Of a stretch of 64,000 nt of DNA, positions 1-64,000 are shown piece by piece. The stretch covers positions 3,924,443-3,988,442 of the forward strand of contig OZ024843.1 in assembly GCA_964017145.1 (NCBI GenBank), written 5' to 3'. Source of the stretch: Agrocybe praecox. Lineage: Eukaryota > Basidiomycota > Agaricomycetes > Agaricales > Agrocybaceae. The notes under the pieces are model-generated. The model saw only the letters and a program-made list of their open reading frames with translations. It ran no database searches and was not told the origin of the DNA. Within the stretch, counting starts at the first letter, position 1. Every line of letters begins with the position of its first letter. Both the position numbers and the translations under genes were made by a program.

Positions 1-1829
<1,829 letters not shown>

Positions 1830-3053
1830 AGTAGTGAATGTGGCGAAAGGAATAGAGCGCAGTCCAGGTAGCTAGAAGTTCGCTTATGATAGTAAGCTCT
1901 GAAGATATAAAGGAAGACAAGTGTTGACGGACGTAGCAGCGGACAAGACACGCAATGATGTAAGTGGATTGAGCGATAAAGACTGCGAGGACAGACGATC
2001 TGGTATGTACAAGGAGGCGTGGATGTGTCCGGCAACACCCGAGGTCGGTCACCAATAGACCTTCGTCCAACAACAAGCAATACTATTGTAGGTCGCCACA
2101 TATCTACATTATCTCTATATCTCAGGCTATATTTATATCTATCTATATTGTCTATATCTGTATTATTAAATGAAAATGCTCTTTCTCACAAGTAATAAGA
2201 AGATAAATAAAATAAGAGGATATGTGACATTTACTAGCCAAATACCAGAGAAAGACTAAAACATATTATCTCCTCAAAATAATGTGCGGGCTATCAAGTG
2301 ATCACTTCGTGATGTGCTTGTATTTACCCCGATTATTCCAACAGGTAGAACCGTAGACATTTTTCTATTTAAATTACTCATGCGTGGCAATGAAATGAGC
2401 TGACAAAAAATAAAAGATCATAAAAGCTAAGGGGAGGTACATTGTCAGGCATTTTTAACTCTTTAGACATGATATAATATCTAGTATCCAACGAAAAGAT
2501 GTTCTAAACCAAGTACCATTGTTAATTGTGCAGAAACTGCCTAACATGAATCTAGTTGCGCAATTGGGCTGCGAATTTTTGGCCGCAGGGTGAAAATGTG
2601 ACATAAATATTCAATAACTCCGAATGAACACATAAATGAACAGCCTAAAATGATGCGAGTTGCGCCGTATCATCATTAATGAAGGAACTAAAGGTTCCCG
2701 GGGAGGTCGCAGTCTCGGGATCACCAACCACGAGAGAATGCCGGCGCATCTTTGACAGTTGAGCTCCATAAATTTTGGCAAGAAGGTGCGAGTGGAGAAC
2801 TTTGAAACCAGTGATCCTAAGTATTGATTTTAAGGTGGTCCTATCATGCTTTTCTACTTAATTTTAGATGAACACTCCATCAGAGAGCATGGCATTTAAT
2901 AAAGGGATCCAAAACACACTTTATGTAAATTTATATTGACTATGACCAAGCCTTTACTCTATAGATTTCATATTTTCCCATGGACCGTAGATTGATTTTA
3001 GACCCGGTACTGCCCCCAATCACATAGCTCCAATAGCATCGTGATATCGATTT
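1830..3053. other. AT-rich intergenic spacer
   Basis: About 1.2 kb between the CDC48-like gene and the first two-repeat gene. Short open frames on the minus strand (1766-2101, 1801-2076) show no family resemblance or convincing splice structure. I see no gene, tRNA or repeat pair here. Confidence 0.5.
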
Positions 3054-3063
3054 GCTATAAGTA
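3054..3063 (+). promoter_or_regulatory. TATA element of two-repeat gene 1
   Basis: GCTATAAGTA lies about 55 bp upstream of the ATG at 3116. The same or a nearly identical 10-mer precedes the family members starting at 28111, 40089 and 46345 at a similar distance. Confidence 0.6.
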
Positions 3064-3115
3064 GGGAGAAGACCTATGTTTCTCAAGCATTCCAAACTTT
3101 GACTCATACCCCATA

Positions 3116-3620
3116 ATGTCACACGTTCAACCTCCTCCTCCAAAGACACAGAATCAGAGCAAGACGGTCACAGAGACTTCCCCTATCGACACATCGGAGA
3201 ATCTCACACCCAATCAAAAGCTCGAAGCTCTTCGCAAGGCAAACGCCGAGCGCGAAAAATCAAACGCCTCAGTCACAGTAGCTCAGCCGAAGGTCTACAA
3301 ACAGTTCTCAAAGGCAACAGAAGCCAACATCGCAGGAGGCCTGGTACTTGCGGGGGAGTTTGGAACGGTATCAGCTGAGCATGGGGGAAATAGGATACAT
3401 GAGCAGTTCGATGGTGCGAAGAAACCAAAACTTAGGGGCACCATCATCATTGCAGGAAATGTCGGCGAGGATGCTACAGCTGATATTCAAAAAATGATCG
3501 TGCCTCTTGAAGGCCTCGATGGTGCGTAAGAGAGATCCAATATTCAGTATGGATGTGAACAAAGTCATGAATGAAGGTGCTCCTCCAGATTTGAACGACG
3601 CACCCGCTATGAATAAGTAA
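3116..3620 (+). CDS. Two-repeat family protein 1 (HET-s-like pseudo-repeats)
   Basis: Function unknown. The start ATG at 3116 gives MSHVQPPPP. A polar N-terminal tail of about 58 residues rich in P, Q, S, T and K precedes two pseudo-repeats: residues 60-83 (KVYKQFSKATEANIAGG then LVLAGEFG) and 94-117 (RIHEQFDGAKKPKLRG then TIIIAGNVG). The Q-F pairs are 34 residues apart. Unspliced, the frame stops at 3529 (137 aa). A GT-AG intron at 3522-3588 would instead add DLNDAPAMNK and stop at 3620 (145 aa); I prefer this because the related gene at 5108 also has an intron downstream of its repeats. No signal peptide or membrane segment is seen. It converges with gene 2 and belongs to the local cluster of three paralogues. 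The similarity to HET-s prion-domain layout is an inference. Confidence 0.75.
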
Positions 3621-4073
3621 ACAAGAGAATTGATGTATTTACTGTGGAATAACATAGGTTTTAGGCAATAAGTTAAATGTCCAATACACGACCCAAGTCT
3701 CACGGAAAGTACTGTTGCGGGATTCGGCGTTCAGCCCGAAAGTCACTTGGCGTACCCAGTCTAATCTGCCAATCAAAGAAAAAGTACCTGAAGGTATTCT
3801 GATCCAATTCTTACAGGCGTTGGAATAAGTTGATTCGAGACGATCACTGAAGGAACCCATGTGTTTAAAGAAACTATCCCTGAGGACCATTTATATAGGT
3901 AACCTAGGAAAGGTTTTAAAAAAAATCCCAGTGCCCCTAAGTGAAAGTCGTGTTAAGACGCCCGCCAAGCCGCCTATAAGTATACAACTCCGGCGCCATC
4001 GATTGACTCCACGGGGATTCCCTAAGCCCGATTATTGATAATCTTGGACGAATAAAACTACCACAAAAGTTTC
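3621..4073. other. Spacer between convergent two-repeat genes 1 and 2
   Basis: About 450 bp with no supported gene. A minus-strand open frame at 3639-3890 has no recognisable features. Confidence 0.4.
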
Positions 4074-5108
4074 TTAAGGAGATGCGTTTACCACCCTCCT
4101 CCAAATTCGTTTGACAAATCCAAATTTACTCTTTCGACCCAGTGGCAAGTTGGGACTACCTGGTGAATTTACACCAACTGTTGAAACAGTTTCTTCTGGT
4201 TTTGGCTCTGGGGGCAAAACCCCGACATCTGTGGAATTCGTCAGGCCTTCATCCTGACGCGGCGCCAAATCTTCGGCAATATCGTGGTAACTAGCGGGGT
4301 CTGATATGGGAGTAGGCGGTATAATCTGAGAAACGCGATATTAGCCACGGACCCACGGTCATTGAATGGATTGCATAAAGTGGATTTTGATCTTACCTTG
4401 ATCTTGGAGTTCGTTGACTCAGGGGTAGGAGACGTTACACCTACTGGTACAGTCTGGAAAGTATCATCATTATTGACTTAGTAGTCAGAGAAGCATATAA
4501 GCTCAGGAAAAGAAATTTATAAAATATGTGTGAGACACACACCTCGAACAGGCACCGTACTTGGAGGTATTGGGTTTTCAGCTGGTGAGGTCAAAGAACT
4601 TGATCCTACAGAACTAGGAGAAGACGGGACGTTTTGCTTTCCAGGACCTTTTATATCATTCAAGAAAAATTCGAAAATGAATGTTTTGTGTTTAAATTCA
4701 AATTTGAACGCCCGTCTCACTTTGTATCGCAGCAAGAAAACTGGCAAGAGCTTTGGCACCCTCCCCCGAAATATTACCCGAAATGGCAATACCACTCGAC
4801 ATATGGACGTCCGAAGCGCCCTTGAACTGTTCGTGCGTCCTAGGCCCACCAGATTCGCCGAGTTCTTCTATCCCAATGTCCCCGGCGACTGTCAAGGATC
4901 CGAAGATTTTGGCGCCTTTTGCGTTTTCGAGCTGGTTATGCGACACGGCTTGCGGGATATGGTTCGCATTGGCGCTCGGGAGTGCATGGTCACTATCGTT
5001 GGCCTGCAACAACACGTGCCCCTTTCCAGGGAACTTAGTCGTCGTGCTTGACGATGCTCTTTGATTCTGCTGTACTTGTCGCTGTTGAATAGATGAGATT
5101 TGCGACAT
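4074..5108 (-). CDS. Two-repeat family protein 2 with long Pro/Ser-rich tail
   Basis: Function unknown. Four exons (5108-4721, 4647-4541, 4453-4397, 4325-4074) join in frame to a protein of about 267 aa. The start is the ATG at 5108 (MSQISSIQQRQ); the upstream TTG in frame is not needed. After a Q/S/T-rich tail, two pseudo-repeats occur at residues 56-79 (VSHNQLENAKGAKIFG, SLTVAGDIG) and 90-114 (RTHEQFKGASDVHMSS, GIAISGNIS). The Q-L/Q-F pairs are 35 residues apart, and the first repeat has Leu in place of Phe. The C-terminal half, encoded by the last three exons, is low-complexity Pro/Ser/Thr and ends in a basic aromatic segment, FGFVKRIWRRVV. That basic tail is unique in the family here and could bind a membrane or nucleic acid, which is speculation. 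A TATAAAAGG box lies at 5181-5189. Confidence 0.75.
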
Positions 5109-5180
5109 TTTGGGCAATTGTCAAAGAGGAGAAGGGGAATGACAAAGAAGAAAATGCAATGCTTACTACTACTAACCCCT

Positions 5181-5189
5181 TATAAAAGG
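5181..5189 (-). promoter_or_regulatory. TATA box of two-repeat gene 2
   Basis: CCTTATAAAAGG (5179-5190) is about 75 bp upstream of the ATG at 5108 on the minus strand. Confidence 0.5.
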
Positions 5190-5428
5190 CAGAGCAGAGC
5201 AGCAAGTCATGCGTTCTATCCCACCCATCTCCCTTCCCAACGGATATCAGGATCGGAACTCATACGGATCCAAATGATTTTGCTTTCATGTGGCCAGCCC
5301 CCATCGATCATCACGGATGCAACTCCTCTTTTACTTCATGCACGGTGAGAAGTGTATCGGTATTCCTTCTGTGGCTTCGCTGTGTGTAGTTTTCATATAT
5401 GTTCAATCTGTCGTTTATTTCACTCGAA

Positions 5429-6629
5429 TCAGGATAGTAACAATGAGATGCAATATTGATTACCCTGCCAGTAATATCGACAAGCACGCTGTAGTGCCGC
5501 CTTTAAATAAATAAATACACTGTCGATCAACCTCGAGGTGCTTCTATAGAGATGCCGAATTAACCTTTCAGTAATAGTATACCTTGATGAAAGCGAGATA
5601 GATAGCTCACGAGAACTGAGCGACAACGCCTCTGCAAAGGAACGTGCAGACACGGATCCAGCAATAACGACGCTGCCCGAGCCTATCTTCGCATTTTGAG
5701 AATCCTTGAACTGCGTATGTGTTCGAACACCATGATGTGGTGCAGCAGTGCCTTCCTCGTGCCCTACGTCTCCAGAGATAATCACAGTGTTCGTCACATC
5801 GCTATCGATGGCATTGTCAAACTGAGAGTGATCATGGGTAGATGCTGGTGAAACCATTCGATCAGGCGACGAGTTCTTGTTGATGTCAACAGAAGAAAAT
5901 GAGTCCAGTTTGGATCCAAGATCTTTTTGTTGTTGCAGAATAACGGCCACTGCGTTGTTGAGGTTGAGGTGTGACGCTATCTATCACACAGTCAGTATCC
6001 ACAAGGCCAATTGATATATGTCCTTCGATGACCTGGAACTTGTCAACAGCCATCGCTAACCGCTCTCGATATTGTTTTATCTGTCCTTCGTCAGATAAGC
6101 TATATATGAAGCGTAACACACGATTTCGTGCTTGTTGGTTTTGTATGAAATCATAAATCTGCTGGAGGGTGCTGCGAAATTTCAGTGATCTTTAATACCA
6201 CAATCCACGTAATGGTTTTGAAGCTCACGTCAGAAGGCTAGCTATCACCGGTACGAGGTCGTGTGGAGGCCATTCGTCTTTGGCAGCCGATCCCTTGTAG
6301 GAATCACAAACTACAGCAACAATGGCGGTCACATCGTCGGCCAGTTGCTGAAAGTCAGCTTTATTTCCTTTAAAGCGCTTGGAGAAAACGTAGGACTAAA
6401 CTTCAAAAGACTGTTTTGAACCAAGATGGTGTAACGGGCTTACCTGTACCGCTTCGACAATCTTTACGGTCAATCCTGCAGCGACTGACAAATAGGGAAT
6501 TGGAGCCAGGGAAGCAACGTCCTGAAAGAGGCCAAGTAGTAGCATGCCACCATCTAGGCTGACCTGAAGCCAGTCTGTGGCGTCGGATTTGGCTTTCTTA
6601 GAACTTTGGGGCCGTCTTGAAGAAGGCAT
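5429..6629 (-). CDS. HeLo/MLKL-NTD-like protein with two HET-s-like pseudo-repeats
   Basis: Candidate cell-death effector; function inferred. Four exons (6629-6444, 6395-6229, 6171-5990, 5949-5429) join in frame to about 351 aa, starting MPSSRRPQSSKKAK. Residues about 20-180 are helical with a hydrophobic first segment (GGMLLLGLFQDVASLAPIPY), an AAGLTVKIVEAVQ helix, a QQLADDVTAIVAVVC helix and an IYDFIQNQQARNRVLRFIYS helix. This order is typical of the MLKL-NTD/HeLo-like four-helix bundles at the N terminus of many Agaricomycete NLR-like and kinase proteins. A polar linker leads to two pseudo-repeats: residues 218-241 (DHSQFDNAIDSDVTN, TVIISGDVG) and 254-279 (RTHTQFKDSQNAKIGS, GSVVIAGSV). The Q-F pairs are 37 residues apart. 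The third intron is short (40 nt, 5989-5950). The extreme C terminus after residue 290 may be altered by an unrecognised intron. Confidence 0.75.
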
Positions 6630-8396
6630 GAAAGGGACGCTCTACTTCGGTCGTCTGCGTGGGTGCCCGATTTTATAAAGACTCCGCCGGATACGTCCGC
6701 CGTCCGACTTCTTCGAATTCGATGTGGATCGTAGGGTTTTGCTTTACTGTTCTTGCGGATGATGCGCATGAGGTTTTGTTGGATTAGTACCAGTACCCAC
6801 GTACACGTCGACGTGGGCCGGGGTTTGTGCAGTATTTCTGGTGACCAGGTCTTTGTGACTTCGAGGGTATCGCAACCCATGTCATTTACTGTCATTTTCG
6901 GGCTCCACTCAAATCTGACTGGAGTCATTGTGGATACACAAGATAGAAGAATGAAAAATGGATCAACCAGTAATCAGTAAACTTGCTGACGAGTTGCTAA
7001 TATGTACATATAACGCACAGCCCACTCAAAAAGATGGTAGAGCAGTCCTATTAGTAGATGGTAACACCGTAACTTGTACAAAACTTGAAGTTGTAAGCAT
7101 AGCTGCGTGGAGTAAATAACGAAAAAACATACCTGCCGGAAGAGTCGGAAGTTGAAATTTCAAAAGTTGAAAACCAGATATGTTGTATCGATTCATGCCA
7201 AAAGAGTTTATGCAAGCTGCTCAGAAGACAAACCCAAGATGACAGAACAGGCCCAGAATTGAAGGTGGTGGAGGTGCAACGTGATATAGCCTGGACACGA
7301 AGTGGAACAGGTCTTACGGGGTGTTGCGAAAACCCATATATGGTAATGGATGCCGCACATGCCGACTACAGCACCCGGCGCACATGATAGTACTCACTAT
7401 CCCTTCTGATGGCTCTCGGCCTCGGCCCTCTTGCGGCCCTCCTCCTCACTCCATTTCCTCCCTTTGTTCATATACTTCGCAAATATACAAGGATTTGTCC
7501 TCCTCACTATTATCACTTCTTCTGTTTTTCTCTTAAATCATTTCATCACTTTAACTTAACACAATCAAGTCTTTACGTTTCCCTCCCTCTTCCAACTTTT
7601 GTATCCTGCGGCGCGATCATTCCAGTGTACGGTGTAGTCTGCATCCTCCCTTGGGGGTGGTAGTTGAATTACCGAGGAATAAAGTTCCCGGAAGTTGTTG
7701 GGCTTATATTAACTGACAATGGATAATTCCCTGTACGAGCCTATTTTTCAGTATTCAATACACTGCCAAGTTGGACCTGTATATACATCTTGGAATTTAT
7801 TGACAAATTTACCTTTTTCTTTTCCTATCCCTGCAACACACTAGATGTTTCTGTGTCCAGGCGTCGCCCGTAGGGCAATTTAAAGGGAATGTCACATGTC
7901 ACACATGTACTCTAACTGCGACGCGTACATGTCGTTTTAGGAGGCGACTGAAATATTCCGAAATGGCAAGCGCGGCGTCGCGGTGGGCATCCTTCAACCC
8001 TTGGGCGATCTGTGGATTTTTTCTTGAAATTCTGTAAAATCTCATCCATCTCTACGGGATCCTCCACAAATCTACCAGGAGCTTATGTCAACTCTTCGTG
8101 GGGCGCACCGTTTTACTGTGCTCACTTGATTTATGCGGCTGCTTGCTTTTCTTGTCCATGTTACTGTGAAATTCCGTAACAATCCCCCTATCCTTCCAGA
8201 CTGACATCCTACAAGCAGCTCAATTTGAAACGAAGGGTAGGAAAAAGCTGTTTGTTAGCCTCGATCGTTCTCAACATGTCCTTATAACATGAACTGTCTT
8301 GGTCTTTGTTCCAAACATCCCCACTAACGTCCAAGACTGTATGCTCTGTTGATAACTACGCTAAAGTTTTAGTTCACCGGTATACACTTTTCTGAC
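6630..8396. other. Intergenic region between the two-repeat cluster and the SNG1-like gene
   Basis: About 1.7 kb. The first 60 bp hold the promoter of the minus-strand HeLo-like gene. Pyrimidine-rich stretches near 7430-7600 and 8100-8390 look like upstream or untranslated sequence of the plus-strand gene at 8397. Open frames at 6554-6928 (minus) and 7321-7663 (plus) have no protein-like features. Confidence 0.4.
6671..6680 (-). promoter_or_regulatory. TATA box of the HeLo-like two-repeat gene
   Basis: CTTTATAAAA on the minus strand, about 45 bp upstream of the ATG at 6629. Confidence 0.5.
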
Positions 8397-10569
8397 ATGC
8401 TCGGCTCGCCGACAGGGACCACATCCACATTTTCAAAAGCCACTACAAACTCATCGACGTCACCAATATGCTCCAGAGAACCAACATTAAACCTCGAGCA
8501 TACGGTAGTAGTCCCAATGCTTGCCCCGGTGCTCGTTCCTGAACCTCACACCAAACAATTCATGGAGAAGGATCCAGAAGTGAGAGCAGCACGTAATGTC
8601 TACCTACGTATGTACATCAAGGGACTCAGCACGGTCATTTTCGCTATTTTTGCGATCTTTTCGATCTACTGGGGTTCGTTATGGAAGATTCCTACTCATT
8701 CAATGCGAGGATGGATAATAGTAAGCCTCTTTTAACCATCTTGACTGTCTCTTACTCCGTGATTCATTCAGGATTTCGACGGGGACGATATAGGGCTGAC
8801 TGTGGTCCGAAATCTCACCTTGGCGCCTCCACATATCATCAAGTGGGAAGTAATGCACCCTAGACATTTTCCTCTCGGAGAAATCGACGTGATTGAAGCC
8901 ATCAAAGACGACCGAGCATGGGTCGTGGTAACGAGTATGCCTTCAAATTTGTGATCAAGCATATACGAGAGACTCTGACGTGTGTTGGCGCACAGTAAAC
9001 ACGGCAGCTACTTCGAATCTTCTCGAAGCCATCATCACCCCAAACCCTCAATACAACGGCTCTGCAGCTATCACGGTGTATGGAGTAGAAGCACGAAACG
9101 AAAATGCTTAGTGAGTCTATTTCTGTAGTTAACACTATGGAAGCTATGAACTTACATCCTTTCGACCAGTCGGACTCTGATTCGGCCTAATGCACGTCCT
9201 TATCTCTCGAACTAGTTGTTTTTTCCCATAACGGTTCTCATAGGTGCAAATATTCCTCGACGCAATCAAGCTGGATTATGCTATTCGATTGGTCTCCCAG
9301 TTACCTTCATCATCTGTCGACGTGTTGTCTCTGATGTCAACGTCCCCACAAACACTCGTTAATCCTATATCATACACACTCCTTAATGTGATTCCATTTA
9401 ATCAACCGGTGTAAGATTTAAACCTCTCTTATAAACCCATGTAGATCTCACAGGGTTCTTCACAGCGCAAGCGCTGTAGTCTTTGTGGGTCTGATCTATC
9501 TCTTAATTTTGTCATTCTTCATTGTTGTAAGCAACTTCATTTCTTCCTTCTTACCATGTTCTACTTATGGCGCCTTCATCGCTACTAGATGATTGGGTAT
9601 GGAGCCCGTCAAGCTTCAGGACTCAACAAAATACTATGCCTCAGATCCATTATTATAGTTCGCCTTGTTTCCTCCTTTTTTGCATATTTCTTTCTTTCCG
9701 TAAGTTTTCTTACCCTTGACATACTGCAAGCTCGATAGTGACTAACATTCAACAGTTCTTTTATTCTTTGCTCAATCTTGCTTTCAAACTCGACCTTACG
9801 CGGAGGTGCGCTCATCGGACCTTTTAATTGCCTGATCTCATTGTGCCCAATAGATACGGTCATTTTGGTTTCTTCTTGTTCTGGATGCTGAGTTGGATCG
9901 GAATGCTTTCGGTGTAAGTGGACATGTTTTCTGCTATCGGTACATTGACGTGAAATTTCGTTTCTTTCTCAAGTGGCCTTGCTCTCGATTCTTTAATAAC
10001 GTTGGTGGGACCAAATTACGTCCCTTACTTTATGATTTTATGGATCATCAGTAGGCCTAGTTTATTCTCGTGGACGCTTTTATTATTATTATTATTGATC
10101 CTCGTATTCTTTTTTTTTCCAGCAAACGTTGCGGTCTGCATCTTCCCAATAGAGATTCTTCCTTGGATTTATCGATACGGACACGTCGCGCCATTCTACA
10201 ACATTTCAAATTCCATACGCTCATTAGCATTCGGGACGAAGAATACTCGTAAGTTTGACTTGAACCTTACCTGTCTGTGGCTAATTCCACGTTCCCATAT
10301 CTTCAGTCGGAAGAAACTTCGGAGTCCTTTTTTTCTGGGTCCTTATATCGTGTGTAACTCTGCCTACTATCCAGTGGTATGTGCGTAGAAAAGAAGCAAG
10401 AATAGCAGCGAAAAAGACGGCCTCGTTAGCGGTACCACCAACCCCTCCTTCGCATCCCGAGAAACGTCATGTGTTGTTATCGCACATCAAACTACCACTT
10501 ATTCAGCGGTACGTAAGGAAGGCAGCTGAACGTGCAGGGCACCCCGATCCAGAAAAACAGGCGTCATAG
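8397..10569 (+). CDS. SNG1: SNG1-family (DUF3533) membrane protein
   Basis: Polytopic membrane protein of the fungal SNG1/DUF3533 family, named for nitrosoguanidine resistance in yeast. Twelve exons: 8397-8720, 8772-8934, 8996-9110, 9170-about 9191, 9244-9410, 9454-9526, 9589-9699, 9756-9805, 9854-9913, 9974-10050, 10123-10248 and 10307-10569. The N-terminal polar tail is followed by a first membrane segment (VIFAIFAIFSIYWGSLW), a large extracellular region with ITPNPQYNG, then a cluster of membrane helices: VFVGLIYLLILSFFIV, FWMLSWIGMLSVGLAL, YFMILWIITNVAVCIFPIEI and GVLFFWVLISCVTLP. The family hallmark PIEILPWIYRYGHVAPFYN is present. The C-terminal tail is basic. All joins but one use GT-AG in frame. 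The exon 4-5 join needs a phase-0 donor, and only a GC donor at 9192 fits. Confidence 0.85.
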
Positions 10570-11255
10570 ACGCCCCGAACGCACCCTGGTCATGGTTTCT
10601 TCATCACCCTACCTCGATATCATACCTCGTGCAAATACGCACCATTCGCCACGCACACACAAACACGCATACAACATACGAGAGCAACGAGTCTGCTGGG
10701 ACGCCTCCATGATTCTCCACGCTGTACCACTCTGTCGTCGTCGTCTCGAGGACGACCACATAGGCATGTAGTATGACTTGCCTCGCAAATATTTTTATTC
10801 GTAAACACAATTTTATACCTAGTTGTAAGTATATACTTGCTTGATTGCCACTAGTAGTAGATCATGGACCTCTCGACGACATATTTTATGCATAGGTGTC
10901 CTCCACCCTGTATGGTTTTTGATTACCCTACATGAATGTAGGATACCCTGCTTTTGAGAAGCAGGAAAAAGCGTCTCAATTGCGATATCGAAAGGATCAG
11001 AATTTTGTTGATAAAGAAACGATTGGCAAAGGTCCACTTACTGGTAAGTACTAGGTACAACGCATGTGTGCGAAGCCAAGCCGAAGCGGAAGCGATAACT
11101 GTATTGCCAATTGGGTTACTCTCTTGTTTGGTTTGGCAAGCAACGGCAACTAAACCAAGTAATGACGACAAGGCACCTGGAATTTGTTTTTGATCGCTCT
11201 CAATTTCTTAGATTTTACTTTTGATTTTGTCGATTTTCTTGCACAACCTCTACTA
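10570..11255. other. Spacer between the SNG1-like gene and TSR2
   Basis: About 690 bp. The first part is probably 3' untranslated sequence of the SNG1-like gene and the last part the TSR2 promoter. No additional gene is supported. Confidence 0.4.
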
Positions 11256-11828
11256 ATGGATCCCTCAGCACAAAATAACGTCCCTCCCGCGTCATCAGTG
11301 CTATTTGCACGAGGAGTCATCGCTCGTCTTGCTATGTGGACGACACTGCGAATTGCAGTACAAGAAAATTGGGGTGGACCTAATGCCGCTGCAAAGCGTA
11401 CCTGGCTTGCGTCAGTGATTGTTGACACTTTTGAAGAACAACATCCGGTACCCGATGAGGAGTACATTGAAGATATGCTACTACAAGTGATGGCGGATGA
11501 ATTTGAAGCTGTAATCGAAGATGGCAGTACGGAAAGCGTCTCGCAAGATATTGTTCGTCTTTGGGACGAAACACGGACAGGAAAGCAAGATCTTATCGTC
11601 AAATTCGAGGAGATTGCGGATAAGTTGAAGGGCAAGAAACCGGTCGTGAAAGAAACGGTTACTGCAAATTCGGAAGAATGGGAGGACGAGGACGAAGATG
11701 ATGAAGGAGAAGAAGACGAGGATGAGGATATGGATAACGATGAAGAGGTGCCGCAGCTCATCGAACACAAAAAATCGAAAGAACCCGAGGTGGATGAAGA
11801 CGGGTTTACACTGGTCAAACGTAGATAA
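11256..11828 (+). CDS. TSR2: Pre-rRNA-processing protein TSR2
   Basis: Single-exon gene of 190 aa. TSR2 is the chaperone that delivers eS26 (Rps26) to pre-40S ribosomes and is needed for 20S pre-rRNA processing. The N-terminal helical domain carries the family signature ENWGG and the following VDTFEEQ helix. The C-terminal third is a long acidic run (EDEDEDDEGEEDEDEDMD) followed by the conserved end DEDGFTLVKRR. The start at 11256 (MDPSAQNNVPP) is preferred over the in-frame ATG at 11184 because the upstream extension is hydrophobic and not family-like. Confidence 0.93.
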   Translation: MDPSAQNNVPPASSVLFARGVIARLAMWTTLRIAVQENWGGPNAAAKRTWLASVIVDTFEEQHPVPDEEYIEDMLLQVMADEFEAVIEDGSTESVSQDIVRLWDETRTGKQDLIVKFEEIADKLKGKKPVVKETVTANSEEWEDEDEDDEGEEDEDEDMDNDEEVPQLIEHKKSKEPEVDEDGFTLVKRR

Positions 11829-12898
11829 GGTGCGCGCGATTGGTATTCTAGAATGATCTTTATTGAATCTTATTAAAACAGTGTGGCATCTGAACCACTA
11901 CCTGCTCATATGAAACCGCGAAAATATACCTCTCATTATCATTGCATACCAAGTATGCTCTCTATTGTGGACGATGTCCCTGCGAATCAAAATTCTCAGA
12001 AATTCACAAGTCCAGAACCAATATTATCTGGATTGAATGCGAATCAATCCGTCGAAAAGGCCGTTCATCACATCCAGAACCAAGACAACGAGATAAATTA
12101 TCTATGACAGGTTTTTCTCCATCTTTGAGATTCCCAGTGATTTCACAGTAATCTTATTTTTCTTCGGGCCTTTTCCTGTCGCCGCCTTCGGAAGAAGCCT
12201 CAAGAAGAGAAAACCTATTTATCAGGGTTTCTGTATTGTCTCTCTCCTTCGACCTCTTCCTTTTAGTATCAGGGCTCGGTACAATCACCAGGTTCCGGAT
12301 CATTGAGCTTTGGCTACACTCCTCGTGTGCTCAGCCCTATAACGGTCTCGCCTTCGTCTCGCCTTCCGTGTTGTGGTTTCTGAGATAGAGCCTATGTCTT
12401 TCAGCACGGCACTACACCTTGTCTGTGCCTACTTTCAAGACACGAATGGCCTAAAAACACTTGGTTCATGGTCATATAGCAAGATTGAGCACACATCGAT
12501 ATGGATCCAACTGTGATAAGGTTGTAAAGTCAATCAACTCCATTTGCCAGCTCATCATATATCACCATGCACAAATGGAACGACAAGACGACGGACACCA
12601 TCGATAAAGTGGCATCCCCAAAGCTGGCAGGCACTTTCACTTTTAGCCAGCAAATATCCAGCACACGTGCATTGACCTTCCGTCTTGTTTTCCTCGAACA
12701 ATTGAGCCAACAATATATTTCAGTGGTTACCCAACATAAGAAAACTTCTTTACATATGTAATGATCCATTTTATTCTGTCCATCTATTCGCTCTTGCTGT
12801 GTCGTGGATTGGCCGCCTCATGGCTACCGTCATGGCACGAACCATCGCCGTTGCACATTTAAAAGGCATGGCTATATCAACAGGCCCTCTTATAACCC
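11829..12898. other. Intergenic region upstream of an unknown gene
   Basis: About 1.1 kb. Small open frames (11883-12107, 12567-12761) have neither family resemblance nor clear splice structure. I see no repeat. Confidence 0.4.
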
Positions 12899-13807
12899 AT
12901 GTATCTTTCATTTCCCATCATTTCTGCGTTTGACGGTTACGAAAGCACAATTTCGAATCTTCCGATGCAGAACATTATACGGGTATGATTCATCCCTCTG
13001 TTATGCGTTTCATATACATTCATCACATTGCAGACTGTTGCTCTTTACTTAGGAACTCATTGGCACTCCATCGTTCTGCGTCGAGGATCGATCATGGGAC
13101 CGTCGTCCTCATTTCTATTTTTTCCTTCGAAATCGCGTCTTGGTCTCTGGAGAGTAAAGATTCTAAGATTAATCGGCATGTTCTCGCCCACTTCTCTACT
13201 GGAAACACTTCGCTCTGCAATACTACTTCTGGCGAAATGGATGTGGGGTCGACGAATCCCTCAGGACACGTTGATGACTCCTGAAATGGAGGACAAGTAT
13301 TGGGAACGAATCAAACTTGGGCAACTAAATCTACAACGCTCAGATGCTCGATACGTCGATGTCAATGGAGTGCTGAAGTCTGATGTATCTTCGTTACCTC
13401 CTCTGGTCATGTACTATACTCCTGCTCTCCCACCCAAACTTCGAGAAAATCCAAGGAAATTGAAGAAGTACTATCTGTCGGCAAAGGATTATTGTAAATG
13501 GCACAGAATGGTCTTTCCGGGAAAAGTTAGCGGCACAACTATTTTTTTCAGCCAGAGTCTGACATTCACATGCTTAGGACCACCCAACGATCGCACAGGC
13601 GTCGAAGCTAAGGAAGATGCACGATCCAGAAGACTTGAAGCAAATCCACCGCATATCGAAGATGCTCCCCAACGGTCAGGCGCTGGATCCATGGACATCA
13701 AAATACCGGAAAAAATGGTTGAAATGGAGGGAATCAAGGAGAAAGGGACTGGAAGAATACTAACGTTAACTAAGCGTCAAATACAGAATCATGAAACTAC
13801 TATATAA
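12899..13807 (+). CDS. Hypothetical protein, basic, 285 aa
   Basis: Not recognised. Two exons, 12899-12982 and 13034-13807, join in phase 0 across a 51-nt GT-AG intron. An in-frame stop lies just upstream of the ATG at 12899. The first 100 residues are hydrophobic and basic, with a possible membrane or targeting segment (LLETLRSAILLLAKWMWG). The middle holds a conserved-looking stretch, YWERIKLGQLNLQRSDARYV, then PPLVMYYTPALPP and a lysine-rich region. The tail is polar. It converges with GRC3, only 23 bp away. Confidence 0.6.
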
Positions 13808-13830
13808 CTCTGTATAATCATAATCTTATA

Positions 13831-16385
13831 TTACATCTGTCCTCTTCTCATCAAGTTCCTCCTGATTCTCCTCTTGTCGGCACCATGAGCACCTTCCGGA
13901 GCCTTGCCCCATTGCAAGAAAGGTACATTATCACGATCAACACCAGCGATATCGCCAACATCAGCCTCTTTGTCTTCAAAGTTCCTGAAATCAAGCATGC
14001 CCCAGACGGGAAGTTCCATTTCGCCCTTGACGAGCACGTGAGAGTTTTCCAAGAACGAGTGAGGCAGAGGAGTGAGGATATGGAAAAAGATTTTTGGTGA
14101 AGATGGTCCGTTTTCTGTTGTGAATGATGATACACCCCGAATAAGGCCAATACCAACACAGTTGGATGATGCAGGAGATGGAGGGCTAGAGGTCCGATTG
14201 TACGGAATTCCAGATGTTCTGGTTTCAAACCCGATTTCCACATTTCCAGGCTCGCAGGCAACAAAGCCCACGATTGCACCATTAAGGACTTGGGCGATCT
14301 CTTCTTCCACGACGTCCTCGTTTCCTGCACCTGTAAGAATGATCTTGTCAAAAGCGGTACCGCAATCGACCTGGTAAGGTGGAATAGCACATAAAGGCCT
14401 TGAAACATCCCATGATTGCACGTTGATTTCGTTCCATGCGTCTGGAGTTGCATCAAAAGGATACCGAGCGTGGAAATACGACATGATCGATATCGCTCGG
14501 TGATCTGACGGTGTGTATCCCGCAGCTGATGATGATGAAGGTACGAGATCCAGAGTATGCACGAGGGCGGTAGTTGCCTCCATGGACGAGTAATCGTGGT
14601 ACGCGCCATAACCATTTTGTTGGCCACTGATAGTAATGGGGGGCACAGAGACGGGCCAATCTTCCCTCACTGGTGCGTGTATGTCGAAGATGTCGGTAGG
14701 TTCCAACATACTTTCAATCTTTTGTGTCAAATCTGCGCCTAACCCTTTGGACCATCCCATGGTATTGACGACGATGGGAATGACGTCGAATATCCTTTGG
14801 TCGCCAACTTCCGTGCCATCAAGGTCGGGTGTTTGTACATCCAGACGATAACTTTGAATTAAAGCAGAGATTGCATCAAGGTAAAGGGATGGCGACGATC
14901 TCGGTGTCGTCGACCCAATATAATGACTATATTTCGGTAAGATGGGATGCGTAAAGGGTGGACCTATATTTGGTCAGGATGTGATCAAAATATCTTCAGA
15001 ACATGCTTACCGAAAACTGGTTTTGTAATCATATTCAGGGAGACCATACCTCCAGGAGTAAATTCCGACTGGCCAAGATCGCATTCAAGGAATGCAACCC
15101 GTTGATACCTGAAAGTAAATTTATTTATTGACTTGGTTTGTTCAAATTCAATTCAAATTCAAAAAAACTTACGACTCGAGCAACCTGTTCATCAAAGTCC
15201 GTGCAAACGTGCTTTTGCCGCTGTTCTTGGGACCTTTGACTATGTATGCTCCACCAAGAACACTGTCTCTAGGAATAGCCGCACGATTGAGAGCGTCGGC
15301 CCAGGATGAGGGAAGGTTGAATACATGGCATTCTTTTGACAGTCGGCGGACCTAGAAAATTGATAAGAATTAAAACGATACCAAATGTTGACCATGCAAA
15401 CCAAATAAAGACCTGAAATCCCGAAAGGAGATTCTATACTACTTCTTTGCCACCTTGACGGTTCAAAAACGCCTTCAAATGATCGACACACACGACCAAG
15501 ACCGTGAACATTCGTGTTTAATTCCTGAAGGACGACAATAGCTTGAAATTGAAGGAATTGTTGGAGACGCGGTGGCAAGTTAATAGCTCTTGATTCTGAC
15601 CTAGTTCCGACGCGTATAACGGGAAGGGGCGCTGAACGCGGGGCATACAGTGGATACGAGGTTCCTGATGCTTTGAGTGTCGTTCCGCATATGCTGATAG
15701 AGCCGTGCAGAATCGACAGGCTACATGTTCCCAATAGACACAGCGTATCTTCAGAATTTAGCCCAACCACTGTCGCGCCATCCTGCAAGCCTAAAGCTGA
15801 ACACTCTTCCCGAGATAGGATGAGTACGCTGTGATCCATCTCTGGTTTGAAAGTTGACAGTATCCGGTCGTCGTCGATTTCATTTCTTGAAACTTGCGGG
15901 TTGGGTAGAATCGACGAGATATCGAACGGTCCAGAAATCTCAGCGTCGTCTTGAATCGAGTCTTCGTCCGATGAATCAACTATTGGTTGGCTTGGGGACC
16001 ACGCCCTCTTCACCATAGGGTTTTTCGAGTTTTCCAGAAGGTCCAGCGGGTTAAAAGTTTCCAAACCACTCATAGCCGAATCTGATCCGTCATCCTCTTC
16101 GGAATCAACAACGATGATATCTGCTTGGGTTTGAAAGTCATCAGCCACGCGCTTTAGTTTCTGTTTCTGAGAATCTTTGCTATTCTTTGCCTTCTTGACT
16201 TCTGGACGCGGTTGTTGTGTAGATAACTTGCGTTTTGACTTCGGTAACGATGCTCCCGCTTGGGGCGATGAACCAGAGAAAGATTTTGGACCAGAGCTGG
16301 AACAAGACGGAACTGGTGTCTCCTGGGTAGAAGCAGCCTGAGAAGCTGCTAAAGCTGCTTTTCTGGCAGCAACAGCGCTTAACAT
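13831..16385 (-). CDS. GRC3: Polynucleotide 5'-hydroxyl-kinase GRC3
   Basis: GRC3/NOL9-family kinase, which phosphorylates the 5' end of 26S pre-rRNA during ITS2 removal together with the nuclease LAS1 and also promotes rDNA transcription termination. Four exons: 16385-15402, 15351-15173, 15108-15011 and 14963-13831, about 797 aa. A long disordered N terminus (residues 1-190) has Ser-rich, Lys-rich nuclear-localisation-like (PKSKRKLS, PEVKKAKNSKD) and acidic stretches. The P-loop GPKNSGKST lies near residue 368, followed by the CLP1/GRC3 hallmarks FLECDLGQSEFTPGGMVSL and VVNTMGWSKGLGADL. The C-terminal domain ends DKRRIRRNLMRRGQM. All introns are GT-AG and 50-70 nt. No defects seen. Confidence 0.94.
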
Positions 16386-16826
16386 ATAGGATATACGTAT
16401 GTCAAGTCGTATCCGGGGTCAGGACGTCAAGAAAACTATCGGAGATTGAATATCAATCGCAAGATCTTTCGAGCGGAGTTTGAATTTAAACACGACGTGT
16501 CGACGAGCGCTAATTCCTGATCAACTCGCAGTGTCATTCAATGAACAAATCTTCCTCTCAACATGTCATACAGACATCTAGACTGACCCAAATATGATTA
16601 TATGCTATGTTGCGTGTATCATGGGAGGCGGAGCAGGACGAATTATAATACTTGTCAAGTGGTTAACCAATTCCCTGACCAAGTCTGGTATTGCAGGTCA
16701 GCCACTACGTCTTTTTGTTAAATATCGCTTGAAGTTATTTTTTACAGAAAAACTTCAGGATACCCACAATCTTAGTACACTCTACCAAAACACTGTCTCT
16801 ATAAGCCACAGACTACACACCATTAT
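16386..16826. promoter_or_regulatory. Divergent promoter region between GRC3 and a Ser/Thr-rich gene
   Basis: About 440 bp separating two divergently transcribed genes; no gene or clear repeat inside. Likely shared promoter sequence by position only. Confidence 0.35.
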
Positions 16827-17627
16827 ATGCTTGAAGTTGTGAACTCGTTCATAACATCCCTCGCCCAACTATTTTTTTGTTCGCGTAGTTTTAATCCCAC
16901 ATCTGAGACTCGTACGCGGCAAACAAAAAGTGCTCCTGGAATGCTTTTTAACACGACGTCATCCACGCTTTCAGTCTCTGAGGAAACGACTAATGACACG
17001 GAGGATACAACAACGACTACTACTATGGAGCCTCTGTCCCCTAGGTCAAGCAGCTCTTTCAATCTTTCGCTTGTTAGCGATAGCATGGAAGATGATGAAT
17101 CCTACGACTCTCTTTTGTGCTATAGAGCCCTTATATCTCAACGGTTGCACACCGCTCGTGGGTTTGGCCTCGGGATTTATGCTATGTCTTCAGAAAACGA
17201 AAACCTTACCTTTGATGGTCTGGGTATCGTGCGGCGACATGAGGACGGGTGTGACGGAAGTTTGTCGGAGACTATGCTTCAAGAAATACTCACTACGTTT
17301 ACCGAAGACCCATTCCATCATCATTCCGAATCATCACCTCATGAAAAAATTATTCGACACTCAAGCCCCCCCAGAGATAAACCTACCCCCCGATTGTCGT
17401 CTTGCCAAAACTACGATCAAACTCATCTGGAACCGGCTGACCATCTGATCACTAGGACGAGACATTTTTCCTTGCCGACAATATCCAGTCAACTGAAGCG
17501 AGCATCGAATTTACCGACCGCAAAGTCCACAACCTCTAAACGTTCCAGATCGGCTTCATGTCCCAACATGCTTAACTCTAGCCAAAGCTCGAAGAATTTC
17601 AACAACCGACATGGCTGGCGCCTATAA
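16827..17627 (+). CDS. Hypothetical Ser/Thr-rich protein, 266 aa
   Basis: Not recognised. An intronless frame from ATG 16827 to the stop at 17627. It is low-complexity, with an acidic Thr run (EETTNDTEDTTTTTTMEPLS), a central ordered-looking part (LLCYRALISQRLHTARGFGL, NLTFDGLGIVRRH), a His-rich stretch and a basic tail with SKRSRSASCPN. Composition suggests a regulatory or nuclear protein, but no domain is visible. The length of the open frame and the coherent composition support it as a gene. Confidence 0.6.
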   Translation: MLEVVNSFITSLAQLFFCSRSFNPTSETRTRQTKSAPGMLFNTTSSTLSVSEETTNDTEDTTTTTTMEPLSPRSSSSFNLSLVSDSMEDDESYDSLLCYRALISQRLHTARGFGLGIYAMSSENENLTFDGLGIVRRHEDGCDGSLSETMLQEILTTFTEDPFHHHSESSPHEKIIRHSSPPRDKPTPRLSSCQNYDQTHLEPADHLITRTRHFSLPTISSQLKRASNLPTAKSTTSKRSRSASCPNMLNSSQSSKNFNNRHGWRL

Positions 17628-17994
17628 CAGGGCGCCCAGAAACCTTCTGAACTCGTATATTAGGCGGCACTCAAACACTTAAAGCTTTAAAGTCCAACCG
17701 CTCAAGCACATTTCGCGCTCAGGTCGGCCCATCTAAATATTTTAATCTTTGGTGACGAGATTTGCGGCCGCCAGCCTGAACAAGTATTGATAGCAGAATC
17801 ACAAGGCTCTGTAAACTTTATGGCAACTATAAAGACTGGGGAAAACACTAGACGCTTGTAATGACCTGGTCACGTGTGTGCACAGGTCGGGATCAATACA
17901 ATAATTTATGTTTTATGCGTTTGACTACTTCAACGTTAACTAGCCTCCCTCTTCAATGTTATTGCTGTGATTAGGCATCAGTGCGGCCTGAGTC
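17628..17994. other. Spacer upstream of the kelch gene
   Basis: About 370 bp with no gene; holds the likely promoter of the kelch gene. Confidence 0.4.
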
Positions 17995-20956
17995 ATGGCG
18001 AAGAAATCGCCAAACGCGGCCGCAAAAGCTGCTAAAAAGGAGAAGGCTGCTCAGAAAGTCGAGAAAAAGGAAACGAAGAAAGTCTTAAAATCCAAATCTG
18101 GTGGAACATTAAACAACGCAGAAAAGGGCAAGGTCAAATCTAAAGGAAAGAAAGCAAATGACTCGGACACGGACGACGATGATCTAGAGGGTATCTTGGA
18201 AAAGGTCGGATCAGTTCCAGGTGCACTCTGTATTTGATGAAACTTATCGCGGTGCGTGTAGTAGATGAAGAAGGAATGGGAAGCGGCGCACACAGTAACA
18301 GAGGAACTTGTGGAAGGACCCCCAAGTAGACGAGCCAATGCGACTTTAACTGCCTGCCCAAGCGGAAATCACTTGTGGTCCATTGGAGGAGAATTCTTCA
18401 GTGAGGACGGCAAGGCGGTGGGTCCTTTTTTGATTATTGCTTTCTAAAATATTGACTGTTATATTCAGTACTTTTATAACGATGTATTCAGATATTCCCC
18501 TGAAAAAGATGAATGGAGAAAATTTGTCTCTCCTACTTGCCCAGGTCCGCGATCCGCTCACGCCGTGGTTGCCTCACCTGCAGGAGGAGGGAAACTGTTC
18601 CTTTTTGGTGTGTGCACCATATAATTGTGGAAAGCCAACCCTGACACACGAAATATTAGGTGGAGAGTTCTCGTCCCTTCATCAAAACTCATTCCACCAC
18701 TACCGTGATTTCTGGTGTTTTGATATCCCAACCCACTCTTGGGATAGGATCGATACCAAGATCCGGCCAACCGCACGATCGGGTCATAGGATGGCTGTTT
18801 GGAAACACTATATAATACTTTTTGGTGGTTTTTATGATCCCGGGATCACCAGTATGTTCCCGTTTTTCTAATCACTGTCGCAGTCAGTTAAAAATTCCAC
18901 GGATTAGCACGCTATCTGAACGACCTTTGGTTTTTCGATACCCAGGAGTACAAATGGACTTTGGTTGAATTCAGAGATACCGCGTCTAGACCATCGTGCG
19001 TATATTGATTTTTTGCGTTTGCACGATTGTTGAATTTCCAGGGTTACAGACCTCGTAGTGGATTTTCTTTCTTGCCTTGTGCGGAGGGCATCGTTTTGCA
19101 CGGTAAATTGACCCGTGACTGTTGTCATTTTCCTTGCTAATTTTCATCAAAGGCGGGTATTGTAAAGAATACATGAAGGGGAAACGACCAGTTGGAGTGA
19201 TGCTTGAAGACACCTGGTTGCTAAAGTTTGTCGCTGCAATTCTTTAATTGCTCTTTCTTAACCCTTGCAACAGCATTTCGTTCCCATCTGAAGAATCCAC
19301 GTCGACTACTAAGTCAGGTAGCGCTATAAAACCTAAAGCCTCATCTTCCAAAACGGGTGCTGCGGTGCCCATATTCAAATGGGAAAAACGAAAGAGGCCT
19401 TCAGATGCATATGCTCCTTGCCTTCGTAGCGGGTGCACAATGACCTTATGGCCAGCACGCAACATGGGTGTTCTGTTCGGAGGTGTTACCGATGAAGATA
19501 CGAGTGAGGAACGATTAGATAGTGTTTTCTGGAATGATTTGTATGTCCATGAAAAAATATGGGTTCTCTGTGCCTTGATTAACCCTGAAATTATCTTAGG
19601 TACGGCTATCAGCTTACGGGCAAAGGAAAGTGGATCAGCATGACTCTGAAAAAGCCAAAAGCCAAGAGTGGCAAACGCTCTGGCAAGAAAAAACAGCAAC
19701 AAAATAAAGACAAAGATGACGACGACGACGACGACGACGAGAAGTGGAAGCTGAACCTGAGCAAATCAGGCGGCGAAGATGGAGACGATTATGACGTTGA
19801 GGTAAGTCTCTTCGTGCAGCAAGTCATCCTTGGTTTAATTTTTTTAAATGAAAATAAATCAGCCAGCGAGTCATTCCAAAACTCCATCCCAGCCGAAACG
19901 AGATACCGCCATATTAACAACGGGAGAAGATGGAATAAACGTCGATGATCCCTTGTCAACAACACCTTTGCCTCGGTATAATGCTATGCTTGTTGTCCTC
20001 CGCAACACGTTATACATGTATGTCGCTCCTACAAGCGTAGATCATCGCAATCTTGACTCATACATTTGTCTTCAAGATATGGCGGAATATACGAACGCGG
20101 ATCGCGAGAATATACGTTGGATGATTTCTACGCTCTTCAACTTGATAAAATGGAAGCATATCAATGCTTGAAGAAGAGTGACGTCATAATACCTGAGGGA
20201 GAAATAGAGAGTAGCAGTGATGAAGATGATGAAGACGAAGACGGCAGTGACGAGGATACGGACGATGAAGATTTGGATACCTTGGTCGACGACGAAGACG
20301 AGACTCGCATGATTGCGGAGAAAGATGACGACGTTGTCAAATTGGAAAAAGTTGTCGAAGACATATTGGAAGACCTGGAAGATGTGTCTCTAGCTGAGGA
20401 TGCGGAGGATGTGTCTATCGCTGAAGATAAGGTAAGTTTATTTTATTTCATATCCATGAATGTTGTACTGACGTAGTAGATATTATAGACTGATTTACGT
20501 GCTAAAGCGACTGCATTCATGGGTGTCTCGAAAGACACCACACGCTCTGCTGAAGATGTTCAAAGTACTCCTCTGCCTGGAGAGACTTTAGCGATGTTTT
20601 ATGCACGATCTCGTATGTCTGTTTTGCTTGATGTCTTCTTCTATTCTCATATGTACCCCAAGGCGAGTATTGGACCCAAAAGGCTGTGGAAAATAGCGCC
20701 AATAGAGGCAAACAACTTCGCAGAGATGGATTTGGTCTTGCAGAAGAGCGATATGGTCAGTCGATTCAGTCATTTCTTGTTTCCGGGGTTCAGTAGAGCT
20801 GAACCATGATATGCATTTTTAGCTGCTTATAAGCCGATGCTGGAGGAGGTTGAAAAGATTTTACAAGAAGCAGGTTTGGACGAAGACGAAATGGGAAGAG
20901 GAGCCGCTGGAGGACCTGCTCTTCCAGGTTCTGGAGCCAGCAGGAATAGGAGGTGA
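17995..20956 (+). CDS. KEL3: Kelch-repeat protein (KEL3/KLHDC4 type)
   Basis: Cytoplasmic kelch-propeller protein of unknown molecular role. The frame is kept across about a dozen short introns: for example 17995-18204 joins 18265 onward, and the later joins can all be read with GT-AG. The N terminus is Lys-rich (NAAAKAAKKEKAAQKVEKK), followed by EELVEGPPSRRANATL. Kelch blades include LWSIGGEFFSEDGKAYFYND, KLFLFGGEFSSLHQNSFHHY, YIILFGGFYDPGITTRYLND, GIVLHGGYCKEYMKGKRPVG, MGVLFGGVTDEDTSEERLDS and LYIYGGIYERGSREYTLDDF. Lys-rich and Asp runs interrupt blades 5 and 6. A long acidic insert (near 20203-20400) precedes the conserved C-terminal REYWTQKAVE region, which the family shares. The stop is at 20954-20956. 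Confidence 0.9.
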
Positions 20957-21424
20957 CCCACATAAAATTACAAAAATAAGGGCGTTAGTTGGATGTCCAT
21001 TTGTAACTAAAAACATATTTGGAGGTGTCGTACTAAAGTTCGACTCAATGTAGTCTCATTCATAGATTGAAGACTCGAATGGGTAGGACATAGGCGCCCA
21101 AGAAAAGCATCCAAGACAACAGTATTCCTTACAAGCTGGCCAGCTAGGTTATGCTTGTACTTTGAATATAATTCGTGCTTCACGTTACTCGCATTGTTCC
21201 AGCAATCGATTGATGTTCACCAGATTGTTCAGCCCTTCTGCTTTGGGATCTTGAGGGAGATAGTCTCGAAATCCAGTATGACTGTATAGTGTAACTTGCT
21301 GTGTTACTTGGAATACAAAAGACACGGCTGCCTCGAGAAATATGGCCGTGGGAAAAGCTGGCCACGAAAAACGCGAAGTTCACTGTTGGCGGTGCCAAGA
21401 ATTGTTTTATCACTGTAAACCACG
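20957..21424. other. Spacer between kelch and RVB1 genes
   Basis: About 470 bp of likely 3' and 5' untranslated and promoter sequence; no extra gene supported. Confidence 0.4.
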
Positions 21425-23533
<2,109 letters not shown>

Positions 23534-25429
23534 CGGTATTTGCCCCTTAATTTCTGTAGACTTATATCTGTTGAGTTTCTTGTTACTGCGCCGGGTTTGT
23601 GTATATATTGATTTTTGATGTTTAAACAGTGTTCGCCCACTTGTAGCATCGTTTGTAATTTTCAAAAGGGTATAGATATACAAGCAATATAGTAGTTCTG
23701 TGGAGTATACGGAACCGTAAAGCTGGGACTGACAATGACCTGATAGTTCCTTCCGGTTCTCTTTGTAGATGGCCGACGGTCATTCTTTCGAAACAAATCC
23801 TATTTTACTCTTTCCCGTGCTCGCCCTGCGGGGACCTGGCTACGGGCGTTCTCGTTACGAACCTTTTCATTCATTCGCCGAACCTCGTACCATTGCATGC
23901 GCGCCCTTCTGTCTCGCCAATTACAGTTTACTGGGATCAACAATTTCCTGAAATATCAGATGACTGCCGAATTGTTGGGTAAGATGATGAGGTTAGCGAT
24001 GTCTTCGGCCAGGTGGACATGGTCACAAGGGCTTTGAATTCGATGTACGGCGTACGGAAATAGTTCTTGGAAGCTTTGAAGGATTGGGTAACGTATACAT
24101 CTTTGCCCTTCGATAAAGCTACATTGTGTCATTATTTTCTACCCACTTCTCTTTCAGTGACAAGCGGGATACCCAATTAAAGCCACATCTACACTTCGCC
24201 GAACTTTACTTGCTGCGATTACCCCAGAAAATGTTCCGCGATTCTGTTCGGCGTCCCATGATGCCCAGAACCAACAAAATAGCTTTGCAACAACCACGAC
24301 TGTCCAACTTGGTCCCTCGCCTTATTGTGGAGCGTGTGCATGACGAAAATTCTATTTCTTCTTTCTGTCGGGTGGGACTTGTCCGATATGCCACTTTCCG
24401 GTTTACACCGTACCAAGAACCGTCGTAAAAACGTCGCGCTCGGTCATGTCGCGACAATGCCGAAGGTGTCCCAGTGCCTTTTTTGCCACATTCACTTTAT
24501 TTGAAGTCAAATTTATCGGCAGTTGGATGTAAGCGCCTAGATCACCTGGCCCAAGAGCACTTCGAGACACGTCTATTCATAACCACATTGGAACCTCTTA
24601 CGCGTGCTACTGGTAGGGTTGACGGAAGAAACGCGTGGGTTAACACATCCGGACACAGCTCTACCTGGTTCTCCATTATTTGCAATAACCACGTTGAACG
24701 CCACTTTAGATGTACACCTATCCTTATCTCTATTGAGAGAGAAACAAGAACCAATTGATCAACTTACAAACTATCAATGGGAGAACTGCTGACCTTGACT
24801 TTGTATCGTCAATTTTGCGCCTAGTGAGTTCCTGATCTGGTTTTTTTAATACTGCTCTGGTTTCTTAAGATCCCTTCTTTTCTTATTCGTGATAAACTTA
24901 GATGCTCCCGCTCCAAGTTCCCGTTTTCGCGGACGATCTTTCCTAAGCGACCTTATGAAATCTTTTTGAGATAGGCGTCATACCGCTTCCTTCACGCAGT
25001 TTGGACAACTGACAAATCAGGCTTTATCTGGACCTCTGAGTAATACCAGCTCCTTCCTTTCTTCGAATTTTCAATTGATTGCGTCAATGTCATTTACCAG
25101 GGGCTTACCGGTCTTTGTTATGGGCCTGGTGAGTCTCTTTATTCTTAACTTGTTAGACGCTTCGATTTGACAGGCTGACTGTGCCAGACTTTCCCAGATT
25201 CGATCGACCTGTCTGCCTTGTTACTCACCAGGCGGTGTTTCCACACCAGATCACGTCCCCCGCCTTAAAATGACCTACTGTCACTATGTGGGATTTCAGC
25301 AACCTTGTGCTCTTCTTCTTTGAGCATTCCGACGAGACCACCCTTCTGTACGCACAAGCTAGCGATCTTGAGTCAAGTTGCGACGAGCGACGGCTGGGAA
25401 GAAGAGAACCCGCACTCTAAGCAATTTCT
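23534..25429. other. 1.9 kb intergenic region
   Basis: No gene recognised. Overlapping short open frames near 24126-24800 on both strands lack protein-like features, and no matching repeat was found in the window. The right end holds a C-rich tract and the promoter of the DUF6593 gene. Confidence 0.4.
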
Positions 25430-25437
25430 TATATAAA
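25430..25437 (+). promoter_or_regulatory. TATA box of DUF6593 gene
   Basis: TATATAAA about 98 bp upstream of the ATG at 25535, followed by a C-rich tract. Confidence 0.55.
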
Positions 25438-25534
25438 GCACCCCCTCCACCTGCTTTTTGGCCCAATTCCCTCCCCCCCCCAAAATACCTTCTTAACACT
25501 AAAGCAGCTTCCGGGCTGGTCAGGATTCACGATC

Positions 25535-26297
25535 ATGCCATATGCACGGAACACGCTCCCTCTGGTGTATGAAGACCGCTCCGGTAACACAACGAACACC
25601 GACTTCGACGAGATGTACGAGCGTCGATACTATCACGTCGCTCGAGATTCTGGTACCACGAAGACTAAAATATACGAAATGAGCCATCGGACGTCACGAG
25701 CCCGACCGCCACCACAGATGGTTCTCATCGAGCTAGACTTCCAGAAGGACGAATCTCTTGGCACTATATCTTTTGTTCGACTTCCAAATATACGTAGTAT
25801 GTCCATGTCCCAATATTTACGGAAGACGTCTTTCTTCGGCCCGTATGTCATTGAGTTCCTCTCGCTTGGGGTACAGGCATCCTTATAATTATTCGTGTTC
25901 ATTTTGTTTTAGATCGACGACGAGAAAGTTCACAGGTTCTGATGGAAAAGAGTATAAATGGGGCTTCCGAACGACGCCCGGGCAGGAGTGGTCGGTGAGT
26001 ACTTTCTGCTTATTGCAGCTCACTATCCCATCTTCGTTAATAACTCGATCCAATTTCCTCAGTGTACGAACATCGATAACACCCTCGTGGCTCACTACGA
26101 TTTGAAACCTCCAGACGTCAGAACATATGGCATAGTTTCTGGACACAATCTGACGGTGTACGAACCTTTTGCTTATCTTAGTACAGGTGCGTGGAATTCC
26201 GTATTTATGGTCGCGTGATTCTTTTTTCCTAATGTTCTATGTAGAAGTCATTGCGACCTTCCTCATCATGCGGCAGATTCAGCAGTATCGATTGTGA
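25535..26297 (+). CDS. DUF6593 family protein
   Basis: Small protein of a family very common in Agaricomycetes and of unknown function. Four exons starting at ATG 25535. The joins are: after FFGP into STTRKFTGSDGKEYKWGF; after GQEWS into CTNIDNTLVAHYDLKPPD; and after FAYLST into EVIATFLIMRQIQQYRL, stop at 26297. The family signatures are the TGSDGKEYKW strand, the LVAHYDLKPPDV segment and the C-terminal hydrophobic IMRQIQQYRL helix. No signal peptide is seen. All introns are GT-AG with coherent phases. Confidence 0.85.
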
Positions 26298-26770
26298 TGG
26301 GTTCTCAAGATCTCACATGTTGTAGTGACAAATTGCCGCGTTCGCATTTCTGTCGCCGAGGGCAAAAGATTATTTTTAAACAGCTTTTACTCTATACAAA
26401 CATAACTCAGAAATGATTGCACTCTTTACATAGACTATATCAAGCCACACCAATCTTCGAAACCCGTCACGAACGTTCCTGGCTTATTTTTTGCTGTTCC
26501 CCATGTCTTTTTTATGCACATTCAGTTTTTCTGACGTCTTTTCGCCTTTCACATCAATGTCATCTACTTAATCTAAATAGGTTATACTTAGTCCCATCTT
26601 TCGGCATTTGTACAGATATCTCATCTCTAGGCTCTGAGATAGTTTATCTAGCCGTAGGCTTCCTTATCATCCACACATCCGTTTTTCCCCTGCGATAGCA
26701 AGGTCATATTATGTGAATATGGCTGCGTCTTTACAGGCGCCGAATGTGGCACTCAATTATATAATATAAA
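26298..26770. other. Spacer left of a MITE
   Basis: AT-rich DNA with no supported gene; the plus frame 26417-26698 is not protein-like. Confidence 0.4.
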
Positions 26771-27313
26771 CACGGCGGACATTTAACTGTCCAGTCACGC
26801 CGCGGCTTGTGCTGTCCGTTTACGGAGAATGTACCTGTCCAATCACAAGCCGTCACGCGCTAATTTCGGCAGTGACGCTCGAGGATTTCGTTGGTAACTT
26901 TCCTCTGACATTCTATGTACCATTGCCCTATATCCTAGATTGAGTTGTGTGTAGAGGGTACAGGCTCACCCCAGTAAGTTTTCTGACAAAATAAACTCAC
27001 ATGCTTTCATCTTGCAAAATTCAAAAAAGCCAATTCATAACCTGTACCCATAAAAATATTAAAGGGTGGCCATGCTGTTGGAATGTATCCATTGGCAGGA
27101 ATTTTTAGGTATCAGTATATATCAAGTGTTTAGAGCTATTATCGAAATTAATATAGTCAGGTGGGCGCCAATAATTGTTGAATTTTTACTGATTATAGTT
27201 CATTCGGCAGAAAACGGCATCTGTCACCACTCATCGTCACAGCACCTTGTAATTGGACAGGTAACTGGACGGCACAATCCGCGGCGTGACTGGACAGTTA
27301 AATGTCCGCCGTG
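26771..27313. mobile_element. 543-bp MITE with about 68-bp terminal inverted repeats
   Basis: Left end CACGGCGGACATTTAACTGT and right end its exact complement, continuing as an imperfect inverted repeat over about 68 bp that includes GTCACGCCGCGG. Flanked by AAA on both sides (26768-26770 and 27314-27316), consistent with a 3-bp target duplication. There is no open frame of note inside and the interior is AT-rich. The CAC terminus and 3-bp duplication fit a non-autonomous CACTA/CMC-type element; that assignment is inferred. Confidence 0.85.
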
Positions 27314-27771
27314 AAAGGTTTACCGACGCAGTCGCATGATCGACCAGCAGTATTTGATCAAGATCTTAAGCTCTTTCTCGCTCTCATATTATTACACACG
27401 AGACTCAGAAATCTGCACACCTGTCCGCTTGGTTCGAGGACAAAGCAGCCCATGACCTGGCCTATCCATCGTCCTCCGAGAATTGTAACGTCACGGTATT
27501 CGGGCTGGCCAAAACCTCAGTGGAACTTTTTTTTTGGAGAATTCTGTGATAAGTTACTAAGCATGAGCAATATATGACATTTTATGTACTATGTAGGACT
27601 GGGAGAACGATCCCTAGAGCAAAACATGTTCGATGGTAGGCACCGACTCGGACTAGAAACCCCGAAGCAAAGACGTAAGAGCGCGCCAGATACGGTTGAG
27701 GGTGCTGACATATTGTTCAGCTTTATGTCGAATCAATAACTTAGGTAAGGATCAATATACTTACAGGTTAT
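27314..27771. other. Spacer right of the MITE
   Basis: About 460 bp with no supported gene. Confidence 0.4.
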
Positions 27772-28111
27772 TCACTCACAACGCGTGGTAGCATCACCGG
27801 CAATTACCGTGAACATTTTGATCTCCAAGCCTTGCGCGCCTTTGAACTGCTCGTGCACCCTAGGCCTCTGAATGCCCTCGTTGGTCTGTGCAATATCCCA
27901 GCGACCAACATGAAGTTGTCCACATCGACCCTCACTACATTTTCGAATTGCTTGTGCGACGTTAAATTTTCCTGTTTTTGGTCTGGATCGATACATTGGC
28001 CGCATCCTTATTTGAAACGCCTTGAGCCGTGTCCCATTTGCCAGTAAAAACGTTTGTTGGAATTGTTGTGGGTTGATTATGAAGCTTGTGTATATTTCGT
28101 GGGTTAGACAT
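27772..28111 (-). pseudogene. Broken member of the two-repeat family (copy 4)
   Basis: The minus-strand ATG at 28109-28111 gives MSNPRNIHKLHNQPTT, close to the starts of the copies at 40089 and 46345 (MSNTT...). The frame stops at ...TKNRKI. Repeat 1 (TSHKQFENVVRVDVDN, FMLVAG) is readable only in the next frame, and repeat 2 (RVHEQFKGAQGLEIKM, FTVIAGDATTRCE) only in the third. Two frameshifts therefore break it, unless short introns I cannot support restore it. It is preceded by the family TATA element at 28162-28171. No gene product is assigned. Confidence 0.7.
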
Positions 28112-31100
28112 CGCGAGTGCGGTATAGCTTTTATTGTTGGAAAACGCAGATGAAGTGTCTCTACTTATAGCAGAAAGTCGAGAGCATACGTGACGCGCTA
28201 TTACGATCTGAATATGAATGAGATGATGAAAGGCCTTACCCCTTGTACGAAAAAAGGGAGGCCAGGTTATTAATAATTCGAGCTATCACAAATCCAGACA
28301 CGACATTTCGCATTCAATGGAAAGACTAAGACTAAGGCCTTCTTATCTGATGTACCGCCATGAATTATGTGGTTATTGTACTCGGAGCTTGTTCCTTATA
28401 TCCCCAGAAATACAGCATTAAGATTATCCAGAAGCTTCCAATCATTACGAGCTGAGGACATAATGCGTATATAAAGCACAATGCGTGCGTAGATAGGACG
28501 TTTATGGAATAGGTTAAATTAGGAGGATACATAGGACTTGATGCACTGCGAAGTGGCGTAACATATATCCCTACCCTCTGAGTAGAGATCGACTCGAGAA
28601 ACTCTGTTAGCCAGGATGTGAGTCTCTTCGTATCAAAAAAAACCACTTCTGGCGGCGCTGAGTTAGGTCATACCACGTCTAATGAAAGATGAGTTAGGAG
28701 GTTCCTTACCCAGAGCACCATGCTAATATGCACAAGTAATAATAACTGATGACGTTAAGACGTTGAGCGTGGGTTGAGCGTCGAAGAAAAAGTTTTCTAT
28801 CATCGGTATTTTTGCAACTCCGTTATATGTCAACCTTCTACTGTGTTTGAGCGAATATTCCTCAAAATTTGGATAAATTCATTGCATCGTCGAAAGTATC
28901 GGCTTAGCGCTCGCCACTTAAAGCTCCACCGTTGTGCACTACCCTCGGCATCGGCCGGCACCTTAATTGATCATTTATTTGCCGCTGCGGGGCAAAATCA
29001 CATTAGTCTGCCAGTTAATTTTCTTCCCCGAGTTACTACTACTCATGTTTAGTCTTTCTTTAAGAATAGTTGAATTCACTCACCTATGCTTTGGGTAAAT
29101 ACTAATGGTAGATGTAGAAATAATATGGCAAATAACATTGAATAAGCGGAATATTAAATAAGCGCTGGCCGATAGATTTTAGTTATTGATAAAGATTGTC
29201 GGTCATATGAAATACGGAACAGTATACTTGTGCAAAGGACCTCTAGTTGAAAGTGCCGGCACTTCATTACGACTCTTCTGGAGCCTAATGCGAGAAGTAC
29301 ATAAATAAGTCCTACATATAAGGAAGAAGAGAAGTCGGAAGCCTTGGGATTTATGATCTATACCAGTAGAATACTCAATAGAATTATCAGGCTTTTCCTA
29401 GTATGGCTAGGAATCCGGACCAGATATGGAAGAGCAATTTGATGAAGCTCTCGGAGGCTTGCATGTTTCCGAAACGCCCAACTACTGTTGAAGGTTAGCC
29501 AAAAGACAGCAACCATAGTTTTGAGTTCAGACTCTATGACTCACGCGTAGTAGTACCTGAGATGGCCCGAAAACCTGCCCAGATATGATTGGCGATGTGA
29601 TATGACAATCTCAGAATTCTCTTTGCTTCAAGCTTGTCGTAAAGACGCCCAGCAGGACGCCCAGCAGCTATTGTAAACCGTTAAAGGCAAAAAATTATCA
29701 ATATTGAGTCTATGACTTGCGTGGAGTAATAGAATTACCCGCAGTGCTGAGGTATTGAGACTGGGGAGCTGTTGTAGCACTGGACATTGTGTGTGAGCTA
29801 TGATACACTTGGTCGCTAATACGCCCGTGCCTCTACTTATAATAGTAGAACAGTAGCCATAAATTAGGAAGAGAACGATATGTTACCCGTCAAAATCTAA
29901 AACATCGCCTTCTACTGTCAAGAAACAAACGTCTCCTTACTATGAGCGATGGAATGCACTTTTTGGAGTTGGAGCTCAAAATAGCCTTTGTGGGCGGCTG
30001 GTTCTGAAGCGAATAAATGTGCATATATGGGTATAACATCAAGTTGACTGAAAATGGATATTTATACCATGCGCTAGATAGCATACGGCACAACATTCAA
30101 TATTACTCCTTGACGTGGCGCATCATTTTGACTGATAAGTTATAGTAAGCCAGAAAGACTCCAAGAGATGGGATAAGGCGGCGACGCTGATAAGCATATC
30201 AGGAACATATTTACCACTTAACGGCTCTATCGACAGTTCGACACTGGAAAAAACTTGATGCCCATGTAAAAGTTTTTCCCTCAACGTCTTTCAGGAAAGA
30301 GATCCATTGTACAGCTCCTGCAGAGGACGCTTTGCCTCATTATGAAGCATATTTGTATTTGTCCTGTTCAGATTGCTTCTCAAGCAATGTACACATGATG
30401 CTATGCATATTTTCACTCAGAATCTTGGTTATCTTTGTTAGGCTTTGCAGCGGTACCATGAAGAGACCATCGTGGGCTGAAAGGTGGACCCGAGTTAGAA
30501 GAGTCATGCTATGCATAAGCCTATGTGAGCTATGTAGGCACTCTGTCAAATCCGGATCCGCTGTCAAGCATTTAAATGATGCACATCTTCAAGTTAGGAT
30601 AGATATCCGCCGTCACAGTAATTTCTCGGCGCTTAACGTCACTCGCATAGTGTTTCCGTGCTACATAATCACCGGCATCATTTGGCGCTATTCTCGGGGC
30701 GCTCAGTTGAGTGAATCGTATATCCAAATCTGGCAAACTCCGAACACAATCGAGTATCCTCGGGAAAGAGTCTCTACCTAGAGCGCATGGATTATGTCGA
30801 TGTATCACATAGGATTTTCAGTTTTACCTAATGTATACAGCACATCTCGTGTTGCTGTTTTCTCCCCGTTTAGACGCTGTGCCCATATACACAGCCTCAA
30901 GGGCTTATTAATTCTTTTGAGCGGCCCCGCATCTATTTTTACCTCTTTAATTCTACTTTCAATTTCAATTTTTCTTATGTTCGTTCATGGTTATATTACC
31001 ATTACTACACGTTACTTACACTTACTCCGTATGGTAAATCACTACTACATGTTGATGAGAGGCTTGCCAAGAGATTATACTATGCAAGGTCTGCACTCAA

Positions 31101-33644
31101 ATTTAAAATCGAGATAAAACCTGTTTTTCGGAGGCCCAAATAAATGTCTAACAGACATAATTTAGTCTCTATTTCCTCCTGGTTTACCAACTTACACGAT
31201 CATGAAATGTAAAATGTACCTTATGAGTGAAGGGAAGAACGAAATTCAAGCCTGTAAGATGTATGAACCTTGTATTCAGCCATGGTCACCAACCATTGAT
31301 TAACGTTGAAACGTTGACCCCTGGTGCTCAGTACTTGTTTCCCAATCAAACACAAGTTATTACGGTACGTGACGTTATAATGAACCTTCCCGACCTCTAG
31401 ATCCTTGATCAATGTTTTGCGTGTCATGAGTCCGCCAACCTCCGTCGTATGTATCGCAGACCTCTCGAGCACCCTTCATCCCAGGATAGGGATTGGCTGC
31501 CCTGTAGCTTCCATTCTTTCTGCATGCAACCCCGAATGAGAAAGGATCGATATTCGGATTCGGAGGTGCGGAGGTGCCAGAGTGTTCATAAGAGAAGAAG
31601 TTGGCACAGCCTCGGCTGAACACTTCTGTTTGCGCTCTAAGGTGGATGATGGCGTAGTGGAGGTATGAATCAGATCTTATATCTCCCCACTACCGACTCC
31701 TCGATCCGCGAAACTGAACATGAAGTCAATTTGGGGTCGGTTATGAAGTTCTCGGAGACCAACGGGTACATACTGATTTCATTCATTTGTCAACAGGATT
31801 TGGCTTTTGACATGTTCGTTACACGACGAGGACGACAAGGACAAGGACGTGATCTATGACTGGTTGATGATGTTGATGGGGGCACACCGAAGTTATGAAA
31901 GCCAGAGAGTTCGAGGTATCATGTCAAGACACATGGAGCTCGAATAACCTTTCTCATTCCATGGCAATGCGACGCTGACTTCTTGCCGCACTTCTATTGA
32001 TCACATCACAACTGAAGTACTGATTCCCGTCATCGTCGACAAAAGCTAATAGGACTAATGAAATACATTTCCTATGATCATATCATGACATAGACTCGGA
32101 GCTTACCTAGACGGAGAAGAAGAAACTTGCAAGAGATGAGAAAGAATACGACAATCACACCTCCCAGATCATCGATACACTTCCGAGTCGTTCTCCCAAG
32201 TCCAATCCTCCTTCGAAACTGAGCGCGTCCTAAGGCCATCAATATCACGTTGAATGGTTGACAGATTCGAGATATGCACCTTTTGTATGCAGACACAAAC
32301 CAGGTGAAGAAGAGAACATGATGTGGAAAATTTTTCCCTCATGCGCTCCACATCGCATTGGACCCATACAACTCTCGTCAACTCGTCGCAGCGCGCTAGT
32401 GTGTCTTGAAGTCCTAAATTTTGTCGGTAATCCTTGTAGAAGTTGCACCATGAGGCGCCTGCCTACCCAAATGTCGGACTAGTCGCGCGCTCGTACACAC
32501 CATGTCTATGTCCCCAAGAGTTCCATTATTCATCGGATTCTCCGCTCGAGGATCAAGGCAAAGTGCGTTGTATCCCTTTCCAGCCGTGCTGACGTCGTCG
32601 TCTCGAGGATCAGACGCTCAAGGAGCACGTCAATACGTCGGTATGTCGGCGTGTACCAGAACACGTTGTCCAACCAACGTATGAGTACCCCGGTCGGTCG
32701 TATCAGATTCCCATTCACACCAACAAATAGGTAGTAGTGCGTGTGTACTATGAACATCATTAAACGTTCCACTATTCCTGACATCCCATGCCGTACACAA
32801 GGTCTCCATGGACCGTCACGATCGGTCGTCGTTGGCCATGTGTGCTGGTGTAGTAAACTTTTCACCGTTCAGGCGCTGAATATGTGCAACGTCCCATATT
32901 CAGCCCAAGTTGCAATGGATGATACTTTAACTTGGCAGTGGATCAGGCAGTCTACCGCTGGCTGGGATAGCTGATGTTCAGAGGCGCGTCGAGCAAACAC
33001 GCTACGCGCACGAAAGCAGATACAGTCAAAGACGGTCAAAAGCAAGGATTAAATTCTGCCATGTAAATACTCGTGGCGCTGTCATTGATCGATGATCAAT
33101 CAGTCATACAGTGGGGAAATCTAATCTAATCTATGTACGACAAATCGGGTAGTCAGACTGCACTGCCACAGCCACCAGTGACGATGTTGACGCTTCCGAC
33201 ATGGTTGACGCTGAATATGGTGCAAATTACAATTGGAGGGTTAAACTGCAGTGATACAACATTGGAAGAGGTATTGTGAGCACATGTGAAAGGGAAAGGG
33301 ACGTGGTGAAATAAGTTCAAAAGACAGGGAAAAATTCTCACTGTAGGTAGTACCAAACCAGACATCTACGTCGGATTGATCCCAGCGTTGAGCGTCAGGC
33401 TCCTGGTTGGCTTTTGAATTTGACAACAAAGGAATAGTGTATAAAAAGAGAAATGATGTCCATGAAAAAAAGGTTATGCACGATGTTAATGAAAAAGTGA
33501 ACAATCGCATTGCTGCCAAGCAAGGTTCTCTCCCCCTCATAATTACGTAAGAAGTTTGAAAGAACATTTGTCTTTGTTTATCTTGCTTTGTTTTGTCTTC
33601 TACAACTAACTTGCTCTCTTTTTCGCGCCACCGATCATGATTAA
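28112..33644. other. 5.5 kb gene-poor, decayed region
   Basis: The first 60 bp hold the promoter of the family pseudogene. Beyond that no gene is supported. Many short frames (for example 30332-30781 plus, 31375-31623 minus, 33241-33567 minus) lack family features, and codon use is not coherent. It is probably an accumulation of old repeats. Confidence 0.4.
28162..28171 (-). promoter_or_regulatory. TATA element of family pseudogene 4
   Basis: GCTATAAGTA on the minus strand, about 54 bp upstream of the ATG at 28111; identical to the element at 3054-3063. Confidence 0.5.
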
Positions 33645-34984
33645 TTATTCTTGCCGACTCAGCGTGGAGCCTCTTCTCAACACACCGTAACCATTCATGT
33701 AAATTTCGACTATGGTTGGCCTAACCACTTCTTGACTCTTCTTCCTCGCTCGTTCTTCCCACCATGTCTTCGTGTTCTCGTTCAACGCATTAAGCCGCTT
33801 CATATCTTTCGCCAACTCTGCCGACGGATGTTGTTGAAATATGACCCCTTCAAAGTCACGAAGTAGGCGTATGGTGTCCCGTCCTCGACTTTTTGAAAGC
33901 GCCACGTACACGCTGAATGGCGATATCTGCCCTGTGGTAGGTTTTGCTATGTCAATTATGACATACTCTATTGTCTGACCTTGTGCTTTGTAGTCGGTGA
34001 ACGCGTAACTTGGCGTCAACACAAGCTGTCGTCTCGTCACTTTGATTTCTTTCCCGTGTTGTCCTTTCGCTGCGAATGACACTGCACTTGGTACAATTGG
34101 AATCACCCCATTTCGCAGGCCTTCAAATTTCAAACTTCAGACTCGTTCCTTTATCCGGTCGGAACAGTATCATTGCTGGAGGATATTTCAACTTTGTTGT
34201 CCCCGTTCCTTCGTTGTGCATTGGCTCCCTCGAATCCAGCAATATCTCCTCAATTGTACCTCTTGTACCATTCGCAATTTTGCCTTCCGTCGATACATTT
34301 ATCAGAACCATCGCTTTCATCCCCTTCGCGAGCATGACTTCCTCTGTGAGTTTGCCCGTCGCTTTGTCTGACATCCCGCAAACTGCTAATCTTCCTTTCG
34401 TATCCAGCTCTCCTCCTGTGCCTTTATATGTGTCTTCGGCCGTAGCAATATGCAATCTTTCTTTTTCTTTTGCGCAGTGTCTTTTAAGTTGTAACCGCGC
34501 TCGTGTCCCACCTTTTGCGAACTGAATGGCGAGGAGTGGCGAGGATGGCATTATTGGCAAAATCTGGTACGTCACTTTGGATTCGAAAGGACAAGCTTCC
34601 TGACCTCCTTCAAGTCTCCTTCGCTGCATTGTCCAACTCGTAGGTGCTGCAATATTTGGTTCCATACTAGATCGCGCGTTCTTATTTGCTCATCGAGAAT
34701 GACAACGGTCTCAAATTGCAAAAAGAGTTCCCTTCCAGGTTGTGATCGTGCCTTATCTCCTTTCACCGTGTGCGTGTCGCTGTATAGTGCACCTGACGCG
34801 TTTCCCACTGGCGGGAACTGGTGAAAATCACCGCACAGGATGACATGCATTGAACCGAACGGGTCTTGGTGACTGCCCTGCCCCTCCATGCCTTTTGTAT
34901 GCACTGTTATTCCCGAGGTTTTGAATAACGCCACCTTATCCAACATTGAACTTTCATCAATGATAAGAACTCTTTTTCCTTCGA
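33645..34984 (-). pseudogene. PIF1/Helitron-type helicase, C-terminal remnant
   Basis: Superfamily 1 helicase domain as found in fungal Helitron transposases. In order on the minus strand: Walker B-type VLIIDESSMLDKVALF, motif III MHVILCGDFHQFPPVG, LDEQIRTRDLVWNQIL, then VMLAKGMKAMVLINVSTEGK with ANGTRGTIEEI, and the terminal motif AFTDYKAQGQTIEYVIID with YVALSKSRGRDTIRLLRDF. The frame changes near 34572 and again before about 34510, and once more near 34130, so no continuous protein exists. Walker A and any Rep nuclease domain are absent. A dead transposon fragment. Confidence 0.75.
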
Positions 34985-35627
34985 TGTTTCATCTTCTTTT
35001 TACTTGTTGTGGTTTTCGTCGCACTGTCCAACCTATATGTTGAACTGTGTTTCTTTACTTACATTGTGCATTCGAAGTTAACACTAAGGGAGTATTTTGA
35101 AACATGATTGCATAAGCAGCAAGGCCGGTCGACCGAAGGTCGTCCTTTCATAGAGGTAATCATGGTCATAATTATATTATGCAAAAATACTGTAAGCCGT
35201 CCGCGTCCGCGTCACAGGCCATAAGAAATGGGAGGAGGGCAGTGCGCAAGACGCGATAATAATAATTGATACAGATGCTTGAGATGGTCCTGAAAGATGC
35301 TGAATTAAAAGTAGTGGGGATTCATGCATGCATGAATGATGCGGGTCAAGTTGATGATGCATAAATTATAATGGCCTAACGGCTCTCCACAGGAAAACCG
35401 AGGGAGTAAAATGGCCAGGAACGAGCCTGGATTCATATAACATAGTCGTCGTTCAACGTTCAACGTTGAAACGATAGGTAGTCGGTCGAGATTTTGAAAG
35501 TCGGTGATTGGATAGATGATACTGACTGCCGATGCAGTCGATGACGGCATACATACTAAGGTGGTCGTGTAACGATAGATAGTCGAGACAAAGGGAGTCG
35601 GTTGGGACTGTAAATCGGTGGTTGAAG
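34985..35627. other. Spacer
   Basis: AT-rich DNA after the helicase remnant; no supported gene. Confidence 0.4.
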
Positions 35628-36311
35628 TTAAGAGTTCGAAGTTGTAGCAGGTTTACTCTTTTCGTGCAAAGGGGATGACCGATAGCAGATGTAAGACAGG
35701 ACGCCCAGGGAATACGCATAGCTCGCTACGGATTTTTGGGGGAATAGATAAGTGACCACCGCCACCGCCGCAAATTGGATGCGGTAAATATTCAGCATGT
35801 CGGAGCTAGGCGCTGGCCCCAAAGAACTCGTTTGCGCGACGGATGTAGATGCAGTACCAGTGTTGGTATGAGGGTAGTGCGACCCACCCATTGCGGAAGA
35901 AACCCGTAGAATACCTTTCGTTGTTTCGATATCTGGGCCGTCGATGTCGACGTGGGCAGCTGTAGCTGCAAGTGCGGTGTCATCAGGCGGCGACGCCATA
36001 GGTGGGGTAGGCCTAGGAATTCCATTGGCCTTGCATGGGGATATCCCTGGTGCAGCTATGTTGTCGGTACCACTCCTTGGTGGGGCGGAACGACTGCGCA
36101 ATTGTGTGAGAATACGACGTGCGATGGCAACAAGTCTTTCATGGCGTGGGCGAGAGTGGTGAGAATGAGTATATAAAAGTCGTGGATAGACTTTTACGAC
36201 AAACATGATGGACCCAATTATATTGCTATCCGTGACCTTAATATTATTGGCGTCCGCGAACAGGTGAATTTCCTGCTTTGCTGATGATATTATCATATTA
36301 CTATTGTCCAA
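35628..36311 (-). CDS. Possible hypothetical protein, 227 aa or less
   Basis: Not recognised. One long minus-strand frame in DNA that is more GC-rich than its surroundings. The middle is Pro/Ala/Thr-rich (GIPRPTPPMASPPDD), and a hydrophobic C-terminal segment (IQFAAVAVVTYLFP then YAYSLGVLSYICY) could be one or two membrane helices. The true start is uncertain; an internal Met near 36210 gives a Tyr/Arg/His-rich N terminus. It could be a chance frame. Confidence 0.3.
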   Translation of the reverse strand: MDNSNMIISSAKQEIHLFADANNIKVTDSNIIGSIMFVVKVYPRLLYTHSHHSRPRHERLVAIARRILTQLRSRSAPPRSGTDNIAAPGISPCKANGIPRPTPPMASPPDDTALAATAAHVDIDGPDIETTKGILRVSSAMGGSHYPHTNTGTASTSVAQTSSLGPAPSSDMLNIYRIQFAAVAVVTYLFPQKSVASYAYSLGVLSYICYRSSPLHEKSKPATTSNS

Positions 36312-37399
36312 CTTGGTCTCGAGTAGTGTGATAATAGCTCATACCTTCGTCGTTACCCTTGTTTTGCGACATATTGCCGAGAGAAAGAAAAATTCCGTCT
36401 CTACCCTCTAACTCTGTTGGGGACCTGTGGGATGTAGGGGTCGTGCGCTATGAACCGTTGGCCAATGAAGGACTAACAATGTACCATTGGGCTTTGTACC
36501 TCGAGGTAGATCTGATATTTTCTCAAATATCGTGGATAGGTGCATATTATATAGCGATGCGACATGAGGATAAAAAGATAACATGTGGCCAGCCGCTGCG
36601 TGTGATGTGCATGTGCACGACCTATTAGATGGCACTCCTGTTTTTGGTATCCCACAGCCACAGCCACAGGAGCGGAACAAGTACCGGGCCACATCCAAAT
36701 TTCACAATCGTTTCCGTCTATATTCCCCAGGCTCGAATATTTTTTTGAAATAATGACTACTAAAAATATGCTTAAAATTCCCTGTATGCAATAGGGAAAG
36801 GAAGTCATACAAGAAAAAAATGGTGGTGAAGTGAGCAGGAATACCCGTAACTAGGCAATAAGAACAAAATTAAACAAATGGCAAACACGTGTCTTGAAAC
36901 AATCAAAAACTTCCACTCAGTACCAATCCTTTCCGTGTACCTACCAGCAGTGTAGGTGTAGGCTATTATAATACAGAGCAACTTAAACTAGACACACGTG
37001 CCATAATGAAGAGAAGAAACACAGCGACCCAGTCTTACACTGATAATTTGGGTCAAAAATCGGTTACAGCGCTTTACGCGATTGTCTGCACGAACTTCGA
37101 AGGTCTTGGTATGTTTCGCCCATGAAATTCGCAGTGCGTTCTTGTTGAGCATAAGCATGATATGCGCGCTGGAGGGAAGCGAGTTCCTGCGGCATACCGC
37201 TGTTGAATAGATGTACGCCGCGATGTTTTGTGCCAATTTTTACGTCCAGAATGGTGAAGGAGAGTTGAAGCTTGAAGTCTGAGATGAGCATGAGACATGT
37301 TAAGCCCGACCCGTTTATCCCAAGAATATCCCCTGAAGATATTCAGGACATTGATCTAATCAGATATTTCTACGGGATACTCCGGTCGGCCGCCGTCGG
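36312..37399. other. Spacer with no supported gene
   Basis: About 1.1 kb. Minus-strand frames near 37060-37300 (IGTKHRGVHLF...) hint at an old coding fragment that I cannot identify. Confidence 0.35.
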
Positions 37400-37930
37400 C
37401 GTCAGCAGTGAAAATGTTGACCGTTTGTTTGGTTCGTGTTTGGCTAGAGCCTCTGGTCGGTTCGACCAGCTCACATACACATTCCCTTGCCCGTTGCTTG
37501 CCCGACGAGTTATCACTATATCATGTTTGACCATTCGCAAGGCCACATTGAAAAGTTCTCTATGGCTCCGCATGTGGATTTCGCATTGTTGGCAAGAAAC
37601 AACCGTGCATTTTCTGGTGCCGATTTGACAGAAATATGGCAGAGAGCAAACTCTGTTCCTAGTAGTATTAGAACGGAACACTTCACGGGGGCAGTGAAAA
37701 TCGCTCGTTGTTCCGTTTCCGATCAAGATATCATGCAGTACGATATTTTCTCTCATGTGCGTAATATTTTAAGTGCTTCTATTTGTGTGTTCGGTGCTGA
37801 GCGCTGAGCGCTGAAGCGCTAATCGCCTACTTTTCATTTCTGCAATAGAACCTGCAACGATCGACGGTGGTCTCGGAAACAACAAGTTCAAAGACGACTC
37901 TGACGGTGGAGGTGTAAGTTTATCCTTTTC
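37400..37930 (+). pseudogene. CDC48 D2-domain C-terminal remnant
   Basis: Matches the end of CDC48/p97. GRFDQLTY (arginine-finger region of the second ATPase domain) is followed, after a frame change near 37480, by DFALLARNNRAFSGADLTEI, WQRA and EHFTGAVKIARCSVSDQD, then IMQYDIFSH. A GT-AG intron (donor at about 37757) joins FSH to NLQRS. The expected GNNKF continuation is only readable in another frame. The Walker A and B parts of D2 are missing. Orientation is opposite to the CDC48-like gene at 1-1829, so this is a separate copy and not its missing half. Confidence 0.75.
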
Positions 37931-38807
37931 GCCTAACTTATATATCCTCTTTCTGTTCTTTGTTTGGGCTTGGGGTGTACGCGACTCGCCCTCTATTACC
38001 TGATTCTGGATTGTAACTCGGGCTGTAGGAAAACCGAGCACAACGTCTCACGCAATCCAAATGAAGCCTTACCCGGCGTTCGATGTGCTGACAAGAAATG
38101 AATGGCTTATCCTCACATGGAAATCAGAAACAGGAGAAATAGCGGTACTTTGTTATAATTACTTTCAGTTATGTAACTAAATTGAAGATGATTCTTTCCG
38201 GATGTTACTGTTACTCAATACTTCAACTTAGAGGAACATGAAGAAAAGGCACTCGTGATACTATGATGACGTATGGATTGATTTTCCGTCTCTTAAAGCG
38301 GAAGTTTAATAAATCACGATCGTCATTAGGCGCCTCAACTTTCAATATTTCAATGTTCAAACGAAATTCAACGACAGGTCGGGCCTGCCCCCACCGTTTC
38401 TTTTTTCCTTTTTTCACCCCTTTCACATAATACCCATAATGACATCACCCCTTATATGCAATGATCGATCACACCTTTCAAATGTCATTTTTAACTAAAT
38501 TCAACGTTCAACGTTCAACACTCAAGTACTCACTGCCGGCAACGGCGTGGCCACCACTACAACGACGATGTGGCAGTGCAATCTCAGTACTCAGTACCAG
38601 TCTGATTAGATTAGGTCGTGTACAGATGTGTCGAACCCCGACGCGCGCGGGGTACATAGACGAATACATTCGATCCTTTGACCACTACCGCCATTGCGCG
38701 AGACTGCTCGACGCGCCTCCGAACCCAGCTATTCCACCCAGCTGCATCCTGGACTGCTCCATCTGGTGAAAACAGAGCAATTTGCTTTTTCTGCTCGTCG
38801 CTTTTCT
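37931..38807. other. Spacer before the segmental duplication
   Basis: About 880 bp; no supported gene. Confidence 0.35.
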
Positions 38808-39694
38808 GGCAATATCCGTCCCAACTTGGTAACCAAATTTGCCAGCGGACCATTCTGGTCGATTTTTGACGCGTTAGCACGCCGAAAACGCGCTCTTCCC
38901 CGAAATGAATTACATACAGACTTCCTTTCGTTCCCTCATAATTTATTTTAGACCTGTCAAACCAACCTCATAATACCGGCGGCCACCGCCGAGAAGTGTG
39001 CTCGTCAAAAACATCACCCTTTCTAAACACTATAGAATTGGCATTTGTGAATCGTGGTGTCAAGGCACCATCTTCAGGACGCGCTCAGTTTCGACAGACG
39101 ATTGGACTTGTGAGAAACGACTCGACACGGGACGATAGTCGCTGAAATTGTGTATCTCACGCTCTTACTAGTACTCTCCGACGACGATGACGACGACGAC
39201 GGGAATCAGTACCTCAGTTGTGATGTGATTAGTTGACAATCATAGAGCACGCTACTTCCTCTTCCTCACTGTACTCTGGAGCTTGCACGCTGGGGCGCGA
39301 TCCAACGGGGGCTAAACCTGGGTGCTTAATTCCGAGGACGAACCAGCCAGCGACTTGGCCTACCTGTCTTTCTCAATCGCAAAATCATGCTATTAGCTAG
39401 CATTCCGCTAAGACTTGGTGATGCATGCTGGTATATGGCCCATGGCTTGTTAAATATTTTCTGTGATACTTCTGGACTGCGTTACAAGTTTCAGAAATAC
39501 GATGTAATACAAGACAGAACACCCATCATCCTTATATTGACATCTCAAACGTCGGTCACGTTTTCAGGCTGCCCAGGTATAATCTCATCCATCATGCTGT
39601 GCCAGACACGCCTTCAGGTATCCCAGGTATAACCTCAGGCCTCGAGGCCTCATCCATCATGTTCTGCCAGACACGGTCGACGAGTCCGACTGTC

Positions 39695-40089
39695 TCAGGA
39701 GGAGTTGAAGGCTATTAGTGAAAGGATAGCAATGAGAAATACTGATCCTCTTACTCACAAGTAGAATCGCCGGCGATCATGATGGTGCGCTTAATCGTCA
39801 GATTCTGGGCGTTTTTGAATTGCTCGTGCTCCATGGGCCCTTGAAGCCCATCTTCTCTCTGCAGATTATGCCCAAAAATCAATAGTGATCCTTCAACGTG
39901 GGCGCCCACTACGCCTTCGAATTGCTTGTACGACCTGAGGTTTTGTTGGTTTTGGTCTGAATTGGTGGACTGGCCCGCCTTATTGTTGTCGTTGACGATG
40001 CCTTGGACCGTGTTTCCCGTGCCAGGGAAGGTCGTTCTAGTGGGTGTGGGTCGATTATCAAGCATGGGGAGTGTTGTGGTGTTAGACAT
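39695..40089 (-). CDS. Two-repeat family protein 5
   Basis: Function unknown. The unspliced frame from ATG 40089 runs to 39751 (112 aa). A GT-AG intron at 39758-39712 gives exons 40089-39759 and 39711-39695 and changes the end from DSTCE to DSTSFNSS (115 aa); the duplicate at 46345 has the same option. The N-terminal 50 residues are polar (N, Q, T, P-rich). The two pseudo-repeats are residues 52-74 (RSYKQFEGVVGAHVEG, SLLIFGH) and 86-109 (MEHEQFKNAQNLTIKR, TIMIAGDS), with Q-F pairs 34 residues apart. The family TATA element lies at 40129-40138. About four fifths of residues match the copy at 46345. Confidence 0.75.
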
Positions 40090-40128
40090 TGTACTGGGTC
40101 GAGTATGGGTTATTGGAATCAGTATCCA

Positions 40129-40138
40129 TACTTATAGC
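40129..40138 (-). promoter_or_regulatory. TATA element of two-repeat gene 5
   Basis: GCTATAAGTA on the minus strand, about 45 bp upstream of the ATG at 40089. Confidence 0.55.
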
Positions 40139-41341
40139 AGAACATCGAGGGCGAAATTGCGGCCACAGACACGAGACATCCACCTAATCGGATCTCACGC
40201 GGAGCCAATTACTATACTATTCTTTGGGTATTGTTCTCGTATTATTCCTTTCTTTGTCCTCGCTCTCTCCATTTTACCTCATCAAAGTTGAAACTATTTT
40301 AACGACGTTATCAAATACTTTAGGTCCTGGCCATCGTGTCGTGTTGCAAGCGGCGCTTAGAAGATGTATCTTGCGGCAACTTCTATTAAAAAAAGAAGCT
40401 GGCAGCTCTTTAGGATTTCCTGAACGATATCATACCAATGGCGGCTATTTTGGATTATGCCACTTCAAATTAGTCAACTGTATAGAAAACTGACGAAAAA
40501 TGTGTGGTGAGTTTCGGTTAAAGAGGCTGTAATGCTATTCGGGGTAGCAAGATGTCTCCTCCATCACCAACATTTGTCCTTTTTAAAATTTGTACAGAAA
40601 TCAGCCGTGAACCAACGTCCACGACTAGTACACGGGTGCTTTTTTACCGGGCCCCAATCAGTTGACATATTTTGCAACATGCAATACACCCCTCCCACTT
40701 AACCCATACCTGTCGGTGGACAACCGTTACCCAGGGTATGGGTTCTGGGCCTGTGTCATGGCCTTTGAGGCGTATACTGAAAATAGAAATATATATCGAG
40801 AGAGAGAGATCAAACGTTTGGCATAAGGCAGTGAATCACTGTAAATGTGTAGGTGATGGCAATCTGGCCTTTTGTTGTCCACTAATAAGGTCTAAGGCCG
40901 AAGCTAGCCGAAGGCCGCAGGGCTTGCTCAATGTTTAGGTCCAACTACCTAACTCCCAAGTTTTATATAAGCCGAAATAGTATTCAATACAATTTTGAGG
41001 TAGAATATACCTGTAGGTAGTATGATCTCACCGTATTTGCATCATAACTCAAATGCTCATGGACATCGGACCGGGGACAGCGCCTACTGTCAAAGCATGA
41101 GTATATTCTGTTTAGAGTTTCATAATGATCATCCGAAGAAGTTTCCCGAGAATACGGTATATACATGGGTACTCGGAACCACTTCTCTTTTCTTTTTGAG
41201 ACCCGAACTTGCTTGCGCATGCTGTATCAATGTTCTTGAAATGTCAGATTCTTCGAAAAGTGCAGACGGACTAAAAATGACAAGCTCAAAATTGTATGTA
41301 TGTTCATTTTTAGGCTGCGTAAAAAATCGAACCCGGTAATT

Positions 41342-41552
41342 CACGGCAGGCGCCGATACCTGTATCTCTGAGAAACAGGTTCATAAATATAGGTCGTGTG
41401 TATTTATTAACCTGTATGTGGAAGAGATAGGCTCGGGCTTCAAGTTCCCATATATAGTATGTATGGCCAATGCTTGTATATTGGAAATACAGGTCAGTAT
41501 ATACACGCGACCGTTATATATTTCCGATATACCGGTATCGGCGCCTGCCGTG
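41342..41552. mobile_element. 211-bp hairpin-rich element with terminal inverted repeats
   Basis: The left end CACGGCAGGCGCCGATACC is the near-perfect complement of the right end (GGTATCGGCGCCTGCCGTG, 41534-41552). Inside are several short stem-loops with stems of the form CCTGTAT/ATACAGG. Inverted, it is colinear with 48304-48446. No clear target duplication is seen. Short non-autonomous element of unassigned type. Confidence 0.7.
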
Positions 41553-41785
41553 TATAATATGGTGCAAGACACATCAAGGGAAATTTCAGTTTGATAATGG
41601 CAGGTTCTTTCCATTCCAATGGTTCCATAGAGCCAATCGTGTTACTATCAAGATGTACCCGGAATTCCATTGCAAAAGTTCTTACGATGGGGTGTCGGAC
41701 CACTAGGTGATTTATTTGTGTTTTTAGGATCGTCTGACGATCAATCGGATCCTCATGATTCGCTGTAAGGATGAGACGGTGTTGG

Positions 41786-41932
41786 CACCTGTATTTCCAA
41801 GATACAGGTATCGGCTATACTATATATGGGAAGCTGGAGCCCAGTGTATCTTCGACATACAGGTTAATGAATACACGCGACCTGTATTTATTGACCCGTT
41901 TATCCGAGAAACAGGTATCGGCGCCTGCCTTG
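41786..41932. repeat. Partial copy of the hairpin-rich element
   Basis: Opposite orientation to 41342-41552. It contains CCTGTATTTCCAAGATACAG-type stem-loops and ends ACAGGTATCGGCGCCTGCC; the other terminal repeat is missing. Confidence 0.65.
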
Positions 41933-44414
41933 TGATAGCTATCAGCTCATATACATAGTCAGCGCCATTTAGATAAAAGATATTCGGGGATATCTAAAGA
42001 TAGTTTTCCGCTATTTATGGCAGGAGTGAAAAGGGACATAAAAATCATCCACAATGTCCTGTTTTAACATACCTTCAAGTTATACATGCCCTGAGCTTTA
42101 TTAGAAATTACAGAACCATCTCTCTCAGAACATAATAAGTGACTAAAACATAGTAATCAACGAACAAAATGCAGTGCACCACGTTGAATGTATATATGTA
42201 GTTTACTCTTATTGCTTAGGGAAAATGTCAAAATCTGACAGGACTTCCTCGTGTCCTATTAATACTTGCCTGTCACGCTACATATCAAAGCAGCACTAAG
42301 TCCTGTCGTCGAAGCAGGATTTTTTGTGCAGCTCTTTTAAGGGAAACATGCTAATGATATGTCTCGGCTTCAATCAACCATTCACGCGGTGCAAAGAGCT
42401 TAATACCATTATTAAATGATTACACATACTTTATATACCTAAGGGGTACCAGTTGAGAAAAGAAAGCATCCATATTTGAGCTTGTCCGACGCTCAAGCGA
42501 CGCTTGAGGCATCAAGAAGTCTCACTTGACGGCACTTGGATCGAAGCCGAACTCGGAAATATGACTTGCCGTAATGCCGTCTGGGTTCGAACTTTGATCA
42601 ACGTGTCGCGCGTCGCGTTGCTGCCGCGGCCCCTTCGCCTCTTTGTACCACCACAAACAGACTGGGCGTATTTATCCTCCCTCTCAATCAAAACCTTCTG
42701 CCTAACCAAAGAAATCTCCAAGCTTTCTCTACGACATATGCGCTATTCCGTCCGCAATCAACACGATTATCGTTGCATGGCAGGCGTGCCGCATGCTCCA
42801 AATTTCCCGACAGACAACGTCCGCAACCTCAATGTCAGTGTAGCACCCTCATTTATACACGAAAATCCACACTAATGATTGACTGCATGTCCCTATATTT
42901 TGGGTGGGTCGTTGCCAGACGTCAAGCGTAGGGGTTCTCGCTGTTCAATATGCGGTATGTTAGTGATTCATATATGCTCATATATTCAAATGTTCCCCTT
43001 TTAAAATCATTCTTCTTGCAGGAAAACATAAGCTGGCTAGTCAAAATACACCAATTCTGCACAACCGGCCTATTTGCAATTATCGACATTGTAAAATGGT
43101 CTATTCTATGGTATGTTACATGATCTTTCCCATATCGGCTTTTTAACACGTATACATTGATCGTTTTGAACGCAACGCATCTCAAACAACGAGTAAACAA
43201 TGCAACCGAAGATTATATATCGTCAGTGTTAGGTTCTACTTACCAAAACATAATCCCCAAGACCTACACATACTTTCTCCTGTGCAGCCCCGTTCGGAAG
43301 TGCGAATACGAACATTTTCGGGGTACCGGTAAGTGACGGTCCATCTCCTATACACTCTCGCGTCAATTTTTCACCTCGGAACAGATACTTAACCTATAAA
43401 TTCTCAGTTAATTCGACGTCCAAAATCGCTCCGCCCGTTTGACGTCTCTAAACCACGGAAATCGACATTCCCGGAGTGTATATTCTGTTACGTATGATCT
43501 CAATTCAGTCTGCGATACGCTTTTTGTTGTGTGCAGACATTGTACATAGTAAAAATAAATACTGCTATGATATTGATTAGTCAACCATCCAAAATGCCGT
43601 CTAAGAGGGTCTCTGCATTATATCTCTGATAGTAGTACCAACTCTTATCTTCGAGACAATATTTTAGGACTGTATTTGGTGGGGTCACAAAAGCAGGAGA
43701 AAGTACTGAAATCATGACGGATTTGGCACCAGCTTCTCCTGCTTCAAAACAGCATAATTGAGTGCATCTGTTAAATATCGCAAGTTGCGTAGTACTGCGC
43801 ATCATATGTGGTGGTACACTCAAGGTATTTGAAGGCTATCTTTCATCACGAACTTATTGCTCCAGGAATACTTTCGCCCGAGCCTCTGAACCCTGTCCAA
43901 AATTAAATTACAGTAATTTTTCCTTTGAGAGTTCGCCACGCCTTTCGAAAATTAACAGCAAACACCTATGTAATGGCCTTCTAAGCGTCCTTAAAATCGC
44001 GCGTAGGTAATTAGAATAGATATGTACCGTAAAGCCTCGAGGTACACATGTACAATCTCGTATGTACACGTGGACGAATCAATTATCATGATTCGGTTCC
44101 GAGAGCGCTTTCAACTTTCGAGCAGAACGCCACAAGAGCGCCCACAGGGGTCATGGCCGCGGTGGACATGATAATGATAATGCAGGAATTGGGGGAATTT
44201 GGCAAGGGTCCCAATCGAAGGGCAGCGCTGCGGTCACTAGTAATAATTAAGTACTACTACGGCTTAGAAAATAAAATAATACACCGATTCGGATATGTGC
44301 ATGGTGTATATAAGTATGGTGGTCGGTATGTACGTATGGTGATCGCTGGCGCTTTGGGTTGTGATTTCAAGGTCCGTAGCCAAGATGAGTTTAGTGTTTT
44401 TTTGCTGTAGTCAC

Positions 44415-45420
44415 ATGATATAAATATAGCTACATAGTTACAAGCTAGTTATTGTACAAAAAGGTTAGACTGGAGCCTGGGAGAAAAGTGAGACGTAAGA
44501 ATAAGTAACAGCATCGAACCACTCCCTATCACCGTTGTACCGTCCTTCTCGCTCGCGCCCATGCTCCTCAACATCGCTGTCTCGGCATCATTCATCCTTC
44601 ATCGTCCGAACCGCTGTTCATTGTTGTGCTTGCTGTTCATCGTCATCAACATCGTCACGGTCCTTTGACGTCTTGTGATGTAACCATTAGCGTTCCTCCT
44701 CATCCCCTGGACGCCACCCCTCGCCTCCAAAAAACAACCGAGCCCACTGTCTCCATTGCCATCGTTGCCACCGTTGTTCTTCGCAGCTGTGTTGGCCATC
44801 CTCGGCATCATTGATGCTGTTGAGCGTTGTCCTTTGATACAATCACAATCAAAATCAGTGTCGCCATTTTTGGTTCACCGTTGTACTTTTTTTGTCATTG
44901 CTGCGGTCGTTCGTCGTCGTTGTGCATCGTGGTGATCACCGTTGTTGTTGCCTGCTTTCGAAATTGTGTGCGCAGTCATTTTGAACTCCGAATGTGCTGT
45001 GGGAATCGGGATGCCGTTGTGCGGCTGCGAGTGATTCACGTGCCTTTGTTTGTTTACTGCCGCCACGCTCATACCATTTACAGTAATTCCTACCTTGTTC
45101 CTCGTGTGCTCTCCCTTACAGGATGCCAGGATGCTCCGCTCCGAGAAAGACAGAACTAGATAGGTAAGCTGGTTCAAAGAGCCCCAGGTGTATGCTGATT
45201 TGACCCTGATGCAGGTGAACAAATGGCGAAAACTGAAGAACGACTATGCGCGGCGATGGTGGGTGTACCAAAGGGTCTTCACAAGCAGGTAAGCATAAGC
45301 TCGTGTTCCGACCTCATAAAGTGAAATCTCACCTTGTTTGGTTCAATTTTCGTAGAAAGCGCATCCAAAAGCCCGCGTGATAAATGATAACCGTCTATTA
45401 CAGTGTTCATAGCATCAGTG
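44415..45420. other. Spacer between duplication copies A and B
   Basis: About 1 kb including a GT/TC-rich tract (44530-45130) rich in cgttg and catcg words. Frames on both strands look like low-complexity artefacts; no gene supported. Confidence 0.35.
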
Positions 45421-45953
45421 ACAATAATATCCGTCCGAATTTTGTCACGAAATCTACCCATGGACCATTCTGGTCGGTCATTGACGCGTTAGCACGCCGA
45501 AAACGCGCTCTTCGCGTTCTGGTTTCTTCTCTTTTTCTCATGACTCTCACTAGACCGTCACAGACAACACCAAAGTCCACCTCTCTTGCTCAATCGCAAA
45601 ATCATGGTATCAGCTGATATTCCCCGAAGACTTGGTGATGCCTGCTGGTATATGGCTCATGGCTTGTCAAAAAGTTTCTGTGATATTTCTGGAGTGCGTT
45701 ACAAGTTTCAGGGAGACGATGTAATACAAGACAGAACATCCATTATCCCCCATGCTCCGCGCCTCATCGATCATCCATCATGCCCCATCTCTATATCGAC
45801 ATCTCAAATGGCTCCCACGACTTCAGGTTTCCCAGTTATAACCTTATCCATCATGCTGTGCCAGACACGCCTTCAGGTATCCCAGGTATCCCAGGTATAA
45901 CCTCAGGCCTCGAGGCCTCATCCATCCTGTTTGCAAAGACGAGTCCGACTGTC

Positions 45954-46345
45954 TCAGGAGCTGAAGGCTATTAGTGAAATGATAGCAATGAAAAATACTG
46001 ATCCTCTTACTCACAAGTAGAATCGCCCGCGATCATGATGGTGTGCTTGATTGTCAAATTTCGGGCGTTTTTGAATTGCTCGTGCTCCATGGGCCCTTGA
46101 AGCCTATTTTCTCTCTGCAGATTATGCCCAGAAATTAAAATTGATCCTTCAACGAGGGTGCCCACTGCGCCTTCGAATTGCTTGTACGACCACAGGTTTT
46201 GTTGGTTTTGGTCTGGATTGGTGGACTGGCCCGTTTCCTTGTTATCGTTGACGATGCCTTGGATCGTGTTTCCCTCGCCAGGGAAGGTTGGTCTAATGGG
46301 TGTGGGTTGATTATTAAGCTGGGGGAGCCTTGTTGTGTTCGACAT
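45954..46345 (-). CDS. Two-repeat family protein 6
   Basis: Function unknown; duplicate of the gene at 40089. The unspliced frame is 46345-46007 (112 aa). A GT-AG intron (46014-45968) gives 46345-46015 plus 45967-45954 and the ending DSTSFSS (114 aa). The pseudo-repeats are WSYKQFEGAVGTLVEG, SILISGH and MEHEQFKNARNLTIKH, TIMIAGDS. Substitutions relative to copy 5 spare the Q-F, hydrophobic and Gly positions, which suggests the protein was under selection after duplication (to be tested by codon analysis). TATA element at 46385-46394. Confidence 0.75.
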
Positions 46346-46384
46346 TGTACTGGGTCGAGTATGGGTTAATGGAATTAGTATCCA

Positions 46385-46394
46385 TTCTTATAGC
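46385..46394 (-). promoter_or_regulatory. TATA element of two-repeat gene 6
   Basis: GCTATAAGAA on the minus strand, about 45 bp upstream of the ATG at 46345; one base differs from the copy 5 element. Confidence 0.5.
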
Positions 46395-47484
46395 AAAAAA
46401 TCGAGGGCGAAATTGCGGCCATAAACACGAGATATCCATCTAATTGGCTCTCACGCGGAGCCAATCACTATACTATTTTTTGGGTATTGCTCTTGCCATA
46501 TTCCTTTCTTTGTCCTCGGTCTCTCTATTTTATCGCACCAAATTCGGAACTATTTTACAGATGTGTTATCAATTACGTTACTAGGTCGTCGCGGTCATGT
46601 CGCGGAATTGTAACCGGGGCTTCGAAGATGAAATCTTGCGGCGGCTTCTATCAACTTGTTTTTTTTTTAAAGTTGCAGCTCTGTAGGTGAACAGGATTCC
46701 CTGAACGATATCATACCAACGGCAGCTATTTTGGACTAGCTATGTCACTTCAAATTAGTCGACTGGTCACTGCATAGGAAACTAACCAACCTTAACATAT
46801 ATCGAGAGAGAGTAAACGTTTCAAGGCTAAGACAGTGAATCATAAATGTGTGGGTAATGGACAGTAAACTGTTCTTTTGTTGTCCGTCGATAAGTTCTAA
46901 GGCCGAAGGGCTTGCTCAATGTTTAGGTCCACGGTTGACTTCCTCTTAACCCACACCCCTCATAGATCATAACCCCTTATAACCCATACTTTTCTCGATC
47001 CACCAAGTCAGTTCGCAGGGAAATGAACAACGCATAACCCATCCCCTTTTGGAATTAAGTTTTTTTCTTCGTTGCCGGGTATTTTGACACATTAATACAC
47101 TGGACTCCCTCTTAATCCATACCTGTCAGTGGACGGCCAAAAGTATGGGTTATGAGGGGTCATGGGCGGTGAGGGATATTCTAAAAATATAAAAATTGAG
47201 AGAAAACAAACCTTGGGCATAAGACATTGAGTCATAAATGGATGGTTAATGACCTCTAGTCTGTATTTTTATCACAATATGAACCATACATGCGAATAAA
47301 AGTGTTGCCGTCGTCGTCGTGGTCCTTGATTTGAATGTTCTCACGCATGTTGAATGTATTTGGGCATCTGGACTGGTACTTTTCTTTCATATGAACGCAT
47401 AAACTAGCTTAAAAGGGTATTTCATGACGCAATCTTATGTTAGATCCATCATAAATGTTCCCCATGTAGCATCAAACCACAACG

Positions 47485-48004
47485 TTGACAGGGACACAGG
47501 AGAAGACGACAGAAAACACGGGAAATCTCGAAGGCTCAGCTAACGGGACAAGAGGTACAATTGAGGATATCATACTCGACCCGGCAGAAGATACTGTCCA
47601 CGAGATTGACGAAGACAGTGCAGTCCATCTTAAGTGCCCGCCGGCGATGGTCCTGTTCAGACCAAACAACCTTACGTCGTTACGATTCCAGGGATAACCG
47701 AGGGCCTCGTACCGCTGACGCCGACCCAAAAAATCTTCACAGAGGAGAGGCGAGGCGGCATAAAATGCAACTCCTCGGCTATGTGTTCACAGACTATAAG
47801 TCTCAAGGCCAAACCATAGACCGCGTGATAATAGTAATATATGGACTACTATCGGATGGGGCTTCATCACCGTTTGGAGTGTACAGTATGTTGTTGTCTA
47901 GAAGCAGAGAGAGATCGACAATTAGGCTTTTGAGGGACTACAATTTGGTTCAGAACCAGCTTTCCGGTGACTTGAGATTGGAAATGGAGAGGATTGGAAG
48001 TTGA
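47485..48004 (+). pseudogene. PIF1/Helitron-type helicase C-terminal fragment
   Basis: ANGTRGTIEDIILDPAED, HLKCPPAMVLFRPNN, then after frame changes GYVFTDYKSQGQTIDRVII and SRSRERSTIRLLRDYN. These are the same final motifs as at 33645-34984, but the sequence is divergent and on the other strand. The last part is one frame (47561-48004). Motifs I-III are absent. It lies inside DNA present only in duplication copy B. Confidence 0.7.
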
Positions 48005-48303
48005 TTGGAAGAGCTAACGAGAAAAACCAAATAAAGACAAACAAATAGTCAACATTTTACATGATACTATTAATAGGGTTTTTGGAGGACGCCCATCAAC
48101 AAAAGCGACAAGAGCTCACCTTCGAACAGAAGGTCCTTCCAAGGACCACAAGGACCACCACGTGTGCAAGTCTATCTGATATCTCGCGTCTGATTAGAAG
48201 AACAACATTTCCTTTCAAGGCTTTACATTTACAGTGAATGGCTTTCCTTAATGTTTAGAATTCCAGATTTGTCTTCAAACCTTATCAGCTCGCGTGTATA
48301 TTG

Positions 48304-48446
48304 TCCTGCATTTGCGAGATGCAGGTATCGGCCATACTATATATAGGAATCCCGAGCCTGTATCTTCGGCATACAGGTTAATAAATACACGCGACCTGTA
48401 TTTATTAACCTGTTTCTCGGAGAAACAGGTATCGCCGCCTGCCGTG
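48304..48446. repeat. Hairpin-rich element, copy in duplication B insert
   Basis: Three consecutive stem-loops: CCTGCAT/ATGCAGG, CCTGTAT/ATACAGG and the nearly perfect palindrome CCTGTTTCTCGGAGAAACAG (48409 on). Ends ACAGGTATCGCCGCCTGCCG. Reverse-complemented it aligns with 41342-41552, but the other terminal repeat is missing. Confidence 0.65.
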
Positions 48447-51400
48447 CCATACCTTGACCTTCAAACAAGGTTGGCCCGTGTTGGTGGGGACTTATAAGGG
48501 CCGCCTTGCGTGGAAAGGTTCTCTCGCTTTTGCTGATGTGTGAATTGTCGTGTACAGGAACCTTACTGTTAACACAGCAAGCCAACTATCATTTTCTATG
48601 CTCCGTTTTCGAGCTAGTGGTACTGTGTAGTATGTAACTAGTACAACGTGTTTCTTCAATATATTATTATTATTATTTTCGACAATTTTTCGGATCTATT
48701 TCTAGCATACACTATTAAATCTGCATGCTATCTAATCTAATACTCTGTCCCAGCTAATAGATTGGCCAGACAGGGACTGGATTGTATGCCATCCTTGTTA
48801 CAAGACGGCTCTGCCCACTTACATTACATAGATACGTTGAAGGCCGGATTTTCGACGACGGCTCATTGCAACAACAATATAAGCTATCCTTCACAGACTT
48901 TACAGAATGGTACATATGGAAATTAGGCACCGTACATGGGACGAAAAGTGAAAGTGTACCACAAGGACAATAAGGTCTAGAAGGAAAGGAATGTAGAGAA
49001 GCTGTTTCAAGGAACATAGAATGAAGGAGGGTGAATAAACGAATGACGAAGGAATATAAGATAAAAAGAATCATATGATGTTACGAAAAAAGGTATTCGC
49101 TAACAGTATATCGACGCCCTAGCGACGATCTTCACGAGTAACGTAAAATGCCAAATTCTCGTTGATAGTCATTCACAGGTCAACGAGACATCCAAATAAA
49201 GACCGGCTTCGGAAAGTTTAAATACGAAGGATATGGACATTCATTGTCCCTTCAATGGTATCACCGACTTTTCCAAGTTGCTAAACTCGACGCGGTGCTT
49301 CCGAGCTAGCTGTTTAAGTCGTAGATTTGATTCAGAAAGATCCAGCAGTAGTGGTAATTCTGACATGCATCAGTAACCTTACAATTTACTTGTCCGCTTT
49401 TGGCCGCTTTTAGCTTATTTCTCGATTTCAAAAAAGCTACTAGCTAAAAAAGGTGAAAAGTTACGCTATTTTATCACCATTTTGGCCCTAAATCCGTGCA
49501 ATTTATTTCCTACTGTTTCACCAAGGAATCAACTTTTTGATTTCAGGCACCTAGGTTTTTTAGCTTGTTACTTTGACGCTTTTTTTTTTGGTTGTACAAC
49601 CACAAAAAATTAAATTGTTAAACTTCTGATGTGTTAATACTTACATCAGCTTGATTTGGCTTAACCCCTCGCCGATGGGAGATTCTGGAAAATTGTCTCT
49701 ACTGAATCCTTTGTTCAGAGAATAATAATATCATTCCAATAATTCGTTGCATACTAGATATAGAGTCAACCTCATTCGCAGTACGAATAAATGCAGATTT
49801 CCGTGGACATCGGACAGCGCCTACTGTCAAAGCATGAGTAATCCGGTCTAGACTTTCTAACGACACCATATGATCCGAAGAAGTTTACTGAGAATACGGT
49901 ATATACACGGGTAGTTGGAACCACCGCTCTATATTTCTTTTTTGAGACCTAAACATGCTTGCCCATGCTTCTATATGTAATATAATGCCTTATTACTCTT
50001 ATTGCTTAGAGAAAATGTCAAAATCTGACAGGACTTCCTTGTGTCCTGTCAATACCTGCCTGTTACGCAGCACTAAGTCCTGTCATCGAAGCAGGATTTT
50101 TTGTGCATTTTTTTTAAGGTAATTCAAGCGGAACATACTGATCATATGTCTCGGTCGGCTTCAATCAGCCATTCACGCAGTGCACCAAAGTATAATACTA
50201 GTAGTAGTATATAATAATTACACAGACCCTCAATACCTAACGAGTACCAGTTGAGGAAAGAAAGCATCCATATTCGAGCTTGTCCGATGCTTAATCAACC
50301 GAAGCTTGAGGCATCACGAAGTCACTTGACGGGCCCGTGATGCCGTCTGGGTTCGAACTTTAATCAACGTGTCGCGCGTCGCGTTGCTGCTGCCGCCTGC
50401 GGCCACTCTCCTTCTAGCACCACGAACAGACTGGGCGTGACTATCGTCCCTCTCAATCAAAACCTTCTGCCTAACCAAAGAAATCTCCAAGCTTTCTCTA
50501 CGACATATGCGCTATTCCGTCCGCAATCAACACGATTATCGTTGCATGGCAGGCGTGCCGCATGCTCCAAATTTCCCGACAGACAACGTCCGCAGCCACA
50601 AATGTCAGTGTATCACCCGTATTTATACACGAAAATCCGTGTCTTTGAGCTATACAGATTTTTATATGCTCATATATTTGAATGTTCTACTTTTTAAAAG
50701 CATTCTTACCGCAGCAGAACATGAGCTGGCTAGTCAGAATACACCAATTCTGCGCAACCGGTCTATTGGCAAGTATCGAACGCAACGCACCTCAAACAAC
50801 GAGTAAACAACACAACCGAAGATTATCCATTAGCCAGTGTTATGCTCTACTCACCGAGACAGGATCCCCAAGACTTACACATAATACTTCCCGTGCAGCC
50901 TCGTTCGGAAGTGCGAATGCGAACATTTTCAGGGTACCGGTAAGTGACGGTCCATGTCCTATACACTCTCGCATCAATTTTTTCACGTCGGAACAGATGC
51001 TTACCCTATAAATTCTCAGTTAATTGGACGTCCAAAATCGCTCCGCCCGTTTGACGTCTCTAAACCACGGAAATCGACATGCCCGGAGTGTATATTCTGA
51101 TACGTATGATCTCAATCTAGTCTGCGTTACGCTTTTTGTTGTGTACTGACATTGTACTTAGTAAAAAAAAAAAACTGCTATGATATCAATTAATCAACGA
51201 TCCAAGATGCCGTCTAAGAGGGTCTCTATATCATAGCTCTGATAACAGTAAAGACTCCTGTCTTTAGGACAGTATATAATCGTGTTTTTAAGACGGACTT
51301 GGCACCAGCTTCAAACCAGGATGATTTAGTGTATCTGTTAAATCTTGTTGTCTTTGTGCTGATTGAATTATCTTTTGCTAATCACTGCTGCTCTGCACTG

Positions 51401-52410
51401 CTCAATGCTTTGCCACTTCCGACGCCGGCTATATTTGTCCCCTTGTCGTGGACCGCTATTCAGAAGACGCGCATCTTGAAGCTAAAGGGTGTTGTGGTTT
51501 TGGCTGGTTGAATGGGATCCCTATGTGCGTGCAATGCTCCCTCCTCTTGGAACATTACTTACTGTTTCTCCCTCCTTTTTTGAATTCCATAGACAGTCAT
51601 AACGGGAAACCCAGGTACGTATTTTGAATTAGCATCAGTGCCGTACATCCACTCATTTCTGCTCCCCAGAACCGATCACAATAATCATTAAAATTCTCTG
51701 TCGTAGGTCGCTATGTTCTCATTCAGCTGGATTCGGGCTCCAAACTGATGCCAACTTTAGATTATTGTGAAACTTCACCGGATTCAAGTCAGTTTAGATG
51801 GATAAATATAGCAGAAGTGGCCTGCACGGCGCGCCTCTGCAATGAGGAGCTTATAACTAATGTGTAGCGTAGTTTTTCACTTAGAGCTTGGGGCACAATT
51901 GGAGCCTGTTGGATGTATTTGATAGCAATAATAAATTGATTTTTATGATTATCAGAAGCCGATGTGAATGGCTAACAGAAGGAATATCACGACTACCGAA
52001 TGACTGAGGAGTAGCAATTGTCCGACTAAGGTGGTACTTGCCTCTGAAGTAGTTGACTGTTAACCGACCACCCAGTCGGACATCACTCAAAAAAAACGAC
52101 AATTTTGCATAGATTAGTCAGTCCCATCAATTACTGACTGATGCGTGACTACAATCTGACTACCCTACGACTTTGCTTTTCACTGAGAGTTATGTAGTAC
52201 TACACATCATATATGGTGGTATACTCAAGGTATTTGAGAGCTATCTTTCATCACGAACTTGATGCATCAGGAATACTTATGACCGAGCCTCTGAACCCTG
52301 TCCGAAAATAAATAATAATAATTCTCCCGTTGAGAGTTTGCCACGCCTTTCGAAAATTAACAGCAAACACCTATGTAATGGCCTTCTAAGCGTCATTAAA
52401 ATCGCGCGTA

Positions 52411-52938
52411 TAGTGCCAGTCACCACCTCCCTGATAGCTCCCGTTCGGGGTCAAGAAATTTTTTATAGATTTTTTCCAATTTTATTTGGGAAGAAACCCA
52501 TCTAAAAAACGCCATTTCCGTCGAGTTCTCATTTTTCCCCACGGTATTTCACTTTTTTGGGGGTCGGAGGAAAAAAAACCGGTTCCAAAATGAAATTATT
52601 TCAAGTCAGCTGGACAGAAAATGTTGGAAAATGCAATTTCGCGTGCTTTTTGGCGAAATCCCTTGCCTGTCGGGCCAATTTACCTAATTTGGCAGCCAGT
52701 ACCTTCCATTTTGGGATGATCCTAACCCTAGGGTTGGGTTTATTTCACTTTTTCGGGGTCGAAATTTTCAAATGTTGTCCAATCAACACAAAAATCACAC
52801 CGTTGATAGCCCTCATCATTCTAAGCACATTTATGCAGTTTTGGGGAAAATTGGGGTGCCGGAGGAAATGTAGTTTTTGATGGTATGTTTTTGTTTGTTT
52901 ACTGCCAAACCAGTGATCGCGAGGTGGTGACGCGCACT
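52411..52938. mobile_element. 528-bp MITE-like insertion in duplication copy B
   Basis: Copy A reads uninterrupted through the site (GCGCGTAGGTAATTAG near 44000-44013), while copy B has an insert between GCGCGTA and GGTAATT. GTA is present on both sides (52408-52410, 52939-52941). Ends TAGTGCCAGTCACCACCTC and GAGGTGGTGACGCGCACT form an imperfect inverted repeat. There is no coding sequence inside. Confidence 0.75.
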
Positions 52939-53338
52939 GTAGGTAATTAGAATAGGCATGTACCGTAAAGCCTCGAGGTACACACGGGCCAATCAATTAT
53001 CATGATTCGGAACGTTCCGGGATATGCTTTCAACTTTCGAGCAGAACGCCACAAGAGCGCCCACAGGGTCATGGCCGCGGCGGACATGATGATGATGATA
53101 ATGCAAGAATTGCGAGAATTTGATAATGGTCTGAGTCGAAGGGCAGCGCTGCGGTCACTAGTAATAATGGTACAAGTGCACACGCGCAGGCGGTAATAAG
53201 TACTACTGCGGCTTATAAAATAGAATAATACAATGATTCGGATACACGCATGGTGTATGATAGTAGTCGCTGGCGCTTTGGGTTGTGATTTCAAGGTCCG
53301 TAGCCAAGATGAGTCTAGTGTTTTGTTGCAGTAGTCAC

Positions 53339-54062
53339 TGTGTCAAGGTTGCAGGCAGGCAGACAGGCAGACAGCTGCGTCGTCGCGTTGGCGTTAGCAG
53401 TTTTCAGGAAAGCTTGCCGACATCCAGCTTAGGTTAAGCAGGCAGACTCGTCTCTCTTCGGCTTGAACAAGCCTTTGATTGACCACAGGTAACTTGTCCG
53501 GCATATAAGTAACTCCATAATGGTGCCACTTTCAGCAGAGCTCCTTCTCCATCGTAGGATAACTGAATGTCTGTATAGAGAAAGAAGAAGAATCTGTGGG
53601 ATGGTATACTCGGAGAACAGAAAGACTGTGGGCCGTGTATGTACACCTGTCGTGAAGTGTACACAAAGAAAAGCAGGTTTGGACCTGATTACGTGATACA
53701 TACATTATTGTGTGAAAAACAAACAGAACCAAATCATTACCATGGTAACGCGGGATCAGCATAGCGCGGCTCAGATCTTTCCCTTCCACAATCATTTTAT
53801 ATCCCTTTCCTTGGTTACCTACCTACTTATCCCTGTTCTCCCCCCTTTTTTTATATTCCGAGTTTGACCTTCTTTCATCAACAACGAAGATATCTAGCTT
53901 TGGTGGGATTCCTTGCTACAGGAAAATATCTCAAACTCGGGTCTAGTATACGTACGTACAGACCAAGTCAAGATCACTCAATCTTTGTTGGATATTGGTT
54001 CCACTGGTCCAAAGAAAGGGATTTGAGACGACGACGAGTCTATCAGAATTCAAGGATTTAGG
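53339..54062. other. Spacer and promoter of the NBP2-like gene
   Basis: About 720 bp. Begins with a CAGGCAGGCAGACAGGCAGA-type tract (near 53350). No gene supported. Confidence 0.4.
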
Positions 54063-56254
54063 ATGGCTTCAGCGGTGTATTCCGAACCCCCAGGTGAGCG
54101 AGACATCCTGTTGTTGTTCTTGCATTGGGATGTTGGCGGCAGAGAGTGCCTTGATGGATGGATAGATGGATTCCTTGTTATGTATGTGTTTTACCCATTA
54201 AGCGACAAAGCTTATACGGGCAATCATCCATGGTGGTGTTGGTGAACGTCCTTATGCTTTTCTTTCTTTTATCACTTCTTTTGTAGAGACACAAACGGAA
54301 CGGTGGTGGGATATTTTATTCCGGTTTCTCGGATATTTTTACTTCAATTTCGGTGACATTTTGTTCACATTTTTCGGTATGCACGCATGCCATGCTCAAT
54401 CCGCATGTTACAACGATAATCGGCTACATATAAACGATGATAAACTGACATGGTCTTTTATCAGCTTCACGACTTTCGATATCCCTTGAGGGATCAACAG
54501 CGTCGGCCTCGCCTTTTCCCTCGCCTTCCTCTTCGTTTCTCCCACCCCCAACACCGGGGGCACATGAATTTGCTGTGAAGCCAGCTCCATCGACCAGCGC
54601 GCGGGTTAACAAGAAACCAAGTACGATTCTACCGCAACAATCAGCTGCAGGAACTTTGGAAGTGGAGCCACCATCTCCTGAAACAGAAACAGATACTGCC
54701 AATGCCAATGGGGATCTGTCGTCAAATGGCGCCCATACCAAAGTGCCTGGGTATTCGCAACCTCCGTCGATCCCACTTAATCCTCCGCTATCCCCAGGAT
54801 TGAACTCCCCTATGACACCTACACCTTCTACGTTCCAACGCCAACCACATCTGCATCCAAAACTGTCGATGGAATACCTCGAGCCACCACAATCACCGGC
54901 ATACCAGTCCAACTCTTCGACGACGACCACTCCTACAAAAACAGCACCGCCACGGTTACCGTCAGACAAGGAAGCCAAATCGAACTCCAACTCACCCCCG
55001 CCTTCTAAAATTGTAATCCCAGATATACCGATGGATGTCCTCGCTGCGCCAGCATATGGTAATGCTCCTTCCAGTCCAGCGTTCAGCACGACGTCGAATA
55101 GTCGGCCCAAATCGAGCACATTCGATGCATCAATTTTCTCTAGCAGGCCAGCACCACCTTCACCTGCGGGGTCTCTATCGAGACGGATATCAACGAGCTC
55201 AGCAGCGTCGCGGTCAAAGCAAACGACAACTTCGAGGCCATCCTCCATCTCCCGCACTAATTCCCTGAAGAGATCGACTTCGACAACGGGCTCGGCGCGT
55301 AATTCGCCTGTGATCAATCCCCATAGGGCCTCTATTGGCAGTCAGCTCAGTCAGAGTTTTGTCTCGTCGCCGTCGCCATTGCCTAGTCCACAGGCTCTCT
55401 TGTTTGCGCTGAACGTACAACAGCCACAAATGGAAGCTAGAGCGGCGGCGGCTTCGACTAGTTCTTCCAATTCCATGACATCTGTGTCTATACCTTTGCC
55501 TCTAGGTCAGCAGGAGAAAGTGTACATCAAAGTGCGCGATTTTGGATTTTCTCCGTCGGACGAACGACATATGGGGCTTGGGGTGGACGTGCCGAAGGCG
55601 AATAAGGTGTCGAGGTTGATTAGGCGCTTAGGGGGCAAGACACTGAGCATGAGCAGTGTGGAGAGCAGCGATGGGGACGGGGATGAGGACGAGCTGGTTG
55701 ATGATGACGATTGGATGGGTAATGGTATTGGTGGTGGAGGCGGTGGTGGAGGTTGGGATGGGTTCAGGATGGGATGGGGACGGATAACGAGCTGGAATGT
55801 AGGCGCGGGGGGTATGAATGCTGCGCAGATTATGGAAAGTGAGAAGACACATTTCCCGAGTCGAACAGAACTGGATAAAAATTTCTTGGATGATGAAGAC
55901 GACGATGAGGACGACGAGTATGGGACGCCAGACGACGACGACGATGAAGGAGATTTTTCGGTCGAAGAAGGAGATGGAGAGGACGCGCTGTATCCTGGCT
56001 TGTATCGCGCCATGTACGCCTTTGAACCGGAGGGCACTGCTGAGATGAGGTTGGTGGAGGACCAGGTTGTCCGTGTGATAGGACGAGGAGGGGGCGTCGG
56101 GTGGGCGGTAGTTTTGGACGAGAGCAAGCCAGATGGAGATACACCAAGACACGCACTCGTGCCCGAAAGCTATCTGGAGCCCGTGAAATTGGATTGGGAG
56201 GAGGAAGGGGCGACGCCTGCTGTAGGGAGTATATTGGCTACGGTCGGTGCTTGA
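54063..56254 (+). CDS. NBP2: SH3-domain protein, NBP2-like
   Basis: Likely adaptor of the yeast Nbp2 type, which links the phosphatase Ptc1 to MAP kinase modules; orthology is inferred from the SH3 domain and architecture. Exons 54063-54093, 54287-54376 and 54465-56254 give 636 aa. A long Ser/Pro/Thr-rich disordered region (residues about 45-330) is followed by an ordered segment (KVYIKVRDFGFSPSDERHMG), Gly-rich and acidic runs, and a C-terminal SH3 domain: YRAMYAFEPEGTAEMRLVED, VVRVIGRGGGVGWAVV and ALVPESYLEPV. The ALYDF-like, GW and P-x-x-Y/L positions are present. Exon 2 encodes 30 residues, very hydrophobic and aromatic, and can be skipped without changing frame. The long minus-strand frame over this gene is a composition shadow. 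Confidence 0.75.
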
Positions 56255-57307
56255 TTATACGCGGGATGCCTCTGCTGCGGCCAGCGCTTGTTGTCACTGC
56301 TTGGAAAATAAACATTAATTTATTATCATGGTTACTAGGGTCGGTCGGGGAAAGAGGATGCTGGTGCTCATCCTATCATCATTGTCATCTTTTTTGGTTT
56401 TCTTCTCTTTTATTTCCATCCCCTCTTACTGTACTCGGAGACTTTCGTTTTTTTCCTTTCCTTTCTTCTTTTGATACAACACCCCCATTCATCCGTCCAT
56501 ATAACCCTGACACTGCTCATATTATTATTATTTCGAATTTTCACATCCACACTTCGGTTTTATAATCCTTAATCGATCCCGTACACATTTCTTCTTCTTT
56601 CTTTTCGTGATGATGTTCATGTTTTTTTCTCTCTCTCTGATGATGTTTTTTCTTCTATTGTATCTTTTACTCACATACATATCATGCAATGTAGTATAAA
56701 TATGACACTGGCCTCCGCGCGCCCCGCAATGATGTAGCTATGTATGTACTTGGTTTCTTTTCTCTGGTTTGTTAGTCTTGTGGTCTTTTTTCTCTGTGAT
56801 TAATATTAATTTAAGAGGTTTCCTACCGTGGCATTAGAGAGAGAACTTGTAACCGGCAGGTACCATTGGAATGATATACATACATGGTATTTTTATCACA
56901 GGACCTTGGTCCAAATTAGACGGCGAGTGTGTACGACACTGTAATCTAATCTCTTATCTAGAACACGTGATAGTCTGAGATCTAATCTAATCAGCAAGCA
57001 GCCAACTTGGCCAATGGCGGTTGCAGCGTGTATGATAAATTTGAACACAGACAGACAGAAGGACGGAAAAAAAAAGTGTCCTCGAACTTCCTCGGCCTTG
57101 TTATCAGCAGTCCAAACTTTTGAACATCCGTGTGTTTCACGCTTTTGCATCGAGCAGTACTATAATCACTGTAACACACTTGACCATGATAACATTTGAA
57201 CATTTTATCCATGTCAAAATTTGAATTTAGTCACAGAGGACCCGATATAAACAATCGATTCGTTGACACGTATGACAGACAGTCAAGTGGGTATCAGCAA
57301 GTTCGCA
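56255..57307. other. 3' region of the NBP2-like gene and spacer
   Basis: About 1 kb, T-rich after the stop codon (56380-56660), typical of untranslated sequence. No gene supported. Confidence 0.4.
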
Positions 57308-59089
57308 ATGAGGACCTCGACTTTTATCTGCGACCCAAGGCCAAACTACAAATTCCGAGTCACTGGTCTCCGGTATGCACCAGACCAGACTACTGCTGCT
57401 GCTAATAATGGCATCACTGTTATCGCGGCTCACGGAAACGCCATGCACAAGGTGAGTGAAGTTCGGAATTCAGGTCTACTGCTGTCGCCCGAACAAAGCT
57501 AATCAAACTCTCGTTTCTTATGGCAGGAAACATTCAGCACCCTTGTCTCGTATCTTTTTGATCTGGGAATGAAGAAAGGCTTCGCGCCTGTCGCGGAAGT
57601 ATGGTCTTTAGGTGCGACCCTACCATGCGATTCTTGCGTGGTCCGATACCAGAGCGCTAGCTCATACGGTATCCATTCCGACTTGAACAGAGTGTCCAAA
57701 TCACGGAGAAAGTGCCATCCTGAACGAGAAGGAGCTTGCCCATCACTATGCAGATGAGAAGTGTACGTGTAAGCTTATCGGCATTCACACCATCATCCAG
57801 TTATCATTATTGGTTGCTGACTTTTTACAGGGAGCGGTTGAGAGTACTCCAAAGCGATGGCGGCTTTTCTGCTCTCACGACCGGATGGGGTGAATTTCTA
57901 CGAACGAGACTTGGTGTTCCTGGGACACAGCAATGGAGGAAGTGCCATGTCAGTCAGTTTCAAGGCTTCCTTCCCTATTCCTATTTCCATATCTGCTAAT
58001 CGCGACAATTGACATTACAAAGCGTTCTCCTCCACGACTTAGATTCAACTCTTCGCGTGTTGGGATACATACTCCTCGATCCAGCTTTCACGCCCTACGG
58101 AGAAGCAAGAAACAGAGCCGAGCGCATTATAACCCTGTTTACATGGAACAAGCGCGATACATGGCCAGACAGGGAGGCTGCACGAGCCGATCTCGCAATG
58201 CAGATGGGGTCCAGGTATTGGCATCGGGACGTACTGGATGCTTTCGTGGTATGTATACTCTCATGGCCACACTTCCCTGTTCGATGTCATGGAAGAAAAA
58301 GAAAAGGCACATCAATTAATGGTTGAATGACTGACTGACTGACCCGCGTTTTCCATCCCATCAACAGGAAAAAGCCATCCGGCCGCATCCGGCCTCTCGT
58401 CATCCAGGCCCATGCAAATTCGACGCAGTAACTTTGTCGTGCACGAAAGTTTATGAATCCGTATGTTTCCCATAGCGAACACTTGACTCAGCCGTTCCTG
58501 ATTGTATAATATAACTGTTGTGCTTGATAGTCAATGACGAGAGCCGGGGAAGCCTTCGCACATTCTTTCAGCATCATTCATCGTGCATACCAAATGGGGA
58601 GTCCTCAAGTCCATCTCGTCCTCAGCGGAGGCGACAAGTTCGAGTAAGTAGGATAATATCGTGTTTTATGTCGCGTTTTTAATAATACCTCCTCGCCATT
58701 GCATAATACTTAGCGGTCAGAAAATCAGAGATGACATGCAATCACCCGACCCTATATCAGGGAAGAAAGCGACTAGCATCCAATTCATGAAGAGGGGTGG
58801 GCACATGGTATGTGTTTGGCTTCCCCCGAGTGCTTTTGCTGCATTTGACAGTGCGTTATGATAGTTTCCGCAAACAGAACCAGAGGAAACTGCCCATGCA
58901 GTATATTCTGCGCTTTGCGCGATCGTAAGAGCGAAGGTGAAAGATTTTCTTTTGAGGTCTTTTCGAATTATTCTGACAATCCGGGAACGGCTTTGGCCAG
59001 ACGACGCAAACGGAAGGGATCAACTTGCCTTCTTTGATTCGGTCACGTCTTTGAAAACGAAAAAGGAAGTCGCGATCAGTCATGTATAA
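57308..59089 (+). pseudogene. Alpha/beta hydrolase with a probable frameshift
   Basis: Alpha/beta-hydrolase fold protein of a type frequent in Agaricomycetes. Start ATG 57308 gives MRTSTFICDPRPNYKFRVTG. In order: ITVIAAHGNAMHK (oxyanion region), VWSLECPNHGESAILNEKEL, the nucleophile elbow LVFLGHSNGGSA, SRYWHRDVLDAFV, GLRPHP-like region IRPHPASRHPG, and the C-terminal LVLSGGDKF and RGGHMFPQTEPEETAHAVYS with the catalytic His. Seven or so GT-AG introns join in frame, except one: after the acceptor at 57830 the reading WERL must shift by one base near 57842 to reach EYSKAMAAFLLSRPDG. No acceptor avoids a stop there. This is either a single-base mutation or an assembly error. I do not write a joined version. 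Ends 51 bp from the truncated gene on the other strand. Confidence 0.75.
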
Positions 59090-59139
59090 CCATAAACCGA
59101 GTAACCAGAATACGTCTATCCACTGCCAGTGTCTAGAAT

Positions 59140-60621
59140 CTATGTTCGCAAAAGCTTGAACGGAACTGTGCGAAGCCTGTCCGACCTTTGTGTAGATGGA
59201 ACCAGGTATCCACCTATACTCGACACCAGTCCCAAGCGTTGCAAGGGGTCGACTCCTTGTGCAGACGAGCTCGAGCCTGACCGTCGATGAGAGCCTGAGC
59301 CTACCGATCCTGGGGGTGAAGAAGGATCAGGAGAGGTTGCGCGTGCCGGTGCCCCTACGACCTGAACGATGGCTTGTGTTTCGACGCTGTGGATCTCGAT
59401 TGTGTTATTAGGCAGGAGAGAGGTGATATAAGGATAATCGAGACCTGGGAACCACTATTAAGGAATGGAAGAAAAAAACGTCGAAACACGCACAGATTGA
59501 TTCAGGATGATCCGGCCATTCAAGGGTGCCTCGAACAGGATCGCCGTCTCCTGTGACAAAAACACCTAAAGTGCTGGCACCCGTCCAAGACAAAATGAGA
59601 AATTCACTGGGGCCAATGACTGTTATAGACGGCTTGATAGGGGTGGGCGTAGGGTCATAAGCTTGTGAGATGGGCAGGACTTGGAAGATCGAAAAGGCTT
59701 CAAGGTCAAGCATATTATAATGTGTCTTATCAGCAAGACAAAGTATCTTTCCACTTCGTCGAGCGAGCGTTATATTCCCTTGCGCAATTGGAACTTCCTA
59801 TGGGAGGAGTTAGTTTAAATTTCCGTATACGAACACCGAAATGTGCACCTTCGTGTACGTCAACCGCTCCTTCATCGTGAATAAAGCAATCCCATTCCGC
59901 TTGATCACACAGAAATCCACAGGCTCTGGTGGTAAAGGTACTCCTGTAGCCGAAAGGGTAGGGAAGGGTCGCCTTAGCTGCTGGTCGTCAACCGCCATGG
60001 TGATGGCATTTCGTATAGGCTTCCAAGGATGTGGGTCGAGAGACGGAAGGGTATAGAAGTGGATCTGATGGTCTAGACATTAAATTTCAAAATGAGCAAC
60101 AGATATGTCTATTAAATGGAAGATACCAACCTGAAAGCACGAGCGCTCGCGATAAACTGGGTATCAGCACGATTTCGTCAACGGGCTTCCCCCCTGGCAG
60201 AGCCTGCCTCGAGAGTACCTGGTACGATTCCAACTACCATTAAAACTTTTTTTCAGTAGAATTTTAGGGATATACAGTCCGCTATACACACTTTATTAAT
60301 CCCATCCGCCTGAAGCGCAAAGCGAACGAGTTCCCCGTTGGAACACCCAGCATAGATTTCGGACCCTATTCGAAACTAAACTTCAATATCTTCAGGACCG
60401 AGTTTGCATATACAAAGAAAACGACCCTTACCCATAGCTTGTGCGCATCGTAGCTGAACCTTCCCAGAAGAGGCTTCAGAAACTATTTTTGATAATTAGT
60501 TTGTTCCAAGTGTTTGCAGGCTGCAACACTCACTCTGTGGCTCAATGACATCTGTAATTAGCTTTTGAAGTTGAAATGGTGGTACATCAATCAAATGTTG
60601 CGGTGCGGAAGTCATTGCCAT
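59140..60621 (-). pseudogene. VPS3: Truncated VPS3/TGFBRAP1-like CNH-domain gene
   Basis: N-terminal CNH (citron homology) part of a Vps3/Vps39-type tethering subunit of the CORVET/HOPS vacuolar fusion machinery. Start near 60621 (MAMTSAPQHLIDVPPFQLQK). Exons then give KVQLRCAQAMG, SEIYAGCSNGELVRFALQAD, SRQALPGGKPVDEIVLIPSL, HQIHFYTLPSLDPHPWKPIR, PEPVDFCVIKRNGIALFTMK, LPISQAYDPTPTPIKPSITV, FLILSWTGASTLGVFVTGDG and LLPNNTIEIHSVETQAIVQV. The frame stays open to TAG at 59140-59142. Splice sites are coherent, so the 5' half looks intact. Normal family members continue for several hundred residues; here the C-terminal clathrin-repeat part is missing and the neighbouring hydrolase begins immediately. 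Truncated gene, expression unknown. Confidence 0.75.
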
Positions 60622-60795
60622 TATCTTCGTCAAATATTCGTGATTTGCGCGCCGGCTTATTGAATTGTGTTCAAGTTTAAGGGAAAGAGGGGGACGTGAC
60701 AACTGCATCGCGGTGCGTCACCGGATGAGCATACGTGACAATATCACATTATCCCTCATCACATGACTAAATTGGCCCTACCTGTTTTGAATATT

Positions 60796-62014
60796 CACCC
60801 CGGGAAGTTGATGTTTTCAGGTCACCTCAAAACCCCGGAGAAAAACCCAGTTTTAGTATGAACTGAAAGGCCCACGGAAAACATGTACAAAATTCAGGAG
60901 TTTTTTATGACCTAAAAGACAACCAAAAATAGGAATTTTGATAGTAGTTTGGTATCAAATGAAAGCATGGCTGATGTTCTTATTTCCGGTAAGGACAAAA
61001 ACCAAGACGAATATTGACGTTTCGGGCTTCCTGAAAGAAAGACAAAAAATTTAATATCAATGTGGTCTAAAACTTAGGACTAAAACGTAGTCTTTTTTGA
61101 AGTTTTCTCACAGCCCGAATTCTTGACTATTGTGTTTATTTTCGGCACAAACAAAGGTGTGACCGAATGTCTGAGTTTTTGATTGTCTGAAAACAATTAA
61201 CTCAATTGGTTTTTGTGTTTTCAGATGCGCTGATATCTCTATTTTCAGCAGAAGCTACAGACGAGCCGAAAACATGGCGGATAACTAATACTGTACTAAA
61301 TCGGTCAATTCGTCGGTCACAGGTCACAGACCCCTCTGACATGACGAAATTTGGCCTTTGTCACAGGTCACAGCATGGCCTGACGAAATGATTTTTGGTG
61401 GACCTTCAAAATTGGTCACACTTCTGCCAAATTAGGACATTATTTTGGCCTAATTTTGTCACAAACTCCGATTTTCAGCCGATTTTCAGCTATTCTTGCA
61501 TAAATCAAAGGGCTGGAAGTTTAAATACTCTCAAAATGCCTTCAACTGAGGTATGAGCAGATATTTCTCTGAAGGTTAGGACGAAATTTTCGAATGGTCA
61601 CAGGTCCTGAATGAATATGACGAAACCAACATTTCGTCATCGAGGTCACAGGTCACAGGCCCCGACGAATTGACCGATTTAGTACAGTATATTTGACCGT
61701 CCGAAGCTATTGTTGAGAACCTAAGTTTCATTCTAGGTTTCTGAATGAATGAAATTTCCGTTCTCATTCTACCTAAAAATTAATCCAAAACCTCTATATT
61801 CGGATGAGATTTCGGCCTGACTGAACATCATATTTTGGGCCATGTTTATGGTGTGACACAAAATTTGAATGAATACCTGGTTTTTATTTATCATATCTAG
61901 TGTCCCAAAATTTGTATTATATTTCATGATTTATAATAGCCCTATTTTGTACGAGAAAACAATGTTTTTCTCGCGGGTTTTGAGGTGACCTGAAAACATC
62001 GACTTCCCGGGGTG
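60796..62014. mobile_element. 1.2-kb non-autonomous DNA transposon with about 50-bp terminal inverted repeats
   Basis: The left end CACCCCGGGAAGTTGATGTT matches the complement of the right end over about 50 bp with a few mismatches. ATT flanks both sides (60793-60795, 62015-62017), a 3-bp target duplication. It contains no transposase frame and hosts a second, nested element. The CAC terminus plus 3-bp duplication fit a CACTA/CMC-type element (inferred). Confidence 0.85.
61291..61687. mobile_element. 397-bp MITE nested inside the 1.2-kb element
   Basis: Terminal inverted repeats begin CTGTACTAAATCGGTCAATT and continue to about 26 bp. TA is present on both sides (61289-61290, 61688-61689). 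GGTCACAGGTCACAG is repeated near both ends as a subterminal repeat. TA duplication suggests a Tc1/mariner-type derivative (inferred). Confidence 0.8.
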
Positions 62015-62128
62015 ATTGGAACGCGCGGCGCGCGTCAGGCACTGAACGCGTGTTTTCTACCGTTATGAAAGCAAGGTAAAAAAATATGTTAAAGTCATAA
62101 TCCTCCGGAACGCGTGGATTTAACATAA

Positions 62129-64000
62129 TTAGCTCCTCCTAGTTATTCTCACCGGAACGTCCTTGATGCCCAAGGTAAGTATAACCTTCCCATCCAACAC
62201 TCTATCCTTCCATTGCTGCTTTGTTTCTCCAGCGTTCATAAGGGGCTCAAACTTGAAGTCTCTCAATATGAGCGCAAGGAAGCATACAGACTCCACAGTA
62301 GCAAATTTCCGACCGATACATGCGCGTGGACCTATGGATAAACGTTTTGAGAACGAGACGAAGACTCGGTAGCGACGTGCATTCTGATCCCCCTTACCTA
62401 TGCTAAACGCAGAGAAAGCCTCCGACTCATTCGACAGTCCGTGCCATCGCGATGGACGATATTCCTCTGGCCGGTCAAAGTACCTTGGATTGTACTCTAG
62501 AACGTGGTGGTCCAAATGAGCCTTCCAATTGATTCTGAGGGAAAGGAATGAATTCTGAACTCACGGACGCCAATCATATCTACCACAATCTATGATAATT
62601 CCCGATATCGATACGGACCAGTGATAAGTGACCTGTAAAGATACAAAAACCAAAAGCCAACTGACCTGCATGCCCTTCTGAATAGGTACAGTTATAGAAC
62701 CCTCTTCTCCGACAGGTTTTGGGATCTGCAGGACTGTGTCTTCGAAGGCGTCGCGGATCATGATATGCCCAGCAGCTGCACATTTTGCTTGATCAATTAC
62801 CAGTTTACCAGTGTCCGGAGGAAAGCAGTATGGAATATGGATATAGACGTACGGAATAACCTCAGTGCTTCGTAGAAAGCGGCAAGGACTTTGTTTAGCT
62901 TAGGGTAATCTTCCATAGTCTACGCACAAGTCAGACACGCTGACACTGCCAGAGTGTCAGAAGTTAAAAACGTACAGGGTCCCGTTGAAGGCCGACGACG
63001 TCCATGATTTGTTGGTATACCTCCTCTTGTAGGTCGTCATACATCGCAAGGGACCCAAGGGTCGCGGCGAGGGTATGCGCGGTCGTCTCTGCATACAACA
63101 AATCACTATTTCTTTCTGAAACCAAAAATTAAAATACAATACACACCATGACCAGCAAAAAGCATCACAAAAACGTTCCCGATCTGCACAATTAAGTCAT
63201 CAAATCGTGTGGGTTTTGAATCTAGAAATCCATCATACCAATTCGTTATCGTCAAGCTTATACTTCCCTCCCTCGTCCTCATTCGCTTTAACGAGCATAG
63301 TAAACGCGTCAGTCCTCCCACCTGTCCCAGCGCTAAGCTCCAATTTCCTTTCTGCGACCTGGGACTGCATAAATCCCATCAACTTATCATGGGCTTCCTT
63401 CATTTCCTTCATCCTAAAACAAAATAAGATAAATATATATATAATAGTGGTCAAAAGACCTCTGAAATTAAAAGCACGGAGCAAAAAATATGCACGTACT
63501 TCTTCATTGGCAGATTCTGCGCCCATTTGGGAGCTAGGATAGCGACCATATGGGAATCAGCTACGATGCGTAGAGCTTCTTGGATAGATATGCTCCCGTC
63601 GTCTGATCGTGGAGGGTCGAACCAGTTGAATGCGAAGCCGAATCCACATTTTCCAATGATTAACAGAGCCATCTATGAGAGAGGGTCGGATGGAATTTAG
63701 GTATCGTTAGTACGAAGACAGATGACAAACGTCTAGTGTGTAAGTACGAACGTACCTGGAATGTTAATTTTTGGATCACAGGAATCTCAATTACCTTCTT
63801 CGCATCCCAACCTTCCGCCAAGTTCATCTCTTTGTATGTCTTCAGTGTCTCAGACCAGACCATATCATATCTATGTGAAATTAGTCGCTCAACATCGCGA
63901 TGGTACGTAAACGAAGGGGGTTAAAAAGACACTGACAAGGTATTATTAAACGCGGGACCCATAACCCGCCTGTGTTTCCTCCAAGTATCACCATCGGCAG
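62129..64000 (-). CDS. Cytochrome P450 monooxygenase (partial at 5' end)
   Basis: Haem-thiolate monooxygenase; substrate not predictable. The N terminus lies beyond the right edge. In order on the minus strand: C-helix DTWRKHRRVMGPAFNNT, SETLKTYKEMNLAEGW, MALLIIGKCGFGFAF, the I-helix FVMLFAGHETTAHTLAA, KLNKVLAAFYEALRLF (ExxR region), YNPRYFDRPEEYRPSRWHG (PERF-like region) and the haem loop AFSAFSIGPRACIGRKFA, whose Cys is the iron ligand. The haem motif is split by an intron after SIG. The ending is DVPVRITRRS. About nine short GT-AG introns; no break seen. Many basidiomycete P450s sit near transposons, as here. Confidence 0.9.

Follow-up and report, generated by a model that had tools for sequence, protein, structure and literature searches.

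Given the doubled motifs encoded at several loci on chromosome C4 of Agrocybe praecox, we asked whether these genes form a genuine family, and whether their repeats could be amyloid-like signalling motifs of the kind common to NLRs and effectors. The stretch analysed here (the window) comprises 64,000 nucleotides, positions 3,924,443 to 3,988,442 of contig OZ024843.1. A preliminary description, made from the sequence alone, had claimed six two-repeat loci, here g1 to g6 (Table 1), with a QF motif throughout, a QF-to-QF spacing of 34–37 residues and unrelated tails. Two copies of a ~22-residue QF-type motif are present at all six loci of this small gene group, and five have intact reading frames, the one at 6629 (g3) only once spliced; the exception is the locus at 28111 (g4). 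The F-to-F spacing is 34 in g1, 35 in g2, 37 in g3 and 34 each in g5 and g6, exactly within the proposed range. Most repeats carry QF, but g2 R1 and both repeats of g7, a seventh and intact copy located beyond the window at C4:3997627, have QL instead. The tails are not all unrelated: g5, g6 and g7 have a common one, g4 retains traces of it (judged by eye), and g2 contains an FPGKG block from it. Only g3 has an additional domain, which is predicted to be helical; in the remaining members none is recognisable, and they are here called domainless. In g4 the start, R1 and R2 each lie in a different frame and the R1-to-R2 distance is 101 nt, and it is therefore probably a pseudogene. A possible degenerate repeat pair was also noticed just left of the window.

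Table 1. Positions of the family members and their repeats in the window.
Feature	Position	Strand	Description
g1	3116..3529	+	Intact ORF of 137 aa in one exon; two repeats and a polar tail; no Pfam match
g1 repeat R1	3287..3364	+	E 2.3 with g1 left out of the profile
g1 repeat R2	3389..3466	+	E 5.7e-5 with g1 left out of the profile
g2	4698..5108	-	ORF, 136 aa; polar tail with FPGKG block, two repeats; E 6.8e-6 to g1; 3' end may involve further splicing
g2 repeat R1	4872..4949	-	QL variant; left-out profile
g2 repeat R2	4767..4844	-	Left-out profile
g3	5432..6629	-	At least 4 exons; alpha-helical N-terminal domain, two repeats, SFAEALS tail
g3 repeat R1	5762..5836	-	Left-out profile
g3 repeat R2	5648..5725	-	Left-out profile
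g4	27772..28111	-	Broken over three frames; R1 27965-27891, R2 27864-27787
g5	39751..40089	-	Intact ORF, 112 aa; R1 39939-39865, R2 39837-39760
g6	46007..46345	-	Intact ORF, 112 aa; R1 46195-46121, R2 46093-46016

Leave-one-out profiles, from which each group was omitted in turn, were searched against 4,095 reading-frame pieces of the window and five flanking stretches. At least one repeat was recovered in every group: R2 of g1 was found while its R1 was not significant alone (Table 1), g2 gave E values of 2.3e-6 and 3.3e-6, g3 gave 1.4e-5 and 0.002, and the g4–g7 group ranged from 1.3e-6 (best) to 0.51 (worst, g4 R1), with the best non-member over the four runs at 0.38. Because profiles made without a group still recover that group, the likeness within the family is not due to chance. 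When g1 was used as a whole-genome query, g2 was followed by g3 (E 0.0026), g7 (0.006), g5 (0.05) and g6 (0.19); a motif consensus used in the same way produced only three weak genome matches (E 0.27–0.75). One further pattern match, C4:1639253, lies outside every listed reading frame of at least 55 aa in its stretch and was therefore taken as chance. A Pfam scan of ten proteins, five of them family members, revealed no domain for the family, and PDB sequence searches gave no match with E < 0.21, the best of one search being 0.64, so that the repeats were not placed in a known fold by sequence, which agrees with the preliminary description.

The most telling feature of the group is the helical domain upstream of the g3 repeats. 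The locus at 6629 had been taken for a small two-repeat ORF and this domain had gone unnoticed; it is actually a multi-exon gene, with exons placed by reading, and hence approximate, at ~6629-6444, 6395-6229, 6171-6033 and 5980 onward, the 3' end being uncertain. Three g3 paralogues in the same genome match it exon by exon with nearly identical limits. Relatives were also detected in metagenomes, among them P0001, P0002 and P0003; P0001 is 69% identical to part of the helical domain, and in P0002 and P0003 the two repeats are retained along with the SFAEALS tail. A likeness to similar sequences suggested that the domain may be MLKL-like, which we treat as a lead only. An MLKL, HeLo or Goodbye identity gained no support from Pfam, PDB, AF2, hhalign or Smith-Waterman comparisons. 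Five helical-domain sequences, including that of g3, had no Pfam match; hhalign against in-genome MLKL_N, with reversed controls, returned a probability of 0.1 from thin alignments (Neff ~1.5); and Smith-Waterman alignment gave p values of 0.20–0.58 against shuffles. With regard to a four-helix bundle fold, the AF2 model was all-helical but had a pLDDT of 39.7, intron read-through having been folded with 8 alignment rows.

The earlier suggestion of kinship with F-x-x-A-x(4)-I-x-G-G stretches near the N termini of NLRs holds at the profile level. In the same genome, a F-x-x-A-x-x-F-x-I-x-G-G-x-F motif opens 12 of the 17 sampled NLRs, where it is situated on the NACHT strand, 293–379 nt away from that end of the fetched stretch which faces NACHT. 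When 18 QF repeats were combined into a profile and searched over 3,309 frame pieces with a reversed control, the top match was C4:858305 (HIHSIFSNAQNFQISGGTMIAGSVS; E 2.4e-5), followed by the two-repeat proteins of C11 and C1 (0.032, 0.072 and 0.54), by a C7 piece (0.22), the NLR N terminus L059 (0.61) and another C4 piece (0.77). A second NLR N terminus, L057, had an E value of 1.7 and alone is not above control, because the reversed control starts at 0.84. C4:858305 bridges the QF motif and the NLR N-terminal motif. When the search was restricted to the 17 NLR stretches (2,202 pieces), true NLR N-terminal motifs occupied ranks 1 and 2, at E values of just 0.4 and 1.1 and with the best reversed control at 8.3. 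A mixed consensus query retrieved C11 (1.1e-7), C4:858296 (1.6e-6), g2 (1.7e-5) and g1 (0.011), values that are partly circular because the query combines features of both motif types. In profile terms, the QF motif and the NLR N-terminal motif are divergent relatives. The QF form itself was on no NLR or kinase among the best candidates, the only ones scored in the genome searches, and no copy found is positioned at an NLR N terminus. No NACHT domain was detected by tblastn in the window and five flanking stretches, with a positive control of 17/17.

The general kind of motif is already known, as the agaricomycete NLR05/08/22/29/44 class has been published as amyloid-like (PMC9815663). This class occupies the very N terminus of NLRs, contains a trio of hydrophobic residues as well as a G[DN] pair, and was reported for 689 NLRs, with 0 effectors for all five motifs in Table 1 of that study; other searches there gave only a few effector-side candidates (PMC9815663). 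Since a comparable NLR-side class is in print, the family is not wholly unrecorded, contrary to what had been considered possible. Set alongside the published description, the F-x-x-A motif of the 12 NLRs presumably belongs to this class, which consists of single copies at NLR N termini, whereas the copies described here are paired and are either C-terminal or carried by domainless proteins. PP, sigma and PUASM motifs are likewise short and common to effectors and NLRs; however, they are set apart by the other signatures given in their descriptions (PMC9815663, PMC5485727). Three things look new, namely the doubling of the QF form, the attachment of this doubled form to an effector-like protein, and the domainless copies: neither a doubled QF-type nor a domainless family was found in the open-licence literature searched, and free two-rung subunits are absent from the portions of PMC9815663 and PMC5485727 available to us and from the open-licence search listings. 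The g3 protein, with its helical domain and doubled, related motif, can be put forward as a concrete candidate effector for NLR05/08/22/29/44-like motifs, whose effector side is missing.

The layout of the repeats resembles that of HET-S/HET-s from Podospora (Ascomycota), with two pseudo-repeats that are joined by a polar loop and recur about every 36 residues. In HET-s, a loop of 15 residues connects two repeats of 21 residues each (PMC5485727), and this HRAM arrangement (~21 + ~15) agrees with the spacing in all five intact window members; in g3, as in HET-S, a helical domain precedes two C-terminal repeats. In contrast to HET-S, neither a full HRAM signature, a HeLo match nor an adjacent NLR was found for the family, and most members lack a recognisable effector domain. 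The strict HRAM signature (hydrophobic residues at 3, 6, 8 and 14 plus G17) occurred in 0/18 QF repeats in the registers tried and in 1/25 sequences when seven F-x-x-A seeds were included (shuffles, 2.4%). When only the four hydrophobic positions were required in one common register, 10/18 repeats agreed with Ala counted and 1/18 without it, and Gly was at position 16 in 14 of the 18 repeats and at position 17 in three. AF2 predicted, with modest confidence, two strand-rich rungs for g1, R1 and R2 sharing the strand pattern, with block pLDDT values of 71–78 across the repeat cores and 61–65 between them; no confident globular domain was predicted, which agrees with the preliminary description. 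Foldseek matched the g1 model to HET-s or HELLF fibrils in 3 of 11 cases, none significant, and VIA returned nothing significant for it.

The absence of the strict signature and the non-significant fibril matches, together with the occurrence of the motif class in proteins other than NLRs and obvious effectors, are consistent with a small non-amyloid beta module for binding or oligomerisation, whose resemblance to the NLR motif would reflect common descent without amyloid templating. We consider this unlikely, as no confident globular fold was predicted, no Pfam family and no significant PDB match were obtained, and the closest published class was selected by an amyloid-motif grammar, with 28–55% of instances passing ArchCandy (0% for NLR44; PMC9815663).

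We give about an even chance to a joint reading in which the repeats are a beta-arch type, two-copy amyloid-like signalling motif, g3 is the executioner and the domainless members act on its polymer. The helical domain of g3 would be inactive until the repeats stack; templated, HET-s-like stacking of the two C-terminal repeats would then cluster it, as in HET-S. The g1, g2 and g5–g7 proteins, as two-rung units without an effector, may function as templates, adaptors or brakes on that polymer, suggesting that genes can specify the amyloid scaffold on its own, as a free subunit. Alternatively, g3 could be a BaMLKL-type member of an ordinary NLR/effector amyloid pair of the Moniliophthora/Fibularhizoctonia kind, the other genes being irrelevant. 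The genome has at least 150 NACHT matches, with 376 candidates, and in Moniliophthora roreri and Fibularhizoctonia the C-terminal motifs of BaMLKL effectors are common to unlinked NLR N termini (PMC9815663). Like those effectors, g3 combines a helical domain with a C-terminal motif and has no linked NLR; however, its motif is doubled, none of the tests run marks its domain as MLKL-like, and the portion of PMC9815663 consulted gives no account of domainless copies, which makes such a pair improbable. A wider arrangement built on our joint reading, with single-motif NLRs, g3 as the double-motif effector and free double-motif subunits as templates or brakes, is likewise doubtful; if true, the free subunits would set the threshold or the memory of a cell-death switch.

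The domainless members could also be C-terminal exon copies spun off from a g3-like effector gene, now drifting and functionless, which we regard as somewhat unlikely. The broken g4, the possible degenerate pair, the small number of copies found, all on one chromosome, and the lack of any outside relative of the domainless kind in the relative search would fit such an origin. On the other hand, g1, g2, g5, g6 and g7 each have an open frame that begins at a start codon of its own (MS or MP), and both repeats are retained in these five; the tail block common to g2 and g5–g7 is missing from g3. The g6 gene near-duplicates g5, with 80.5% DNA identity over 1,203 alignment columns. Comparison of g5–g7, in pairs that are not independent, revealed dN < dS in all three, with p values of 0.02 for g5–g6, 0.007 for g6–g7 and 0.06 for g5–g7, which argues against drifting fragments and indicates weak purifying constraint on these genes.

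Six-frame translation of the window revealed pairs of the ~22-residue QFxxA motif (the QF form; first copy R1, second copy R2) at all six places where the preliminary description had put a two-repeat protein. The claim that each place is a coding locus held for four intact small ORFs, with g3 being a spliced gene and the frames of g4 broken. Because its start codon and repeats are so dispersed and R1 and R2 lie 101 nt apart, g4 is probably a pseudogene. Repeat spacing agreed with the 34–37 residues described earlier (34 in g1, g5 and g6, 35 in g2, 37 in g3). The tails, described as unrelated, are in fact common to g5, g6 and a seventh member outside the window, g7, and the FPGKG block of this tail also occurs in g2.

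Repeat loci and ordinary neighbouring genes in the window
Feature	Position	Strand	Description
g1	3116	+	intact small ORF
g2	5108	-	intact small ORF
g3	6629	-	spliced gene
g4	28111	-	start codon, R1 and R2 each in a different frame
g5	40089	-	intact small ORF
g6	46345	-	intact small ORF
neighbour	13831-16418	-	ordinary neighbour (see last paragraph)
neighbour	21664-22923	+	ordinary neighbour (see last paragraph)
neighbour	about 33241-34689	-	ordinary neighbour (see last paragraph)

Leave-one-group-out profiles, each run against 4,095 frame pieces, recovered the left-out repeats of g1 (R2 5.7e-5, R1 2.3), g2 (3.3e-6 and 2.3e-6), g3 (1.4e-5 and 0.002) and the g4-g7 group (best 1.3e-6, worst 0.51), with the top non-member at 0.38. 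An R1 profile matched R2 of g1 (3.9e-4), g7 (8e-4), g2 (0.0024), g4-g6 (0.047-0.089) and g3 (1.3). An R2 profile matched R1 of g3 (1.8e-5), g2 (3.5e-4), g7 (0.027) and g6 (4.3); R1 of g1, g4 and g5 were absent from its best 16 matches. These cross-matches therefore indicate, at the sequence level, a single repeat family duplicated inside each protein, the first repeats being more divergent.

In whole-genome protein searches (59.2 Mb; window at C4:3924443-3988442), g7 was found as an intact copy at C4:3997627 with g6 as query (E 2.1e-15), alongside the window members, and no further close member appeared among the best candidates scored. On the minus strand, 1.9 kb beyond the left edge of the window, there is a candidate degenerate pair (L020, about 3650-3540; C4 about 3922.6 kb), which is not significant given its best profile E of 0.62. 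An HSIL..ASDVSMTGG-type stretch from L020 3453 onward, on the same strand, is likewise not significant by profile.

Five members (g1, g2, g5-g7) are domainless in that they show no recognisable domain. Substitution values for g5-g6 (dS 0.217, dN 0.098, Fisher p 0.02), g6-g7 (dS 0.64, dN 0.33, p 0.007) and g5-g7 (dS 0.52, dN 0.34, p 0.06), pairs that are not independent of one another, argue mildly against g5-g7 being dead fragments. The g1-g2 comparison is saturated.

The key member of the family is g3, in which a helical domain precedes two repeats at the C terminus. Its exons 1-3 have paralogues at C9:2682774, C9:2683859 and C1:4642481 that match exon by exon with near-identical limits, which supports the gene model; these C9 and C1 paralogues of the helical domain carry no QF repeats. 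By eye, the C-terminal ends of L017, L018 and L055 (C9:2682774 region, C1:4642481 and C1:4638755) show coiled-coil and P/Q-rich parts followed by a shared GNVINT-type stretch (GN-V-I-N-T), possibly another short signalling motif. Among metagenome sequences, P0001 matches part of the helical domain (E 3.7e-41; sole match among 2,539 candidates), and P0002 (3.5e-14) and P0003 (1.1e-13) match the last exon with its repeat pair; no other match, and none of domainless type, came from the 3,152 candidates of that search. Domain and repeat pair thus recur in relatives, although on separate contigs in these matches.

The helical domain, which we took to resemble agaricomycete MLKL-like domains, is all helical in AF2 (pLDDT 39.7). 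An MLKL-like identity was not supported by Pfam or PDB sequences, by hhalign, where MLKL_N domains from this genome gave a probability of 0.1 against 0.2 for reversed controls, or by Smith-Waterman with shuffles (four comparisons, p 0.20-0.58); these negatives are weak evidence of absence, since the alignments are thin (Neff about 1.5). An effector role for g3 is therefore suggested by its architecture.

A QF profile of 18 repeats (14 of g1-g7, four of P0002 and P0003) was used to scan 3,309 frame pieces from loci of the same genome. Rank 1 was C4:858305 (2.4e-5); its repeat, HIHSIFSNAQNFQISGGTMIAGSVS, forms an intermediate between R2 of g3 and the motif F-x-x-A-x-x-F-x-I-x-G-G-x-F (F-x-x-A motif). 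Then followed proteins from C11 (0.032) and C1 (0.072), a C7 piece (0.22), another protein from C11 (0.54), the NLR N terminus L059 (0.61), a further piece near the C4:858305 protein (0.77) and the NLR N terminus L057 (1.7), with the reversed control starting at 0.84. Because the C1, C4, C7 and C11 loci were recruited through motif similarity, only the NLR loci form an independent sample: 17, hand-picked from 150 scored NACHT matches (376 candidates, a very large repertoire with clusters on C1, C2, C3, C6 and C7). On these alone (2,202 pieces), NLR N-terminal motifs took ranks 1 (E 0.4), 2 (E 1.1) and 5, though not 3 and 4, and the reversed control started at 8.3.

A profile of seven non-NLR F-x-x-A motifs, run on the 17 NLR upstream stretches, found the motif in 12 (seven at E <= 0.031, five at 0.23-2.9), cases that are not independent because several, judged by eye to include L058, L060, L062, L064 and L065, are closely related paralogues. 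All 12 copies lie on the NACHT strand, 293-379 nt from the NACHT-side end of the stretch. A 13th stretch reached 3.2 bits, and the opposite strand gave three matches at 3.7-4.2 bits. At least one long protein that is apparently not an NLR also starts with the motif. Small proteins with two motifs of this type were noted at L053 (C4:858305), L040 (C11:3421566), L041 (C11:3424382) and L036 (C1:4842268), L041 and L053 possibly having three.

Going by the description of that class, this NLR motif may belong to the published basidiomycete amyloid-like class NLR05/08/22/29/44; Table 1 of that report gives no effector-side matches for the class, and the report describes two species with BaMLKL C-terminal motifs and two with HeLo plus double HET-s (PMC9815663). 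The strict signature of the HET-s-related amyloid motif occurs in none of the 18 repeats. In one common register, its positions 3, 6, 8 and 14 are hydrophobic in 10/18 repeats with Ala counted and in 1/18 without, and Gly occupies position 16 in 14 repeats and position 17 in three. By analogy, the doubled QF-repeat system may work like HET-s amyloid signalling. As in HET-S, the N-terminal motif of an activated NLR would take a beta-arch form and template the doubled motif of g3, which would free and cluster the helical domain; domainless proteins would enter the same polymer and either pass it on or absorb it. The NLR step is the weakest part, because tblastn with one NACHT exon found no NACHT in the window or five flanking stretches (the same search found NACHT pieces in 17/17 NLR stretches) and none of the best candidates scored was an NLR carrying the QF form. 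The agaricomycete cases described in PMC9815663 are mostly unlinked too.

Two weakly related proteins are encoded in the same region, at window 36338-35628 (minus) and L035 282-1181 (plus; two open stretches), with BLASTP E of 3e-4 and 0.004 when compared alone. Close to its N terminus each carries one motif-like stretch (HLFADANNIKVTDSNIIGS; HSILNNSQNVIVNNSLIIVGD), and close to its C terminus a hydrophobic stretch that possibly spans a membrane. One of the ordinary neighbours is a CLP1/NOL9-type polynucleotide kinase divided over exons; the others, judged by eye, are a RuvB-like helicase and parts of a mobile element that bears a helicase.
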